Made by a program: the position numbers and the translations under genes
In this document: piece by piece, positions 1 through 45,845 of the stretch
Numbering within the stretch: position 1 is the first letter of the stretch
How the letters are laid out: the number at the start of each line of letters is the position of its first letter
Notes under the pieces: generated by a model
Told to the model about the DNA's origin: nothing
What the model saw: only the letters and a program-made list of their open reading frames with translations
Databases searched by the model: none
Origin: a virus
DNA: 45,845 bases
Virus record (IMG/VR): IMGVR_UViG_3300008952_000091
Coordinates: 1 to 45,845 of that record
Reading direction: 5' to 3' (one strand)

Positions 1-293
1 GCCGCGTATTTCTTTACGATGGCTTCCACGTCTTCCGAGTCGGTTGACTTTTTGAGTTCGTCCAGAAGTTCCTCGCGGAGACCAAACAATTGGTCTTCTA
101 CGGATGACTTCACGATTTCGCTCAGTTCGTTTTCAGTAATAGAGGAACCGGTAGAAGCGGATTCTAGCGTGTCAAGTGAAAGACCGGCGGATACCGCTTT
201 CTCCTCAAGCTTTGCTAACTCTTCCCGCTGCACTGCAGTAAGGGACTTCTTTCCGTTGAGTTCCCAGAATCTTTGCTTCTGTTTCTCTGTCAT
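1..293 (-). CDS. Capsid or scaffold protein, N-terminal fragment
   Basis: About 97 residues run from an ATG at 293 off the left edge. The sequence is highly charged (Glu, Lys), probably helical, and has no enzyme motif. It follows portal and prohead protease in the same direction. In HK97-type phages that is the place of the major capsid protein, whose N-terminal delta segment is a charged coiled coil removed by the protease. I infer either a capsid protein seen only in that segment or a separate scaffold. The ATG sits in a 10-base palindrome (291-300) and has no clear Shine-Dalgarno sequence. Confidence 0.6.
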   Translation of the reverse strand, partial: MTEKQKQRFWELNGKKSLTAVQREELAKLEEKAVSAGLSLDTLESASTGSSITENELSEIVKSSVEDQLFGLREELLDELKKSTDSEDVEAIVKKYA

Positions 294-371
294 AGCTATG
301 TTGTGTTTTGGTTTTTACCGTTAAAAAATGTAATTCGATTTAATATCTTGCCTGTTGACAACGTGCGTCAA

Positions 372-2174
372 CTATTTTTCTGCTTTTTTCAAAAGGAACT
401 CTTCGTCTACTTCTCTTACAGAAAAAAGCGCGTCCGGATTCATAGGTATCGCAACCAGTGAAATTTCATACAGATTGACTTCCTCTATCGCCTTTCCGTC
501 TTCCCCATAAAGGAACAACCCTCCGATGCTTAGGCTCTTTAAGTGTCCCTCGGCTACTAAGAATCTTACGTTCCTGAGGTCTGGAGAATTAGAAACAACT
601 CCCTCCACCCAAAGACCGTTCTTGTTCTCTTTCATTTGGGTGTACGTACCCGCGATTTCCTTAACGCTGTTAGAATGGTCAATCAGCATTACGGGATTCT
701 TCATGAAGTTTTTTATGGTCTTCTTGAATGCTCCGTTAATTAAATAGTCACCAATTCTGTCTTCTGCGGTAGTGTTTTGATTCGTAGAAGCATATCCGCT
801 AAAGGATACGTCCTTGTAGTCAACTACTACGCCATTGTCGTCGGTAATCTCCTGAAACTTCTTTGTGTCGGCGATTGGCGCTTGGGCTACCCATCTCTTA
901 ACTCTACGTGTGGGCGTGCGTAGTGCTTCATGAGAAAGCTGGTCACTTGCTACGCTTATCTTGGTTCCCGTTCTGTAGTGGTCTCCACCATCGCTCGTAT
1001 AAAATAACTCAACCTCTGGCTTTCCGGCTGAGTCGTTTACAATTTCTCCAAAATGCTTCTTGCCGTCTAGCTCGAATGATACTGAACGCAGTGCTAAATC
1101 TTCGCCATGTTCACCCTCTGGACCCTCGTCCTCCTCCAAGTCCTCGCCCATTTCGATATTTGGGAAATAGCCGTAATCGTCTGCCAAATCGTCTATCTTC
1201 CTAGCATCCCTAAGTGAATCCGCAGCCTCGGCTAAGGAGTCTGACTTTCTGACTTTCTGAGTTGAAAAGAAATTCGCTCGATTGATTGTTTCGTGCTCCG
1301 CCCATTCGTCACAAACGTACGATGGCATAACCAGCACACCCTTTGACGTGCAGATTCCTTGCGTATATGCATGGCACTTGCGGCACTTTTCATTAGAGAC
1401 TTTTTCGGATAAAACATAACCCTTTTCTCGGATTACTGGCTTTTCACCAAGAGACTCAAGCTTGCGCTTTGCCCAGATTATTCCGTTTGTCCCACCCATG
1501 GCGTCCCACAGAACTCTTTCGATTCCGTCGTCATGGTCTTTCTTCTCGCAGTCCGTCTTGTGCTTTGCGAAATTTGCAATCTTGTGGAGATGGTCTAACG
1601 TAAATTTTTGACCGGACACGTAAATGTCGGCAACGTCCCAAATGGAATCAACTGTCCTGTCGGCGTGTTCATCCTTCCATGTCAGTGCGCGCTTGGCATT
1701 GTCAGCCGCAGACTCAGGATAATCATCGTACATCTTGTCAATCGTCATGCGAGTGATGTCGAAATTGCCCTCTATCAGGTCCGCTATGACTTGCTTCATC
1801 TTGGCTAAACCAAGCTCGTTCACTACTCCCCACTTCAGGAGAGTCACTACCTGCTTTCCCAGCGTAGGACTTGTAGTTTGGTCTGCAATCGACACGCCGT
1901 CACTACTGTGAGCCTTTGCCCAGCGCTCACGCTGAGTAAGCCATTTTTCAACTGACTCCGACGAGTATCCCTCGTCATAAGCCGTCCACATTTCATATGC
2001 GTCATTTGCAAGACTACTCTCTCCTAGCGCCCATATTGCAGGAAATTTCGTGCGGATTGCGTCAACCCATCCCTTGGTCGGCGCCGGATACTGCGAATGC
2101 TCAAGTCGTGGCGCTACAGTGTCAAACGTCAACCTAAGTTTACGTGGGTGTTCTGCTTCTTTTAATTGGCTCAT
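372..2174 (-). CDS. HK97-type prohead protease with large N-terminal extension
   Basis: The protein has 600 residues, about three times a minimal prohead protease. The C-terminal ~160 residues carry the HK97/herpesvirus-type assemblin pattern: a histidine in LIDHS (about residue 500) and a serine in SLSIGG (about 547), expected to cleave scaffold and capsid N-termini inside the prohead. Residues about 149-242 form a YP-SA...WDAMGG...WAK module that is also present in the portal, followed by a four-cysteine cluster (C264, C267, C275, C288). A further segment around 365-420 looks like a small beta domain. The stop lies 78 bases before the capsid-like gene. A start with an AGGTAA-like ribosome site fits the ATG at 2174. 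The catalytic assignment is firm; the role of the extension is unknown. Confidence 0.9.
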   Translation of the reverse strand: MSQLKEAEHPRKLRLTFDTVAPRLEHSQYPAPTKGWVDAIRTKFPAIWALGESSLANDAYEMWTAYDEGYSSESVEKWLTQRERWAKAHSSDGVSIADQTTSPTLGKQVVTLLKWGVVNELGLAKMKQVIADLIEGNFDITRMTIDKMYDDYPESAADNAKRALTWKDEHADRTVDSIWDVADIYVSGQKFTLDHLHKIANFAKHKTDCEKKDHDDGIERVLWDAMGGTNGIIWAKRKLESLGEKPVIREKGYVLSEKVSNEKCRKCHAYTQGICTSKGVLVMPSYVCDEWAEHETINRANFFSTQKVRKSDSLAEAADSLRDARKIDDLADDYGYFPNIEMGEDLEEDEGPEGEHGEDLALRSVSFELDGKKHFGEIVNDSAGKPEVELFYTSDGGDHYRTGTKISVASDQLSHEALRTPTRRVKRWVAQAPIADTKKFQEITDDNGVVVDYKDVSFSGYASTNQNTTAEDRIGDYLINGAFKKTIKNFMKNPVMLIDHSNSVKEIAGTYTQMKENKNGLWVEGVVSNSPDLRNVRFLVAEGHLKSLSIGGLFLYGEDGKAIEEVNLYEISLVAIPMNPDALFSVREVDEEFLLKKAEK

Positions 2175-2215
2175 ATCTTTACCTATTTTGTTTAAGTCTG
2201 TGTTTAATTTTCAAA

Positions 2216-2452
2216 TCATGTCAAGCTATCGAAGTCATCTCCTCTTTCTGGCTCGTCCATGTCTTGCGATGTTGGGCTGAAATCAAAACACCCGAAATCC
2301 GGGCTATTAGGTTTGAACATTCTCCTGTGTGGCTTTTGCCAAAACCTCTCATAACCCTCTTCAACCATTTCCTTGAGTTTCCTGAATGAGTCATCTCTCG
2401 GTGGTGGCTTGCCGCTGACGGACTTCATAGCCCGCGAATAGCCTTCGCTCAT
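2216..2452 (-). CDS. Small hypothetical protein between portal and protease
   Basis: A 78-residue polar protein fills the gap between portal and protease and is read in the same direction. It begins MSEGYSRAMKS, is charged with Pro-rich patches, and ends with an acidic tail. No family is recognised. A GGGTAT stretch about 7 bases upstream is only a weak ribosome site. Its position suggests a head-assembly accessory protein, but this rests on context alone. Confidence 0.5.
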   Translation of the reverse strand: MSEGYSRAMKSVSGKPPPRDDSFRKLKEMVEEGYERFWQKPHRRMFKPNSPDFGCFDFSPTSQDMDEPERGDDFDSLT

Positions 2453-2502
2453 TTATGTAAATACCCATATGCCAACAGGCTAAGTCAATGTAAATTGATA
2501 TA

Positions 2503-4425
2503 TTATGCATCAAAGTCATCGCAAGATGTAGTATTTCCGTGTCTAAAATTATATAGCTCGCACCTAGTGCCTGTGGAATACTGGCAATCCGGACACACTC
2601 CACTATCGTCGTCGTCCTCATTGTCAGCCTGACCGTAGTTAGGAGCGTCCCTTCTGGCTCTAGACTCCCAATCTATTCCTCCGGCGGTTATTTCGTCCGC
2701 GCGAGCCTTTGCCCAATTTATTGCACCTACCCCACCCCATGCGTCTAGGTGAATGGAAAATCTATTTTCCTCGTATTTATCACCACTAGCTTTAAGTAGC
2801 CTAGTCTGGGAACCCATGTTTATGAGAGCCTCTAAGGATAGGTTCTTGCCTGCTGATATTTTTTTTGCAACAGACCACATTTTCAATGTGCCACCTTTAT
2901 ATTTTTTGTTCTTCTTGTGTAATACAGCTTTCTCGGACAGGCGAATTGCGCTCTTCGGATACTCACCGTATAGCTCTTTGCTGGGGTCTATAAGTATTAC
3001 CTTGTTCTTGGTGTTTTGCGAAAAGACTGAATCCGGGTGATGCCCCAAAACCTTTTCCTCGTCTGGTTCCTTATCCGCTTCCTCCGGCTTCTCGGGAAGC
3101 TCATACTCAGTTTCATCTAGCGTTTCATCCATTTCAGATGCAGATGGCGGTCGAAACCTTTCTGTTAGTGAAATTGACTCTGCTCCTGCGAACTCCAGCG
3201 GAACTCTTTGGGTGCTAATAAAATATTTATTATGGTCTTCTTCATCCGTTTCATCCAGTCCGCAAACCCTTCTGTATTCATTAAGGGTCATAGCGCCATG
3301 CTCCACAAGCAACTCATAATCCTTAGACGCCTGCTCTACGTCTATAAGACCGCTTAGGCTGTAGGACAAAGACCATTTTTCATTAAATGCCTTAACGAAG
3401 CCAGTCGCGTGGTTCATCTTCGCGAATATCATTTGAACCAAAGGTAAGACCGTGTGGCGCCTAAAGTTTATATATTCCTGTCTGGCTGTTGCGTAATTGG
3501 CGGCACCATCTATACCTGCAACCGAAAGCGGGACTCCATGTGCTAAGAAAATTTCATCCGTAGTCACCTTGGACTGCTCCATTGTCTGAAGGTCCTTGTT
3601 GTTTAGACCAAGCTGGATGTATGACCACTTTCCGTTCAGCCATGCGGTCTTTCCTTGCGAGTTTGAGCCTGTGTACTCACCCTCCCACTTGCGCTTCATT
3701 CGCTCCCAATCCACAGAGTCGCCATCATACTCCTCCCTAACCAAAACTCCTGATGGGAATGCTCCGTTCTTAAAGAATGCTTCAGAGTACGAATCGTTGT
3801 TCAGAAACTTTCCGAAAAGAGGTTCCGCAGATTCCACGTCTCCGATTCCCAATATGCTTTCATTCGGGTGTGGACGCTTAAAGTGTATTATTTCTTCAGG
3901 AGAGAAAATTATTTCCTTGCCGTTTATTTTATACTCATAGGCCTTTATCTTACGCTTCTCGTCGGGAACTATTTTAATGTACTGCGGAAGTAGTGGATGC
4001 AGGGATGTAGGACGTCCTGCTCCGTCCATCTCGTCTTTTAGCCAGAATGCATTTCCGGTCAGCTTAATATGAAACGTGGTGAGATACAGAAGTTCATCAA
4101 AAGTGTCGAACTCGTTGGGCCGTTCAAGTAGGTATGTTAAGTCCTTGTTTTTGACCGGCTTGCCGGAGTCGCCAACCACATCATAATCAACCTGCAAAAC
4201 CGTATTTGCGGTTATATCGCAAGCCCTGAAGCTAGCCCATATTTTTTTCAGACATGCATCGAGGTATGATTGGTAGTCTGACAATTTATGCACGGGAAGA
4301 TTCAGCATCTTCTCAATGTGCTGGTAAGCCTTTTTGTCTCGTCCGGTCAGTATGTCATTGAGACTTTTATTATTATCTTCCTTCTTTTTCGGGGAAAGAA
4401 AGCTCAGTATGTCGGTTAGTGCCAT
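2503..4425 (-). CDS. HK97-family phage portal protein with C-terminal accessory module
   Basis: The 640-residue protein starts MALTDILSFL. Its first ~430 residues show the HK97 portal layout: the N-terminal clamp, the TGNAFW and HPLLPQYIKI region, EEIIHFK, a GIGDVESAEPLFG helix and a GVPLSVAG segment followed by ARQEY. It would form the dodecameric DNA channel at the capsid vertex. The tail is unusual. Residues about 486-582 repeat a module also found in the protease, ending in DAWGGVGAINWAK, and residues 611-640 hold a C..C...C...C-D-F cluster. After an acidic linker the protein ends FDA. The start has no strong Shine-Dalgarno sequence; a possible promoter lies directly upstream. Confidence 0.92.
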   Translation of the reverse strand: MALTDILSFLSPKKKEDNNKSLNDILTGRDKKAYQHIEKMLNLPVHKLSDYQSYLDACLKKIWASFRACDITANTVLQVDYDVVGDSGKPVKNKDLTYLLERPNEFDTFDELLYLTTFHIKLTGNAFWLKDEMDGAGRPTSLHPLLPQYIKIVPDEKRKIKAYEYKINGKEIIFSPEEIIHFKRPHPNESILGIGDVESAEPLFGKFLNNDSYSEAFFKNGAFPSGVLVREEYDGDSVDWERMKRKWEGEYTGSNSQGKTAWLNGKWSYIQLGLNNKDLQTMEQSKVTTDEIFLAHGVPLSVAGIDGAANYATARQEYINFRRHTVLPLVQMIFAKMNHATGFVKAFNEKWSLSYSLSGLIDVEQASKDYELLVEHGAMTLNEYRRVCGLDETDEEDHNKYFISTQRVPLEFAGAESISLTERFRPPSASEMDETLDETEYELPEKPEEADKEPDEEKVLGHHPDSVFSQNTKNKVILIDPSKELYGEYPKSAIRLSEKAVLHKKNKKYKGGTLKMWSVAKKISAGKNLSLEALINMGSQTRLLKASGDKYEENRFSIHLDAWGGVGAINWAKARADEITAGGIDWESRARRDAPNYGQADNEDDDDSGVCPDCQYSTGTRCELYNFRHGNTTSCDDFDA

Positions 4426-4434
4426 ATCGTTTAG

Positions 4435-4461
4435 ACTTTATGCTGTGACACAATTTGTCAA
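4435..4461 (-). promoter_or_regulatory. Possible promoter for the portal gene
   Basis: On the minus strand a perfect TTGACA (4456-4461) is followed by TAAAGT (4435-4440), with a 15-base spacer, shorter than the ideal 17. The portal ATG is only 9 bases after the -10-like box, so a transcript from here would have almost no leader. The short spacing keeps this tentative. Confidence 0.35.
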
Positions 4462-4472
4462 TCAAAGTGACC

Positions 4473-4781
4473 CTAGCGCCTAATAAAGCGTTCTGCCAAC
4501 CTTGAAATAATCCCACTCTTTTTTTTATGGTTATGCGAGTCGTTCACCATAGCGGTAAACTCAACATCAATAATAGGTGAAAGGATTTCGGCAAGTTGTC
4601 TGTCTGCGTTGAATTTTCCACGCAACAACGATATTGATTCAAATACTGCGGTTGTTCTGTCGGGGGCACGAACTTTAATTAAAATTACTTTCTTCTTTAT
4701 GCAAATGCCAAACAACATTGTGCGAATCCTCACAGGTACCACGAATTTCCTGCATGACAACTGTTCCGCTTTCCCCTTCAT
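4473..4781 (-). CDS. Hypothetical protein upstream of portal
   Basis: About 102 residues from the ATG at 4781; an in-frame TTG lies 15 bases further upstream. The protein is basic, with a hydrophobic beta-like patch near residues 24-40 and a basic C-terminus (RLAERFIRR). It follows directly after a terminator hairpin and precedes the portal on the same strand. No Shine-Dalgarno sequence is visible and no family is recognised, so it could be a chance frame. Confidence 0.4.
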   Translation of the reverse strand: MKGKAEQLSCRKFVVPVRIRTMLFGICIKKKVILIKVRAPDRTTAVFESISLLRGKFNADRQLAEILSPIIDVEFTAMVNDSHNHKKKSGIISRLAERFIRR

Positions 4782-4796
4782 GGTATTAACATACAA

Positions 4797-4827
4797 AAAG
4801 GGCGAGAACTATCAAGCCTCGCCCTTT
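4797..4827 (-). terminator. Rho-independent terminator
   Basis: A perfect 10-bp stem (AAAGGGCGAG / CTCGCCCTTT, loop 4807-4817) is followed on the minus strand by a run of five T. It ends the transcript coming from the DUF932 gene and the hairpin-rich stretch just upstream. Confidence 0.85.
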
Positions 4828-4829
4828 CC

Positions 4830-5130
4830 GTAAAATATGCCACGGTTTGGATTTCTGCCCAAACCCACTTACGTCTGCGCCCACCAGTACAAGCGTCTTG
4901 ACGCTTGCCTATTGAGGAGATTCGGCTCTTGCGACCTACTCTTCCCGTAAGTGTATGGTTGCTTCACCTCAAGGGTGATTACGCCATCGTGACCAAGAAA
5001 TTGAAAAGCACCACAGTTCTTTGTACGCACAAGGGTACGAACGCTGTGGCACTTTAATAATGAAGGCACGGCAAGGTGGGGGCTGATTTTCTCCCTCCAC
5101 GGCGTTTTCATCCCCGCGCCAAAAGTGTTT
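4830..5130 (-). ncRNA. Candidate structured RNA
   Basis: This 300-base stretch between the DUF932 gene and a terminator is rich in stable hairpins on the transcribed strand. They include a 12-pair helix AAAGUGCCACAG with CUGUGGUGCUUU (counting G-U pairs) topped by UUC/GAA and GUAC/GUAC, an 8-bp CAAGCGUC/GACGCUUG hairpin, a UCACC/GGUGA hairpin, GUGG-GGG/CCC-CCAC, GGCG/CGCC and GGUUUGG/CCAAACC. A 97-residue open frame also crosses it (4869-5162), but its product resembles no protein I know and begins inside the DUF932 gene. I do not recognise a known RNA family. A transcribed 3' regulatory region is an alternative. Confidence 0.45.
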
Positions 5131-6195
5131 CTAGTTATTCCAAACATCGGATGGAAGCTCAATGACTTGCCCCCCTATTGCTTCTAGCTCTACAGCTCTC
5201 TCATAGCTTTCCGCATCATGAGCGGAACTCGTGACTGCATTAGCGAGTCCCCACTGGCTCAAGTCTCCACCTTTTGTTAGGTGAGATAGTATTCCTGAAG
5301 ACTCGTCTTGCGTTACGCTAAATCTATTTGCAATCAACTCCACTGCTTCTACCGGCTTTGGAATTTCAATCCCGGCAACTTCCCTGTACTTGTTCAATAC
5401 ATACTCAAATTTCTTTTCATCGAGAACCGTATCAACCAAGTCGTTGACTTGCATCCAAAACGCCTTGTCGGTCTGGCGCCTAGTACCCTCAGAAAATATT
5501 TCGGAGTCCACATCGTACTCATTGGCAAGGCGCTTACCTGCATGATACTTTCTCACTCCTGAGTCTGCTACTGTCATGCCGTTATTGCAAACCAGACGGT
5601 TAATCCATGGGTTTACCTGAAATGAACCCATCCCGACTTCGCTGTTTCTGATTTGAATTCCAGCTTGCACTACATCGCCCTCTCTGACTTCTCCGCGCAC
5701 CTCAGGGAACACGGCATGCACAAAAAGGAAAGTTTCACCCACGTCGCACGACTTCAAGTGATAACCGTCCTTGTTTAGCTTAGGCAGAATGTTTTCGAGT
5801 AAATCGTAGTTATCCAAAGGACGATAGCTTTTGCCCAAAAGTGCGCGAGCAACTCCTTGTTCGGGTGAAGAAACCATAAAGCCAGACTTAAAGGTTCTTA
5901 GGCACTTTGCCTCCTCTTCCTTTTCTAGCCATCGGTTAACGTTGCTTGCGAGCAAGTCAGGCTCATTCTGTAGCATTCTCCTGTAATACTTGATTGGAAT
6001 GTTGAGCTTACTGGAAGCCTGTCTGTGAAAAACATCAGTACAGGAGTAATTCCTTTCGTCCCCATTGAGCCTCATGGTTAATGACGAGTCTTCCTGCATT
6101 TCTATGGATTTGCCGCTTACCAGAAAATCCTCCCTAAATGAGCTTTGGTTTGTAACGTCATCTGCGAGTTGCTGTATGGTCATGGTCTGTTTCAT
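5131..6195 (-). CDS. DUF932 family phage protein
   Basis: The 354-residue protein has the hallmarks of the DUF932 (phage/plasmid-like, TIGR03299-type) family: GKSYRPLDNYDLLENILPKL near residues 121-140 and a glycine-rich segment with QAGIQIRNSEVG and FQVNPWINRLVCNNGM. These proteins are common in phages and plasmids and their biochemical role is not established. The start at 6195 has an AAGGA ribosome site. Translation ends at a TAG just before the hairpin-rich region, and the terminator at 4797 is its first strong stop signal. Confidence 0.85.
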   Translation of the reverse strand: MKQTMTIQQLADDVTNQSSFREDFLVSGKSIEMQEDSSLTMRLNGDERNYSCTDVFHRQASSKLNIPIKYYRRMLQNEPDLLASNVNRWLEKEEEAKCLRTFKSGFMVSSPEQGVARALLGKSYRPLDNYDLLENILPKLNKDGYHLKSCDVGETFLFVHAVFPEVRGEVREGDVVQAGIQIRNSEVGMGSFQVNPWINRLVCNNGMTVADSGVRKYHAGKRLANEYDVDSEIFSEGTRRQTDKAFWMQVNDLVDTVLDEKKFEYVLNKYREVAGIEIPKPVEAVELIANRFSVTQDESSGILSHLTKGGDLSQWGLANAVTSSAHDAESYERAVELEAIGGQVIELPSDVWNN

Positions 6196-6225
6196 TTTTT
6201 TCCTTATTGTTATTTGTTTTCGTTA

Positions 6226-6480
6226 TTAGCTATTAAATTGTGGAAACGGAGGAGGTTCCTTGTGCTTTAGTAGGTATCTTTCTCCCATTTTTTTAAACAG
6301 TTTGATATTTAAATCCATTTTGACGGTTCGAGACTCCATCTCTTTTTCGTCTGAGTCAGATATGGTTCCGGATTCAATTATTTTTGCCGCCCATATCTGG
6401 AACTCTCTCAAGTCCGAGGATAGTTTAATGCGAGTTTTTTCTATCTCCGCTTTATCCTTATTTTTTTCACTTATTTTCAT
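6226..6480 (-). CDS. Small hypothetical, Lys/Glu-rich helical protein
   Basis: An 84-residue protein starting MKISEKNKDK, strongly charged and probably coiled coil, ends PPPFPQFNS. No known family. It is the first gene after a TTGACA/TAGTTT promoter and lies immediately before the DUF932 gene, so the two are probably co-transcribed. Confidence 0.65.
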   Translation of the reverse strand: MKISEKNKDKAEIEKTRIKLSSDLREFQIWAAKIIESGTISDSDEKEMESRTVKMDLNIKLFKKMGERYLLKHKEPPPFPQFNS

Positions 6481-6489
6481 TTAATGCCC

Positions 6490-6518
6490 AAACTACTCCA
6501 TTCGAGCATATATGTCAA
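6490..6518 (-). promoter_or_regulatory. Sigma-70-type promoter, stop codon inside the -35 box
   Basis: TTGACA (6513-6518), a 17-base spacer and TAGTTT (6490-6495) lie upstream of the small gene starting at 6480. The TGA stop codon of the preceding glycosyltransferase gene (6515-6517) is part of the TTGACA box. Confidence 0.6.
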
Positions 6519-7270
6519 TACGGAAATATAACAATTCTTTCTCCTTCATTTACGCTCTTCTTTAATTTGCTTTGCTTCTTTGGCTTAATCATATCTGCTC
6601 CAAATAAAGCCTGAAGCCTTTGTGTGTTCTTTAGCATGGAATCCGTTGTCCTGTACATTGCGCATCCACCATCACTTGTGAAGTTTTGGTAAGTCTTGAA
6701 TACAAATCGCTGGTCGATTACTGAAAAGCGGTTTTTATATATATTCAAGCAACATATATAATAATCCTCTCCCTCATCAAAGCTAAGGTCATACTCTAGC
6801 CCGTGCCCATCTAGGAAACCCATAAATGAATTATTGACGAACTTAGTATGAATAATCGGACGCTGTGACTCATACTGCACCGGTTCTCGCGCGTTACTAA
6901 ATCCGAAATGAAATCCTCCTATTTGCTTGGTAATACTAGCCAAGTCCTGAATAATTCCCCATGACCTTTCTGGGTCTGTTATGTTTGTTTCCATTGTCTG
7001 AGACTCGACCCACTGCCTGCGTATTTGGAACACGTCGTCGTCTATCATGAATATGTTTTTCCAGCGTTCCAGCATCCATTGCCTAGTTGCGGTTATTCCC
7101 CTAATGTCGTTAGGGCATGCAACGATTTCATTATCAGGCAAATGAGCCTTATACTCGTGAACCTCGTATTCTGGTACTACGAATATAACATTGCTTACCA
7201 TGTCTTGGACTAAGGTCTTGCCCGCCCTGCCCATGCTTGGACTTACTAAGTCTACTATTCTTTCACTCAC
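6515..7270 (-). CDS. GT-A-fold glycosyltransferase-like protein (copy 1)
   Basis: The 251-residue protein begins MSERIVDLVSPSMGRAGK and has IFMIDDDV at residues 74-80. The DDD triplet is the metal- and nucleotide-sugar-binding DXD motif of GT-A enzymes, and the N-terminal PS.GR segment is shared with three other proteins in this window. Such small single-domain proteins resemble the TET/JBP-associated glycosyltransferase group described for phage DNA base modification, but I place it there only tentatively. It is linked by a 4-base overlap to a 60-residue gene that is in turn coupled to a ParB-like gene. The acceptor could be DNA, protein or a small molecule. Confidence 0.65.
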   Translation of the reverse strand: MSERIVDLVSPSMGRAGKTLVQDMVSNVIFVVPEYEVHEYKAHLPDNEIVACPNDIRGITATRQWMLERWKNIFMIDDDVFQIRRQWVESQTMETNITDPERSWGIIQDLASITKQIGGFHFGFSNAREPVQYESQRPIIHTKFVNNSFMGFLDGHGLEYDLSFDEGEDYYICCLNIYKNRFSVIDQRFVFKTYQNFTSDGGCAMYRTTDSMLKNTQRLQALFGADMIKPKKQSKLKKSVNEGERIVIFPY

Positions 7271-7449
7271 TTTCTTAGACCCCTTTCAATGTGAACCTCA
7301 TCAACACCCCAAGGATAGTGCTTCATTAATTCCCGAGCGCGAGTTCTGATAACCTTGGGAACTCTGGGGGTCGCCTTTGGGTTTATTATATCGCGCAAAA
7401 ACTCCCTAGTTAAAGTAATCGCCATCACCTTTTGTTCGGTAGTGGTCAT
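7267..7449 (-). CDS. Small coupled protein between ParB-like and glycosyltransferase genes
   Basis: A 60-residue basic protein (MTTTEQKVMAITLTREFL...). Both ends overlap the neighbours by 4 bases (ATGA type), so translational coupling supports it as a real gene. No family is recognised. It may belong to the same functional unit as the ParB-like and glycosyltransferase proteins. Confidence 0.75.
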   Translation of the reverse strand: MTTTEQKVMAITLTREFLRDIINPKATPRVPKVIRTRARELMKHYPWGVDEVHIERGLRK

Positions 7450-8228
7450 GTGTCTTCTCCGTCGTCAAGGCTCATGCCCTCAACTTCCCTATTAAGTTCG
7501 TCCAGCGACAAGTTTCTTGCTTCACTAACTTCGGCGGCGTCGTCGGAAAGTCCGGCATTGTTCAAGTGCTCGAACATTTTGTCCTGAAACTGAGTCGCGC
7601 TTAATACGTAGGATGGCATAACCACATTGCTCTTATAATCCATTTGGGAATCAGTAAGACCTAGATAGTTTCTCATCCAGTGAATATCCAGCTCATTGTT
7701 GCAGAAAATCATAAACGTTGAGTACTTCTCATTATACTTGGGAACAATAGGATACTTTTTTTCAGCAAGTTCCGCCTCAATTTCTTCTGCGGATTCTTCC
7801 ATCTTTTGAATGTCCCTCCAGTGGTCCGACAAGTCCCTTTCTGAGAATCCCCAATCAACAAGTTGCTCTTCGTTGAACTGGTCTTTCAGCATGGAGTAGT
7901 CCCAGTCGCCTTGGTTTTTATTTAACCTAATGTTAAGTTCTTTTTCATCATCAAAACTGAGGTTTACGAAGACAGCGGGAACCTTTTCCATGCCCATCTT
8001 TCTGGCAACCTTTACCCTTTGGTGACCACCCACTATTACATTCTTCCTGTCTGGGTTTTCATTTATTACCACAGGGTCAACAAAGCCGAACTTAGTAATA
8101 GAGTCTTTAATGTCCTCAAGCTTCTTATTTGATAACGTGCGTGGATTGTACTCGGCGACCACCAAGTCTTCCACATCCATAATTACAATATCAAGCTCAG
8201 GGTGTTTTTCTACTGCTTCATCGCTCAT
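7446..8228 (-). CDS. ParB-like nuclease/sulfiredoxin-fold protein (copy 1)
   Basis: The 260-residue protein has the N-terminal ParB domain: VAEYNPRTL near residue 24, then NVIVGGHQRVKVARKMGMEKVPAVFV, where the GGHQR loop is the nucleotide-binding and catalytic-type motif of the fold. An RLNKNQGDWD segment follows, as in the phage ParB group. The C-terminal half carries a separate domain (KYSTFMIFCNNELDIHWMRNYLGL). Chromosomal ParB partners with ParA at parS sites, but no ParA gene is present, and phage members usually sit with DNA-modification genes. Here the neighbours are glycosyltransferase-like proteins and a RecU-like resolvase. Confidence 0.85.
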   Translation of the reverse strand: MSDEAVEKHPELDIVIMDVEDLVVAEYNPRTLSNKKLEDIKDSITKFGFVDPVVINENPDRKNVIVGGHQRVKVARKMGMEKVPAVFVNLSFDDEKELNIRLNKNQGDWDYSMLKDQFNEEQLVDWGFSERDLSDHWRDIQKMEESAEEIEAELAEKKYPIVPKYNEKYSTFMIFCNNELDIHWMRNYLGLTDSQMDYKSNVVMPSYVLSATQFQDKMFEHLNNAGLSDDAAEVSEARNLSLDELNREVEGMSLDDGEDT

Positions 8229-8246
8229 TTCGTTTCTCCGAATTTA

Positions 8247-8729
8247 TTATATTTGCTCGTTTAGAAATTCCATAAAATTTAATACCATGCCGTCCTTTGG
8301 GGGAATATCCCTTACCGCACTGAATGGTACGCTCTTCCTTCCGGAACTCAAGGCTTCTCTTATATCGTCAAGCGTAACCCACTTAAATGCTTCCGGGGTT
8401 TGCCAAACAATTCCTACTATTGCTCCCGCTGAACGCCAATCGTTCAGATATGACAACTGATTTTCCCTTAACCCGCCTTGCCCTATCGGCAGACTTTTTA
8501 ATTGGTTTGATTTAGCCTCTATGCAAATCATTTTTCCGCACGGCATGCATCCTATGAAGTCTGGGAATGGATTTGATAACAAAGTTGTTATCGTTTTCCC
8601 TTTTTTTGATATTGTTCTTGTTGGAGGGTCAACCTTTTCGATATACAGCAATCCTCTAAACCTCATCATATTTGCTTGCTTGCAAATTAAGTTTTCAAGC
8701 GCCTTTCCCGTGTTCTTTCTGAATTTCAT
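8247..8729 (-). CDS. RecU-like Holliday junction resolvase
   Basis: The 160-residue protein begins MKFRKNTGKALENLICKQAN. It shows the PD-(D/E)XK layout: NPFPDFIG (D57), a short hairpin, then MICIEAKSN (E71, K73), followed by a Gln-containing helix (ENQLSYLNDW) and a glycine strand (AIVGIVWQ). This is the arrangement of RecU-type junction resolvases of phages and Firmicutes; VRR-NUC-like nucleases are an alternative. It would cut four-way junctions during recombination-dependent replication or before packaging. It lies between ParB-like copy 1 and glycosyltransferase copy 2. Confidence 0.75.
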   Translation of the reverse strand: MKFRKNTGKALENLICKQANMMRFRGLLYIEKVDPPTRTISKKGKTITTLLSNPFPDFIGCMPCGKMICIEAKSNQLKSLPIGQGGLRENQLSYLNDWRSAGAIVGIVWQTPEAFKWVTLDDIREALSSGRKSVPFSAVRDIPPKDGMVLNFMEFLNEQI

Positions 8730-8731
8730 TT

Positions 8732-9475
8732 CTAGAAATACTCAGAGACGTCTATGTCGAAGCAGGGATTCTTGGTATCTACGCGTTCGGAAATTTTAGG
8801 ATATACTGACTTCAGTTTGGTGAAAACCATTCTTGATAGGGCATCCCTATCTGTTGACTGAAAGCCCCCCCTGTTCTTAAAGGTCAAACAAGACTCATAT
8901 ATTCTCGCATAGGTTCTTGTGTTGTACCCATTGGTTACGCACTCCATTGAAAGGCACAGGTCAACGAATATATCAGCTTCATCCGGAACCTTGAATAACT
9001 CTGTTCTTGATATTGAATTAGAGTAAAAGGGTTTATTGGATTTATATACCCAAATCTCATTGGACTTGTTGCGCATGTATCCGGTCGCTTTCGTAATAGT
9101 AACACCCCCAAGCTTTTCGTCCGAATCGAACTCCGTTACGATTTCATCCAGTGCGTCTTCTAGGGTGCTTGCCGACCTATTCTTCTGTGCGCCCCTTTTC
9201 AGAAACCACATATCATCGTCGCACTTCATTACGAACTCGTACCCATTTTCCTTCGCATAGTTACCGATGAACTTCACCTGACCCTTTAACCCAATGTCGT
9301 TCTGCGTAAAAATCAGATTCGCCATTGGCATAATTTGAGAATAGTAAATTCTCTCCCTTGGCTCAACGAACACCCTGTAGTCGTAGCGCTCAAGTTGCTT
9401 CAGCCAAAACCCCGTGTGCCTCTCTATTTCGTAGGGTCTGCCAAGCGAAGGGACTGCAATCAATAATCTACTCAT
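8732..9475 (-). CDS. GT-A-fold glycosyltransferase-like protein (copy 2)
   Basis: The 247-residue protein starts MSRLLIAVPSLGRPYEIERH and has FVMKCDDDMW at residues 81-90, the DXD site of GT-A enzymes. It shares the PS.GRP opening and DDD position with the three other copies here, but overall similarity looks low. Its start overlaps the HNH gene end by 4 bases and it ends 3 bases before the resolvase gene. It is the only copy without a directly coupled ParB partner; ParB-like copy 1 lies one gene away. Confidence 0.65.
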   Translation of the reverse strand: MSRLLIAVPSLGRPYEIERHTGFWLKQLERYDYRVFVEPRERIYYSQIMPMANLIFTQNDIGLKGQVKFIGNYAKENGYEFVMKCDDDMWFLKRGAQKNRSASTLEDALDEIVTEFDSDEKLGGVTITKATGYMRNKSNEIWVYKSNKPFYSNSISRTELFKVPDEADIFVDLCLSMECVTNGYNTRTYARIYESCLTFKNRGGFQSTDRDALSRMVFTKLKSVYPKISERVDTKNPCFDIDVSEYF

Positions 9476-9804
9476 GTCAAGTATCCTAGTTCTCGCGACT
9501 CTTTCGGATGCGCGTGTATCCAGTTATGGCAAGGGCGACATACTGCCATAAATGTTGCTATATTAGTCATGTTAATTTCCATCTCTCCATCTTCATTTAG
9601 ACTGCTTCCGGTGCGACCGGACTTGTGATGCAAGTCAATCTGCCAATTTAGCCCACCGCACTTTTCACAACGATGTGGCTTGCCCTTAGACCCACCATTG
9701 GGTGAGGGCCTGCTCAAGTACTCTGCTTTGTTTTTCTCGTACAGCTTTCTTTGCGCTACCTTTCTGGGGTTTTTACTTACTTTCCTTAACGGTGTTCGCT
9801 TCAT
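9472..9804 (-). CDS. HNH endonuclease-like protein
   Basis: The 110-residue protein has a basic N-terminus, then CEKCGG, IDLHHKSGRTG and VCRPCHNWIH. This is the zinc-binding CxxC...CxxC plus His-His pattern of HNH nucleases. Small HNH proteins in phages serve in packaging or as homing or repair nucleases. Here the place next to replication genes, away from terminase, argues against a packaging role. Confidence 0.8.
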   Translation of the reverse strand: MKRTPLRKVSKNPRKVAQRKLYEKNKAEYLSRPSPNGGSKGKPHRCEKCGGLNWQIDLHHKSGRTGSSLNEDGEMEINMTNIATFMAVCRPCHNWIHAHPKESRELGYLT

Positions 9805-9807
9805 AAA

Positions 9808-10149
9808 TTAATATGGGTCGGGGTCTTCCGGTTTACTCTTCGTGAGTTCTACGTATCTATCAATTATGACGTCGTAAAATATCTGTCTGGCAACCCTAAT
9901 ATGCTTACATCTGGCCTTCTCTGAGGATACGGCTATAACTCCCTGAGTTATGAGCGGAAATATTCTATATTGGTAATGCTGGCAACTGCACTCGCCCTGA
10001 AGATTATTAGCCTCAAGGTCAACTACGTGAGAAACCCCTTCCTGATGAAGTGAGAAAAACACGTACCTTGTGGGAGATTCGGTGACAGCACCCTTCCTGA
10101 GTGCGTCTAGTTCATCCTCCAACGAAATTGACATTGATTGTCCCGCCAT
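9808..10149 (-). CDS. SWIM-type zinc-finger-like protein
   Basis: A 113-residue protein with GECSCQHYQYR and, 20 residues later, ARCKHIRVARQIF. The spaced CxC...CxH pattern matches the SWIM zinc finger, a DNA- or protein-binding module found in recombination factors and ATPases. Its start lies 38 bases inside the following KH-like gene, so the two are probably coupled. The role is unknown; a place in the replication complex is inferred from position. Confidence 0.65.
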   Translation of the reverse strand: MAGQSMSISLEDELDALRKGAVTESPTRYVFFSLHQEGVSHVVDLEANNLQGECSCQHYQYRIFPLITQGVIAVSSEKARCKHIRVARQIFYDVIIDRYVELTKSKPEDPDPY

Positions 10150-10615
10150 TGCATTTTGCTATTGCTGATATTATTGATGACATGTCTTCGGTTATTTTGG
10201 AATCCAATTCCTCAAATAACTCGCATTCTATTACTGACACCGCACCCAAGTCTTGCCCCTCACATCTAGCGTCAACAAACATTGCCACCCAGTCGTCAAG
10301 CAACTCTACATATGGCAACACCGACCAATTCGGGTTTGTTGAAAACTTCTCCGGCTTTCCAAACCCTTCAGCAGTTCCAAGGAATATAGACAAGGACTTC
10401 CCCTCGCATGTAGCACTTCCGAACACGCTCTTTATTGCGGTTATGTTGGCTCCCCTTGCACCCACCACCTTTCCTTGGTCTTCACCGTCCACGGTGATTG
10501 AATAGGTAATTGATTTCGACATCTCAGCCATTCGCACGTTTACGGCGTCCTTGTTTTTGCAAAGTCCTTTAATTACTTCGGTTAAGATTCTGCATATTTC
10601 TTCTGATTGTTTCAT
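10112..10615 (-). CDS. KH-domain-like nucleic-acid-binding protein
   Basis: A 167-residue protein. After an N-terminal helix pair comes SITVDGEDQGKVVGARGANITAIKSVFG (residues about 39-66), where GARGANI corresponds to the GxxG loop of KH RNA/ssDNA-binding domains of the KhpA/Jag type. The C-terminal half is not recognised. It starts right after the primase-helicase gene stop, and its 3' end overlaps the SWIM-like gene. A KH protein inside a replication cassette is unusual; binding to RNA primers or ssDNA is a guess. Confidence 0.65.
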   Translation of the reverse strand: MKQSEEICRILTEVIKGLCKNKDAVNVRMAEMSKSITYSITVDGEDQGKVVGARGANITAIKSVFGSATCEGKSLSIFLGTAEGFGKPEKFSTNPNWSVLPYVELLDDWVAMFVDARCEGQDLGAVSVIECELFEELDSKITEDMSSIISAIAKCNGGTINVNFVGG

Positions 10616-12523
10616 TTAATAAAAGTCTCCTTCAGGTTCGGTTTCAGTTTCGGTTGCATATTCCGCTTCGGGTGGCGGAGCATCCATTGGACTCGCTGCT
10701 CGCTCCACAAATACATCCCTCATGCCGTGAGCGGTATGGTACTGCCTTGTGTCTATGTTGTAAAACAGTTTTAGCTTAGGCTCCTCACCCTTGTCGCCCC
10801 TTTGCTTTTCTACGCTGAATACTGCATCATGAATGCTTTTTCGCATCTCGACCTCCCTCACCCTGTCCTCTGGGTTCTGGCTTTGGTGTAGCGTGTAGAT
10901 AGTCTCCTCCTTGTCCTTGTTTCTCCATATTGAAACTACGTTATGCGCATTGTCTGTTATTTCACTAACTCCCTTCACGTCCATCTTGCCTGCGCGTTCC
11001 CCTTCTGAATCCTTTTTCCTTGAGTGGGCAACTAGGAAAACATGGACGTCGTACTTATCCACGAAACTGGTTAGTTTGTCCATTAGGGTCTTCTGGGCGT
11101 TATAGTCATCAAATCGCAACCCAAGCTTCATGAGGCTGTCCACTATGAAAAACTGGACATTGTACCTTCTATGGGCATAAATGAATGACTTGAGCATCTC
11201 TTCGGGGTCTACGGCTCCATGGTGGTCGTAAAACCAAAACCCCTCTCCCAGCCAATCCAAGCTAGTCCTCAAATGCTCATCATCCTCCGGTGTTTCTGCC
11301 GCTATACTCTGCCTTACCAACGCACGCAAAGTTTCGTCCGGTCTAACCTCTAAGGATGCTATGCAAGTTCTTTTACCTAGCTGGCACAAGTTTATGCACA
11401 TCCAATTCAGTAGCATACTTTTCCCGCTCCCATTGAATCCGGTAAGAACGGTTAATTCATTCATCCTGTAATGGAATGGTATTTCCCAAGGCGTAGGTAT
11501 GCCTATAGTGACTTCATCTTCCCCAAAGAACTTTTCGTGCATCACGTCGAAAAACTCAGTAACGTTCTTTAGTTTCTCCGGCTCAATGTACTTAACCCCA
11601 GATACGGCTTTAGATAAAACCTCCTGCCCGTGTTTGGTTAGAACCTCATTGGCGTCCTTCTCCGGAAGTTCTATTATCCCGCAACGCTCTATTCCTAGGC
11701 GCTTTATTATGGAAGTCATAGCCTGCTGTCCGGACTCGTCCATATCCATGGACAGCCAAATCTCGTCAAATCTCTCCAAGAAAGTCCAGTCGTTGTCAAT
11801 CCACTCGGAATTGGGGTCGTCCCCTGACTCGCTTTCCCATTTAGCACCAAACGGAACCGATAGCGCGGCATAACCGCACTCCGAATAGGACATGGCGTCT
11901 ACCTCTCCCTCGGTTATTATAACGACCGAATCGTCGTCGCCTATTGATTGCTTTCCAAATAGCCCTTTTTTGCTGTCCTTTGATGTCCGTACTTGCTTTT
12001 TCCCTGCTTCTGAAAGTTGAAGCTTTATATACTTCACCATTTCCATCACTCCGTCCCCAGACTTGTACGGGAATACAATCTCCGTATCAGTAGAGTCGCC
12101 ACAGACGCCATACTTACTAAGCGTATTGGCACTTATGCCCCTGCTGGCTAAATTGTGCAGAACCTTTTCCCCAATTATATTTTCGGGCGGTTGCGGAATC
12201 GTGTACTCCCTGCTCGGCTTATTAAAAGAATCTTCTTCCTTTATGCCAAGAAACGCCTTCGCCTCTAAGAAAGCATCAAGAAATGAAGAACCCCTGACGC
12301 GTATCCAGAGTTCAAGCAAGTTGCTTCCGCCATCACCCCCATTGAAGTCTTTCCATTTCCCAGCCTTTGAGCCGCTTATGCATACCTGAAGGGTTCTCCC
12401 TTTCTCTCCCCCCAAGGAACCCACCAGCCATTCCTTTCCCTTCTTTTTTCCGTTCGGCAATAAGTGCTCACATATTGAAAGGGCATTCTCGCGCATCGCC
12501 TCCTTTACTTCCCTAGCGTTCAT
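10616..12523 (-). CDS. Primase-helicase, TOPRIM plus RecA-like (Twinkle/gp4 type)
   Basis: A 635-residue fusion. The N-terminal ~100 residues resemble a primase zinc-domain remnant without a clear cysteine set. The TOPRIM domain follows with VIITEGEVDAMS (E205) and LSMDMDESG (residues 258-265). The helicase part has Walker A TGFNGSGKS (361-369), Walker B FFIVDS (D462) and the sensor histidine in FLVAHS (H500). It should unwind the fork and may prime lagging-strand synthesis. A strong GGAGGTG ribosome site precedes the ATG, which overlaps the initiator-like gene end by 4 bases. If the zinc domain is inactive it may act mainly as helicase. Confidence 0.9.
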   Translation of the reverse strand: MNAREVKEAMRENALSICEHLLPNGKKKGKEWLVGSLGGEKGRTLQVCISGSKAGKWKDFNGGDGGSNLLELWIRVRGSSFLDAFLEAKAFLGIKEEDSFNKPSREYTIPQPPENIIGEKVLHNLASRGISANTLSKYGVCGDSTDTEIVFPYKSGDGVMEMVKYIKLQLSEAGKKQVRTSKDSKKGLFGKQSIGDDDSVVIITEGEVDAMSYSECGYAALSVPFGAKWESESGDDPNSEWIDNDWTFLERFDEIWLSMDMDESGQQAMTSIIKRLGIERCGIIELPEKDANEVLTKHGQEVLSKAVSGVKYIEPEKLKNVTEFFDVMHEKFFGEDEVTIGIPTPWEIPFHYRMNELTVLTGFNGSGKSMLLNWMCINLCQLGKRTCIASLEVRPDETLRALVRQSIAAETPEDDEHLRTSLDWLGEGFWFYDHHGAVDPEEMLKSFIYAHRRYNVQFFIVDSLMKLGLRFDDYNAQKTLMDKLTSFVDKYDVHVFLVAHSRKKDSEGERAGKMDVKGVSEITDNAHNVVSIWRNKDKEETIYTLHQSQNPEDRVREVEMRKSIHDAVFSVEKQRGDKGEEPKLKLFYNIDTRQYHTAHGMRDVFVERAASPMDAPPPEAEYATETETEPEGDFY

Positions 12524-13560
12524 GATGCACCTCCAGCCTTCTGCATGTCTGCGTATTTCTTTTTACCGGTGTATGCATCCTCCCCGACCATCTGGAAACG
12601 CTTGTCGCCGTTTTTCATTACCTCGGCTAAATTGATTTCCTTTATTCCGGCTCCTATAACATAGACCTCCTCGGTAGCAGCCTTCTCGGAAATAAATGCC
12701 ATTTTATCGTTGGAGTAATCACCGGACAATATTTTGTCTGAGCGCCAGTCCCCATTTGCGGTTTTTCCAAAGACCCACGACCAGTTCGGGTCAGGACTTG
12801 GAAAGCAATCCTCGAATCCGTTCTTTCCCATAAGGTAGTCGCTGGATGTGATTTTTTCACACAAAAGCTCAAAGCAAGATGCGGTTTTTCCGTTTCTCCG
12901 CCAAAAAGCCTTTATGTGCCGCTCGGTGACACCCCTAGGGTTCTTCCTGAAAATCTTTGCCGGTCGCATCCGCTTAAATATTGCCATAACCTGCGCCCAC
13001 GGAAAGTCGGCGGGTGATTTTCTTTTGGGAGCAGTATCCTGATTGTCGTAATCCAAAGAGAAATTATGTTCTTCTTCTTTATTCTTACTTACTTTATTCT
13101 TACTTACTTCCTTCTTACTATGGTTATGGTTTTCCCTATCAGGATTACCCGTATCAGGGTTTTCCCTATCTGGGTTAATCCGCTCACCATTTTCATCGAA
13201 CTTCACAGACCTAGCCCATTCAGCTATTTCGTCTTTTTCGTGGTCGGGATTTTCGTATGTAAGAAAATAAGGATTGTCTGCGATTGAATACTCGACTCCG
13301 GTGATTTTACCTAAGGAGTTTCTCTTTTCTGAACGCTGGCAATATCCGCACTTAATTAGGTGGTTGAGGGATGAATATACGGCATCTTGGCCGTCCTTGG
13401 AGCGCGCTATCAAATCCTTGATGTTTAGCTTCCATCCAACGGGCTTTCCCAGAAGGTATGAAAGCAGTCCCTTGTCGCGCCACTTTAGGTTTGGGTCACA
13501 CAGAAGGTCGTTTGGGATTCTGGCAAATGGGTCACTTGTTTTGTTTTTTATTATTATCAT
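12520..13560 (-). CDS. Replication initiator / helicase-loader-like winged-helix protein
   Basis: The 346-residue protein opens with a winged-helix region typical of phage replisome organisers: FARIPNDLLCDPNLKWRDKG, then LLSYLLGKPVGW and an SSLNHLIKCGYC wing. A low-complexity linker (residues about 125-165) contains NPDREN repeats and two copies of SKNK, and a second domain of about 170 residues follows. Directly upstream of the primase-helicase and coupled to it, it probably recognises the origin or loads the helicase. The DnaD-like assignment is by pattern only. Confidence 0.7.
   Translation of the reverse strand: MIIIKNKTSDPFARIPNDLLCDPNLKWRDKGLLSYLLGKPVGWKLNIKDLIARSKDGQDAVYSSLNHLIKCGYCQRSEKRNSLGKITGVEYSIADNPYFLTYENPDHEKDEIAEWARSVKFDENGERINPDRENPDTGNPDRENHNHSKKEVSKNKVSKNKEEEHNFSLDYDNQDTAPKRKSPADFPWAQVMAIFKRMRPAKIFRKNPRGVTERHIKAFWRRNGKTASCFELLCEKITSSDYLMGKNGFEDCFPSPDPNWSWVFGKTANGDWRSDKILSGDYSNDKMAFISEKAATEEVYVIGAGIKEINLAEVMKNGDKRFQMVGEDAYTGKKKYADMQKAGGAS
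13068..13192 (-). repeat. Short tandem repeats inside the initiator-like gene
   Basis: The linker-coding part contains direct repeats at DNA level: copies of a GATAGGGAAAACC-type unit encoding NPDREN and two copies of TAAGTAAGAATAAAG encoding SKNK. Such repeats expand or shrink by slippage without changing frame only when the unit is a multiple of three; the 15-base unit is. Confidence 0.7.
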
Positions 13561-13582
13561 TTTATTGTTTTATTAAAAGCCA

Positions 13583-13611
13583 TCCATAATTATAGACTAG
13601 CTATATGTCAA
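13583..13611 (-). promoter_or_regulatory. Probable promoter of the replication operon
   Basis: TTGACA (13606-13611) lies upstream of the initiator-like gene, with TATGGA at a 17-base spacing and a perfect TATAAT at 11 bases. Which -10 is used is unclear, but an intergenic TTGACA plus TATAAT before a long operon is suggestive. Confidence 0.5.
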
Positions 13612-13619
13612 TACACTAA

Positions 13620-13895
13620 TTATTCATCGGGTTTGTGCTCGGGCCACTTATCCAATGGGCACTTTTCGGTAGCCATTGAGCATTTAAGCCACAGAATACA
13701 ATTGCAATGAGGGCATGTCTTCTTGTCTGTGCAAGAGAAGCATGTATTCCTCCTTTTGAAATATACATTCTGCGGTACTTTAGGGAATCCGTTTTTAGCA
13801 GACTTTAGCCCAGCCTTGGCAAAGTCCTTAGCCATTCTCCTGATTCTTTTAAGGTATCCGGGGTTTGGGTCGGGACCATTGTTTCCTATCTCCAT
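13620..13895 (-). CDS. Cysteine-rich zinc-binding protein
   Basis: A 91-residue protein with a basic N-terminal half and a dense cysteine cluster: CFSC, CPHCNC, KCSMATEKCP ending DKW. The CxxC...CxxCxC...C...CP..KW order is frequent in small phage proteins (DUF6171-like) and should bind one or two metal ions. The gene overlaps the next upstream one by 10 bases. Confidence 0.7.
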   Translation of the reverse strand: MEIGNNGPDPNPGYLKRIRRMAKDFAKAGLKSAKNGFPKVPQNVYFKRRNTCFSCTDKKTCPHCNCILWLKCSMATEKCPLDKWPEHKPDE

Positions 13896-14083
13896 TTCTC
13901 GTCAGGTTCTTCAGGTTCTGCGTCTGACTCAAAGGTTATGTTATGTGCATCCATATAGTCTTTTTTAACATCTTCCAAAATACCTACTATTGCATGGAAC
14001 GGAATGTCAAACTCTTCATGGAACCAATCTACGATATTTACAATCTTGAATTGCAACTCATCAATCTGTTCGTCCAGTCTCAC
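13886..14083 (-). CDS. Small acidic hypothetical protein
   Basis: A 65-residue protein (MRLDEQIDELQFKIVNIVDW...), helical and acidic at the C-terminus. It overlaps the Cys-rich gene by 10 bases and the phosphoesterase gene by 4, which supports real, coupled translation. No family recognised. Confidence 0.75.
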   Translation of the reverse strand: MRLDEQIDELQFKIVNIVDWFHEEFDIPFHAIVGILEDVKKDYMDAHNITFESDAEPEEPDEKWR

Positions 14084-15027
14084 TTTGCCCTCGTTACGTC
14101 ATATGTCATTCCGCGCGTAAGGGGGTCATCGCTCTTACACCAGCCAAGTTTTAGCCACATGGCGCCATTCGGTTTTGGCGGTCCACCTCTTTCGATATGC
14201 CAGCCAGAATGTCCGTCTTCGTATTCTTCTTTATATCCTGCGCATTTAACGTGAAGCTGTTCGTCTTGGTAAACTGTTCCCGTGTCTTTTATTCTTATTC
14301 GCTGAATAGGAAAAATCCATTCGTTATGAGTGTGTCCAGTTACGCAAATGTTTGCATCCGGAAGATATGGAGACTGTCTGGCTGTTTGAATAGTTCCCTT
14401 CGTAACTGGAGCATCACCTCCGTAGCCGTGGTGATACCATAGCCAAATAGAAGCAGTGGAACTTCCTTTTCTTTTGTATCCATCTTTTCCGACATGGGCA
14501 CCGACTTTCCCGTATACTACGTTAAACCTTATCCATCCCGAATATCCTCCGACATGTATATTGCTACCAGTCTTAACGTTAAGCCTGTCTATTAAGCGCT
14601 CAGTAAGGTTTGTTTCGTGATGCTTTAGAATTGCGGTCTCATGATTCCCCATAGACATCATTCCAATGTTATTTGCATAAGGTGTGTAGTACTGCGCGAA
14701 ATCAGATACCAGTGCATCTAGATAATCACCTTGCTTGTACTCTTCCCTTAGGTCGTCCTTGCTGGAGCGCCGGTCAAATCTTCCCTGCATAACGTCGTAA
14801 CAGTCTCCAAAATCAAAAACAAGACCGTTCCTTTCCTTGACTTGCTCAAGGTGTTTTTTTTCCAATGTCCTGTTGCAGTGCGTGGAATCATGGTGAACGT
14901 CGGAACGCAAAAGAAAGTACTGAAAGTCTTTCGTAGACTCCACGTTGCATGTAACTTCAAATACATTTCTCTTCAATCTTTCGCAGGTAGGCAAAGCAGC
15001 TTGTTTTTTTGCAGATTTTTTTTTCAC
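14080..15027 (-). CDS. Calcineurin-like metallophosphoesterase
   Basis: The 315-residue protein contains the metallophosphoesterase blocks in order: SDVHHD (D43, H45), GDCYDVM (D75), GNHE (N128, H129), WYHHGYGG (about 197-204) and GHTH (231-234). It should hydrolyse phosphoesters with a two-metal site; in phages such enzymes act as nucleases, phosphatases or end-processing factors. The start is a GTG at 15027 followed by a run of lysines, and it overlaps the stop of a tiny upstream frame, with no Shine-Dalgarno sequence of its own. The substrate is unknown. Confidence 0.85.
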   Translation of the reverse strand: MKKKSAKKQAALPTCERLKRNVFEVTCNVESTKDFQYFLLRSDVHHDSTHCNRTLEKKHLEQVKERNGLVFDFGDCYDVMQGRFDRRSSKDDLREEYKQGDYLDALVSDFAQYYTPYANNIGMMSMGNHETAILKHHETNLTERLIDRLNVKTGSNIHVGGYSGWIRFNVVYGKVGAHVGKDGYKRKGSSTASIWLWYHHGYGGDAPVTKGTIQTARQSPYLPDANICVTGHTHNEWIFPIQRIRIKDTGTVYQDEQLHVKCAGYKEEYEDGHSGWHIERGGPPKPNGAMWLKLGWCKSDDPLTRGMTYDVTRAK

Positions 15028-15098
15028 ATTATAATGGGTTGTAGTTTACGCACTGTGCGTTCCTCCTGTATGGCGAGTCTCTGCGCCATGTCCTCCAT
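15024..15098 (-). CDS. Possible 24-residue leader peptide
   Basis: A very short frame (MEDMAQRLAI...) whose TGA overlaps the GTG start of the phosphoesterase gene. It starts one base after a TATTGT -10 box, so a transcript would begin within it, perhaps at its second ATG (15089). The GTGA overlap could supply ribosomes to the phosphoesterase start, which lacks its own Shine-Dalgarno sequence. It may be chance. Confidence 0.35.
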   Translation of the reverse strand: MEDMAQRLAIQEERTVRKLQPIIM

Positions 15099-15099
15099 T

Positions 15100-15129
15100 A
15101 CAATACTTCTCGCTGTGTGAAATTGTCAA
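15100..15129 (-). promoter_or_regulatory. Probable promoter of the phosphoesterase operon
   Basis: TTGACA (15124-15129), an 18-base spacer and TATTGT (15100-15105) on the minus strand, directly upstream of the leader frame and the phosphoesterase gene. Confidence 0.5.
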
Positions 15130-15215
15130 TATGAAGCCCAGTGCAGTAAAATGCACTGAACGTTTTCAGTAAACCGTGGGTCAAATTATGTGTCTAGTTT
15201 GTTTTAGGAGACGAC

Positions 15216-15250
15216 AATGGGGCGACGACCGTGTTGGTCATCGCCCCATT
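15216..15250 (-). terminator. Strong hairpin, probable terminator
   Basis: A 15-base stem with one mismatch (AATGGGGCGACGACC / GGTCATCGCCCCATT) and a 5-base loop lies just after the stop of the 15254 gene. The minus-strand T tract is poor, so it may act as a transcript-end stabiliser. Confidence 0.6.
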
Positions 15251-15253
15251 TGA

Positions 15254-15556
15254 TTATCCTCTTTTCCTTACAGACACCCGCACCTCTGTCCCGCGCGTTA
15301 GTTGCAATTCGCTAATTACTTGAGCAATAGATGAAAATGCGTTTTCAAGAGCAGTTACCGGATTACAGTCATCGAATGAATTACCCTCAAGCAGGCAATC
15401 ATTTTCGAGAGAATTGGTATAAGAAGACCCCGCGCCGTTTCTGCGGTAAAGTCCCCACTGAATGGTTGTATCGCACTCCGCCTTATGTGGTTGGGCGGTT
15501 GCCCTACTTGTTGTCTTCCTCTTATGCCCCGTTTTCTTTTTTGTTACTTCAGTCAT
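15254..15556 (-). CDS. Hypothetical basic protein
   Basis: A 100-residue protein with a Lys/Arg/Thr-rich start (MTEVTKKKTGHKRKTT) and a C-terminal half of alternating hydrophobic residues ending EVRVSVRKRG. A good AAGGAG ribosome site precedes the ATG. Longer open frames on the other strand over the same DNA lack such a site. Family unknown. Confidence 0.65.
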   Translation of the reverse strand: MTEVTKKKTGHKRKTTSRATAQPHKAECDTTIQWGLYRRNGAGSSYTNSLENDCLLEGNSFDDCNPVTALENAFSSIAQVISELQLTRGTEVRVSVRKRG

Positions 15557-15575
15557 TTTTATTCCCTGCTCCTTT

Positions 15576-15854
15576 TCATTTAGTTCGTTGATTTGCTCGT
15601 TCTACTCTTCGTTCGTCTTTTGCTTTTTTTGCCCAGTGACCTGTCGTGGACTTATCTGGAGCCGCATGTACCCAGTGACCCCCATCTTCGATTTTACCAC
15701 CTACCCATTTCTGAGGTGGGCGTTCCTTTCTTGAAGCCCTTCTCTCTTGTGCTTCAAAGTGCGCCCAGTTGGTTGCGTGTCGCCTGCTGAACCAGCCAGC
15801 CTTTTTTGCCTCGCTAGAAGTTGCGTATGATTTTATTTCGTTTTTATCCTTCAT
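15576..15854 (-). CDS. Hypothetical basic protein
   Basis: About 92 residues from the ATG at 15854, chosen because an AGGAG lies at the right distance; an in-frame start 24 bases upstream has none. It is rich in Arg, Lys and Trp (GWFSRRHATNW, GHWVHAAP). No family recognised. It belongs to the run of small genes upstream of the 15254 gene. Confidence 0.65.
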   Translation of the reverse strand: MKDKNEIKSYATSSEAKKAGWFSRRHATNWAHFEAQERRASRKERPPQKWVGGKIEDGGHWVHAAPDKSTTGHWAKKAKDERRVERANQRTK

Positions 15855-15870
15855 TTTTATTACTCCTGTT

Positions 15871-16101
15871 TTAATCAAAAACCATGTGGGTTTTGTAGTT
15901 TACTTCAATTTTACTTAGATGCCCGTCGGGGTTTTCATGCTCTTCTCGTGATGTTGATTTAACTTCGCCCTCAGACGCACTCCAGTCTCTGGACAACGCA
16001 CGAAGTCCGTCCGCTACGTCCATTAACTGTTCTGCAGTCATTGCGTTCCTTACTGATTGAGCAAGCATCTCGCGCTGAGATATAATATGGTTATTAGGCA
16101 T
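15871..16101 (-). CDS. Hypothetical protein
   Basis: About 76 residues from the ATG at 16101, preceded by a strong AAGGAGG. A longer reading from 16194 would run through the neighbouring gene and is unlikely. The protein begins MPNNHIISQREML, with a helical first half and a polar second half. The start overlaps the HTH gene end by 8 bases. Confidence 0.65.
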   Translation of the reverse strand: MPNNHIISQREMLAQSVRNAMTAEQLMDVADGLRALSRDWSASEGEVKSTSREEHENPDGHLSKIEVNYKTHMVFD

Positions 16102-16600
16102 TTTGTTTTTCCTCCTTAGTGAGCGAGGAATACCCTCGTATCTTACCCTTGCCGTATAGATTTTTATTTTTAAGGATTTTTGCCCTGTCTTCATTTAGAT
16201 TGATTCCTGCGCGGTCGCATTCGCTTGCAATTTGACCCACTCGTTCGCGAGAACAACCTACCTCCTTGGAAACCTCGAAGAAGGTCTTGTCGGTATCAAG
16301 CAAAAGCTTTAGAACCTTATATAGAACCATTGTGCTAGAGTGCTTGTATTTATACTTCCTCCAGCTTTTACTACCCCTAACCCTAGCGCGTTGCAACTTG
16401 GCATGCCTGTACCCTTCCTCGCCCAGCATCTCCATTATAATTCTACGCATAACAGCAATCGAGCAACTGTGCTCACGCGCCAACTGTGTAATGGTTACGG
16501 TTGAGTTGCAATATACATGGTGCAACGCATCCTTGTCTTCGTCGGACATTCCCTTAATGAGTTCATTATATCCTGCTTTAGTGACTTGTTTATTCTTCAT
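16094..16600 (-). CDS. Helix-turn-helix DNA-binding protein
   Basis: A 168-residue basic protein with two candidate HTH units: VTITQLAREHSCSIAVMRRII (residues about 35-55) and FFEVSKEVGCSRERVGQIAS (about 107-126), the second close to the sigma-region-4 / resolvase type. It is probably a phage transcription regulator or a sigma-like accessory factor. It ends KEEKQNA and follows the 417-residue gene with a one-base gap. Confidence 0.65.
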   Translation of the reverse strand: MKNKQVTKAGYNELIKGMSDEDKDALHHVYCNSTVTITQLAREHSCSIAVMRRIIMEMLGEEGYRHAKLQRARVRGSKSWRKYKYKHSSTMVLYKVLKLLLDTDKTFFEVSKEVGCSRERVGQIASECDRAGINLNEDRAKILKNKNLYGKGKIRGYSSLTKEEKQNA

Positions 16601-16601
16601 A

Positions 16602-17855
16602 TTATTTTCCTTTATTTTCTGGATTAACCGGATATGGCATAACCGTTACTACTTTCTTTTCGGTTCTTCCTTTTCCGCACCACCTTATGCCTTGGTATCC
16701 CAAGCGCCAGTGGTAGGCCATTTTACTTCCATTAGATTCATTTCCTTTGCATGCGTTTTTTACATAACCCCTATACTTTCTACCTAGCCAGTTTGCCGAC
16801 CAGACTCTGCGACCTCGAAACCTTTTGGTTCTTGATAAGCGCTCAACCTTTTCTCCATCTGCACTCCATTCATTTTTTCTGGATGCCATGTAAATGATTA
16901 GCTTTATGCCCTCCTTGAACATATTTTGCATCATTGCAGTGTCTTCCGTCTTTAGCTCACTAGGGGATAATTCAACGTCCGAAGACAGTAATTCATATAG
17001 TGCCTCACCGCTTTCAGATACATTATAATCGTTCTCATATACTTTAAGCATATCAAGTATGTTGGCGCCCGTGATTGGATAACTGCAAGTGCAGCATTCG
17101 CCACTGCTTAATGGAATAATCATAGATATGGACTCTATAAGCCTAATGGGTTCTCCGTATACTTCCTCTGCCTCCTTCATTGCCTTATTGTATTCCAGAT
17201 GGTCATAGTCCGAAGCATCCAGTATGCGTGAAAACTTATGAGAAATCTCAGGATTGTAGTGCCGCCCTTCGGTGTCTGATTGGAGATTGGCGCGAGCATA
17301 TCTTTGCTCGGTTAAGGTTTGGATGTCATATGTTCTAGCTACCGCTAATCCCATTACATATACTTTGCGTCCACCTAAATCCAATGCGCTCGGAAAGTAG
17401 TTTTTGGGAAACATGAGAAGCATTGAGTTTATTGGCCAATTAACATCCTCAAGGGACAGACTTTCCCGCACCTCTGTCATGCGCATCATGTCCAGTAAAT
17501 CTCTCTCTACGAAAAACGTTGGGTGGTTGTAATAAGCAAGTTCGTCGTGCGTCTTTCTTATGAGTTCATTATTGAAAGTTTCACCAGTTAGCGCGGCGGA
17601 CTGAATCGCTATGATTTCTGTAGTTCCGTAAAGAAACGGGTCATAGTGTGTTGAAGGAACGCTAAACCTTTTTGGGTAGAAATTTCGTGCCGTATCTGAC
17701 TCCGAGCCTAACGAAGAGGATAGCTTGCGCGTCATCGTCTTCAGTTCCTTGTGTGACAGTGATAGAGCCTCAAGCATACTGTCTGGGTTGATGGATGCTC
17801 CGTCTGGGTATGGCTCTTGCCAAGATTTTTTTTTGCTTGTTTCTTGATTTTTCAT
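16602..17855 (-). CDS. Hypothetical protein with HWR...GKGR C-terminus
   Basis: A 417-residue protein without a recognised catalytic domain. The last ~45 residues (AYHWRLGYQGIRWCGKGRTE, then a hydrophobic strand and PYPVNPE) resemble a basic C-terminal motif seen in several uncharacterised phage and plasmid proteins, where an HWR-RGHWR segment ends near a WI-P strand. It is the first gene after a promoter at 17882-17910 and precedes the HTH gene. The function is unknown; nucleic-acid contact by the basic tail is a guess. Confidence 0.7.
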   Translation of the reverse strand: MKNQETSKKKSWQEPYPDGASINPDSMLEALSLSHKELKTMTRKLSSSLGSESDTARNFYPKRFSVPSTHYDPFLYGTTEIIAIQSAALTGETFNNELIRKTHDELAYYNHPTFFVERDLLDMMRMTEVRESLSLEDVNWPINSMLLMFPKNYFPSALDLGGRKVYVMGLAVARTYDIQTLTEQRYARANLQSDTEGRHYNPEISHKFSRILDASDYDHLEYNKAMKEAEEVYGEPIRLIESISMIIPLSSGECCTCSYPITGANILDMLKVYENDYNVSESGEALYELLSSDVELSPSELKTEDTAMMQNMFKEGIKLIIYMASRKNEWSADGEKVERLSRTKRFRGRRVWSANWLGRKYRGYVKNACKGNESNGSKMAYHWRLGYQGIRWCGKGRTEKKVVTVMPYPVNPENKGK

Positions 17856-17881
17856 TTTGCTGGTTATTTAATTGTTATCGA

Positions 17882-17910
17882 AATATATTATGACAATCGC
17901 TTGACGTCAA
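17882..17910 (-). promoter_or_regulatory. Sigma-70-type promoter
   Basis: TTGACG (17905-17910), a 17-base spacer and TATATT (17882-17887) lie 26 bases before the ATG of the 417-residue gene. TGACGTCA, a palindrome, overlaps the -35 box and could be an operator. Confidence 0.65.
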
Positions 17911-18049
17911 ATCTTTTTTTGTAATTTAATTTTCCATAGTGCGACGGTTTATTGACGTGAGCAAATATAATAATAAAAAACCGAAAAGTTTGCCACTTCC
18001 CCCCTTTCGCGCGCGCGAGGCTGTGCATGATTTCGTGTTTAAAAAGAAT

Positions 18050-18081
18050 GGGGTCACCACCTACCCCAAAGTGATGACCCC
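18050..18081 (-). terminator. Rho-independent terminator after the SF1 helicase gene
   Basis: GGGGTCA-C-CAC pairs with GTG-A-TGACCCC around a 10-base loop, followed on the minus strand by ATTCTTTTT. It lies about 50 bases after the helicase stop. Confidence 0.7.
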
Positions 18082-18130
18082 GACTCTAGCTAGGTCAAGC
18101 AGGTACGCTACTTGACAATTTTCCTTTCAG

Positions 18131-19825
18131 TCAATGTAAAAAGTCTGGCGAGGCACGGGCGGACTCTGGCAAAGTGTAAAAATTTAAAAACTTGGAACGA
18201 GTAGTGCCAATTATATCAATATTGTGTTCCACAAAACTCGCATTGACGTTCATTGGCCAAGTAATCGACAAGGAACTCCTAGCTCTCGTGCAGGCAACAT
18301 AAAGCAACCTCATCTCCTCACCTTCCTGCGCGGTTCTCATTGGCATGGAACCATCATGGCAGTGCGGTATGTGGACAACGTCCCATTCCATTGATTTTGA
18401 TGAATGCATAGTCCCCACATAAACCCTGTTGTTGTCCTTGTCTCCCTTGGCGTCCTTCTTCCAATCAAAAGAAAATCCATTTACTGATACAACCAAGTCC
18501 TCAAGCGTGTCGCACGTACTCTCCTCCATAACGTGTGCAAGCAATCCCATGGACTCCATGGAAATGCCGTTGGCTGTTACTATATCAAGTGCGGAATAAT
18601 CAACCCTAGACCATTTGTCCGTTGGATTTGCAAACTCTGCAAGAGATATAACTGGAAGTTCGTTTAGTTTTTCCGTAATTTCCCAAGGCTTTATGCTGGG
18701 ATTTGACTTACGTAAATATATTTCATTGAGGGAGCGGTTTTCCGGATGCAGGGCGATTGAGAGTATACACCCAACCTTCCACCAGTCTCTAGGCAACTCG
18801 GATGACTTTCCACCGGCGCACTCTATTCCCATTTCCTCCATTTGCCTTCTAATCTTATAAGCCTGCCGGTTGGTTCTGGTTAATATGGCTTGCGTAGATT
18901 CTCCGTCATTTAAGTAGTTTCTTACGGAGCCGGCAATGAAGTGCATCTCGTCCGCCTCAGTCTCCAACGGAACGACACGAACCTCTCCCTTGCCTTTTAC
19001 TTTGGATTTCATGGGGGATATATGCCCATCAAAGTCATCCCCACCTACTGAATTGGCGAACTCGCAAATCTGTTTCGTGCTTCTGTAATTATTGGTAAGA
19101 CCGCACACCTCAAATTCATCATCATTTAGAATGTCAAGCATGTGTCCCACATCTCCTCCCCTGAATCCAAATATGGCCTGATTGGGGTCTCCCACAAAAA
19201 ACACAGTCAAGCATGACATGAGATTGTAGATAGCTATATCTATGGCGGCTGAGTCCTGAAATTCGTCTACGAGAAGATGCCTAAACGGCAGTAAGTCCAC
19301 ACCGGACGATATAACGCCATATCCCATGTCCAAAATTCCGTCATAGTCAATGCATCCCATGGTGGCTAGCCGTGCATCGTAATTCATCATTAGTCTTTGC
19401 GCGTTGTCCGGTCTTGAGCCGGGTTCGGGCTTAGACTGCCACCACTCCCTCCTTAGGTCGGATAACTTCCGTATATCAACTGTTCCGTATTTAGATTTTT
19501 TGGCTTCTTCTTTTAATATGGATTTTGCGTCCTCCTCAGGAAGTATAGACAAACTAGCCGACATCTTCCTTATTTGACTAAACACGAAAGAATGCAAAGT
19601 TCCTACAAAACCTATATCTTCATTCAGCCTGCCCTTTATTGTTTTGGCCGCTGAATTTGTATAAGTTATACAAGCTATCCCTTTTGGCTCCTCGCCTAAA
19701 GACACCAGTCTGTTTATTCTAGCTATAAGCGTTCTGGTCTTACCGCTTCCCGCTCCGGCGACTACCAATGATTTCAACGACTTGGTTTCCGCCGCCTTCT
19801 TCTGGTCTTCGTCCAATCGTATCAT
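18131..19825 (-). CDS. UvrD/PcrA-like superfamily 1 DNA helicase
   Basis: A 564-residue SF1A helicase, shorter than bacterial UvrD (about 720) because the 1B/2B insertions are small. The motifs are in order: Walker A GAGSGKT (24-30), motif Ia ITYTNSAA, GTLHSF, Walker B VDEFQD (186-191), motif III GDPNQAIFGFRG, motif IV NNYRST, motif V GTMHSSKSMEW and motif VI LLYVACTRAR. It should unwind 3' to 5' in replication or repair. It lies between a terminator and the hairpin that follows the SMC-like gene, so it may be a separate unit. Confidence 0.92.
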   Translation of the reverse strand: MIRLDEDQKKAAETKSLKSLVVAGAGSGKTRTLIARINRLVSLGEEPKGIACITYTNSAAKTIKGRLNEDIGFVGTLHSFVFSQIRKMSASLSILPEEDAKSILKEEAKKSKYGTVDIRKLSDLRREWWQSKPEPGSRPDNAQRLMMNYDARLATMGCIDYDGILDMGYGVISSGVDLLPFRHLLVDEFQDSAAIDIAIYNLMSCLTVFFVGDPNQAIFGFRGGDVGHMLDILNDDEFEVCGLTNNYRSTKQICEFANSVGGDDFDGHISPMKSKVKGKGEVRVVPLETEADEMHFIAGSVRNYLNDGESTQAILTRTNRQAYKIRRQMEEMGIECAGGKSSELPRDWWKVGCILSIALHPENRSLNEIYLRKSNPSIKPWEITEKLNELPVISLAEFANPTDKWSRVDYSALDIVTANGISMESMGLLAHVMEESTCDTLEDLVVSVNGFSFDWKKDAKGDKDNNRVYVGTMHSSKSMEWDVVHIPHCHDGSMPMRTAQEGEEMRLLYVACTRARSSLSITWPMNVNASFVEHNIDIIGTTRSKFLNFYTLPESARASPDFLH

Positions 19826-19879
19826 GCTATAAGTCTTGCTTTTATTATACCTTGAACATTAATCTTTTATAAAATTATA

Positions 19880-19933
19880 AGTGGGCGCACGCCGAAGCTG
19901 GAAGGAGGCTCCCTCTACGACGATACGCCCACT
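19880..19933 (-). terminator. Hairpin after the SMC-like gene
   Basis: AGTGGGCG (19880-19887) pairs with CGCCCACT (19926-19933), with an inner GGAGcCTCC helix. An AT-rich tract follows on the minus strand but no clean T run. It could be a terminator or an RNA-end structure between the ATPase and helicase genes. Confidence 0.5.
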
Positions 19934-19949
19934 GAGACTGCCGAAAGAG

Positions 19950-21818
19950 TTACGCATCGGGTGCAACTATGGTAATCTCGTTTCGGATATTTTGCGGAGG
20001 ACTTACGTCTACTCCTACAAATTGGTCAATAACTCCCTCGTCCGTTAGGCGAATCATATTATCAAATAGCTTTTCTTTCCTTTGTGCGTCAAACCTGCCT
20101 AGCTCGTCTAGTATGGCGATTTTGAACTCACCCTTGCTAGCCATTGCAACTGTAACAGCAGACCTTAGTAATGCCATTTCGGAACCAGAGAACGATTCGT
20201 TTCCTACAAAAACCCCATCCCTGTAGTAGCCTATTTCGTTACCGCTCACTGCGTATGAAAATGGCATAACTCCAGAGGCGAATGAATTCATTATGGACAA
20301 CAGCCCATTCAATACTTCTCCCGTTACCCTTTCCGAATAGTCAGATATAACCTTGGCGGCTGCCTTGAGTATAATCACTTCTCTTTCCGCATCATTGGCT
20401 TTATCGCGCGCCGCAGTTAGGTTTGACAGTTGAGTCTCTCTTGACATTGAGGCCTTGATTAATTCATTCAGCCTAGCAAGTTCCTCTTTCATGGACACCA
20501 AACCTTCGTCCAGTGTGCGTCCGTCCCTGTATTCTTTAAGCTTTTCCTTAGTTTCTTCGATGTCATCCTTTAGTTGCTTTATTAAGGCATCGCTATTACC
20601 GCGACCATCCAACTCAAGGATTTCCTTTAGCTCCGCCTGTATGGGTGCCATAACCTCTTCGTGAGTGCTTACTAGGTCTTTAGTCTTCTGGACTATCTCA
20701 TCCCTTTCCTTGACCATTTCAGCCTGACCAAATGGTTCTAGCTTCCAGACGATGTCGGAATAATCCTCCCCGTCCTTGCATATCTCCAAGCTTGCCATGT
20801 ATGTCCCGTCTTTCAATTTGGGGATTACATCTTCCAGTGACTCATTGCCCTGTTTTTCTCCAAGCACATTTTCGCATTTAAGTATCCTTGTCTGAATCTT
20901 GTCATACTTGGAATTAAGTACCGCGAGTTCGTTTTCAAAGGCTGTCTGAATGTCGGATGCCTGCCCTCTAAGACCATCGGTTCGCTTTTCGTCTGCGATA
21001 GCCTCCGACTTGCTGTGCTCACTTTGCAACTTTTCCGTAAGCTCTACCATGCGATTAAGATACATCTTGCGCTCGGTACATCTTTCGGCTGTTGACTCTA
21101 TTTCGGTTTTGAGCCTTTCCATTTGGTTTGAGTAGAACTCTTCAGACTGAAGCAATGCAGGGTTTTCGGCTAAGGAAATCTCTGCTAGCCCTTCAACTGT
21201 TTTGTTCATCCTGTGCATATAGTCGGTTGCGGCTGACTTGCCTTCCTTGATTTGCTTGGAAAGTTCTGCAAACGCTTCGTTCGGGCTGTGGAACTTACTA
21301 AAAACCTTTCCCGCTTCCTCTGCTATTGAATCCACTATCTTCTTGGACAGTTCGGAGTCATCCACGCTAATTCTATTAAGGTCTCCGACTAAGGTATCCA
21401 AAACGTCGAACCTGTCGCCATCCATAAGAAGCGCAAATATGTTTTTATTCCTCTGGGCAGATGGAGCATTGAAGAACAAGTCTGGGTCTAATTGCATTAG
21501 CAAGCCCATATCTGACTCAACTACCGACTCTCCAACTTCCTTTTTAATCGAAGCTCCGGACTTTGTGAGAGCAAAAGAAAACAACTCGCCAGTGTCCATT
21601 ATTACCGAGGTCTCCATATTAATACCGCTAGATATTGCGAATATGGATTTATTTTGCTTACCAAGCTTGGGGTGATAGCCGAGCATTGAAAGCCTAATGG
21701 AGTCAAGTATTGCCGTCTTTCCGGTAGCATTCGGGCCACATATGAGAGTTGCTGCTCCGAAATCGAACACACCACTAACTCCCTTTACGTTAGTAAGGGA
21801 TGTTTTGGTTATACGCAT
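19950..21818 (-). CDS. SMC/RecF/SbcC-like coiled-coil ATPase
   Basis: A 622-residue ABC-type ATPase. The N-terminus MRITKTSLTNVKGV leads into Walker A CGPNATGKT (27-35). Long charged coiled-coil stretches fill the middle (about 165-490). The C-terminal lobe has a signature-like SFSGSEMALLRSA and Walker B KIAILDELGRFD. It resembles RecF/SbcC-type proteins that tether or process DNA ends in phage recombination. No separate SbcD-type partner is next to it; the phosphoesterase at 14.1 kb is the only candidate and the pairing is speculative. Its start overlaps no gene and lies 5 bases after the acidic gene. Confidence 0.85.
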   Translation of the reverse strand: MRITKTSLTNVKGVSGVFDFGAATLICGPNATGKTAILDSIRLSMLGYHPKLGKQNKSIFAISSGINMETSVIMDTGELFSFALTKSGASIKKEVGESVVESDMGLLMQLDPDLFFNAPSAQRNKNIFALLMDGDRFDVLDTLVGDLNRISVDDSELSKKIVDSIAEEAGKVFSKFHSPNEAFAELSKQIKEGKSAATDYMHRMNKTVEGLAEISLAENPALLQSEEFYSNQMERLKTEIESTAERCTERKMYLNRMVELTEKLQSEHSKSEAIADEKRTDGLRGQASDIQTAFENELAVLNSKYDKIQTRILKCENVLGEKQGNESLEDVIPKLKDGTYMASLEICKDGEDYSDIVWKLEPFGQAEMVKERDEIVQKTKDLVSTHEEVMAPIQAELKEILELDGRGNSDALIKQLKDDIEETKEKLKEYRDGRTLDEGLVSMKEELARLNELIKASMSRETQLSNLTAARDKANDAEREVIILKAAAKVISDYSERVTGEVLNGLLSIMNSFASGVMPFSYAVSGNEIGYYRDGVFVGNESFSGSEMALLRSAVTVAMASKGEFKIAILDELGRFDAQRKEKLFDNMIRLTDEGVIDQFVGVDVSPPQNIRNEITIVAPDA

Positions 21819-21823
21819 GACTT

Positions 21824-22147
21824 TTAGGAATCGTCAGAAGATGGCGGAAGCGGTGGAGGTGTTCCTCCGGATTCTTCGTTTTCCGGAGTTCCTTCCTCTT
21901 CTTCCTCCGAGCTATCTTCAGTCTCCTCCGTTGGTTCGCCATCTCGCAGTTGAGAACAGCGTTCCTTGAATGCTTCTATGCTGTTTTCGAGGGCACTTAC
22001 GGATGCCCACCCCAACTCCTCCCTTAATGCCTCCTCGCCACTCTCTTTGGCTATAAGGGTGTAAAAGGTATTACCCCTTCCGAGTACGGTTTTCGATTCA
22101 ACAATAATGTCGAACCCCTCATGTTCCTCTATTACTTCAATTCTCAT
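21824..22147 (-). CDS. Small protein with long acidic C-terminal tail
   Basis: A 107-residue protein. Residues 1-70 look like a compact alpha/beta domain (MRIEVIEEHEGFDIIVESK...), and the last ~35 are Glu/Asp/Ser/Pro-rich, ending PPPLPPSSDDS. Acidic tails are typical of ssDNA-binding or DNA-mimic proteins. It is coupled by a 4-base overlap to the OB-fold-like gene and precedes the SMC-like ATPase. Confidence 0.7.
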   Translation of the reverse strand: MRIEVIEEHEGFDIIVESKTVLGRGNTFYTLIAKESGEEALREELGWASVSALENSIEAFKERCSQLRDGEPTEETEDSSEEEEEGTPENEESGGTPPPLPPSSDDS

Positions 22148-22836
22148 GATATTGGTTTGTTGGGCATTGTTGCAACGAGTCCCCTCTTGTCTGCGTTAAT
22201 GAATAGCGTAGAGCATATTGCCTGAAACTGCTCAGGAGCTACGGGTGTGCCGTGCTTCTCCTCATACTTTCCGGCTGTCCACCGTGCGGCGTCCATGCAT
22301 ATAAGCATTAAATTGGATGATTTTGTTACAGCCTTCTTGGCAGTAAGGACGGATTCCTGCTCCTCCTCGTTCAAGTGTACATCCGCGACTTCTTCTGCGG
22401 TGTCTTCCGCCGGCTTGGCGACTGGAGCCTTCTTTTGTGGTTTATCTTCTGGCGCGAAATCCACGATTGCCGTACCGGAATCATCATCCCCGAACGATAC
22501 ATCTGCAAATTTGTATATGAACAATTCCTTGGTCACCTTCCCGTTGTATTCGTTATCGGACACTTTCATGCCCATAAGCGTTCCGTCCTTCTTGCGGGAT
22601 GAGCGCGAGTAAATTTCTGTCCCTTCCAGCATTACGTTGTCATATGTCTGGCGACCGGAAAAAACCACACGCATTGTGGTTTCTCCTTCCCTTATTACTC
22701 CCGGCTGTAGCTTCCAAGCGCCATTCTTACCTTCGCCTTCCCTGACGTCGTAAACCTTGTCCACATTTGCTTTGATTGCCTCCGGCACAAATCCGTCATC
22801 GGCTTTTAATAGTTCTGATATTGTAGATATTTTCAT
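22144..22836 (-). CDS. OB-fold-like protein, possible ssDNA-binding protein
   Basis: A 230-residue protein. The N-terminal ~115 residues read as alternating strands with an NGAWKLQPGVI segment and conserved aromatic and glycine positions (VFSGRQTYDN, EYNGKVTKELFIYKF), as in OB folds. A charged linker follows, then a helical domain (NLMLICMDAARWTAGKYEEK, QFQAICSTLFINADKRG) seen in uncharacterised phage proteins. It could coat ssDNA at the fork. A strong AGGAGG ribosome site precedes the ATG. Confidence 0.6.
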   Translation of the reverse strand: MKISTISELLKADDGFVPEAIKANVDKVYDVREGEGKNGAWKLQPGVIREGETTMRVVFSGRQTYDNVMLEGTEIYSRSSRKKDGTLMGMKVSDNEYNGKVTKELFIYKFADVSFGDDDSGTAIVDFAPEDKPQKKAPVAKPAEDTAEEVADVHLNEEEQESVLTAKKAVTKSSNLMLICMDAARWTAGKYEEKHGTPVAPEQFQAICSTLFINADKRGLVATMPNKPIS

Positions 22837-22867
22837 TTGTTCCTCCTAGTTATATTTAATTTCCCAA

Positions 22868-22895
22868 ATCCTATGGGTTTCTTTATTTTTGTCAA
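22868..22895 (-). promoter_or_regulatory. Probable promoter upstream of the OB-fold gene
   Basis: TTGACA (22890-22895), a 16-base spacer and TAGGAT (22868-22873) lie 32 bases before the ATG at 22836, with an AGGAGG ribosome site between. Confidence 0.5.
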
Positions 22896-23002
22896 GACTG
22901 TATTAACTTTATTTCAACTGCCGTAATCGGCGTGCGGCTTGCCGTTTTCTGTAAAAATACATACACCTATACAAGAACCTCAGAGCGCGCAATGCGTATA
23001 GT

Positions 23003-23266
23003 TTAAGCCTTAGTGTCATGTTCATTCATTGCCTCCCTTACTGCTAGGCTCACTGCGTTGTCTATGTATTTCTTTAGCGTCTCCGGATAGGTTTCCCTGA
23101 TTCCCATATTTTCAAGTTCCTCCGGACTGCAACCCTTCCATTCCTTTACTTGTTTTGCATCATTCATCCTCTGAAGTTGAACCGCCATTCTTTCAACAGC
23201 CGTTACGAGTTTCGGGATGTCTCGTTCGTAAAATTTCTTTCCCATTAAGGTTTGGAATAACTTCAT
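23003..23266 (-). CDS. Hypothetical helical protein
   Basis: An 87-residue protein, MKLFQTLMGKKFYERD..., mostly helical and charged. The start overlaps the lipoprotein-like gene end by 4 bases. It is last in its run of small genes, before a 166-base gap that holds a promoter. No family recognised. Confidence 0.7.
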   Translation of the reverse strand: MKLFQTLMGKKFYERDIPKLVTAVERMAVQLQRMNDAKQVKEWKGCSPEELENMGIRETYPETLKKYIDNAVSLAVREAMNEHDTKA

Positions 23267-23484
23267 TTGCCTTGCCTCTTGTTCAGGATGTTGTGTCGTC
23301 CGTATATAATATTTTCGGGTGCCTGCTTTATGTATTGCTTGTCACATAAAAAACAAGGACCATGCCCGTCCTTGGGGCAGGAGTGAGACTTTAGCACCGC
23401 ATCCCCGTTGCACTTGTAGTGTGGTGGCACGTGTGAACACCCACACAAGCAATATAGCAATATAGCAACATTTATATATCTCAT
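23263..23484 (-). CDS. Small lipoprotein-like protein
   Basis: 73 residues. The N-terminus MRYINVAILLYCLCGC is a short hydrophobic signal followed by a lipobox-like L-C-G-C, so Cys16 could be lipidated and exported. The remainder has further cysteines (HSCPKDGHGPCFLC), a possible metal site. A lipidated product would fit a Gram-negative envelope; an Rz1-type role is not supported, as no Rz-like gene is nested around it. Confidence 0.6.
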   Translation of the reverse strand: MRYINVAILLYCLCGCSHVPPHYKCNGDAVLKSHSCPKDGHGPCFLCDKQYIKQAPENIIYGRHNILNKRQGK

Positions 23485-23485
23485 T

Positions 23486-23719
23486 TCAATCCTCCTTGTT
23501 TATTATCGTTATTACTTCTGATTCCGTTTCTATCCAAACTTTTGCTCCACATTTCAGCGGGTCATCAGGTCTGTAAATCACCCTGCATGGACCCAGTATC
23601 TCCACATCATGCGCATACGTGTTAGACTTCCATGTCTTGACCGTCAGCACGGGCGACCTGTCTCCCGTATTATGGTTCTTGCGTATGATGTGTTGATTTA
23701 CGTGAATCCATGTTTTCAT
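23486..23719 (-). CDS. Conserved phage protein of unknown function
   Basis: 77 residues beginning MKTWIHVNQHIIRKNHNTGDRS. The pattern HVNQH-IR-N, then PVLTVK, a V-I-GP segment, PLKCGA and VWIET matches a short conserved protein widespread in prophages. It reads as a small beta barrel. No activity is known to me. Its start overlaps the next upstream gene by 4 bases. Confidence 0.75.
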   Translation of the reverse strand: MKTWIHVNQHIIRKNHNTGDRSPVLTVKTWKSNTYAHDVEILGPCRVIYRPDDPLKCGAKVWIETESEVITIINKED

Positions 23720-23910
23720 CCCATCGCTCCGTCCATCTTGAGGATTTTCTCAGCTTCCTTTAGGCTAAACCTTTCTATGCCGAAGCGCTTATTTATCCAA
23801 TAGTGTCCACAGCGATGCATGTGCCCCCATTCATGCCAGCCTGCGATACGGAGGGCGAGCTTGCGTGCTGTCAATTTTTGACCGTACGTCATTTTAGGTG
23901 TTTTCTCCAA
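23716..23910 (-). CDS. Small hypothetical protein
   Basis: 64 residues, basic, with a WHEWGHMHRCGH segment whose His/Cys residues could bind a metal ion. The HEWGH order recalls a zinc-protease HExxH variant but the glutamate spacing does not fit. Overlaps of 4 and 22 bases with its neighbours support it as real. Confidence 0.7.
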   Translation of the reverse strand: MEKTPKMTYGQKLTARKLALRIAGWHEWGHMHRCGHYWINKRFGIERFSLKEAEKILKMDGAMG

Positions 23911-24383
23911 AATTCATCTTGTTGAATCCTGCCGTCCCTTAGACCTGTCTGGTACGCCTCTTTCCTCGCAGACCATGGCTTTTCGTGAACGAGCGCGGGT
24001 ATCAGGTGGTCTATGCCGACAATCACCATCTCCGACCTGTTTCCGTCGCCTCCTGTCCTTATGTCTGCTTTCTTTTCCTTCACTAGAGTTCTAAGCAAGT
24101 TCAGCAGTTGTTCAGTCTTCCAAATCAATATAAGGTCTGTGTTGTGCGGGTCTTCCTTGTTGGTCAGTACCGAAACCCACCACTTCGCCTTCGATGCGGC
24201 GATTCCGGAAGCGCGACCATTGCACTTGAACTCGAATGCAAGATTGCCGGAGTTGTGCCACATCTTGTCTGCCTTTACTTCCAGAGAACCCTCGCCCTCG
24301 AATATGTTGCATATTCTTCGCTCCCATATCTGACCGAAGTCTAGGTCTACGTCGAAATTTGATTTTGGTTCAGTCTGTGGCAT
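23889..24383 (-). CDS. PD-(D/E)XK nuclease-like protein
   Basis: 164 residues. After a short acidic N-terminus comes SLEVKADKM (E35, K37, D39), GNLAFEFKC (E51, K53) and a glycine-rich GRASGIAASKA helix. This is the order of a PD-(D/E)XK core in which the substrate is usually DNA: E-x-K-D, then GN-E, then G-SGI. It may trim or nick DNA in replication or recombination. It lies next to the ParB and glycosyltransferase pair at 24.4-26.0 kb. Confidence 0.6.
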   Translation of the reverse strand: MPQTEPKSNFDVDLDFGQIWERRICNIFEGEGSLEVKADKMWHNSGNLAFEFKCNGRASGIAASKAKWWVSVLTNKEDPHNTDLILIWKTEQLLNLLRTLVKEKKADIRTGGDGNRSEMVIVGIDHLIPALVHEKPWSARKEAYQTGLRDGRIQQDEFWRKHLK

Positions 24384-24400
24384 TGTCTTCCTCCTTATTT

Positions 24401-25261
24401 TTATTTGATTTTCTTCCTAAGAGATTCACTTACAATCTTTGGCACTGCGTTATTCCAACTCACTCGATGATGTGGTCTTCTATGCTTGTCCCCCATTTCG
24501 GCAACTTTTACGCTCGATGGATTATACATTACCGCGAAAAAGGATTTAACAAAAGTGCCTTGATTCAAATAAAGGTCAGTCAACCCTCCTGTGGCTTTCT
24601 GGGTACTGGTCTGAATAATGGCGACGTTGGGTACGGTTAGAAATAAATTTCCCTTACTTCCCAGATTTACATAGGCATTAACGTCTTCATTTATATTGCC
24701 AATAAATTGAAATGGTCTGTCCGTACTGCAAATAAAGGTATTCATAGCCTTGCGGTGCAACTTTATCTCTTTACCATATGAGCCATCCTTACCTCCGATA
24801 AAATCTCCATTCTGAGCCATCGCAACAGTCAGGGCATCTATGCTCTTATAGAAACGAAGCATGGAATCTAAAACTCCATCAAGATTCTTAACCCTTCGCT
24901 CTCTATATTCTAAGTCACTATCAAACTTATACACAAATTGACTATAATCATCATCTAGCTGTATGAAGTATTTGATGCCAAGTTTTTCTGCAATTTGGAA
25001 ATTCGCATTTCTTGCATACACGACAGTTGACTGAGGAGTGGTATAATTTATGCCCGTATCAAAAGACCCCTTGATTGCGGATTTATCGAACTCAATAACC
25101 TTATCCCCATACTTGGCTTTGTACTGTTCCGAAAGCTCGTCCTCATTATCTATTACGAGATAGATGCGACCAGTGTATCCCGATTTTTTCAATGAATCGT
25201 AAGTAAACACCTTGTCGGGTCTTCCGTGCGTCAATATGAAAACGGCAAAATCATCCCCCAT
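24401..25261 (-). CDS. GT-A-fold glycosyltransferase-like protein (copy 3)
   Basis: 286 residues, the largest of the four. It begins MGDDFAVFILTHGRPDKVFT and has YFIQLDDDYSQF (DDD at 103-105). Between them come YLVIDNEDE and a ...VYARNANFQIAEKLG helix, as expected for a nucleotide-sugar-binding half. The gene starts 11 bases inside the ParB-like copy 2 gene, so the pair is translationally coupled. Similarity to TET/JBP-associated glycosyltransferases is a pattern-level inference. Confidence 0.65.
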   Translation of the reverse strand: MGDDFAVFILTHGRPDKVFTYDSLKKSGYTGRIYLVIDNEDELSEQYKAKYGDKVIEFDKSAIKGSFDTGINYTTPQSTVVYARNANFQIAEKLGIKYFIQLDDDYSQFVYKFDSDLEYRERRVKNLDGVLDSMLRFYKSIDALTVAMAQNGDFIGGKDGSYGKEIKLHRKAMNTFICSTDRPFQFIGNINEDVNAYVNLGSKGNLFLTVPNVAIIQTSTQKATGGLTDLYLNQGTFVKSFFAVMYNPSSVKVAEMGDKHRRPHHRVSWNNAVPKIVSESLRKKIK

Positions 25262-26003
25262 AGTCTTCCTCCATTATTGAGGTCAATTCTTTCGCCAGTA
25301 TCGCAAACCCACCCTCTATCGCCTTATCGAAGTCAATTATGACCAAAGCGGAATCCTCCATAAGTTGCTGAACCGTTTCATCTGCATGAGCGTAATAGTC
25401 TGCAATTTTTGAATAATTAAAAACGTTGTGTCTATGCGCGGCGAAAATGAGGAACTTCCTCACGTCTTCATCTAGACCGGCTTCCTCTATGCTTGCTATG
25501 AGTTTGAAGAACTTGGATGTGTCGTATAATTCTTCGACGCCCGGATTTCTGCCCGATGGTTCGTAAGTCGGACCTTTTATAACCTTGGTGTATTTGGGGG
25601 AAAGCGAATCTACGTCTCCCGCTATTTCATCCAGTTCGTCTTTACTGAATCCGAGGACGTCGAGTTCTTCGCCCATTTCGCTTAGTTCCTTGATTTCCGC
25701 AGCCAATGCGTCGTTGTCCCAAAGGGCTTCCTCCCCAACTCTGTTGTCTGCTATCCTGTAAGCCTTCGCCTTGGCTTCAGAAAGGTCGGCGACGAAAATG
25801 GGGACTTCCTTCATGCCCAAGGATTTGGCGGCAAGCAATCTGGTGTGACCGGCGATAACCACCATCTCCTTATCCACTACTATGGGTTGTTGCCAACCGA
25901 ACTCCTTTAAGCTCGCCGCCACCTTACTAACCGCATCCGTGTTTAGGCGCGGGTTTCGGGCGTATGGTATTACGGCATCTATAGCAATGTCGCGAATATC
26001 CAT
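25251..26003 (-). CDS. ParB-like protein (copy 2)
   Basis: 250 residues starting MDIRDIAIDAVIPYARNPRL. The ParB core is clear: IPYARNPR, then MVVIAGHTRLLAAKSLGMKEVPIFV, then RIADNRVGEEALWD. The C-terminal ~120 residues form a second domain (GVEELYDTSK, VFNYSKIADYYAHADETVQQ, ALVIIDFDKAIEGGF) that I recognise from phage ParB proteins often found with DNA methylases. No methylase is present; the coupled gene is a glycosyltransferase. It follows the ribbon-helix-helix-like gene without a gap. Confidence 0.85.
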   Translation of the reverse strand: MDIRDIAIDAVIPYARNPRLNTDAVSKVAASLKEFGWQQPIVVDKEMVVIAGHTRLLAAKSLGMKEVPIFVADLSEAKAKAYRIADNRVGEEALWDNDALAAEIKELSEMGEELDVLGFSKDELDEIAGDVDSLSPKYTKVIKGPTYEPSGRNPGVEELYDTSKFFKLIASIEEAGLDEDVRKFLIFAAHRHNVFNYSKIADYYAHADETVQQLMEDSALVIIDFDKAIEGGFAILAKELTSIMEEDYGG

Positions 26004-26210
26004 CTATTCTTTTTCCTCGAATACCACACCATTGTCTATGCAGTGCTCGCAAGCACTACGCACGAAGTGAGACAGGGACATCTTCCTGTTGAGAGCTTCT
26101 TTTACGAGCATCTCCTTCCATGTTGCGGTAGCGGATACGGAAACTTGAGGAATCCGTTCTATCTTTTCGCCACCTAGGGCAAAGTTCTTAATTCTGTAGC
26201 GTTGGGTCAT
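26004..26210 (-). CDS. Small protein, possibly ribbon-helix-helix
   Basis: 68 residues. QVSVSATATWKEMLVKEALN followed by SLSHFVRSACEHCI fits a CopG/MetJ-like fold: a strand, a helix, a turn with a Ser, and a second helix. It could be a small repressor that controls the ParB/glycosyltransferase pair immediately downstream. Assigned by pattern only. Confidence 0.5.
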   Translation of the reverse strand: MTQRYRIKNFALGGEKIERIPQVSVSATATWKEMLVKEALNRKMSLSHFVRSACEHCIDNGVVFEEKE

Positions 26211-26264
26211 ATTATATTATTTCTTGGGTTATACGTTGGATAGAAATAGTAAGGGTTGAGTTAA

Positions 26265-26290
26265 GCGAGCCACGCTCGCGCCGATTTTTT
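26265..26290 (+). other. Hairpin with T tract in intergenic region
   Basis: GCGAGC-CAC-GCTCGC is followed by a nine-T run on the plus strand, which is a terminator shape. No plus-strand gene precedes it, so it may protect against read-through from minus-strand antisense transcription, or be chance. Confidence 0.35.
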
Positions 26291-26314
26291 TTTGCGTCAA
26301 GACCCCCATAGGGG

Positions 26315-26749
26315 TTAGGTCTTGCCGTCTTGTAAGCCTTGTGCCCACTGTACCACTCCCTTTAGTGATGTTACAGCATGTTCCAGTACTTTGGCTGTAT
26401 CCGCCTTTGGCGAAGCTATGTGATAAGCTAGGTCATGCAGGTCGTTGGCTAAGGACTGGCGCCAACTCATTGAATTTGAGTTTTCTTTCTTATGTTGGTC
26501 TTCTGCTTGCTGGAATATGTCATCGAACGTGTTCTCAATGTATGCGTCTTCCGTGAGGGTGTCTTCCTCTATCTCGACTTCCTCTAGTTTGTATATGTGA
26601 TATAGGTAGTCCTTTTGGCATTCCCTGTCTTCTAGGCAGTAGTCATGCGCCTTATCCATAGAGGAGAAAGTGCCTATGACTTTTTCCACCCCGAAATTGC
26701 CGGTGTTATGCAGGACGACTACATACTTGTTTTTCATTATCATTATCAT
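26315..26749 (-). CDS. Hypothetical protein
   Basis: About 140-144 residues. The start is ambiguous because MIMIM gives several ATGs, and the last (26737) gives MKNKYVVVLHNTG. An N-terminal beta-rich part (YVVVLHNTGNFGVEKVIGTF) is followed by an acidic helical region and a C-terminal helix with DLHDLAYHIA. No family recognised. No Shine-Dalgarno sequence is visible. It is the last gene before the ribbon-helix-helix-like and ParB genes. Confidence 0.65.
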   Translation of the reverse strand: MIMIMKNKYVVVLHNTGNFGVEKVIGTFSSMDKAHDYCLEDRECQKDYLYHIYKLEEVEIEEDTLTEDAYIENTFDDIFQQAEDQHKKENSNSMSWRQSLANDLHDLAYHIASPKADTAKVLEHAVTSLKGVVQWAQGLQDGKT

Positions 26750-26755
26750 TATTAC

Positions 26756-26860
26756 TTATTGGTATAATTGTTTGTTATTGAGCACCCAGATGACGTAGCA
26801 AATTGCTACAATCGTAAGAAGGGCTAAAATGTACATGGCTCCCTTCCAGTTTTTACTCAT
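26756..26860 (-). CDS. 34-residue single-span membrane protein
   Basis: A very small frame: MSKNWKGAMYILALLTIVA and on to YVIWVLNNKQLYQ. Residues 8-27 are a clear membrane segment. The start overlaps the TGA of another tiny frame (TCATGA), so the two are coupled. Too small for a family assignment; a holin or regulator is possible. Confidence 0.6.
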   Translation of the reverse strand: MSKNWKGAMYILALLTIVAICYVIWVLNNKQLYQ

Positions 26861-26928
26861 GAGCAACACACTGCTATGAAGAATACAATAAGCATCAACA
26901 GGGTTAGCTTGAACTCAATTGAATACAT
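26857..26928 (-). CDS. 23-residue membrane peptide
   Basis: MYSIEFKLTLLMLIVFFIAVCCS: almost the whole peptide is hydrophobic, ending in two cysteines. It begins 2 bases after the stop of the 26931 gene and its stop overlaps the next start, which supports translation. Confidence 0.5.
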   Translation of the reverse strand: MYSIEFKLTLLMLIVFFIAVCCS

Positions 26929-26930
26929 GC

Positions 26931-27152
26931 TTACCCGTTGTCGGGATTGCTGGCGTATCTGTTGAGCATGGTTATTACACCTTTCTTCGTTAGGTCGAAT
27001 TCCATAGGGACGGCTCTTTGGTCGTCATTCCCATAGTACGCTCCTTCTGACATTTCCCTAAAGACTCTACGCGCTTCTCTCTTGGAGGCAAAATATTCCT
27101 TGCCTGTAGACTCGCCGTATTTGTCGGTATAGTTATTTTGATATATCTTCAT
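26931..27152 (-). CDS. Small hypothetical protein
   Basis: 73 residues, MKIYQNNYTDKYGESTGKEY..., with a charged middle and an RYASNPDNG end. No family recognised. The start overlaps the upstream gene by 20 bases. Confidence 0.7.
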   Translation of the reverse strand: MKIYQNNYTDKYGESTGKEYFASKREARRVFREMSEGAYYGNDDQRAVPMEFDLTKKGVITMLNRYASNPDNG

Positions 27153-27624
27153 CGCTCTCCTCCTGTTGTTTCATGCTCGCTATGTCCTTCCTGACTTGCA
27201 ACCAATATTCGTGGTACTCCTTGCATCCCATGTGAAACATCTGGTTAATCATTTCCGTAAAATTAAGCATGAACGCACTCCAGAACTTTTGGGAGTCATC
27301 CGGCTCCGGAAGTTCCTCGTTTTCCTCTCCCCATTCGCCTGTGCGCTGATTTACGAACAATTCAGCTATGCTGTAAGTGTCGTAAGCAACTAATTTATTG
27401 CACAGTATTCCGTCCTTATACATTTGGTCGAGGAATGGGCCGATTGGCGGGCCGTCCGGCTCTTCATCGCGAGACATTTTTTCATGGAAATTGTAGCGTT
27501 CCTTGAAATTGGGGTCCGCCTCATCGTCTTCCTTCAGATGGAACTTGACCCATGAGCCATTCACGTTGAGTTCGCATTTCATCTCGAACTGTTCTCTTTG
27601 ATTGTGATATTTTTCTTTTTTCAT
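27133..27624 (-). CDS. Hypothetical acidic protein
   Basis: 163 residues, acidic at both the middle (EENEELPEPDD) and the C-terminus (QQEESDEDISK). A central FMLNFTEMINQMFHMG helix is the most hydrophobic part. It starts 18 bases after the stop of glycosyltransferase copy 4 and could belong to the same operon. No family recognised. Confidence 0.7.
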   Translation of the reverse strand: MKKEKYHNQREQFEMKCELNVNGSWVKFHLKEDDEADPNFKERYNFHEKMSRDEEPDGPPIGPFLDQMYKDGILCNKLVAYDTYSIAELFVNQRTGEWGEENEELPEPDDSQKFWSAFMLNFTEMINQMFHMGCKEYHEYWLQVRKDIASMKQQEESDEDISK

Positions 27625-27642
27625 TTTTATTTTCTTTGGTTT

Positions 27643-28374
27643 TTAGTTTCCAGTTACGGGTATCTTCATGCGGGTTTTGTTCCCCCACTTGCTTTCGAGT
27701 ATTTCCTTGCCCCATCTTCGATTCATTGCGTCCAGAGCTTTCTTATTCATTTCTTCAGTCCGCTCTATTCCACCAACCTGTTTCTTTGTTGAGCCAAGCT
27801 TGTTAATGTTGCATGAGAACTCAAAGCAATATCTGTTGTCCCGAAAGCCCATCCTGTCCTTTCTCATGCACTGAAGCCAATAGTCCTTGTCTTCGTGGTC
27901 CTTCAGTTCCTCGACGTATCTCAGGTCGCTTGATTTTCTCAAGCATACGCATCCGTACATCTGCTTCGTCAGACTGAATGGCTTGTATGGGCTGTATAGC
28001 CATGCAAGAGCTTGGGATAGTCGCGGAACAAAACCGGCTATGTGAACACCAAGGTCATCCGCCATGACGCCTACGTTCTCAAGAAGTTTCTCTACCTCGC
28101 CGGAGTACTCTTTCAAGGTCATTAGGTCGTACACTCTTTCCAAGTCGTCGTCCATCATCCACGCCCACTCCCCTTCCTCCAGTAAATCCAATATTGCGTT
28201 GGATTTTCTTGCAATGTTTCCGTCCTTTTCGTCCGGAATGGAAATCACCTTGCCCGGATACGATTTCTCATACTCAGCGCGTTGTGATTCCGGCACTACC
28301 ACCATTGCCGAGGGCACAAAGTCCAAGGTGGTGACGTTTTCCGGTCTATTGTAACTAGGAATTAGAATCTTCAT
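27643..28374 (-). CDS. GT-A-fold glycosyltransferase-like protein (copy 4)
   Basis: 243 residues starting MKILIPSYNRPENVTTLDF, with AWMMDDDLERV (DDD at 75-77) in the usual DXD place. Near the N-terminus SAMVVVPESQRAEYEK and ARKSNAILDLL correspond to the donor-binding half; a GGIER region and basic C-terminus follow. It starts 20 bases inside the ParB-like copy 3 gene, the third ParB plus glycosyltransferase pair here. The closest-looking sequence is copy 1, judging by the opening pattern. Confidence 0.65.
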   Translation of the reverse strand: MKILIPSYNRPENVTTLDFVPSAMVVVPESQRAEYEKSYPGKVISIPDEKDGNIARKSNAILDLLEEGEWAWMMDDDLERVYDLMTLKEYSGEVEKLLENVGVMADDLGVHIAGFVPRLSQALAWLYSPYKPFSLTKQMYGCVCLRKSSDLRYVEELKDHEDKDYWLQCMRKDRMGFRDNRYCFEFSCNINKLGSTKKQVGGIERTEEMNKKALDAMNRRWGKEILESKWGNKTRMKIPVTGN

Positions 28375-28993
28375 TCTTTATCTTCCTTAAATATTTTCCA
28401 CCGTCCACTACCCTGCCTATTCCCCCGCCCCAAGACCTTCCGTCCCTGCCTTTGCCGGATTCGTGCTTCACCCCAAAATGTTCCTGCGCCTCCACCCATT
28501 CCAATTCCGTCCGGAAAACAAGAACGACGTAATCGTTGTTTTCCCCGATTTCCTCAGTAAATTCCATTTCCGGCTCCGGTTCATCCGGCTCGTCAAGCAT
28601 GGAGTTAAGCTCCTTTTTATCAAATCCCAATACGTCCACGTTGAAGTCGTCTTCCATGAGGGACTCTATCTCCGCCTTCAGAACGTCTTCGTCCCAACCC
28701 GCATTCATGGCTAGCTTATTGTCGGCTAAAACGTAGGCTTTCTTTTGTTTCTCCGACAATCCCGCCAGAATTATGCACGGAACTTCAGTCATTCCGGCTT
28801 TCTTCGCCGCCATGGTGCGCCCGTGTCCTGCTATTATCCCACCGTCCTCGTCTATCAGGACGGGACTCGTAAAACCAAATTCTATTATGCTTGCCGCGAG
28901 CGAGGCTACTTGCTCCTTGGAGTGAGTCCGCGCATTGGTAGCGTATGGAATGAGCTTGTCTATACTTCTTTGGGTGTGCTCGTAGTGATTCAT
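28355..28993 (-). CDS. ParB-like protein (copy 3)
   Basis: 212 residues. The ParB core is textbook: LIPYATNARTHS, GGIIAGHGRTMAAKKAGMTEV, then LADNKLAMNAGWDE. The C-terminal part includes DYVVLVFRTELEWVEAQEHFG, which is found in phage ParB proteins and recalls the C-terminal region of ParB-like copy 1. It is coupled to the glycosyltransferase gene downstream and overlaps the 28990 gene by 4 bases. Confidence 0.88.
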   Translation of the reverse strand: MNHYEHTQRSIDKLIPYATNARTHSKEQVASLAASIIEFGFTSPVLIDEDGGIIAGHGRTMAAKKAGMTEVPCIILAGLSEKQKKAYVLADNKLAMNAGWDEDVLKAEIESLMEDDFNVDVLGFDKKELNSMLDEPDEPEPEMEFTEEIGENNDYVVLVFRTELEWVEAQEHFGVKHESGKGRDGRSWGGGIGRVVDGGKYLRKIKNEDSNS

Positions 28994-29310
28994 TTTTTAC
29001 TGTCTTTTACATCCTTCCATAGGTTTTTGTATTCCCAGTTTTCTTCTTTTCCCAATGCGTTCTTTAAAGCTCCGTAAGCCGTCTTGAAGGTATTCATGCG
29101 TGTCTGCCCCCCGTGAACGTACCGAAGCACCATGTACCCACCTGTAACAGCCTTGAATATCCATGCATACCCCCACGGCTGTCCGCACTTGTCTTTGTAT
29201 TGATAGCTTCGGAGAAGTTCACCCATTCCTTCGACGCAATCGTCGTATCTTCTTGCCCATCGGCATTGACCCTCAAGTAATTCGGTTCCCCTGCGTATGG
29301 TGTCGGTCAT
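28990..29310 (-). CDS. Hypothetical protein
   Basis: 106 residues with a Trp/Tyr/Cys-containing first half (GQCRWARRYDDCVEG, CGQPWGYAWIF) and a basic second half. It is coupled by 4-base overlaps to both neighbours. No family recognised. Confidence 0.7.
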   Translation of the reverse strand: MTDTIRRGTELLEGQCRWARRYDDCVEGMGELLRSYQYKDKCGQPWGYAWIFKAVTGGYMVLRYVHGGQTRMNTFKTAYGALKNALGKEENWEYKNLWKDVKDSKK

Positions 29311-29489
29311 TTGTCTTCCCTGTAAATGTTTCCGGCGTCATCCACCCATCCGTCAGTCATCAACCATCTCATGAACGTCTTGCGAAAATACACCCCACGG
29401 CACAAGAAGTCGGCAATCCATGCAAGCGCCGCCAATGCGTATATTGGCAGTATGATTATGTGGGCAAATATCCTTGATATTATATTCAT
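29307..29489 (-). CDS. Small membrane protein
   Basis: 60 residues. Residues 1-28 are hydrophobic (MNIISRIFAHIIILPIYALA and onward), consistent with one membrane span, followed by a polar tail. It is coupled on both sides. Confidence 0.65.
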   Translation of the reverse strand: MNIISRIFAHIIILPIYALAALAWIADFLCRGVYFRKTFMRWLMTDGWVDDAGNIYREDK

Positions 29490-29641
29490 TTCTTCTTTCC
29501 GAGAAGCCTAGCTATAGGGTTTCGTGGTCCAGCTCGCCTTTTTTCTAGCATTTCATTGGCAATTCTCAATCGTTCACTGATTTTACCCCACTTACATCTA
29601 CCGAATGCTCCGTGCGTGTGTTTTTTTGATTTTCCGCTCAT
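29486..29641 (-). CDS. 51-residue basic protein
   Basis: MSGKSKKHTHGAFGRCKWG... to RLLGKKK, very rich in Lys and Arg. The ATG overlaps the TGA of the upstream gene and its own TGA overlaps the next ATG (ATGA at both ends), which is strong support for translation. It may bind nucleic acid. Confidence 0.7.
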   Translation of the reverse strand: MSGKSKKHTHGAFGRCKWGKISERLRIANEMLEKRRAGPRNPIARLLGKKK

Positions 29642-29826
29642 TTTTTTGCCTTTTTCTTAATTTTGAAATTATTATTAGTCTCATTGGGTGGCGCCATGTT
29701 TCGCTTTACCCAAAATTTTCTAGCCGCTTCTCTTATGTCTTCCGAGTCCTGCCAAGATGGCACTAAGAAATGTACGGCGTCTCCGTGTTTCCAGTTTTTC
29801 GTATTACTTACGTCCACGATGCCCAC
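29638..29826 (-). CDS. Small basic protein
   Basis: 62 residues, MGIVDVSNTKNWKHGDAVHF..., with a lysine-rich C-terminus (KIKKKAKK). Overlaps of 4 and 19 bases with its neighbours. No family recognised. Confidence 0.65.
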   Translation of the reverse strand: MGIVDVSNTKNWKHGDAVHFLVPSWQDSEDIREAARKFWVKRNMAPPNETNNNFKIKKKAKK

Positions 29827-30038
29827 TCTTTCACGGTTAACGTTCCTCCTGCGTGCTCAAGAGCCTCTCGCTTGGACTCGAAATACTCCGACATTGCGGA
29901 GTTCCGCCTCTTCATTCGCCACTGTTTGTTACCTTCCTTGTGCAAGACGAAATCCGGGGTTCCGTCGCGCTCTTCCATTGAGCGTATAGCTGAAGGGTCT
30001 TGGCTTTTGACCCACGTCGGATATTTTACTTTAGTCAT
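29808..30038 (-). CDS. Small hypothetical protein
   Basis: 76 residues, charged, MTKVKYPTWVKSQDPSAI... ending VKEWASWT. Its Trp-rich ends and charged middle do not match a family I know. Confidence 0.65.
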   Translation of the reverse strand: MTKVKYPTWVKSQDPSAIRSMEERDGTPDFVLHKEGNKQWRMKRRNSAMSEYFESKREALEHAGGTLTVKEWASWT

Positions 30039-30056
30039 TTTGGTTCCTTTCTTTTG

Positions 30057-30293
30057 TTACCAATTATGGAATTTTATTTTTCCCCACTTCAACACTTTTC
30101 CTTTACACTTCTTCACGTCTCTAGACATCATTTTCAATCTCTTCTTTATGTCTTTTACGCTTGTGCCGGTTATATCCGGACTATGAGCATGGGCTGAGAT
30201 GTCTCCTGCATCGTTGTAAAAAACTTCATACAGTCCATACGAGTCCTCGGTGGGATTGTCTCCTTTTTTCTCTATGATTCTATAATTCCACAT
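30057..30293 (-). CDS. Small hypothetical protein
   Basis: 78 residues, MWNYRIIEKKGDNPTEDSYG..., with an N-terminal strand-rich part (YRIIEKK, YGLYEVFYND) and a very basic C-terminal half. It is the first gene of the minus-strand operon that continues through the third ParB pair. Confidence 0.65.
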   Translation of the reverse strand: MWNYRIIEKKGDNPTEDSYGLYEVFYNDAGDISAHAHSPDITGTSVKDIKKRLKMMSRDVKKCKGKVLKWGKIKFHNW

Positions 30294-30324
30294 ATTTGGG
30301 TTAGTTCATTAAGTTAGTTTAATT

Positions 30325-30535
30325 AAAAATGTACGAGGAGACAGGTTTCGCTTTCAGCGCTACGCACTTCTGCATATCCCTTCCAGTCGCCCATATTCGC
30401 GTTATATAAGCGCGAACACGGGAACCTCACAGCAACCCCACCCAAATACAGGAAATGGTGAAGCGCCTGTCCAACGCGAGGCAAAGTACTACCGGTCATT
30501 AAGAATCTCCTCGTTTGTGATAACAACACAATCCA
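30325..30535 (-). ncRNA. Second candidate structured RNA
   Basis: Between two genes, a stretch closed by a 9-bp helix ACGAGGAGA (30506-30514, minus strand) with TCTCCTCGT (30333-30341), followed by ACATTTTTAATT as in an intrinsic terminator. Inside is a TTCGCG/CGCGAA hairpin, and upstream a TTGTG/CACAA hairpin. A promoter-like TTGACA lies just before it. A 75-residue open frame overlaps it but looks unlike a protein. I recognise no RNA family, and the inner structure is not fully resolved. Confidence 0.4.
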
Positions 30536-30538
30536 CCT

Positions 30539-30567
30539 AAAGAACACCAACCATGCACACTTGTCAA
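30539..30567 (-). promoter_or_regulatory. Possible promoter for the candidate RNA
   Basis: TTGACA (30562-30567), a 17-base spacer and TTCTTT (30539-30544) on the minus strand. The -10 is weak, but the same TTGACA-17-TTCTTT arrangement occurs upstream of the second amidoligase at 34261-34289. Confidence 0.4.
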
Positions 30568-30654
30568 GACATCAATTGATTTTACTGATAAATTTTTTTT
30601 TATTTTCATGGAATGGACTTGACCCATATGCGAAATTTCAGATTAGGTCATGGC

Positions 30655-30822
30655 ATGAATCTTAAAAGCAGAAAACTCTTATGCGCTACGATTTGCTTCC
30701 TATGCGCTTCTTCAGCACTTCTTTATGGCATGGCGGAATTTGCCGATTGGGCGGATTATACAAAATGGATATTCGGTCTATATGCAGCCGGCAACGTTGG
30801 AGAGCACGTGGCAAAGAAGTAA
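30655..30822 (+). CDS. Small membrane protein, plus strand
   Basis: 55 residues from the ATG at 30655; an earlier ATG at 30613 is possible. Two hydrophobic stretches, CATICFLCASSALLYGMAEFA and WIFGLYAAGNVGEHVAKK, form two likely membrane spans; the second resembles small phage membrane proteins with a GLY-AGN segment. It precedes the reductase gene on the only plus-strand unit in the window. A holin is possible but not shown. Confidence 0.6.
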   Translation: MNLKSRKLLCATICFLCASSALLYGMAEFADWADYTKWIFGLYAAGNVGEHVAKK

Positions 30823-30883
30823 TTTTGCAAGGGCATAGCATGCCATAAAGCAAAAAATTGCTCCTGAAAGAAGGAGAGTGAAG

Positions 30884-31783
30884 ATGGAAAAATTTTTTTT
30901 CAAAATAGGCCTTTTTGGCTCCACAGGGTACATTGGGAAAAAAGTAAAGGCAGCAATTGAAGCAAATCCACATATGGAGGTCTTCATAGCCACAAGAACC
31001 ACTCATCCGGAATTTGCAGCCAGAACTTGTGACGCCATATACAATGCCGCAGGTTACGTGGGGAAACCCAACGTAGACGCCTGTGAAGATGATGACGTTG
31101 AGGTGGACTTGTATGAGTCAAACGTATCATTTGTATGCAGGCTAAGGGATGCTTGCCAAAGGTTTGACGTACCACTTCTGCACGTATCCAGTGGGTGCAT
31201 ATACCAAGGAATACCCCCAAGTGGAGAAATCCCACAGAATGGTAATTTCAACACCAAGGGATGGACTGAGGATGATAGACCCAACTTTGATGGCTCAAGG
31301 TACGTTAAGTCCAAACTTAGAGGGGAAGACTCCCTAAGGTGGTTTGAAAAAAAATTGGTGCTTAGACCAAGAATGCCTTTCTGCTCACTGGTTGATGATA
31401 GAAACCTTCTGGTCAAAATGAAAAATTTTAAGTACATAGTGAATGCTTGGAACAGCATCACTGATGCTGATGAATTTGCCAAGCAGTCATGTGATGCGCT
31501 GGTAGGCGCATGCCTAGGTACCGTGCCTTTTGGCACTTACAATTTATGCCATGACAAACCTGTCAGCAATGGCAGGATTTTAGAGATTCTCCAATCAGTG
31601 GGCATAGCATGCCTGCAAAACCAGAATATGGTCAACCCTGTGGACTTTAACAAGGATATGCGCGCACAGCGCTCCTTTACTGTGCTTGACTCAAGCAAGG
31701 CTAAAAAATATGGCTTTGCTCTGCAGGGCAATATTGAAAATGTTATTCTCAAACAGGCTAAAACACTAGCAAGTAGACTATAA
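30884..31783 (+). CDS. RmlD-like NAD(P)-dependent sugar reductase/epimerase
   Basis: 299 residues of the extended short-chain dehydrogenase fold. The Rossmann motif GLFGSTGYIGKKV is at the N-terminus, NAAGYVGKPNVDAC follows, then SSGCIYQG and YVKSKLRGE (YxxxK). The closest match is the RmlD/dTDP-4-dehydrorhamnose reductase-type group. I chose the ATG at 30884 because AAGGAG lies 7 bases upstream; a GTG at 30878 is too close to it. It would alter a nucleotide sugar, perhaps supplying donors for surface or DNA glycosylation. Its strand and lower GC suggest later acquisition. Confidence 0.8.
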   Translation: MEKFFFKIGLFGSTGYIGKKVKAAIEANPHMEVFIATRTTHPEFAARTCDAIYNAAGYVGKPNVDACEDDDVEVDLYESNVSFVCRLRDACQRFDVPLLHVSSGCIYQGIPPSGEIPQNGNFNTKGWTEDDRPNFDGSRYVKSKLRGEDSLRWFEKKLVLRPRMPFCSLVDDRNLLVKMKNFKYIVNAWNSITDADEFAKQSCDALVGACLGTVPFGTYNLCHDKPVSNGRILEILQSVGIACLQNQNMVNPVDFNKDMRAQRSFTVLDSSKAKKYGFALQGNIENVILKQAKTLASRL

Positions 31784-31960
31784 ATGTCTTGACATTAATT
31801 CATTTTTTTTGGAATTTTTTTGGGTGGAAGGAGGGTGATATAGACGCAAAATCCACCAAGAATGTAAATACACTAAATACAATTGCATGGTGTCTTTTTT
31901 GAGAATAGCACTGTGCAATTTTGTCTATCGCAGTATTGTTTTGCCTATTTTTCCAACTTA
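31784..31960. other. Intergenic region without a supported gene
   Basis: AT-rich sequence with T runs after the reductase stop, including the small palindrome AATGTC-TT-GACATT and a TTGCCTA/TAGGCAA hairpin (31941-31965). No convincing reading frame is present. Confidence 0.6.
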
Positions 31961-32203
31961 GGCAAACCGGCAACCGGCAAGGCAAACCGGCAAGGCAAGC
32001 CGGCAACCGGCTCGTACAAGCTCTCGCAGTCTTGCAACGTGAGTCTTTACATGGAATGACGAGCAAAAGGCTTTTAACGTGCTCGTATTGGCTCGTATTG
32101 ATAATGACGTGCCGGTCGCTTATACGTAGCAAACCGGCAAGGCATTTGAACAAGGCAAGCCGGCAACCGGCAAGGCATGGAAACAAGGCAAACCGGCAAG
32201 GCA
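31961..32203. repeat. CCGGCAA repeat array (iteron-like)
   Basis: Two clusters (31961-32010 and 32129-32203) of a short unit, GGCAAACCGGCAA and variants with GGCAAGCCGGCAA or CAACCGGCAA, in direct orientation, separated by ~120 bases of unrelated sequence. Spacing is irregular (8-20 bases). The array lies between the reductase gene and a strong terminator, outside any supported gene. It could be protein-binding iterons for replication or partition, or a recombination hot spot. Confidence 0.7.
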
Positions 32204-32206
32204 TAA

Positions 32207-32240
32207 AAAAGCCTCGCAGAAGTTACTCTGCGAGGCTTTT
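32207..32240. terminator. Strong bidirectional terminator
   Basis: A perfect 14-bp stem AAAAGCCTCGCAGA / TCTGCGAGGCTTTT with a 6-base loop, followed by T runs on both strands. It ends the minus-strand coiled-coil gene and would also stop plus-strand transcripts. Confidence 0.85.
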
Positions 32241-32261
32241 ATTGTTTGCTTGTCTTGTTCC

Positions 32262-32939
32262 CTAGGTGCGGATTCCGGTAACGTTTCCAGAAGTCGCTTT
32301 GAGTACTGGCGCGGACTTTTGAATCTTGGCAAGCAACGCTTCGTTCTTTTTTTGCAAGTCTTGGTTTTTATCTTGCAAATGTGCAACGTGTGAAAGGTAA
32401 GTTTCGTTACGCTGGGCAAATCGTGCATTCGTTTTATTTACCTTTTCTTGTAATGTCGCAACTTCCTTTGTCGCATCGTATAGTTCAATTTTCAGATTCG
32501 CAATTTCCCTATCTTGCTCGCCAATTTCATCATGGGCGATGCAACGCTCGCGGTAATATTCCATCTGGTCGAGGTCGGATTGTTTATGTTCTTTCTTTTC
32601 CTTACGTAATGCAAAGGCGAGTTCACGTATCGTATTGTTCATCTCGCGCGCATTTTTCAAGGTCTCGTTGTTCCGGTATGCATTCGCATCTTTCCCGGCT
32701 TCATAAACTAAATCGTTGAAACCATCACTCGTGGTTTGTAACTCGACTAGGCAATCCATCGCAGGCTCGTCCAAGTTGGAAAGAATGGAAACGTTGCGTA
32801 ACGCAATTCCCTCTTCGTTGTATCTTGTCCGGTGCGTAAGGTCGTTCTTCCTTAGTTCCAATAATGCCTTCGCATTCGCTTCCTCTTTAATTCTGATTTG
32901 CTTGTCGAGTTCGGTTTCCTGTAGGTGACGCTTTTTCAT
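32262..32939 (-). CDS. Coiled-coil protein
   Basis: 225 residues, very rich in Glu, Lys, Gln and Asn, with heptad-like patterns over much of its length, for example residues 130-215. No catalytic motif. It ends SGNVTGIRT just before the terminator. A pentanucleotide repeat sits directly upstream of its start. It is probably a structural or tethering protein. Confidence 0.75.
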   Translation of the reverse strand: MKKRHLQETELDKQIRIKEEANAKALLELRKNDLTHRTRYNEEGIALRNVSILSNLDEPAMDCLVELQTTSDGFNDLVYEAGKDANAYRNNETLKNAREMNNTIRELAFALRKEKKEHKQSDLDQMEYYRERCIAHDEIGEQDREIANLKIELYDATKEVATLQEKVNKTNARFAQRNETYLSHVAHLQDKNQDLQKKNEALLAKIQKSAPVLKATSGNVTGIRT

Positions 32940-32953
32940 TTTTAATTATTCCT

Positions 32954-32979
32954 ATTTGATTTGATTTGATTTGATTTGA
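32954..32979. repeat. ATTTG pentanucleotide repeat
   Basis: Five tandem copies of ATTTG (minus strand CAAAT) lie between the coiled-coil start and the hairpin at 32987. A repeat of 5 bases in a leader can change length by slippage and alter the distance between upstream signals and the gene. Confidence 0.85.
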
Positions 32980-32986
32980 GAAGGGC

Positions 32987-33015
32987 GACCGGCACGTGGG
33001 TCGCACGTGCCGGTC
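32987..33015. terminator. Hairpin after the second amidoligase-like gene
   Basis: An 11-bp stem GACCGGCACGT / ACGTGCCGGTC with a 7-base loop, 11 bases after the 33027 stop. The plus strand has the T-rich tail (TTGTTTTG); the minus strand does not, so it may end minus transcripts weakly. Confidence 0.6.
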
Positions 33016-33026
33016 TTGTTTTGTTT

Positions 33027-34217
33027 TCAGCTTGGCAACACTATCCTCGCTGGGTCGCTTTTCCTTTGGCAAGGGAAATGTCTATTAGTAGGCAAACCGG
33101 CAGCGTCAGCGTGAGCCATCGCAATTTCCAATGCATCCAAGATAGGATTCGCGCGATGCTCAACAAAAGAGTAAAGCGCGCTTCGTCCGGTATGTAGCAA
33201 GAATCTAGAAAAAGTTTGCGTGGCGCTTAGACATTTATGACTGATTCGCAATTCGCTAACCGGCTTAGACATTTCCGCAAGTGCGGTTCTTATCAACGCA
33301 AGATTCATCCAACTCGTGCCGGTTGCAAGATAGGGGTCGATGTCGCCGGTTGATTGATTTGGCAAAACGTAACCCGCGGCGCCGTATCGTAATTCTACAG
33401 TCATCGCGCTTTTCAAAATCGCTCTAATATTAACTCCGCACGTGCGCCGCGATTGGCAATCAGCAATTTTTAAAATGCCTTCGCTCTGGCTATACTGACC
33501 AAGACCATCGCGAACCAGTCTTGCCAGTTTGAGAATGTCTTCGTTTTCCCAACTCTTGCAATAATGCGTTTGATTGCGTTGGTTACTTCCTCCAATGCCC
33601 CAAAATGCCGGTTCGTAACGTCGTCCGGCGCATACTAGGCAAAGAAGAAATTTCGCAACCTTGTCGCACCATCCCGGCTTGCCATAACCTTTAATAATAT
33701 TGCGTAAATCGTTGTGCTCGTGGAAAGAACATTTTAAGGAAACAACCGCACCGTAATATTCTTTTAACTCTTGCAAAATACGGAATTGATAGCGCAAGCC
33801 AGCGTTGCCAGACATAACCGGAAAATTAACCTCGCCGGCATTTTCATATCGTCCTACAGGATAAATCGAACCGTCTTCATCCCAGTAAGGCTTAACAGTC
33901 TCGCCATCCGGTTGCGTAAAGCCATCTAAATTTTCAAAGTATTCGCACCATTCTGGCGTGTCGCTTTCCATTACAAGTTCCGCTTCGCTTCCTTTGCCTT
34001 GTACAATTGCATCGCCTTCGCTTGGTCCATACTTTTTACCATTTTTGGCAAAGCTATTCAAAACAGTTTGCCTAGGAAAGGTCGTCATCCTAAGTCTCGC
34101 AATTTCCTCTGCATTGTAGCTTTGCGCAAGTGAGAGAATGTCTTTTACCTTTTCCTTGTGCTCGTCCACGTTATGTGCGTTGTTGCCGGCGTCGTGTATT
34201 ATTATGTTCTTATTCAT
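33027..34217 (-). CDS. Divergent amidoligase-family protein
   Basis: 396 residues from the ATG at 34217; a longer start at 34328 would pass through a promoter-like TTGACA. The order of short blocks matches the amidoligase at 41.7 kb: GSEAEL (residues 76-81) for GVELE, WDEDGSI (112-118) for the W..ND.S site, a Glu before PVM for EF-SPIL, CSFHEH (163-168) for CGMHIH, and MTVELRY (272-278) for GTVEFRAF. Amidoligases use a glutamine-synthetase-like fold to join an amine to a carboxylate. Identity is low; the H-x-H and E-x-E residues are retained, so it may be active. Confidence 0.6.
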   Translation of the reverse strand: MNKNIIIHDAGNNAHNVDEHKEKVKDILSLAQSYNAEEIARLRMTTFPRQTVLNSFAKNGKKYGPSEGDAIVQGKGSEAELVMESDTPEWCEYFENLDGFTQPDGETVKPYWDEDGSIYPVGRYENAGEVNFPVMSGNAGLRYQFRILQELKEYYGAVVSLKCSFHEHNDLRNIIKGYGKPGWCDKVAKFLLCLVCAGRRYEPAFWGIGGSNQRNQTHYCKSWENEDILKLARLVRDGLGQYSQSEGILKIADCQSRRTCGVNIRAILKSAMTVELRYGAAGYVLPNQSTGDIDPYLATGTSWMNLALIRTALAEMSKPVSELRISHKCLSATQTFSRFLLHTGRSALYSFVEHRANPILDALEIAMAHADAAGLPTNRHFPCQRKSDPARIVLPS

Positions 34218-34260
34218 GGTATCGTTATTTTTATTTCTAGACGTGTTATTAATTAATGGA

Positions 34261-34289
34261 AAAGAATCGTTCCATGTAGGAATTGTCAA
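34261..34289 (-). promoter_or_regulatory. Possible promoter of the second amidoligase-like gene
   Basis: TTGACA (34284-34289), 17 bases and TTCTTT (34261-34266), about 45 bases before the ATG at 34217. The -10 is weak. It matches the arrangement at 30539-30567. Confidence 0.4.
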
Positions 34290-35463
34290 GTTAGGGAAAA
34301 CGCAGTGTTTATGCAATCTCAAAGGCATTTTGCAAGGTCGTTGTGAATAACTTTTTTCACTTTTTTTTCCCTCCTTAAATGTCTATCCGTCAAGTACTTA
34401 GGGAAATCGCAAAAGCACAAAGTCAAGTTTTTTTCCGCATTTTAGTCATGAAGTCGTTTTTTGGACTTTCGGCAATTTCTCCGTTTTTTTTATTCTGTAA
34501 AGACTTGAAAAACAAGCACTTCGACCAATTAATTTTAGAAAATTTTGAGACGCAAAAAAACGCAAAAAGGCAACTTTCCTTTGTTTACTTAGGCTAGCGA
34601 AGGATTGGAAAAGTCGCAAAATCGCATATTTTGGTGGACTTGGTTTAAATATGTAGAAAAAAAGCGTGACTTATTCTCTTTTTTTTCTGTACGAAAAGTT
34701 TGCAATTTTCGCTTTTTGAGATTGAATCTCATCGTTTTTGAGACTCCGTATCAATAGGGAAATTTCGCAGAAACAAGGCATGCTTTTTTTAAAAATTAAC
34801 TATAGGCAATTTTTCATATCGCTAATTTTCGTCAAGACTTTTTTGACAAGCGGTTTCGTGGATTTGAAAAATATTATGCATACAATAAATTTTTTTTATT
34901 GCACCAACAGTTTTTTTGGTCAAAATGCTATTTCAGCCAGAGTTTCACCTATTTTGCACCGCCCCGTTCTTGTTTCCCGACCACCACGCCGAAGGACATT
35001 TGGCACCGCCACGCCTAGGGAGTTGTGGACCAGTACAATCAGGCCGTCCTCAGTGTGCTTTCCTGTGCCTAGGGATACACCCAAAAACTGGTCTTGTAAG
35101 TTATTGGTTATCAACCTTTTGCATTTTGTCTTTTTTTGCAAAAAATCTCATTTTAGAAATTTCCGGCATAGCTCCAGTCGCCGTTGCTGTTTTGCTTGGC
35201 CGTACCGATGCCTCAGTGCTGTCCTGATGGGTTCACAGCCTGTTTGCCACCTTGACCACGGCCCGCTTGCCACCTTGACCACGCCGTCCTACCTGACCTC
35301 TTACCTTCCGTCCTGAACTTATTGCTGTTCCACCACGCCTGAGCTAATCTCTCACCGCCCTAGGGAGGACCTAATTGGCTCGCGCCCTCGCCACCACCGC
35401 CTTCCCTAAAGTTGCGTTTTGGTTCGAGTTCCTTCCGAAACCTTTGACCGAGCACAAAAAAAT
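34290..35463. other. Long non-coding region
   Basis: About 1.2 kb without a convincing gene. The first ~630 bases are AT-rich with many T runs and a perfect TGTGAATAA (34342-34350), which matches the DnaA-box consensus. The rest is C-rich and G-poor on the plus strand, with copies of an ACCGCC...CCTAGG motif (35001-35022, 35341-35369). A 13-codon frame with a strong AAGGAGGG lies near 34370-34330 on the minus strand. Open frames of 70-190 residues occur on the plus strand but look like chance. Confidence 0.6.
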
Positions 35464-35516
35464 GGGAGCCGCCTGTGCTTTGCAGTCCTACACTGCGCGG
35501 CACTCTGGCGGCTCCC
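35464..35516 (-). terminator. Long terminator hairpin
   Basis: GGGAGCCGCC (35464-35473) pairs with GGCGGCTCCC (35507-35516); inner GTGC/GCAC and TGCAG/CTGC helices extend it. The minus strand continues with ATTTTTTTG. It ends the 35542 gene. Confidence 0.8.
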
Positions 35517-35541
35517 CGATGAACAACAACCGTAGTCTAAA

Positions 35542-35739
35542 TTACGTTACGTGGCGTAACTCAAATCCTTGCTTGGTTTCTTCGATGAACTTGCGCTCTC
35601 CGATTTTGACCGCCATTCTCATAGCAATCTTGACTGCAGTTGTTCTTCCCTCCACCTCTGTTACGTTCTGGGTCTCAGTATCTGTGATGTTCCAGAAGTG
35701 TCTGAAGTTTGGGTTTCGTTTAATTCTGATTGTAGGCAT
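35542..35739 (-). CDS. Small basic hypothetical protein
   Basis: 65 residues, MPTIRIKRNPNFRHFWNITD..., with a C-terminal basic part. AAGGAG precedes the start. Follows the 35761 gene by 21 bases and is followed by a strong terminator. No family recognised. Confidence 0.7.
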   Translation of the reverse strand: MPTIRIKRNPNFRHFWNITDTETQNVTEVEGRTTAVKIAMRMAVKIGERKFIEETKQGFELRHVT

Positions 35740-35760
35740 TATTGTTGTTCTCCTTGATTG

Positions 35761-35946
35761 TTATAACATTTTGTTCAGTTCCTCAGATGCTTTTAGCAAC
35801 TTTTCAAATTTTTCTCGCTCGCTTTTCCATGCTTTGCCGGTGGTTGCAAGTGCGTTTGCTTCTGCGTTTTTTGCAGTACGTGTGCGAAGTGCGCGCGCGT
35901 GACGTTCAAGTTCGGCGGGCGTTAGTTTACTTTTCTTATTTAACAT
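35761..35946 (-). CDS. Small charged helical protein, probably leaderless mRNA
   Basis: 61 residues, MLNKKSKLTPAELERHARAL..., mostly helical. The ATG is 6 bases downstream of a TAAGTT -10 box, so the transcript probably starts at or next to it. It leads a two-gene operon. No family recognised. Confidence 0.7.
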   Translation of the reverse strand: MLNKKSKLTPAELERHARALRTRTAKNAEANALATTGKAWKSEREKFEKLLKASEELNKML

Positions 35947-35952
35947 ACTAAC

Positions 35953-35981
35953 AACTTACTCCGGTTCTATCTATTTGTCAA
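35953..35981 (-). promoter_or_regulatory. Promoter of the right-end family (first copy)
   Basis: TTGACA (35976-35981), 17 bases, TAAGTT (35953-35958), then 6 bases to ATG. The spacer contains AACCGGAG before the -10, as in the other copies. Confidence 0.7.
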
Positions 35982-36215
35982 GCTATCTGGGAAATTTTTT
36001 TTATCTTTTTTGCTTGTCGTGAAACAGTGCCACGCTCCTTTACAAGCTATGATTGACATTCCCATCACTAGGGCTGGCTCCGTTGCCACGCCTATCGACC
36101 TTAACCTTACCATGACCTCGCCAAACCTGTCGGCGTCTTGGGATGGCATTCCTACCTCCAGACCTAGCTTGGTCATTTGTCTGGAGAACTCTGCTACCTC
36201 ACCTTGCGACGGCAT
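35967..36215 (-). CDS. Hypothetical protein
   Basis: 82 residues, MPSQGEVAEFSRQMTKLGLE..., with helices and a central VATEPALVMGMSIIACKG hydrophobic stretch. GAGGAAC lies about 11 bases before the start. Its 3' end overlaps the downstream promoter. Could be chance, but the amino-acid composition looks natural. Confidence 0.5.
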   Translation of the reverse strand: MPSQGEVAEFSRQMTKLGLEVGMPSQDADRFGEVMVRLRSIGVATEPALVMGMSIIACKGAWHCFTTSKKDKKNFPDSLTNR

Positions 36216-36275
36216 AACTTTTTGTTCCTCTCTTTTTTCCTGTCGGTGAACACTATGGTCCTCGGCGCTCTGACT

Positions 36276-36512
36276 TTACTTCTTATTTTCATTTTTCAAT
36301 TCTACCGCGGTTGCTATTTCTTCTGCAAGCTCTTCCACGGACTGCTTGGCGACGTGCTGACGATACTTCCTGCGGTCGTCTGGCGTGCTGGCTCGTTCCG
36401 TGACCTTGAGCGGGTGGATTCGGATTACCTCAAGACTCGGATGCTTTAGCTCTCCGCCGTCCCTCGGGTTCATGTCGTAGTCCACACTGTATGGGTCTTC
36501 TGAATTTGGCAT
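36276..36512 (-). CDS. Hypothetical protein
   Basis: 78 residues, MPNSEDPYSVDYDMNPRDGG..., with a charged C-terminal helix ending in lysines (NENKK). A GAGGAAAC ribosome site precedes the start. Follows the 36530 gene by 17 bases. Confidence 0.7.
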   Translation of the reverse strand: MPNSEDPYSVDYDMNPRDGGELKHPSLEVIRIHPLKVTERASTPDDRRKYRQHVAKQSVEELAEEIATAVELKNENKK

Positions 36513-36529
36513 TTTAGTTTCCTCGGTTG

Positions 36530-36721
36530 TTATCGTGTTCTCTCGAAAAACTTATCCCAGCGCTTGGCGTCTTCTATTTCTTGCCTCGATAGTCGGCGAG
36601 TACGTCCTGACTTGGTGATGAATTTTCCGTCTAGATTTTTAATCGCCTCGCGAAGGTAAACTCCGTCTGAAACGTTTCTGGCTATTTGACTCCTGCGTGC
36701 GCAGGCTGCTGCTCTAGGCAT
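36530..36721 (-). CDS. Small very basic protein
   Basis: 63 residues, MPRAAACARRSQIARNVSDG..., rich in Arg and Lys, with an AAGGA ribosome site. A 17-codon frame starting 5 bases after the promoter -10 (36766) ends by overlapping this start and could be a leader. Possibly nucleic-acid-binding. Confidence 0.65.
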   Translation of the reverse strand: MPRAAACARRSQIARNVSDGVYLREAIKNLDGKFITKSGRTRRLSRQEIEDAKRWDKFFERTR

Positions 36722-36771
36722 TGTTTTTCCTTAATTTGATGGTTATTGTCTTGCTCATTTTGAACATATAA

Positions 36772-36800
36772 CAAGATACACCGGTTTCCCTAGAGAGTCA
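36772..36800 (-). promoter_or_regulatory. Promoter of the right-end family
   Basis: TTGACT (36795-36800), 17 bases and TATCTT (36772-36777), then GTTAT and ATG. The spacer contains CTAGGGAAACCGGTG, close to the copies at 37678 and 39585. Confidence 0.75.
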
Positions 36801-37098
36801 AATGATTTACCACAGTTTTTTCACTTTATTTTCAGTCCAAGACCTCCTCCTGAGCCTACCACGGCGTCAACTACCTCGACCTGACCGCATGTCGCGAATA
36901 CCACGACCACGACATATCTGCCAGACCTACTACCTGCAAACCTCCTGAGCCTTGCCACGACCTTGCCACCGTCCACGACCACGCCAACCTTCCGTCCTTC
37001 CAACCTCGCCCTTCAGGTCTACCTTCCTTGCCCGTGTGCATCTCTTACCGCCTCACCTATGGGCTTATTGTACCGCCTCGTGTGTGATACCGCCTCAC
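36801..37098. repeat. G-poor intergenic stretch with CCTAGG-type repeats
   Basis: No supported gene. The plus strand is strongly C-rich and G-poor (CCACGACC and CCTACC runs). It holds motif copies with ACCGCCTCACCTA(T/G)G at 37038-37063 and 37086-37106, the latter overlapping the stop codon of the 37099 gene. The repeated unit also occurs near 35012, 35355, 37880, 40055 and 42833. Confidence 0.6.
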
Positions 37099-37284
37099 CT
37101 AGGAGCAAAATCGCATCACTTTGTCTGCTTCTGCTGCGACTTCTTCCATCTGGCGCTCCCAGTCCAACACCTGCTCTTCGTCATCGTTCTTTCTGGCTGC
37201 GTCCCTGTACATCGTCATTTCCTCGTGGTCGCAGACCAGTCGGTCGAGTTTCTGTGCGGGCGTTTCTGATTCTAGGTCGTACAT
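37099..37284 (-). CDS. Small acidic coiled-coil-like protein
   Basis: 61 residues, MYDLESETPAQKLDRLVCDH..., helical and charged. It starts 1 base after the stop of the 37286 gene and shares its promoter. The stop TAG lies inside a CCTAGG repeat. No family recognised. Confidence 0.7.
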   Translation of the reverse strand: MYDLESETPAQKLDRLVCDHEEMTMYRDAARKNDDEEQVLDWERQMEEVAAEADKVMRFCS

Positions 37285-37285
37285 A

Positions 37286-37672
37286 TTATTTTATTGGTTC
37301 GATTAGGTAAGTTCCGGAATTGTTAAAAGCTATTGCGTAATTTTCGCGATGCGGAACAAAAGCGTATAGTGGACTGTAAATCACCCACGATTGCTCTGGT
37401 GTGCTCTCTATTTTTGTGTTTCCGGTGTGGTCAATCGGACAAGATAGAACGTTTTCGGGTTCATCTAGATATTCCTCGGCGCATTCTAAAGCTCTCTCGT
37501 TTAACGTGCGCGTAACTCTTAACTTGCGCGTGGGTGAAGATTCTTCGAGCATACAATGCAGGTCGATAAAATCGTTTATTTGCGCGCTAGTGGCAGTTGC
37601 GGCAGGCGCAAACTGTTCTAGGTCGTCAATCGTTTCTATTGTCTGAAGTTGGCTAGTGTGTGTTTTTAACAT
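37286..37672 (-). CDS. Hypothetical protein, probably leaderless mRNA
   Basis: 128 residues, MLKTHTSQLQTIETIDDLEQ..., no family recognised. A charged, helical first half is followed by a beta-rich part (SWVIYSPLYAFVPHRE, YLIEPIK). Its ATG lies 5 bases after a TATCTT -10, so the mRNA is probably leaderless. Confidence 0.7.
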   Translation of the reverse strand: MLKTHTSQLQTIETIDDLEQFAPAATATSAQINDFIDLHCMLEESSPTRKLRVTRTLNERALECAEEYLDEPENVLSCPIDHTGNTKIESTPEQSWVIYSPLYAFVPHRENYAIAFNNSGTYLIEPIK

Positions 37673-37677
37673 AGAAC

Positions 37678-37706
37678 AAGATACACCGGTTTTTCTCTAT
37701 ACGCAA
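37678..37706 (-). promoter_or_regulatory. Promoter of the right-end family
   Basis: TTGCGT (37701-37706), 17 bases and TATCTT (37678-37683), then GTTCT and ATG. The spacer contains AGAAAAACCGGTG. Confidence 0.7.
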
Positions 37707-37931
37707 GCGATTTGCCGTAGTTTTTTCAATTTATTTGGCATTCCAGCAGTGTTTTCTTCCACTCAGGCCTGACCGCTGCCGGTTTGCCTTGCCTGCGACG
37801 CTTGACCATTCCACGCCACCGTCCACGCCTCTCCTCCACCACCGCCTGCACCTTTGCGTATATGACACCGCCTCACCTAGGGTCTAATCTCGTACCGCCA
37901 CGCAGGGGACACCGCCCGTCCAAAGAGAAAA
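37707..37931. repeat. C-rich intergenic stretch with CCTAGG-type repeats
   Basis: No supported gene. C-rich, G-poor plus strand with a compound copy of the repeat (37862-37912): ACCGCCTCACCTAGGG, then TCTAATCTCGTACCGCC and a third ACCGCC. It lies between the terminator of the 37989 gene and the 37678 promoter. Confidence 0.6.
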
Positions 37932-37964
37932 AGGCTCACCGGCTCTGCACGAACCGGTGAGCCT
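37932..37964 (-). terminator. Rho-independent terminator
   Basis: A perfect 11-bp stem AGGCTCACCGG / CCGGTGAGCCT with an 11-base loop, followed on the minus strand by TTTTTCTCTTT. It ends the 37989 gene. Confidence 0.85.
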
Positions 37965-37988
37965 GACAACACACACGTCAAATTTACA

Positions 37989-38675
37989 TTAAAACAGCCA
38001 TTTTTGCCCGTTTTGCTCGGATATTGTTCCGGTTGTGTCTATATCTAGGTCAGAATCTGGCATTAAAGGGTTATTAGAGCCTACAGGAGGGCGGGCGTCT
38101 TCTTGCAGGTACTTGGGTGCACGGTGAAAATTCTCAGCCCAATCACGCCTCTCTGCTTCTTGCGGCAACTCTTCGTGATTCTCTAGGTGTGAACCTTCGG
38201 TGAAAAAGTCGAGTACGGTCTTACCGTTAGCCTTGCCCCTCCTAGTGTGTACATCTAGCGCGCAATCAGGTATTTTTAAGGCGTTTGGACTGCTTGGGTC
38301 GCATTCCATACGGCTTTTATGCTGGTTGACTACGCACATTTTCGTCCAATCTATAAGCCGGGACTTCTTTGCTCGGCTTAGGTAGATGACCGCTTGAAAG
38401 ATTGCTAGGCGCTCGTGTGGGTCTTTTGCGGAGTGGAGGCGCTGGTACATATCATGGTATTGCATGACCCTGCCCACAGCATCCGGGTCGGCCAAACCGA
38501 CGTCCTCGGACGATATAATCAGGGTGCGCTTCCAGAAATACTTCGCAAATCCGCTAATATAGAGTTCGTAAGCAAAATGCAGAGCATCCTCCTCCATCCC
38601 TCGCCTTATGCACTTCTGATAGGCGGAGCTTACTTCAAAAAAGTCTAGCCCGCTCTTGGTTCGTAGGTCGCTCAT
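37989..38675 (-). CDS. Stand-alone MgsA/RarA C-terminal-like protein
   Basis: 228 residues. Residues ~18-70 match the C-terminal part of RarA/MgsA: KCIRRGMEEDALHFAYELYI, a short gap, then WKRTLIISSEDVGLADPDAVG. In RarA this part follows the AAA+ ATPase and helps tetramerise and bind the replication fork; here no ATPase is attached. An acidic C-terminal half follows. An AAGAGGAGC ribosome site precedes the start. It may act on host RarA or be a fork-binding module. Confidence 0.6.
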   Translation of the reverse strand: MSDLRTKSGLDFFEVSSAYQKCIRRGMEEDALHFAYELYISGFAKYFWKRTLIISSEDVGLADPDAVGRVMQYHDMYQRLHSAKDPHERLAIFQAVIYLSRAKKSRLIDWTKMCVVNQHKSRMECDPSSPNALKIPDCALDVHTRRGKANGKTVLDFFTEGSHLENHEELPQEAERRDWAENFHRAPKYLQEDARPPVGSNNPLMPDSDLDIDTTGTISEQNGQKWLF

Positions 38676-38677
38676 GG

Positions 38678-39016
38678 TTAGCTCCTCTTGTGGTCGCCGT
38701 CATCAGCGCGCTTGTTAAATTCGTCAATGGGGTCGAGTCCACCGCTAGCGTAGTCTTGGTGACCCGCCACTCCTTTTAGGGTTTCGTACTGTGTTCTCAG
38801 CTCTTCCACGGTGCGATTTGCTTCAGCAAGTAGCATCTGGAGTTCCACCTCGTTGGTTTTGCGAGGATTGACGAGTTTGTCCGTCACCTTTTCTAGAACT
38901 CTGCGCCACGATGATACAATCGCTCCTACGCTGGTGGTCTCGCCGTCTTCATTGAATAACTCGCGCCACTCTTCTGACTTCTGAGACATCTCATTTTTAA
39001 GTGTTCCTATGTTCAT
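38678..39016 (-). CDS. Hypothetical helical protein
   Basis: 112 residues from the ATG at 39016, chosen because GAGGAAC lies at the right distance; an in-frame start 33 bases upstream lies within the 39018 gene. Acidic and helical, with a Glu/Arg-rich segment (LLAEANRTVEELRTQYETLK). No family recognised. Confidence 0.7.
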   Translation of the reverse strand: MNIGTLKNEMSQKSEEWRELFNEDGETTSVGAIVSSWRRVLEKVTDKLVNPRKTNEVELQMLLAEANRTVEELRTQYETLKGVAGHQDYASGGLDPIDEFNKRADDGDHKRS

Positions 39017-39017
39017 T

Positions 39018-39293
39018 TTATTGTTCCTCATCGTAATTAAGTCTTTCACCGGCTATCCACGGCCAAAACTTGAGGGTTTCTGACTTATTTTTGATAAACT
39101 CATCTTCAACCCAGTCAACCTTGACCTTTCGGGTTGTTTTCTCGGCAAGTTGGTTGTCCTCACTGAGTATGAAGTTGGTAGCAATGTTCAGATTATCTCG
39201 GAGAGTTCCCGGATACATTAGCTCGCCCGTGCTTGGGATTTGCCAAAATCCAATGAATGGATTGCCGTAGAATTTTTGATTACTCGACGTCAT
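39018..39293 (-). CDS. Hypothetical protein
   Basis: 91 residues, MTSSNQKFYGNPFIGFWQIP..., aromatic-rich start and an acidic end. It overlaps the WYL_2-like gene by 14 bases. No family recognised. Confidence 0.7.
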   Translation of the reverse strand: MTSSNQKFYGNPFIGFWQIPSTGELMYPGTLRDNLNIATNFILSEDNQLAEKTTRKVKVDWVEDEFIKNKSETLKFWPWIAGERLNYDEEQ

Positions 39294-39579
39294 ATCGTAC
39301 TCCCTCCGAGGTTAGTTCAAATACTGTCTTTAGGTTAATCATGCGGTGACCATCGGCTTGAATATCGAAGGCGCCTACGAGGTCGTAATCGGAAGGTGTG
39401 AAACTTCGACCGACTCCCTTGACGTACTTTCCGACGTGGAGGCGGCAAGTCATCTTGCGAACCTCTCCGTTTTTCTTAACGAACTTCACGGAGAATATTC
39501 TACCTCCAGAGTTCAGAATCATATCCGCTGCTGTGTCTTGCGTGATTACGTTTGGATTGTGTGTGGTGTTTATTGTCAT
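39280..39579 (-). CDS. WYL_2/Sm-like SH3-type protein, leaderless
   Basis: 99 residues. IFSVKFVKKNGEVRKMTCRL (residues 28-47), then GKYVKGVGRSF and HRMINLKTVFELTSEGVRYDV match the small phage protein family with an Sm-like SH3 barrel called WYL_2. Its role is unknown; such barrels bind RNA or ssDNA. The ATG follows the -10 of its promoter by 5 bases, so no ribosome site is expected. Confidence 0.7.
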   Translation of the reverse strand: MTINTTHNPNVITQDTAADMILNSGGRIFSVKFVKKNGEVRKMTCRLHVGKYVKGVGRSFTPSDYDLVGAFDIQADGHRMINLKTVFELTSEGVRYDVE

Positions 39580-39584
39580 GTTAT

Positions 39585-39613
39585 AAGGTACTGCCGTTTG
39601 CCTTAGAAGTCAA
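39585..39613 (-). promoter_or_regulatory. Promoter of the right-end family
   Basis: TTGACT (39608-39613), 17 bases and TACCTT (39585-39590), then ATAAC and ATG. The spacer contains AAGGCAAACGGCAG, the best copy of the shared spacer element. Confidence 0.8.
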
Positions 39614-39740
39614 GCGATTGGCGAAGTTTTTTTGCTTTTATTTTCTCTACCGCATATATACTGGCGAACATTAGCGTCCACGGTGTTAGAATCATTAGCA
39701 TTTCTAGTATGTCCTGTATTGTTTTTGCTGGATTGTTCAT
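39603..39740 (-). CDS. 45-residue membrane protein
   Basis: MNNPAKTIQDILEMLMILTP..., one membrane span around residues 12-30, then a basic tail (KIKAKKLRQSLDF). The ATG overlaps the stop of the upstream gene (TAATG), and its stop lies in the promoter spacer of the next operon. Confidence 0.6.
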   Translation of the reverse strand: MNNPAKTIQDILEMLMILTPWTLMFASIYAVEKIKAKKLRQSLDF

Positions 39741-40015
39741 TACTTGTTCCTGATGTATAGTTTGACTTTCTTTCCCATGGGGGATTTCATGTTGTGTTCG
39801 TACCTAAATACTTGCGCGAACTTGGTATCATTGAACCATAGTATCACTTTCTTAGGTAGGTCGTCCCACCAAGGGCTAAACGGTACTTCTCCGAGTTTGT
39901 TCACCGAAGTCGTATAGGTGGGTTTTCTGTTATCCTCGCTCATATCTTCGTTGAACCGCCACGCATCATGTAGAATTGTGTCGTCCGAGATTGGCTTTTT
40001 AATTGTTTTAGTCAT
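39740..40015 (-). CDS. Hypothetical protein
   Basis: 91 residues, MTKTIKKPISDDTILHDAWR..., aromatic-rich (FSPWWDDLPKKVILWFND). A CAGGAGAC ribosome site lies upstream, and a copy of the CCTAGG repeat (40045-40064) lies just before that. No family recognised. Confidence 0.65.
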   Translation of the reverse strand: MTKTIKKPISDDTILHDAWRFNEDMSEDNRKPTYTTSVNKLGEVPFSPWWDDLPKKVILWFNDTKFAQVFRYEHNMKSPMGKKVKLYIRNK

Positions 40016-40044
40016 TGTAATTGTCTCCTGTGTATTGTGCTTAT

Positions 40045-40064
40045 CTTATACCGCCCAACCTAGG
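40045..40064. repeat. Isolated CCTAGG-type repeat copy
   Basis: On the minus strand CCTAGGTTGGGCGGTATAAG. The GGCGGT part is followed by TATAAG, which could also serve as a -10 box with an upstream TTGAAA (20 bases). Confidence 0.5.
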
Positions 40065-40072
40065 TTTTTATT

Positions 40073-40225
40073 TCAACCTACCATTGAATGCGGTGCGACT
40101 TTCCATAATACCCATCCGCCGAATCTTAGGCTAAATGCAAAGGCGAGCATGATTGCTACCCTGCGGTAATATGGAACGTGATAATTGTATATCTTTTTGC
40201 TTAGGAATCGTTTTTGTAAGTTCAT
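40073..40225 (-). CDS. 50-residue membrane protein, leaderless
   Basis: MNLQKRFLSKKIYNYHVPYY... with a hydrophobic stretch at about residues 23-41 (VAIMLAFAFSLRFGGWVLW). The ATG lies 5 bases after the TACCTT -10 of its promoter. Supported by promoter position and length. Confidence 0.65.
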   Translation of the reverse strand: MNLQKRFLSKKIYNYHVPYYRRVAIMLAFAFSLRFGGWVLWKVAPHSMVG

Positions 40226-40230
40226 ACTAT

Positions 40231-40259
40231 AAGGTACTCCAGTTTACCTGCAATGTCAA
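40231..40259 (-). promoter_or_regulatory. Promoter of the right-end family
   Basis: TTGACA (40254-40259), 17 bases and TACCTT (40231-40236), then ATAGT and ATG. The TGA stop codon of the upstream gene (40256-40258) lies inside TTGACA. Confidence 0.8.
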
Positions 40260-40555
40260 GTGATTGTGTGGTTTTTTATTCTTTGTAAGTTGTCTACCCG
40301 CTCTTTTAGTGCGACGTAGAGGGCGGTATCGACTCCCGAAGGTTGCGTGGGATTGGAGATTCGTCTTCCAAACGTCAGCCAGCCCCGCTCTTCTAGGCGG
40401 TACAGAGTCTGTGCGGTTAATAGCTCCCAGTATACGCAGGTTTTCGCTATGCTCTCCACTGAGTAGAATAACTGTCTATTGAACGATAGTATGGGCAGTA
40501 CCGCCAGCGCTTGTATAGAGAACTCGTCTTTTCTTTTCATCCATTGGTATCCCAT
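40256..40555 (-). CDS. Hypothetical protein, possible winged helix
   Basis: 99 residues. SIAKTCVYWELLTAQTLYRL followed by EERGWLTFGRR could be a winged-helix unit, but this is weak. The start is preceded by AAGGAA within the stop region of the amidotransferase extension (TAA then GGAA), suggesting coupling. Confidence 0.5.
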   Translation of the reverse strand: MGYQWMKRKDEFSIQALAVLPILSFNRQLFYSVESIAKTCVYWELLTAQTLYRLEERGWLTFGRRISNPTQPSGVDTALYVALKERVDNLQRIKNHTIT

Positions 40556-40559
40556 TTCC

Positions 40560-41081
40560 TTATCCTTTCATTCTGATTGCTTGTTCTATTTCTTCGATGT
40601 TCTGCTGAACCGCCACGGGGTCGATGAGTGGGTCGATTTCTTCAAACCCTTCTCTTAACTGTCCTCCGACGTATATGTCGCTCACGAGTGGGCAGAAGAC
40701 ACCATGCTTATCTTCGATTGGGTCGTACATGGTGTCTACCGCCATAGTTTCGCTAGGGGTTGGTGTGGAAATTCTGTCCGTATCTACGTCTCCCGTATCT
40801 GGACATGAACTCGTTTGACCTACCTCTCGCGCTAGTTCCAGTTGGAGAGATGCTCGTTCGGATTTCGGTACCCACCGCTCCACTCTTGGGCGCGTTGGTA
40901 CTTTTTTTTTACCCTTAGCCTTTTTCTTGTTCGGCTTGCCGACAATGTCGTTGGCGGTTGCCGCGGACTTATTGCGAGCTTCCTTGCAGTAGGAAGTGCT
41001 CGCGCCATAGTAGGCGGTCGTGTACCTAACTTGCAAGTGAAGGTGACTGTCATTGGAGTACCATACTCCATTTTCCCAGTT
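40560..41081 (-). pseudogene. In-frame extension of the amidotransferase beyond a TGA
   Basis: This frame has no ATG start and is exactly continuous with the amidotransferase frame across the TGA at 41082-41084. It encodes NWENGVWYSNDSHLHLQ... and then a long charged region. In phage class II amidotransferases of this type I recall an NE-x-x-G-W-x-x-GVWYSN-like block at this point; the sequence here reads NESA, TGA, NWENGVWYSN. So the TGA probably sits where a codon such as GGA would be expected. Either the gene is broken, or the TGA is read through to make a 338-residue protein. It is listed as pseudogene because the second case is unproven. A TTG at 41036 is a poor alternative start. Confidence 0.6.
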
Positions 41082-41576
41082 TCAGGCAGACTCATTGATA
41101 ATGACCGCCTTGCCTTTCTTATTGAGAAATACAAGTTTCGAGCCGGAACCGATGAGCTTTTCGAGAACTAGCTTGCCGTATTCGCTATAAATGATGCGAG
41201 GGTTACCTCGATTCATTGGTCCCACGTAGTGCTTTACAAAAGCATTCGTGTCGGACGTTAGCGCGTCAACTCCCTCAATCCCGCTGATAATTCCGTTGTG
41301 AATCATGGCGAGGTCTGGAGCGACCTTGAATGGGTGGCAGTTGTCCTTATCGACAAGACCATGAGTTGCCCACCGAAAGTGAATAAGCATTGGCTTATCC
41401 ATGTGCGGTACTAGAGCTTCCCAGAATGGCTTGAAGGTCATAAAACCTTTCTCAATGACAACCTTGCCTTTTTCGACGTAGGCGAAACCTGCTCCATCGT
41501 CATTGTTGTCGAAAGCAGTCTGCATATGGAACTCGTCCACTTTCTGGTTTTCTGGTTTCAAAATTGCTAAACACAT
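41082..41576 (-). CDS. Class II glutamine amidotransferase-like protein (to the TGA)
   Basis: 164 residues starting MCLAI, so Cys2 is the nucleophile after Met removal, as in Ntn-type glutaminases. HFRWATHGLVDKDN and MIHNGIISG are the Arg-TH-G and NG glutamine-binding blocks. It would release ammonia from glutamine for the amidoligase encoded directly upstream. AAGGAA precedes the ATG. The TGA cuts the frame inside a conserved region (see the entry for 40560-41081), so the product may be truncated or extended. Confidence 0.8.
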   Translation of the reverse strand: MCLAILKPENQKVDEFHMQTAFDNNDDGAGFAYVEKGKVVIEKGFMTFKPFWEALVPHMDKPMLIHFRWATHGLVDKDNCHPFKVAPDLAMIHNGIISGIEGVDALTSDTNAFVKHYVGPMNRGNPRIIYSEYGKLVLEKLIGSGSKLVFLNKKGKAVIINESA

Positions 41577-41638
41577 TTTTATTCTTTTCCTTTCGTTATT
41601 TTTGTAGTGGTGTTGGTCGTTATTTCTTTCACTTAAAC

Positions 41639-41667
41639 AATATACATCCGTTTGCCTGTAATGTCAA
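41639..41667 (-). promoter_or_regulatory. Promoter of the right-end family, before the amidotransferase
   Basis: TTGACA (41662-41667), 17 bases and TATATT (41639-41644). The spacer contains CAGGCAAACGGATG. A GTG follows the -10 by 6 bases and opens a 17-codon frame; the amidotransferase ATG is at 41576. Confidence 0.75.
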
Positions 41668-41687
41668 ATGATTTGGCAAGTTTTTTT

Positions 41688-42605
41688 CTATACTCGCGAA
41701 TCATATTGCAGTGCCATGCGTTCGGCAGTTCTGCGCATTCCTCGGAAGTTGTCGCGAAAGACCGGCAGGAAGTAATTTCTACCTAGGTGGTGATGAAACC
41801 ATTTTAGACTTTCAGCGCCACATCCCGGTGCTTTCTGCGTGAACGGAAGTTCCTTGAGTGAAACATTACGTTTTGCGTTGTGTATAATTGAATACACAGT
41901 CCAGAGCGCGTGGAGAATCTTCTGCTTGTTGAGAGTTCCCGCGAATGCACGGAACTCGACAGTTCCCTTGCCGTTCATGTTCTGAAGGTTGACGGCATGG
42001 TATCGCTCCAGATGACTCAGAGAGTTTCCGTGGCGACACTTTTCAGAATCTGGCTTTTGGTGTTCCGAGCGCACATTCATTACCCAGTGTGACTCATCTT
42101 GGATGCGTCCGCAGTAGGTGTTTCTGTCTCTGCGAGTTCCGGACTGTGCGTAAAGCGCGTCCTGCCATCGGTAGGTCAAGTGAGCTACTTTCGTTAGAAA
42201 GTTCACGACCTTGGCGGCAGATGCTCCCCGTCCTAAAACGGAATCTATTCCGCAGTGGATGTGCATACCGCACGAGGCGTTGACTCGCGTTGGCAAGTCT
42301 CTAAGCCAATCAGTAAACGCAAGCACGTGTTGAACCCCGTCTTGCCCTACTAGAATCGGAGATACGAACTCACACGCATATCGCTCATAATTGCGAGTAT
42401 CCACGGATGAATCGTTCTCTACTGTCCACCTGTTGCAGCCAAATCTAGGTGCATCATATACCGGTTCTCCGGCATGATAGTCACCTATGTCGATATTATC
42501 GGCGTAGTCTCGCGGAATTAGGCATTCTAATTCTACTCCTATCGTCCAATCTTCGCCTTTGGACTGCTGTCCTTCAAACATATTTAATTGTGTGTCTATA
42601 TCCAT
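41688..42605 (-). CDS. Amidoligase family protein
   Basis: 305 residues with the putative amidoligase pattern: GVELE (residues 23-27), WTVENDSSVD (60-69), ACEFVSPI (78-84), SCGMHIH (111-117), GTVEFRAF (214-221). The fold is glutamine-synthetase-like. These enzymes join an amine or ammonia to a carboxylate. The amidotransferase is the next gene downstream, matching the known phage pairing of a class II glutaminase with an amidoligase. The target is unknown; cell-wall peptides or phage proteins are suggestions from earlier work on this family. Confidence 0.8.
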   Translation of the reverse strand: MDIDTQLNMFEGQQSKGEDWTIGVELECLIPRDYADNIDIGDYHAGEPVYDAPRFGCNRWTVENDSSVDTRNYERYACEFVSPILVGQDGVQHVLAFTDWLRDLPTRVNASCGMHIHCGIDSVLGRGASAAKVVNFLTKVAHLTYRWQDALYAQSGTRRDRNTYCGRIQDESHWVMNVRSEHQKPDSEKCRHGNSLSHLERYHAVNLQNMNGKGTVEFRAFAGTLNKQKILHALWTVYSIIHNAKRNVSLKELPFTQKAPGCGAESLKWFHHHLGRNYFLPVFRDNFRGMRRTAERMALQYDSRV

Positions 42606-42645
42606 TTTATTTGTGATTTTAATTGTGATTTTTGAAACATATTAC

Positions 42646-42674
42646 AAGGTACTGCGGTTTGCCTCTGAAGTCAA
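42646..42674 (-). promoter_or_regulatory. Promoter of the right-end family, before the amidoligase
   Basis: TTGACT (42669-42674), 17 bases and TACCTT (42646-42651). The spacer contains GAGGCAAACCGCAG. An ATG follows by 5 bases and opens a 14-codon frame that ends overlapping the amidoligase start (42605). Confidence 0.8.
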
Positions 42675-42847
42675 GTGGAACGGGAAGTTTTTTTTCACTT
42701 TATTTTAGTTCCATGCTTCCTACCTACCTATTCCACCTCCTCCCGTCCGACCACGACCACGACCGCCCTACCACCCTAGCCACACGCCTATGGTGAAAAT
42801 ACACCCACCCTACGGTTTCTCATCTCTCACCGCCCGACCTAGAAGCC
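42675..42847. repeat. C-rich intergenic region with a CCTAGG-type repeat copy
   Basis: C-rich, G-poor plus strand (CCACGACC runs) with one copy of the repeat at 42820-42846, TCTCTCACCGCCCGACCTAG, directly after the stop of the 42848 gene. No gene seen. Confidence 0.6.
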
Positions 42848-43609
42848 TCACATGCTATTTACTTCTCTTTGGAGTTCGCGAAGTATAGCGTTAGCACGGG
42901 TATGCCTGCGAGGTCGCTCCGGAGTTTCTTCAGGTGGTGTCAGGCATGATAATTGCCTGCCTCGGACATACTGGCGTGCTGGGTAGGCGTCTGAAGATTC
43001 TTCAAGAACTCGGCACAGTTTGCGCGAACCTCTACGTCCTGTATATGAAGCCTGCAAGTCATTCATTACCTCTTCTAGGTTGGCAAGTCGGCGGGTGTTT
43101 CTATGTCTGAAATCGTTGCAGTCATAAATAATACGCTCTTTTGCTCCCTCAATGTCATCTATGTCATGAAGCGACAACTTGAAGGTAAATTCGTTTTTCC
43201 ATTTATACGTCCACGCTTCGGTTTCTTTTTCGATTGCGCAATCACCCGAAAACGCACTGACGCTTAATAGGCAGGACTCATTCATGTCGTGTACCACGCA
43301 TTGCAAAGCGTCTGTCACGGCATCCTCCATATGGAATACTGCTGCGCGCTTCCATGCTATGAGGGATGAGAACCAGTCCTGATTGGCTATGGGGACTCTC
43401 TTCTCTCCCGACATTCCTACTTTCAGAAAGCGTTCAATGTTATCCGGTGCGTCGTGCGTGCCGCAATAACTATTGGCTTCCGAACGAGTGGCAGGACGAG
43501 CAAACTCAATACGGTGGGCGCCATGCCTTAGGTAAACGTTATCTGGTCCCGTTTGTATTTCATAGGCGTCTTTCAACTGTGATTCTAATTCTGTTATTTG
43601 ATAGTTCAT
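42848..43609 (-). CDS. Hypothetical protein, probably leaderless mRNA
   Basis: 253 residues, MNYQITELESQLKDAYEIQT..., with a central part containing AIEKETEAWTYKWKNEF and a basic C-terminal third (ETPERPRRHTRANAILRELQ). No family recognised. The ATG is 6 bases after the TAAGTT -10 of its promoter. Confidence 0.7.
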   Translation of the reverse strand: MNYQITELESQLKDAYEIQTGPDNVYLRHGAHRIEFARPATRSEANSYCGTHDAPDNIERFLKVGMSGEKRVPIANQDWFSSLIAWKRAAVFHMEDAVTDALQCVVHDMNESCLLSVSAFSGDCAIEKETEAWTYKWKNEFTFKLSLHDIDDIEGAKERIIYDCNDFRHRNTRRLANLEEVMNDLQASYTGRRGSRKLCRVLEESSDAYPARQYVRGRQLSCLTPPEETPERPRRHTRANAILRELQREVNSM

Positions 43610-43615
43610 AGTTTT

Positions 43616-43644
43616 AACTTACTTTATATATGCTCATATGTCAA
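43616..43644 (-). promoter_or_regulatory. Promoter of the right-end family
   Basis: TTGACA (43639-43644), 17 bases and TAAGTT (43616-43621), then AAAACT and ATG. The shared spacer element is not clear in this copy. Confidence 0.65.
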
Positions 43645-43652
43645 GTAAATAT

Positions 43653-43988
43653 CTAGGAAAATGTATGGCAGTCATCGGACGACCAGCACCCCGGCTCTCT
43701 ATATGCTCGGAACTCCCAGCCGTAGTCCGGCTTGCTTCCCGTCTTGTGCATCACGGCGACGTACTCATTATCTCCGTCAGTTTCATACTCGTCCCAACTT
43801 TCTATCATTCCGTACTCACTCATATAGTCGAACAGAACACTGCCAAAGCAGTCGTTCCACTCGTCGTTTATGTTGTGGACCTCGCCGTCGATAAATCGAG
43901 TCCTGATGGATTCGCCGGCGGTGCTGGTCTTAAACTGGAACAGTAGCCATTTACCCTTCTTCCTAGAAGTACCTTGTTTCACATTCAT
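43653..43988 (-). CDS. Hypothetical acidic protein
   Basis: 111 residues, MNVKQGTSRKKGKWLLFQFK..., with a basic start and acidic middle (FDYMSEYGMIESWDEYETDG). It overlaps the 43963 gene by 26 bases. No family recognised. Confidence 0.65.
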   Translation of the reverse strand: MNVKQGTSRKKGKWLLFQFKTSTAGESIRTRFIDGEVHNINDEWNDCFGSVLFDYMSEYGMIESWDEYETDGDNEYVAVMHKTGSKPDYGWEFRAYREPGCWSSDDCHTFS

Positions 43989-44166
43989 GTCGTTCTCTTT
44001 CTATGCTAGCTTGCAGTGCGTTGATTTTATATTTTTGGGCGCCTATGATGATTAGCAGCTGCTCCACGTCGGTGGCTAGCAGTGTCTCGGCTTTATTGTC
44101 TGGGTGGTGGTTGAAGTCCCACATCTCTGTGAATTTCTTCAGCCAGCGCTTGTGATGCTTACTCAT
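43963..44166 (-). CDS. Small charged protein
   Basis: 67 residues, MSKHHKRWLKKFTEMWDFNH..., helical, with a strong AAGGAGG ribosome site. No family recognised. Confidence 0.7.
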   Translation of the reverse strand: MSKHHKRWLKKFTEMWDFNHHPDNKAETLLATDVEQLLIIIGAQKYKINALQASIERERHECETRYF

Positions 44167-44178
44167 AATTTTTCCTCC

Positions 44179-44838
44179 TTATAGATATAGAATTTTTCCG
44201 AATAGGGCGAACTGTAGCATCATGTCGCAATGCACGGTCCTGTATGTCGGTGCTTGGCCACAGCTTTGGGTAGAGAACTTATTAAATAGCGCTGGGAAGT
44301 TTCGCTTTGCTCGCTTAAATCCCAAACTTATATCCCATAGCGTCAGAGTCCAAGTTCCCCACAGTTGCTCGTTCCTATAACGCTCTCGATTACTTCCGTT
44401 CTGCCACGGGCGATTAAGCGCTTTTGCTAGGAAGTTGTCGGATGCGGCGCGGTACATATAGTGCATAGGCATACCATCCCCATCAATATCATCCTGTAGT
44501 GTATCTTCGGTCAGGAATGCGAAGTCGTGGATATGTCTGCGTGGCGCACGCTCTGGGTTGCGCCAACGGGCGTTTATTCGCGGAGTGTTTGACCACTGGT
44601 GCGAACTATAAATTATTGCGTACAGCATTGCCTCGATAGTCCTATCGTCATGCGGTCCTATGATTGGGGTTAATGGGCAATCATACGGAGGAACGTGTCT
44701 ATCATTGGTGGCGTACTCGCTAGCCATGGTCTTGTACAGTTCGTTTTTCTCGATGTTACCTCCGCGCACTTCTGCAATTACGGGCGGAGGTGCGGGAGGG
44801 AGAAGGGTGTCGGCGTACCTATCGCTTATCGGACACAT
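44179..44838 (-). CDS. Hypothetical protein
   Basis: 219 residues, MCPISDRYADTLLPPAPPPV..., with a long charged middle and a basic, Trp-containing part (WTLTLWDISLGFKRAKRNFP). No family recognised. The start overlaps the upstream stop (TAATG), with GGAGGAA upstream. Confidence 0.7.
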   Translation of the reverse strand: MCPISDRYADTLLPPAPPPVIAEVRGGNIEKNELYKTMASEYATNDRHVPPYDCPLTPIIGPHDDRTIEAMLYAIIYSSHQWSNTPRINARWRNPERAPRRHIHDFAFLTEDTLQDDIDGDGMPMHYMYRAASDNFLAKALNRPWQNGSNRERYRNEQLWGTWTLTLWDISLGFKRAKRNFPALFNKFSTQSCGQAPTYRTVHCDMMLQFALFGKILYL

Positions 44839-45203
44839 TATGATTCCTCCTTGTTAGGGTCGCCATACTTCGGCAACAGGGGAGTGAACTCCCACTGAAA
44901 TCCCGGTGACTTAGCTCCCGGAATCGCGTATCCGAACTGCCTAGCCTCTTCGGGACCAGCGAATGGTCCGTAGGTTACTCCGCCCTCGGTTACGCTATAC
45001 TTGCATCGGGACTCGCGTTCAATTGCGTTCTCCACTTGCTTGGTGACGTCCCCGCAAGCGGCACAGTCCAATAGAACTTTATGTGCCTCGCGCAACGCAT
45101 CAAGGGTTGGAGTCTTAATTACGGGGAACAAATCTTCCGCCGTGGCGATATTCAGATTCCCGAGTGCTTCTTCTAGTAAGTTATCTTCATTGATGATATT
45201 CAT
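44838..45203 (-). CDS. Hypothetical protein
   Basis: 121 residues from the ATG at 45203, chosen by GAGGAAAC at the right distance; a longer reading from 45266 would overlap another gene. Acidic first half, then a GGVTYGPFAGPEEARQFGYA segment that might be a small binding domain. No family recognised. Confidence 0.7.
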   Translation of the reverse strand: MNIINEDNLLEEALGNLNIATAEDLFPVIKTPTLDALREAHKVLLDCAACGDVTKQVENAIERESRCKYSVTEGGVTYGPFAGPEEARQFGYAIPGAKSPGFQWEFTPLLPKYGDPNKEES

Positions 45204-45225
45204 AATTTTAGTTTCCTCAGTGGGT

Positions 45226-45369
45226 TTATACACAGGCATACATAGTGATTTGCCATCCGTCCCCATAGGCTAGTCGATATTCTCTCAGGAGGTATCGCGC
45301 CTCGGTCTCGGTGCTGGTGGAATCAAGTACTTCTGTCCGTCCGTTATATCTTCCAAGTATTTTATACAT
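45226..45369 (-). CDS. 47-residue conserved-looking protein
   Basis: MYKILGRYNGRTEVLDSTST... followed by EARYLLREYRLAYGDGWQIT. The EA-YLL-EYR-AYG-W pattern looks like small phage proteins of this size. It is preceded by a short gap after the 45388 gene. Confidence 0.6.
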   Translation of the reverse strand: MYKILGRYNGRTEVLDSTSTETEARYLLREYRLAYGDGWQITMYACV

Positions 45370-45387
45370 TATTTTCTTTCGTCTGAT

Positions 45388-45573
45388 TTATTTCGTGTCG
45401 CAACTACCTTCTTTGTCCACGCAGTCTTTGCATATAGTAACGCGCCGGTCGATGGGCGTTAATGGCTTGCCGCAGTTGTCGCACATACTGTTCACCAGTC
45501 CGGAGATTATCTTCAGCACTACATACGCGGCATACCCGACAATTAGATAGAATATGATATTTACTATTTCCAT
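45388..45573 (-). CDS. Membrane-anchored zinc-ribbon protein
   Basis: 61 residues: one membrane span (IIFYLIVGYAAYVVLKIISG) then CDNCGKPLTPIDRRVTICKDC, a four-cysteine zinc ribbon (CxxC...CxxC). It is the first gene after a TATATT promoter, with a 33-base leader. Confidence 0.75.
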   Translation of the reverse strand: MEIVNIIFYLIVGYAAYVVLKIISGLVNSMCDNCGKPLTPIDRRVTICKDCVDKEGSCDTK

Positions 45574-45606
45574 TTTTGTTTGTGGGTTAATTTTTATTAC
45601 TAATGC

Positions 45607-45635
45607 AATATAGTCCGGGTTAAGGCATATGTCAA
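45607..45635 (-). promoter_or_regulatory. Promoter of the right-end family
   Basis: TTGACA (45630-45635), 17 bases and TATATT (45607-45612). The spacer contains TTAACCCGGAC. Unlike most copies it has an untranslated leader. Confidence 0.7.
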
Positions 45636-45639
45636 GCGA

Positions 45640-45758
45640 TGCGGGCGATTTTTTTATATTATTTTCTCCCCCTCCCCTTACGCGCGTTCGCGCGCGCGAG
45701 GCGATTGCGTACTATTTAGTACTTAATCCTTACTCGTGCGTAATACTTCCGGGGCGAC
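45640..45758. other. Gene-poor edge region with GC hairpin
   Basis: CGCGCGTTCGCGCGCGCG (45681-45698) can fold into a strong hairpin, next to a C-rich run, and GTACTATTTAGTAC is a palindrome. A similar CCTCGCGCGCGCGAA element lies at 18006-18022 upstream of another promoter. Confidence 0.5.
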
Positions 45759-45761
45759 AAC

Positions 45762-45821
45762 TCAGGCCGCAGCGCAGCTGCAACGCTGCAAATACTCGGC
45801 TTTTCCACGGCAGTACCGCAT
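45762..45821 (-). CDS. Possible 19-residue peptide at right edge
   Basis: A short frame, MRYCRGKAEYLQRCSCAAA, with a very good AAAGGAG ribosome site 5 bases upstream. It is Cys-rich. May be a leader or chance. Confidence 0.3.
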   Translation of the reverse strand: MRYCRGKAEYLQRCSCAAA

Positions 45822-45845
45822 GTTTACTCCTTTACCCTGCGGATG

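Follow-up and report, generated by a model that had tools for sequence, protein, structure and literature searches.

One branch of phage TAGT-family glycosyltransferases is tied to a companion domain that in most cases adjoins a ParB domain: a putative two-component DNA glycosyltransferase

According to the available part of PMC13216743, the TAGT of phages T2 and T6 acts on glucosylated 5hmC in DNA. In the T-even arrangement of Citrobacter phage Merlin, the gene for this beta-glucosyl-HMC-alpha-glucosyltransferase adjoins those for a dCMP hydroxymethylase and a beta-GT, and its product adds a second sugar. In the TET/JBP-TAGT cluster of Nonlabens phage P12024L the TAGT lies directly downstream of its partner, a PF12851 dioxygenase. 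A solitary TAGT was counted in 288 of 753 GT-bearing phage genomes and novel transferases were suggested, with no partner named in that part of the text (PMC13216743). As for ParB-type proteins, the accessible part of PMC12783734 describes ParBc adjoining the DNA carboxymethyltransferase CmoX, and calls the role of phage ParB beside modification enzymes unknown. In three fetched examples the ParB N-domain is fused to N6_N4_Mtase, PAPS_reduct or DUF4417, in the same place before the terminase as the pair described here. The three 'DNA modification methylase' records scanned carried these one each, and the label 'ParB-methyltransferase' was rejected for them. The literature searched, as far as its text was accessible, holds no description of a ParB-companion/TAGT pair; the survey of Iyer et al. 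2013, which lay outside the search, may mention ParB beside TAGT.

The window, ie the whole stretch of 45,845 nucleotides analysed from virus record IMGVR_UViG_3300008952_000091, is perhaps a fragment of a genome, the record being classed as linear. A megablast search with positions 5000-29500 gave no match. All seven ORFs which a sequence-only reading had named as glycosyltransferase-like or ParB-like were confirmed at the positions given, on the minus strand, as were the two cluster genes given with them below. ParB2 (25251..26003) overlaps GT2 (24401..25261, 286 aa) by 11 nt, and ParB3 (28355..28993) overlaps GT3 (27643..28374, 243 aa) by 20 nt. ParB1 (7446..8228) is connected to GT1 (6515..7270, 251 aa, GTG start) by a 60-aa ORF, ORF60 (7267..7449; NCBIfam NF041728, BPSL0761 family, 39.7 bits against a cut-off of 35), which overlaps each of them by 4 nt. 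GT4 (8732..9475, 247 aa) was indeed present as a fourth such gene, but it does not stand loose, being the first gene of a run which continues with a RecU-like Holliday junction resolvase (8247..8729; PF03838, 33.8 bits against a cut-off of 25; phrog_843), ParB1, ORF60 and GT1. The order is kept in a second virus, L089, at identities of 64% (GT4), 56% (RecU-like), 58% (ParB1), 38% (ORF60) and 75% (GT1), with a MazG gene inserted within the L089 version. Judged by eye, the C-terminal segment of ParB1 is like those of L089 and L207.

All four glycosyltransferases passed the curated cut-off of the Pfam TAGT model (PF20691, 27.5 bits), in agreement with the group suggested earlier: GT1 at 52.6 bits (also phrog_842), GT2 at 127.4, GT3 at 44.6 and GT4, the most divergent, barely, at 29.6. 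One DDD motif, a DxD-type metal motif, is kept in each (at residue 77 in GT1 and 86 in GT4), and D104 and D105 are invariant across 32 alignment rows. GT2, the one of the four that was modelled, gave an AlphaFold2 model (pLDDT 88.0, pTM 0.86) which both Foldseek and VIA-align assigned to the GT-A fold, the type proposed from the sequence; against 1fo8 the values were Z 14.8 and rmsd 3.7 over 194 aligned residues. The T-even TAGT has PF20691 and the GT-A fold in common with the window proteins, and residues 1-108 of GT3 share 35.4% identity with T-even TAGTs whose genes adjoin that of dCMP hydroxymethylase. GT2 belongs to a widespread branch, with relatives in 34 phage records; GT4 had no match in phage records, and GT3 as query gave no loci in the viral scan. 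A sequence search of solved structures with the GT and companion alignments returned nothing credible. The family is rare in prokaryotic genomes, exceeding the cut-off in 3 of 395, 1 of 398 and 2 of 398 genomes in three phylum draws, each of which includes its centre genome, G052 being over the cut-off only when counted with its neighbours.

The partners also proved to be ParB-like as read from the sequence, all three reaching the ParB_N cut-off (PF02195, 26.3 bits) with 42.8 bits for ParB1, 39.0 for ParB2 and 27.6 for ParB3 (phrog_620, 8.5e-60). Each contains GHxR, a GxxR-type motif (GGHQR in ParB1). Residues 2-138 of the ParB2 model matched ParB 7bnr with Z 15.1 and rmsd 2.2 over 134 aligned residues; the partners are members of the ParB/Srx superfamily and have, as modelled for ParB2, a nucleotide-binding-type fold, binding itself being predicted. 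In ParB2 the N-domain (residues 1 to ~132) is followed from ~134 by a helical C-terminal companion domain of about 115 residues (25251..25604), recognised from its distribution in phage records and its TAGT neighbourhood. ParB1 carries a C-terminal region differing from that of ParB2, and ParB3 a short one; ParB3 matches the ParB domain of a ParB-DUF4417 fusion at 39% over 115 aa. No Pfam or NCBIfam model matches the companion domain. Past residue 138 the ParB2 model has no credible structural match, the Foldseek and VIA lists being dominated by the N-domain, and the ends of the companion domain have low pLDDT.

A search with GT2 gave 80 viral loci; in 78 of them the gene immediately upstream is of ParB type, and the remaining two start at the edge of a contig. 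A ParB-type gene also immediately precedes the TAGT in all 16 loci from prokaryotic genomes, which represent several phyla. With the companion domain as query, a TAGT adjoins in every one of the 79 viral loci with room; the window's own copy, as a single query in the viral scan, found one locus. These counts mean that the adjacency exceeds chance, and the ParB-GT module proposed from the window is thus recurrent and conserved in relatives. The part of that proposal which did not stand is ParB as the tie to the glycosyltransferase. The ParB N-domain was undetected in 24 of 80 companion-domain ORFs, so ParB targeting is not essential everywhere, and in Vibrio phages the companion domain occurs with no ParB domain detected; together these rule out ParB as an obligate partner. 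Among phage records the companion domain occurs in 28, all within the 34 having a GT2 relative. No single ORF fusing it to a TAGT was found, and Lactobacillus phages Ld17 and LL-Ku have a TAGT and no ParB.

A mirror-tree comparison of 71 non-redundant pairs gave r = 0.557 for TAGT with the companion domain and 0.172 for TAGT with the ParB N-domain. The partial correlations were 0.538 and -0.017, respectively, against a permutation maximum of 0.270, and the contrast narrows among close pairs (0.463 versus 0.358). The companion domain and TAGT evolved jointly, and ParB domain distances do not track TAGT. The glycosyltransferase is linked through the separate C-terminal companion domain, not the ParB domain, which is often present yet dispensable; this GT-tied part, for which there is no library model, is what is new in the present analysis. 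As companion and TAGT co-evolve and never occurred apart in the loci examined, the idea of a partition protein with a bystander glycosyltransferase was set aside. The same strict coupling and joint evolution make it highly improbable that the sugar goes to RNA, to lipid or the host envelope, or to a nucleoside metabolite, with ParB a bystander in partition or regulation, even though AvpGT structures with a nucleoside ligand appear in the Foldseek list for GT2, at 18-19% identity.

The pair lies upstream of the terminase in E. coli, Lactobacillus, Porphyromonas, Nocardia and haloarchaeal viruses. Of 70 non-redundant loci with enough sequence downstream, 47 have TerL no more than 3 kb away on that side. 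Cultured phages with an intact pair include Lactobacillus phages phi jlb1 and c5 and halovirus HHTV-2. A location among packaging genes would suit a TAGT whose substrate is a protein of the virion or of packaging (capsid, terminase), or ParB itself, with the companion as substrate-binding adaptor. Among the folds closest to GT2 are many protein glycosyltransferases (GalNAc-T, POMGNT), a post-translational modification is noted for the LL-Ku major head protein, and capsid modification was proposed for mycobacteriophage glycosyltransferases encoded between portal and protease genes, in the accessible part of PMC4351075. Protein as acceptor nevertheless appears improbable, since the nearest characterised relatives act on DNA (PMC13216743, available part) and the ParB N-domain is common to DNA-modification proteins. 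That ParB is a recurring partner of DNA-modifying enzymes, as the sequence-only reading had it for phages, is borne out by the N6_N4_Mtase and PAPS_reduct fusions and, in the part of PMC12783734 seen, by the CmoX neighbour. These share the ParB N-domain with the window pairs. The pairs differ from the fusions in that catalysis is assigned to a glycosyltransferase with an overlapping gene of its own, and a dedicated companion domain makes the link.

No methylase, TET-like or hydroxymethylase gene had been noticed in the window, and PF12851, PF00303, PF00145 and PF01555 all proved to be without a match there. Among pair-bearing records, some of which are fragments and some close relatives, the two types of hydroxylating enzyme tested were TET/JBP (PF12851), found in 0 of 40 with P12024L positive as control, and the thymidylate-synthase fold, found in 1 of 40 with Merlin positive; C5-methylase was found in 0 of 24. 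The lone thymidylate-synthase-fold gene belongs to the 191-kb Vibrio phage pv27. No maker of a hydroxylated base is recognisable in these records, so what they encode is not the classic pathway of TET/JBP or T-even type. The window pairs have a ParB-type protein in the place of the T-even hydroxymethylase; as in P12024L, the TAGT comes directly after its partner gene.

It is still conceivable, if rather unlikely, that glycosylation takes two steps, a missed phage or host enzyme hydroxylating the base and the ParB-TAGT pair adding only the sugar; that enzyme, equally doubtful, might be another 2OG dioxygenase, a divergent hydroxymethylase or the product of a gene outside the window. The characterised TAGT settings considered here, P12024L with TET/JBP and Merlin with dCMP hydroxymethylase, all adjoin such an enzyme, the window may be a fragment, and pv27 does have its gene. 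Against this are the near-uniform negative counts, with positive controls for the first two, and the fact that seven of the tested records carry 'complete genome' in their GenBank titles, the shortest being of 31.8 kb.

An RmlD-like SDR enzyme of the nucleotide-sugar reductase/epimerase type, overlooked in the sequence-only reading, is encoded at 30878..31783 on the plus strand (PF04321, 43.8 bits, cut-off 27; PF01370, 30 bits). It is a possible donor-sugar gene. Only 3 of 42 records searched have such an enzyme, so it is not tightly linked to the pair, and its candidacy as a module member is weakened. In 5 of 80 loci, of which the L143 protein was scanned, sugar-activation-type genes (histidine phosphatase and cytidylyltransferase) lie between ParB and TAGT.

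On balance we favour, with modest confidence, the reading that each pair is a ParB-directed two-component glycosyltransferase of phage DNA. It is built on what was observed: two genes whose adjacency is conserved, membership in known families, the folds of the models, the joint evolution of companion domain and TAGT, and the absence of the precursor enzymes tested. By analogy DNA is the most likely acceptor, as suggested by TAGT family membership, the likeness of GT3 to T-even enzymes and the kinship of ParB with DNA-modification proteins. With its GT-A fold and DxD metal site, the TAGT protein would transfer a sugar supplied by a nucleotide-sugar donor, and the companion region at the C-terminus of the ParB-type protein would dock on it. 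Recruitment of the enzyme to phage DNA, in all likelihood at a late stage close to packaging, would fall to the ParB N-domain as a nucleotide-binding module of the clamp type. A DNA base is the most probable target. Since TET/JBP, dCMP/dUMP hydroxymethylase and C5-methylase are not recognisable in these genomes, that base would be either unhydroxylated or altered by an unrecognised enzyme, and the benefit may be protection from host nucleases. A tentative version has the pair glycosylating a canonical base without prior hydroxylation, eg at an exocyclic amine, with the ParB clamp as guide. The pair might then be the glycosylating representative of a plug-in series, an equally tentative notion, in which one packaging-locus ParB module works with methyl-, thio-, carboxymethyl- or sugar-transferring partners.

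E. coli YnaK, from the Rac prophage, is the ParB of this pair. The pair matches 1572 of 5426 complete E. coli genomes, and in 885 of these the match covers 80% or more of it; in K-12 MG1655 a 264-base ynaK ORF is left, with no annotated GT at the locus. With so many near-complete copies, the acceptor question is testable in E. coli now. For one large branch of solitary TAGTs a partner is now supplied in the companion domain, which in most cases is joined to ParB. Should DNA prove to be the acceptor, the pair would represent a route of DNA glycosylation without a known hydroxylating step, and would give phage ParB proteins a testable job.

The coordinates that the sequence-only reading had given for all genes of the finding were borne out, every one on the minus strand of a virus record classed as linear in IMG/VR (45,845 bases), the left end of which carries portal and prohead protease genes. 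The four proposed glycosyltransferases (GT1 to GT4, at 6515, 24401, 27643 and 8732, respectively) all score above the Pfam cut-off for the TAGT family (PF20691) and each keeps the DDD motif; their three ParB-like partners (ParB1 to ParB3, at 7446, 25251 and 28355) all exceed the ParB_N cut-off. In one alignment GT2 was only 16-18% identical to GT1, GT3 and GT4, so the copies are old, in agreement with the earlier proposal of an old, repeated module whose pairs differ in sequence. The run GT4-RecU-ParB1-ORF60-GT1, in which ORF60 is a 60-residue gene, keeps its gene order in a second virus, L089, where a MazG-type pyrophosphohydrolase gene (2006-2341) is inserted within it.

The GT-A fold suspected for the glycosyltransferases was found in an AlphaFold2 model of GT2, the one modelled (32 sequences, pLDDT 88.0, pTM 0.86). 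It matched N-acetylglucosaminyltransferase I (1fo8) with Z 14.8 and an rmsd of 3.7 over 194 aligned residues, and SpsA, chondroitin polymerase and polypeptide GalNAc transferases were also listed. In the ParB2 model (pLDDT 83.0, pTM 0.51) residues 2-138 resemble ParB clamp structures (7bnr, Z 15.1, rmsd 2.2, 134 aligned), with weaker matches to sulfiredoxin and free serine kinase. The C-terminal part, termed here the companion domain, is helical in the model, confidence being low for residues 133-144 and 225-234. These stretches, which contain or border some of the most conserved residues of ParB2, might be segments that become ordered on a partner.

The adjacency of ParB and glycosyltransferase genes holds well beyond the window. 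Using GT2 as the query, a ParB-type ORF was directly upstream of the TAGT gene in 78 of 80 viral loci (the best 80 of 200 related stretches); in the other two the contig ends there, the TAGT ORF starting at positions 1 and 75. An alignment of the GT2 branch gave 16 loci in prokaryotic genomes, in each of which the partner is the gene immediately upstream (L111 is truncated at a contig end), from Bacteroidota, Pantoea, Superficieibacter, E. coli, Frischella, Thiotrichales, Clostridia, Ligilactobacillus, Acidimicrobiaceae and Gastranaerophilales. The two genes overlap in 180 of the 188 plus-strand pairs tallied, taking the longest ORF. The pair precedes the terminase in an E. coli Rac-like phage, Lactobacillus phi jlb1, Porphyromonas phage 005b and Nocardia NTR1, in halovirus HHTV-2 with eight genes in between, and in Lactobacillus c5, where no other gene separates it from the cos site. 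Of the 70 non-redundant loci that extend far enough, 47 have a large-terminase ORF no more than 3 kb downstream, a lower bound obtained with seven query terminases. A few divergent TAGTs pair alike: in Streptococcus phage Javan291 the upstream gene, annotated as a DNA modification methylase, encodes a ParB of 196 residues, locus L214 has an upstream ParB by profile match, and in L207 a degenerate one was judged by eye. In L105 (5165-6846) one ParB gene is followed by tandem TAGT genes. The two genes of the pair almost certainly form one functional unit.

The constant partner of the TAGT is the companion domain and not ParB itself. Whole ParB2 matched 540 phage records, 24 of them over 80% of its length, while its last 120 or so residues matched 28, all of which belong to the 34 records that hold a GT2 relative. 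The six remaining of the 34 are Ld17, LL-Ku and Porphyromonas entries; the Porphyromonas ParB does match a companion-domain profile (3.6e-10), and no ParB precedes the TAGT in Ld17 or LL-Ku. A natural comparison is provided by these two Lactobacillus phages (L097, L098), with a lone TAGT before the terminase, and c5, a phage of that genus that carries the pair. Searching viral contigs with the companion domain alone, the best 80 of at least 581 relatives, some on contigs shared with the GT2 scan, were followed directly by TAGT in 71 cases. Closer examination showed TAGT in eight of the other nine as well: in two the overlap is longer, in five a single extra gene, of one kind throughout, intervenes, and in one a methyltransferase-like gene does so. 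In the ninth the sequence ends 18 bases past the companion domain. No ParB N-domain was detected in 24 of these best 80 loci, their ORFs being of 110-153 residues in 20 cases and longer in four. The companion region occurs in six Vibrio phage records, and in Vibrio pv27 it is a 139-residue gene adjoining TAGT, free of a ParB N-domain. No Pfam or NCBIfam model matches the domain, and PHROG 620 covers it just as the tail of a ParB family.

Distances among 71 non-redundant pairs (TAGT less than 85% identical) agree with this. The correlation was 0.557 for TAGT and companion domain compared to 0.172 for TAGT and ParB N-domain (partial correlations 0.538 and -0.017; after trimming of the overlapping ends, 0.504 and 0.153; rank correlations 0.385 and -0.004). 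The bootstrap interval of the difference was 0.19-0.54, and the maximum among 500 permutations 0.270. For closer pairs the contrast was small (0.463 against 0.358). Mean pairwise identity was 0.50 for the companion domain and 0.35 for the ParB N-domain. Linkage may explain part of the contrast, since the ParB N-domain lies farther away on the DNA.

DNA is probably the acceptor of the sugar. In P12024L a TET/JBP gene, and in Merlin a dCMP hydroxymethylase gene, directly precedes TAGT; in the pair loci the ParB-type gene takes that place. Among 40 whole pair-bearing records (24 + 16; several close relatives, many perhaps fragments, seven being GenBank entries titled complete genome), none had TET/JBP (PF12851), one a thymidylate-synthase fold (PF00303; Vibrio pv27, 191 kb) and one an N6/N4-methylase (PF01555; a Porphyromonas fragment). 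The positive controls P12024L, Merlin and P8625, respectively, were detected. C5-methylase (PF00145) was absent from 24 records, its control, confined to named control genomes, being detected in 10 of 14. Among the enzyme families searched, none that would supply a hydroxyl for the sugar was recognised in the pair-bearing records apart from pv27. That the pair needs no separately encoded hydroxylation step is a possibility that we rate somewhat below even.

On the donor side, five loci (L143, L147, L162, L182, L189) have a histidine phosphatase-cytidylyltransferase-like fusion gene between ParB and TAGT. The L143 gene (814-1782) scores 129.8 bits with PF00300 and 52.8 bits with PF01467; its nearest NCBIfam entries include alpha-ribazole phosphatase, glycerol-3-phosphate cytidylyltransferase and heptose-1-phosphate adenylyltransferase, each of the three scoring below its cut-off. 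It looks like a maker of an activated donor, and its insertion suggests an unusual one. The window encodes an RmlD-like nucleotide-sugar enzyme (30878-31783, plus strand), 1.9 kb from ParB3, that matched nothing in the phage collection; such genes occur in 3 of 42 records, and so are not general to the pair.

Elsewhere on the minus strand of the window are an Amidoligase_2 gene (41688-42605, 79.8 bits) and, next to it, a class-II glutamine amidotransferase-like ORF (41082-41576, below the Pfam cut-off), possibly a peptide- or amine-ligating pair. A DNA repair exonuclease-like gene (14080-15027, phrog_7339) and an AAA_23/SMC-like ATPase gene (19950-21818), with a UvrD helicase between them, are perhaps a split SbcCD-type pair. 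There are also a KhpA/KhpB-type KH-domain protein, unusual for a phage (10112-10615, 40 bits, cut-off 32.1), and a protein with an MgsA AAA+ C-terminal domain (37989-38675, 39.9 bits).

The pair of Escherichia phage vB_EcoS-683R6, whose ParB is YnaK, matched 1572 of 5426 complete E. coli genomes, 885 of them over at least 80%. The K-12 MG1655 ynaK has 264 bases, and no glycosyltransferase is annotated there. E. coli L73 is identical to the phage pair across all 1717 bases; the annotation lists its ynaK (L224, 5001-5258) as an incomplete pseudogene and its glycosyltransferase as hypothetical, but the DNA equals the intact 263-residue ORF. The reference name appears to go back to the truncated ynaK of K-12. 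Earlier work already covers TAGT membership, solitary TAGTs and the occurrence of ParB next to modification enzymes. The literature searched, which did not include Iyer et al. 2013, gave no description of the ParB/companion-TAGT pair, of the breadth of its spread or of the companion domain, and to that extent these are new here.

The same ParB N-domain is joined to other catalytic parts in phage proteins (PHROG, PADLOC, Pfam): to DUF4417 in Streptococcus phage Javan174, to N6_N4_Mtase in Verrucomicrobia phage P8625, and to PAPS_reduct in archaeal virus Blf4 (ParB_N match under the Pfam cut-off). All three, fetched as proteins annotated as DNA modification methylase, are encoded shortly before the large terminase; the ParB-DUF4417 and ParB-PAPS_reduct fusions among them lie at L225 3980-5089 and L227 1242-2486. 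ParBc genes are also reported near that of the DNA carboxymethyltransferase CmoX, where their role is called unknown (PMC12783734). Because the N-domain is joined to such varied catalytic parts, and ParBc genes lie near CmoX, we read ParB as a module that would act as an adaptor to phage DNA, on which the enzymes would be exchangeable.

Follow-up and report, generated by a model that had tools for sequence, protein, structure and literature searches.

The minus strand of the phage genome analyzed here (IMG/VR record IMGVR_UViG_3300008952_000091, positions 1 to 45,845; this whole stretch of 45,845 nucleotides is called the window in the following) carries a family of nine promoter sites, eight of which have a start codon 5–6 bases past the −10 box. 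These nine sites are probably strong promoters of the host RNA polymerase, giving rise to leaderless mRNAs or to mRNAs with a 5′-terminal AUG.

A promoter family with adjacent start codons

The sites follow the pattern TTGAC/TTGCG-N17-TAnnTT and span positions 35,953–45,635, with a spacer of exactly 17 bases in all nine copies, just as the original prediction had described. Its coordinates were right for eight copies, whereas the second copy lies at 36,773–36,801 and had been placed one base off, at 36,772–36,800. The −35 hexamer is TTGACA in five copies, TTGACT in three and TTGCGT in one, TTGAC thus being present in 8/9, and the −10 hexamers are TACCTT (three copies), TATCTT, TATATT and TAAGTT (two copies each). 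A search of the whole window for TTGAC-N18-TANNTT yielded no match on the plus strand and ten on the minus strand, namely eight of the nine copies and the sites 17,882–17,910 and 6,490–6,518, as compared to a mean of 0.19 (maximum 3) on the minus and 0.38 on the plus strand in 100 dinucleotide shuffles. The enrichment over shuffled sequence, the absence of which was to refute the original prediction, was confirmed across the window. Other spacings tried (12–16 and 18–23) gave 0–1 minus-strand matches each, so that the 17-base spacing alone stands out. The site at 17,882–17,910 (minus strand) consists of a TTGACG-N17-TATATT core upstream of a 417-codon gene and is leadered, with an ATG at +26; it has a counterpart at position 9942 of a related phage (G001, see below).

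In leave-one-out profiles (−30 to −10 box), eight of the nine copies were found inside the top 8 of 91,574 positions. The remaining copy, at 43,616, ranked 430th, and it therefore has only the −35, the −10 and the start codon in common with the family; neither its spacer nor its upstream block matches the other copies. These other eight belong together by an A-rich block ahead of the −35 and an AAACCGG-like block in the spacer, the latter having been predicted for most copies and being loosely recognizable in 8/9. The A fraction of the family is 0.52 in the stretch 5–25 nt upstream of the −35. Taken by itself, the upstream block ranked five of the nine copies within the top 8 of 91,632 positions, and the spacer block by itself likewise placed five of nine in the top 8. 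The promoter family is real. A generic sigma-70 scan of positions 34,900–45,845 showed no excess of sites (10 vs. 13.4 in shuffles) and listed only three of the nine copies, because their second hexamer is TAnnTT and not TATAAT. A generic terminator scan also gave no excess over shuffles; among its candidates is a terminator-like hairpin of 14 pairs followed by a T run between promoter blocks (37,932–37,964, minus strand). Rfam had no matches in the window.

An ATG at +5/+6 after the −10 had been reported for seven copies, a number which our count reproduced (7/9), and the copy at 41,639, missing from that earlier list, adds a GTG at +6 as an eighth start codon. Elsewhere on this strand, a start codon occupies +5/+6 at 8 of 156 TAnnTT sites (binomial p ∼4 × 10^−10 for 8/9, with copies that are not independent of each other). 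In these eight copies the gap of 5–6 nt is too short to accommodate a ribosome binding site. The copy at 45,607 lacks a start codon at +5/+6 and has an ATG at +33. Of the predicted 5′ ends, 7/8 fold no better than shuffled sequences. Shine-Dalgarno-like sequences precede 19 of 56 window genes, a control position giving 4 of 56, and leaderless starts are therefore not the only mode of initiation in this phage.

Five copies, all on the minus strand like every feature named in this and the following paragraph, directly open reading frames which are in frame with the ATG. Copy 1 (TTGACA-N17-TAAGTT, 35,953–35,981), with its A-rich block extending upstream to about 36,011, precedes a 61-codon ORF predicted to be leaderless (35,761–35,946; ATG 6 nt past the −10; in-frame codon score 0.24), and copy 3 (TTGCGT-N17-TATCTT, 37,678–37,706) a 128-codon ORF (37,286–37,672; ATG at 5 nt). 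Behind copy 4 (TTGACT-N17-TACCTT, 39,585–39,613) lies a 99-codon gene (39,280–39,579; ATG at 5 nt) with a weak WYL_2 match below the cut-off, and behind copy 5 (TTGACA-N17-TACCTT, 40,231–40,259) a 50-codon ORF (40,073–40,225; ATG at 5 nt), which has a homologue, there without the promoter, in G001. The promoter-like copy 8 (TTGACA-N17-TAAGTT, 43,616–43,644) opens a 253-codon ORF (42,848–43,609; ATG at 6 nt). The in-frame codon score tops all frames in four of these five ORFs and is weak (0.06) in the 50-codon one.

Three further copies open frames of 14–17 codons, each terminating on or next to the point where the following gene starts. Behind copy 2 (TTGACT-N17-TATCTT, 36,773–36,801), a 17-codon leader ORF (36,714–36,767; ATG at 5 nt), for whose start codon G001 and a second relative, G005, have no counterpart, overlaps with its stop the ATG of a 63-codon gene (36,530–36,721) whose start is conserved in both. 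Copy 6 (TTGACA-N17-TATATT, 41,639–41,667) is followed by a 17-codon ORF (41,579–41,632; GTG at 6 nt) with its stop 2 nt before the ATG of a class-II glutamine amidotransferase-like gene (41,082–41,576; weak Pfam match below the cut-off), again with a start conserved in the relatives. Similarly, the 14-codon ORF (42,596–42,640; ATG at 5 nt) behind copy 7 (TTGACT-N17-TACCTT, 42,646–42,674) ends with a stop overlapping the ATG of an Amidoligase_2 gene (41,688–42,605), the start of which (MDID) is conserved in both relatives. The three leader ORFs themselves show no conserved sequence and have no counterpart in the relatives; their length does not suffice for a coding test. Start codons are thus sited as expected for the leaderless mRNAs or leader peptides that had been proposed. 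The leadered exception, copy 9 (TTGACA-N17-TATATT, 45,607–45,635), precedes a 61-codon gene (45,388–45,573) whose homologue in G001 also has a leadered promoter.

Leadered relatives and a nearly unrelated phage

The two syntenic relatives, G001 and G005 (IMG/VR 3300021958_000041 and 3300048034_000948), contain six and three matching promoters, respectively. Judged by eye, none of these nine has a start codon at +5/+6; the genes start 34–56 nt downstream. The −35/−10 core is kept in both phages, whereas the spacer differs from that of the window, and the TT in the −10 boxes was ascertained by the search pattern and is hence not evidence. The likely transcription start in the relatives is the seventh base after the −10, an A in 8/9 (by eye), and at the position of the window's TATG they read TATA. 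About ten N-terminal codons of the 99-codon gene correspond to the untranslated leader of the relatives, and no other ATG, GTG or TTG start compatible with the relatives remains nearby. The leaders of G001 are A-rich and devoid of Shine-Dalgarno sequences, unlike the window, where such sequences are frequent.

A third phage, G006 (IMG/VR 3300030329_006476), has just two weak protein matches to the window. It nevertheless contains ten TTG-N20-TAnnTT-N5/6-ATG sites, all of which lead into frames of 35–241 codons; an eleventh match at 89,699, with a frame of 8 codons, was left out. One of the ten had been picked by a stricter spacer pattern and nine were found later by a fixed pattern of TTG, spacing, TAnnTT and start codon, and since these elements are ascertained, only the spacer letters and the copy number count as evidence. 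The spacer block is similar to that of the window and lies at the same place, with A at −20 and −19 in 9/10 sites of G006 and 7/9 window copies. In viral contigs, the motif TTGACN6GGNAAACNGNNGTA occurs at at least 119 sites; among those listed, 71 continue with AAATA, apparently representing a single other phage family, and only five have a TAnnTT box. The stricter spacer pattern gave seven loci in viral contigs, one of them G006; the other six were examined locally, three of them also by pattern count.

Reading of the promoters and translation of their mRNAs

In the explanation we favor, copying would have spread the promoters through a block of small, non-structural and probably early phage genes, and all nine would be read by the main RNA polymerase of the host. 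An early role, part of the original prediction, is plausible given the position of the sites in a non-structural gene block, on one strand and far from the head genes. In eight copies the start codon would coincide with the expected transcription start. Where the gap is 5 bases, the ATG has its A at the sixth position after the −10, as against the seventh for the likely start in the relatives, and transcription beginning at the G would lose the start codon. In Deinococcus, leaderless mRNAs arise where a −10 box adjoins the ORF, and expression is aberrant when it lies too close to the start codon, according to the accessible part of the report (PMC12340547). Five window copies would be predicted to yield leaderless mRNAs, with ribosomes recognizing the 5′-terminal AUG, and three a 5′-AUG or 5′-GUG mRNA with a frame of 14–17 codons whose end overlaps or adjoins the start of the older gene that follows, to which the 5′-loaded ribosome could be delivered by coupling or reinitiation. 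In E. coli, 70S ribosomes bind to 5′-terminal AUGs, which can have an effect on the gene downstream, as the available sections of PMC4965119 describe.

It had been suggested that these promoters are read with a phage factor. This, or a regulation by a phage repressor acting on the spacer or the A-rich upstream block, appears unlikely, even though conservation of the spacer and upstream blocks exceeds what the −35 and −10 require and the copies look more alike within each phage than across phages (by eye). Since G006 contains a similar spacer block in the corresponding position, the block is not private to this phage, and G006 also has the core, the spacing and the start-codon placement in common with the window; moreover, the core persists in the relatives where the spacer differs. 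Among the 43 window proteins scanned (10 against PHROGs, only or as well, the others against Pfam), no sigma factor or RNA polymerase was found. The TTGAC and TAnnTT boxes are complete, unlike T4 middle promoters, for which the consulted part of PMC2988021 describes a phage box in place of the −35; in the window promoters both host-like boxes are present, and neither is replaced or overlapped by a phage box. All this disfavors the phage factor, and the host RNA polymerase would be the simpler reader.

Even less probable is that the ATG is merely part of a promoter initiator (TATG), with the genes being translated from later starts. The TATA of the relatives would fit such an initiator, as would the three copies with a conserved gene start 35–56 nt downstream of the ATG or GTG. 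However, the five direct copies run straight into frames of 50–253 codons, the 99-codon gene is left without an alternative start fitting the relatives, one copy uses GTG, and the sites in G006 open frames in ten of ten cases. Finally, a recent duplication of a single gene cassette, which would make the copies alike by descent and not by function, is very improbable: pairs such as 36,773/37,678 are 80% identical over 74 nt, but no likeness was noticed among the proteins behind the copies (in an unsystematic comparison), the different spacers at matching positions of G001 and G005 mean that similarity within a genome was renewed at old sites, and although copying may spread sites, the conserved exact 17 bases and start codon still point to selection.

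The host-read promoters proposed here resemble, as far as the accessible text of PMC2988021 goes, the T4 early promoters, which are read by the host polymerase, occur in many near-optimal host-type copies in one phage and have A/T-rich upstream elements and a consensus beyond −35 and −10. T4 early promoters differ in their TGn extended −10 and their match to the sigma-70 box, whereas the window has TAnnTT with the start codon beside it and no TG at −15/−14 in any of nine copies. The leaderless genes of Deinococcus-Thermus and Actinobacteria, in the sections available of PMC12340547 and PMC3160421, likewise have a TAnnnT-like box a few bases before the start codon and no ribosome binding site in between; they are cellular genes, often without a −35, whereas the phage copies make up a uniform family in which the −35 is complete, the spacer measures 17 bases and the gap 5–6 bases; this gap is about 6–8 in the documented Streptomyces examples (PMC3160421, by eye). 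The 5′-terminal upstream AUGs of E. coli also begin a short frame before the main gene, in some cases overlapping its start, with 5–26 codons among the examples seen and with helping or hindering effects on the downstream gene; these are scattered host genes and not a repeated phage promoter element (PMC4965119, in part).

Bacteroidota sigma-ABfr promoters (−33 TTTG/−7 TAnnTTTG) share with the window the T at −8 and −7 and a similar TTG-to-TA distance, and their A-rich, Shine-Dalgarno-less leaders are like those of G001, based on the portions of PMC6847099 and PMC7366714 at hand. The window differs in having G or A at −6 (6/9 and 3/9) and no G at −5, with TTTG in 0/9 and TAnnTT in 9/9 copies, and Bacteroidota mRNAs are, by the same sources, mostly leadered. 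The SAS of cluster K mycobacteriophages are repeats 3–7 bp before start codons of non-structural genes within one phage genome, but they are 13-bp sequences with AGGAG thought to act in translation (PMC3203893, in part), whereas the window repeat is a probable promoter; such a sequence cannot fit in eight window copies, because the −10 occupies its place.

Host lineage and significance

The host is perhaps a relative of the Bacteroidota. Among the best 80 cellular relatives (of at least 546) found for the glutamine amidotransferase gene, 75 are titled Bacteroidota, at low identity and with a bias to abundant families, and there was no phage relative with a known host. Comparison of 25,000 of the 45,845 window bases to named phages gave no match, and the portal, primase-helicase and helicase proteins have low-identity matches to many phages of unrelated hosts. 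The host search with the capsid and a 1,083-codon protein of G001 returned four and zero records, respectively, and matches of the G006 protease and terminase indicated no usable host. The leaderless layout occurs 20 times in the eight genomes behind the loci, compared to 12 in the control, and shows no excess in a panel of 296 Bacteroidota genomes (396 vs. 506 with a reversed-pattern control). One panel genome, G031, has 13 matches vs. 0 in the control, with the stretches of its positional profile (6 × 20 kb) chosen for the pattern and so not independent; 100 genomes of its class have 225 vs. 152, or 212 vs. 152 without G031. This genome may belong to a relative of the host's lineage, although nothing ties it to this phage.

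To our knowledge, most leaderless phage mRNAs other than that of lambda cI are single cases too. Searches of open-access literature turned up no family of phage promoters that contain their start codon. The lambda cI mRNA is named as a single-gene leaderless phage mRNA in the accessible part of PMC4965119. As a tentative possibility, phages of a Shine-Dalgarno-poor bacterial lineage may, at least twice independently, have turned a set of early promoters into cassettes of promoter plus start codon; in one lineage, following its divergence from G001 and G005, the whole set would have gone from a leadered to a leaderless state, with old leaders absorbed as N-terminal codons or short coupled frames, which during takeover would serve to load 70S ribosomes on phage mRNA lacking a ribosome binding site. 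In phages with such promoters, starts may be wrongly assigned by gene callers. With promoter and start codon as one element and the leadered state in the relatives, these phages offer a natural before-and-after series, in which one could test what drives the evolution of leaderless translation and whether phages employ it in taking over translation.

Promoter copies and their start codons

The nine minus-strand sites described in the original prediction (35,953–45,635; TTGAC, in one case TTGCG, followed by N17 and TAnnTT) are present in the window, with one coordinate wrong by 1. Enrichment over shuffled sequence was found as well: TTGAC-N18-TANNTT occurs ten times on the minus strand of the entire record, compared to a shuffle mean of 0.19, and a spacing scan of this strand confined the enrichment of the TTGAC/TAnnTT core to a spacer length of 17. 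Two of these ten core sites lie outside the cluster, at 17,882–17,910, which is leadered, and at 6,490–6,518, with an ATG 9 nt past the -10. Leave-one-out profiles recovered eight of the nine copies, the one at 43,616 having nothing beyond the core and the start codon in common with the others. The conserved stretch begins with an A-rich tract about 15–20 bases before the -35, continues with AATCaC adjoining the -35, and reaches its downstream limit at the AGGCAAACcGgaG-like spacer.

The ATG predicted 5 or 6 bases past the -10 in seven copies was borne out, and an eighth copy carries a GTG 6 bases past it; at other TAnnTT sites of the same strand, a start codon is found at this distance in 8 of 156. 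Five of the eight start codons directly open frames of 50–253 codons. The remaining three open short frames: those at 36,773 (17 codons) and 42,646 (14 codons) have a stop that overlaps the following gene's ATG, and the one at 41,639 (17 codons) stops 2 nt ahead of it. For the 61-, 128-, 99-, and 253-codon ORFs the in-frame codon score is the highest among the six frames; the 50-codon ORF, like the leader frames, gave an uninformative score. The predicted 5′ ends are weakly structured in 7/8 cases, the exception being 36,773.

Leadered counterparts in viral relatives

A search with 25,000 of the 45,845 bases yielded no near match among named phages. Many genes are syntenic with G001 (IMGVR_UViG_3300021958_000041, 85 kb, G+C 0.37), and a block of promoters and genes is common to the window and G005 (IMGVR_UViG_3300048034_000948). 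Counterpart promoters in these relatives precede the same genes as in the window. Those of 45,607, 42,646, 41,639, 39,585, and 36,773 are found in G001 at 74,362, 76,769, 77,834, 79,578, and 81,520, respectively, and G005 contains three clear ones. A further G001 promoter (82,725) lies directly upstream of the homolog of a window gene of 65 codons (35,739); the window gene itself comes after the 61-codon gene behind promoter 35,953. Among these nine promoters of the relatives, the spacer is 16 bases long in four, namely the three from G005 and one from G001 (81,520). As judged by eye, a start codon at +5/+6 is lacking in all nine; the genes start 34–56 nt downstream, after A-rich leaders. The ambiguous -10 of the 99-codon gene in G005 was left out of this count. 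For this gene, approximately the first ten window codons occupy the position of the untranslated leader in both relatives, and the ATG at the ancestral position is absent from the window. The amidoligase, GATase, and 63-codon genes retain their old starts, the start codon adjoining the -10 being found in the window only. The amidoligase_2 gene and the glutamine amidotransferase-like gene following it (41082–42605, minus strand) are conserved in both relatives, and the enzymes may synthesize a small amide-linked molecule.

A second repeated, intergenic non-coding element, CCTAGG-n2..5-GGCGGT, occurs in the window, G001, and G005, often beside a stop codon and with G-rich non-coding DNA after it. 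Window copies lie on the minus strand at 37037–37103, 37857–37881, 40040–40064, about 42817–42841, and 35340–35365, and copies in loci from other records at L135:12150, L135:14558, L136:4570, and L146:4375. An Rfam search of the window gave no match for it. Hypermodification of the phage DNA is suggested by the presence of three TET-associated glycosyltransferase (TAGT) genes (6515–7270, 24401–25261, and 27643–28374, minus strand) together with ParB_N-domain genes (7446–8228, 25251–26003, and 28355–28993).

A parallel arrangement and the host

A pattern scan detected G006 (IMGVR_UViG_3300030329_006476, 104 kb, G+C 0.43), whose proteins show two weak matches to those of the window. Its 22.1–30.3 kb region contains ten TTGAC/TTGCA-N17-TAnnTT-N5/6-ATG sites, all opening frames (35–241 codons). 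The DNA upstream is A-rich, most spacers contain AAAC or AAAG, and A occupies -20 and -19 in 9/10 sites, as it does in 7/9 window copies. Since G006 is nearly unrelated, this likeness in layout and spacer is better explained by shared host biochemistry than by a factor private to one phage, and the suggestion that these promoters are read with a phage factor is thus disfavoured. Between the leaderless genes of G006 (22–27 kb, L233) lie several G+C-rich, inverted-repeat-like intergenic copies that end in GTCGTAAGTCGTTG. In phage G008, three promoters (L230 at 4246, 5595, and 8527) have an ATG 4–5 nt past TATATT, with a hairpin-like repeat and an AACCTGAGGA sequence downstream, and perhaps represent another 5′-AUG arrangement. 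A spacer-pattern scan of viral contigs returned at least 119 sites (L009–L127), 71 of 119 apparently belonging to a separate family, TTGACA-N17-TATTAT/TATGAT-like and then AAATA, with spacer block GGGAAACCGTAG; our guess is that it stems from cyanophages.

Among the best 80 of at least 546 cellular relatives of the GATase gene, 75 carry Bacteroidota titles. The window -10 resembles the Bacteroidota -7 element TAnnTTTG, as given in the excerpted text of PMC6847099, at T-8 and T-7, but T-6 and G-5 are missing in 9/9 copies. Pattern counts against a control revealed no general enrichment of the promoter and start-codon layout in the Bacteroidota panel, one genome (G031) standing out with 13 TTGAC-N17-TAnnTT-N5/6-ATG sites vs. 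none in the control (loci L271, L273, L279, L280, L282, L283, and L286). This genome is G+C-rich, 12 of the 13 sites occupy the reverse strand of the contig concerned, and several precede plausible genes (ORFs of 90–427 codons). A Shine-Dalgarno-like signal is clear in the window (19/56 vs. 4/56 at the control position), near absent in three stretches of G001 (8/56 vs. 6/56), and low in five stretches of G006 (12/115 vs. 8/115).

Probable initiation at the start codon

Most likely, the host polymerase initiates at or beside the start codon, which would give mRNAs with AUG or GUG at the 5′ end, where ribosomes would load. Five genes would then be translated directly from the 5′ start codon, and in three units the short frame would carry ribosomes to the start of the following gene. 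In E. coli, 5′ AUGs of this kind bind 70S ribosomes, and some of them raise or lower expression of the next gene (PMC4965119, in part). The weak point of the 5′-AUG reading is the 5-base gap, one base shorter than the relatives' promoters imply; the AUG may be incomplete in these RNAs. Clusters of strong promoters are known from T4 (PMC2988021, in part), leaderless starts adjoining the -10 have already been described (excerpts of PMC12340547 and PMC3160421), and 5′-AUG leader frames are likewise a known principle. The promoter family is real and unusual, assembled from known principles; as far as literature searches show, their combination, accompanied by counterparts with leaders in relatives and by an independent parallel, is new.

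Follow-up and report, generated by a model that had tools for sequence, protein, structure and literature searches.

We found that a tailed phage carries a predicted class II glutamine amidotransferase gene that is interrupted by one in-frame TGA, and that this stop probably arose through a recent glycine-to-stop substitution in an otherwise ordinary phage gene (rough probability 0.6). The window analyzed here is a whole metagenome-derived virus record of 45,845 bases, known only once, in which genes for a portal protein, a head maturation protease, and a primase-helicase mark the virus as a tailed phage. The interrupted gene and its immediate neighbors are laid out as follows:

41576 down to 40560, (-) strand: predicted amidotransferase frame, starting with MCLAI and carrying RWATHG and MIHNG
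41082..41576, (-) strand: upstream open frame of 164 aa, with most of the predicted class II glutamine amidotransferase domain (Cys2, RWATHG, MIHNG, SDT)
41082-41084, (-) strand: in-frame TGA at codon 165, in a column that is Gly in NE-type homologues
40560..41081, (-) strand: same frame past the TGA, 173 codons plus TAA, recognized by alignment with the two syntenic relatives, coding score, and model strands
40560-40562, (-) strand: TAA ending the downstream frame
41688..42605, (-) strand: upstream partner, a predicted amidoligase of 305 aa (Amidoligase_2, PF12224; E 3.7e-22)
40256..40555, (-) strand: next gene, 99 aa, with a homologous gene at the corresponding place in both relatives

The 164 residues encoded upstream of the TGA show weak but consistent matches to glutamine amidotransferase families, namely phrog_25883 (E 4.5e-11) and Pfam GATase_6 (E 2.9e-05, short of that family's curated cutoff), and phage class II amidotransferases can be aligned with them. 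In a 42-sequence alignment, the Cys2 following the initiator Met (MCLAI) is invariant, as are R68, G73, N94, G95, D109, and T110, and T71 and H93 are conserved in at least 90% of the sequences (the motif residues being numbered C2, R68-W-A-T-H-G73, and M91-I-H-N-G95). An AlphaFold2 model of the read-through residues 1-200, in which the TGA was read as W, has a mean pLDDT of 93.5 and matches the GlmS glutaminase domain (1xff) with a Z of 15.1 and an rmsd of 3.4 over 172 residues (model range 2-180). The Cys2, the Arg/His/Gly, Asn-Gly, and Asp-Thr motifs, and the Ntn fold of the model are those of the class II (Ntn) enzymes; motifs, family matches, and GlmS-like model thus bear out the class II assignment made in the first-pass annotation, and on these grounds we predict the protein to be a class II glutamine amidotransferase. 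The same model places two strands after the stop (166-168 and 171-173), just ahead of S174 and N175, two residues with at least 90% conservation across the 42 aligned sequences. Under the standard code, the 164-aa product stops before these strands and falls short of a complete domain.

The frame past the TGA specifies the last β-hairpin of the domain (W..GVWYSN), followed by a Lys-rich linker and a conserved tail (WVPKSER, ED..GVFCPLV). Its openness exceeds random expectation (when the bases of the tail were shuffled 2000 times, the frame stayed open in none), and its codon-usage score in frame is 0.166 versus 0.170 for the upstream part; the other frames of the tail score at most 0.044, with 3 to 13 stops apiece. 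We detected no further stop or frameshift in the tail, and the upstream and downstream frames are one gene. The Lys-rich linker includes nine consecutive A residues on the coding strand (about 40902-40910, (-) strand; codons 223-225), a possible slippage site, although the frame is intact there. The first-pass annotation had placed the TGA and its 173-codon continuation exactly, leaving the (-) strand unstated. Its remark that the continuation lacks a start codon is right to the extent that no in-frame candidate past the TGA is preceded by a convincing Shine-Dalgarno sequence, but such codons do exist (TTG at codon 181; GTG at 232, 298, and 321; ATG at 278, 283, and 336).

The nearest relatives recovered are two IMG/VR contigs, 3300021958_000041 (hereinafter L010), the nearest syntenic one, and 3300048034_000948 (L011), with intact amidotransferases of 299 aa and 287 aa that have the Gly codons GGA and GGC, respectively, at the column of the TGA. 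Their amidotransferases are 55% (L010) and 53% (L011) identical to that of the window, and their amidoligases 68% and 65%, with the gene order around the pair being shared. Both can be aligned with the window protein almost from end to end, the tail motifs W(L/V)PKSER and (E/D)D..G.F.PL included, such that the block downstream of the stop has homologous counterparts in both. More broadly, a stop at the junction is absent from all 52 homologue entries fetched, several of which are near-duplicates. Gly occupies the TGA column in all homologues of the NE..G.W..GVWYSN type, as had been anticipated along with the GGA codon now seen in L010; more distant homologues are without the NE..G.W motif. A contig near-identical to the window and bearing either allele was not found by the junction pattern, by a DNA search of phage records, or by scanning with three proteins (the amidoligase, the enzyme of L010, and the primase-helicase), searches whose reach possibly does not extend to records very close to the window. 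In a further viral contig (L030), we observed four tandem class II amidotransferase paralogues on the (+) strand (4587-5198, 5278-5895, 6001-6771, and 6907-7758).

When the genes of the two syntenic relatives were aligned to the window, an in-frame stop on the correct strand and in the correct frame was seen in the amidotransferase only, the other alignment rows with stops being ORFs that are antisense or out of frame, or a weak paralogue; no other in-frame stop is present across 31 conserved genes (7,516 codons). Of the changes upstream of the stop, 30 of 54 are private to the window lineage, as are 22 of 40 downstream; because this share is equal on the two sides, there is no visible relaxation of constraint past the stop. 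Given a tail that retains its coding score and shows neither a further stop nor a frameshift nor relaxation, three readings are left: a very young stop, a contig error with no such stop in the real phage, or a stop that is ineffective in that it is read through.

We favor the first of these. In this tailed phage, which carries the known pairing of a predicted amidoligase with a predicted class II glutamine amidotransferase, a single substitution would have turned glycine codon 165 of the latter into TGA. It is judged recent from the lack of any other decay in the frame, and the nonsense allele might thus be new or segregating in the phage population. Translation should halt after 164 residues, with the last β-hairpin and the C-terminal tail missing, and the truncated enzyme would probably be unstable or inactive; both a genuine base and a likely loss of function are inferred here. 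The 99-aa gene starts 4 bases past the amidotransferase TAA and may be translationally coupled to it; because of this spacing, the nonsense codon might also lower translation of the 99-aa gene.

The strongest competitor is a one-base error in the metagenome consensus, with the real phage gene being intact and retaining its Gly, which we consider possible though on balance doubtful. Since the sequence consensus alone was examined, such an error accounts for the same data as a real substitution; accordingly, the one-base nonsense change and the sequencing error named as options in the first-pass annotation are both supported and are not told apart. An error would be in keeping with a record that is metagenome-derived and known only once, with relatives that are all intact, and with a lesion confined to one base in the absence of other decay in the gene or of any other broken conserved gene. 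However, consensus errors are rare where a short-read assembly has good coverage, the site of the TGA has no homopolymer or repeat, and a random substitution in the conserved genes would create a stop in only about 4.8% of cases. The junction region occurs just once in the contig.

A read-through gene, too, would be expected to show an undecayed tail. Leaky or programmed readthrough of the UGA, predicted to give a short 164-aa and a full-length 338-aa product, would fit the intact, coding-like downstream frame and its changes without relaxation, and the RNA flanking the stop has a somewhat stronger fold than its shuffled versions, a weak signal (z -1.9, with 13 of 200 shuffles equally good). 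We nevertheless regard it as improbable: the stop is conserved in no relative, although conservation would be expected of a programmed event, and all homologues give one full-length protein. Moreover, the contig, which is perhaps incomplete, has no tRNA gene and hence no suppressor tRNA of its own (a host tRNA being conceivable), and it has no Rfam match. These observations go against the programmed readthrough entertained in the first-pass annotation. Likewise, the column is Gly in the NE-type homologues and not Cys, Sec, or Trp, and the family thereby suggests neither selenocysteine nor Trp insertion; the former was ruled out on the basis of this homologous column. The specific version in which the TGA is real, fixed in the phage, and read through at a useful level, with truncated and full-length amidotransferase both predicted to be made, is a shade less probable again.

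Very unlikely is a gene split in two, with the second protein translated by a restart past the TGA. An in-frame TTG does lie 16 codons beyond the stop (near 41036), but no Shine-Dalgarno sequence precedes it (CCAATGACAGTCACCTTCAC) and there is no ATGA-type overlap, and the cut falls inside the domain, ahead of the conserved hairpin, rather than at a domain border; we ruled out this arrangement as it has no well-formed start site. Translation of the phage with TGA as glycine (code 25, which Gracilibacteria and Absconditabacteria use) has a next to negligible probability: the TGA is situated exactly in a Gly column, and standard-code phages predicted to infect such hosts, compatible with them and without in-frame TGA, have been reported, but the code-25 phages of the same study are dense in in-frame TGA, unlike the window (PMC10746230). 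The lack of any other in-frame TGA in the 31 conserved genes and the use of TGA as terminator by 13 of them, in several cases overlapping the next gene as ATGA or TGA, rule out genome-wide reassignment under code 4 or 25, in agreement with the earlier view that whole-genome recoding is unlikely.

Elsewhere in the window, an RmlD/epimerase-like sugar reductase gene lies on the (+) strand (30878-31783), almost all other likely genes being on the (-) strand. The stretch 34400-36900, between two gene blocks, is scarce in long or conserved ORFs. The (-) strand gene at 37989-38675 codes for a protein that matches only the C-terminal part of the MgsA AAA+ ATPase (PF12002, E 5.1e-10), with no ATPase part reported, and is kept in both syntenic relatives.

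For annotation, the locus is best described as one interrupted amidotransferase, neither two genes nor evidence of recoding, and it has little significance beyond that. If the base is real, the phage amidotransferase would be dispensable, at least temporarily, and this would have a slight bearing on the role of the phage amidoligase/amidotransferase pairs. The phage gene pair of amidoligase and class II amidotransferase is of an already known type: the two genes have been reported together in OM43 phages and in the LUZ24-like phage UFV-P2, in which, as in the window, an amidoligase gene is present (PMC10580990; PMC3890496). The window protein shares its fold with the GlmS glutaminase domain (1xff) and the PurF-type amidotransferases; unlike GlmS and PurF, it stands alone and has a different C-terminal tail, with no sugar isomerase or phosphoribosyltransferase domain seen. 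Phages MEP401 and MEP402 also belong to the gene-pair type; their enzymes are class II amidotransferases that have Cys2 and are 43% identical to the window protein over residues 1-178; where their motif reads N-E-x-x-G-x-W-x-x-G-V-W-Y-S-N, the Gly codon is TGA in the window and the frame is interrupted. The C-terminal tail of the window protein is unlike that of the MEP phages and is found only in L010 and L011, which share both tail and gene order with the window, their own genes being intact with Gly.
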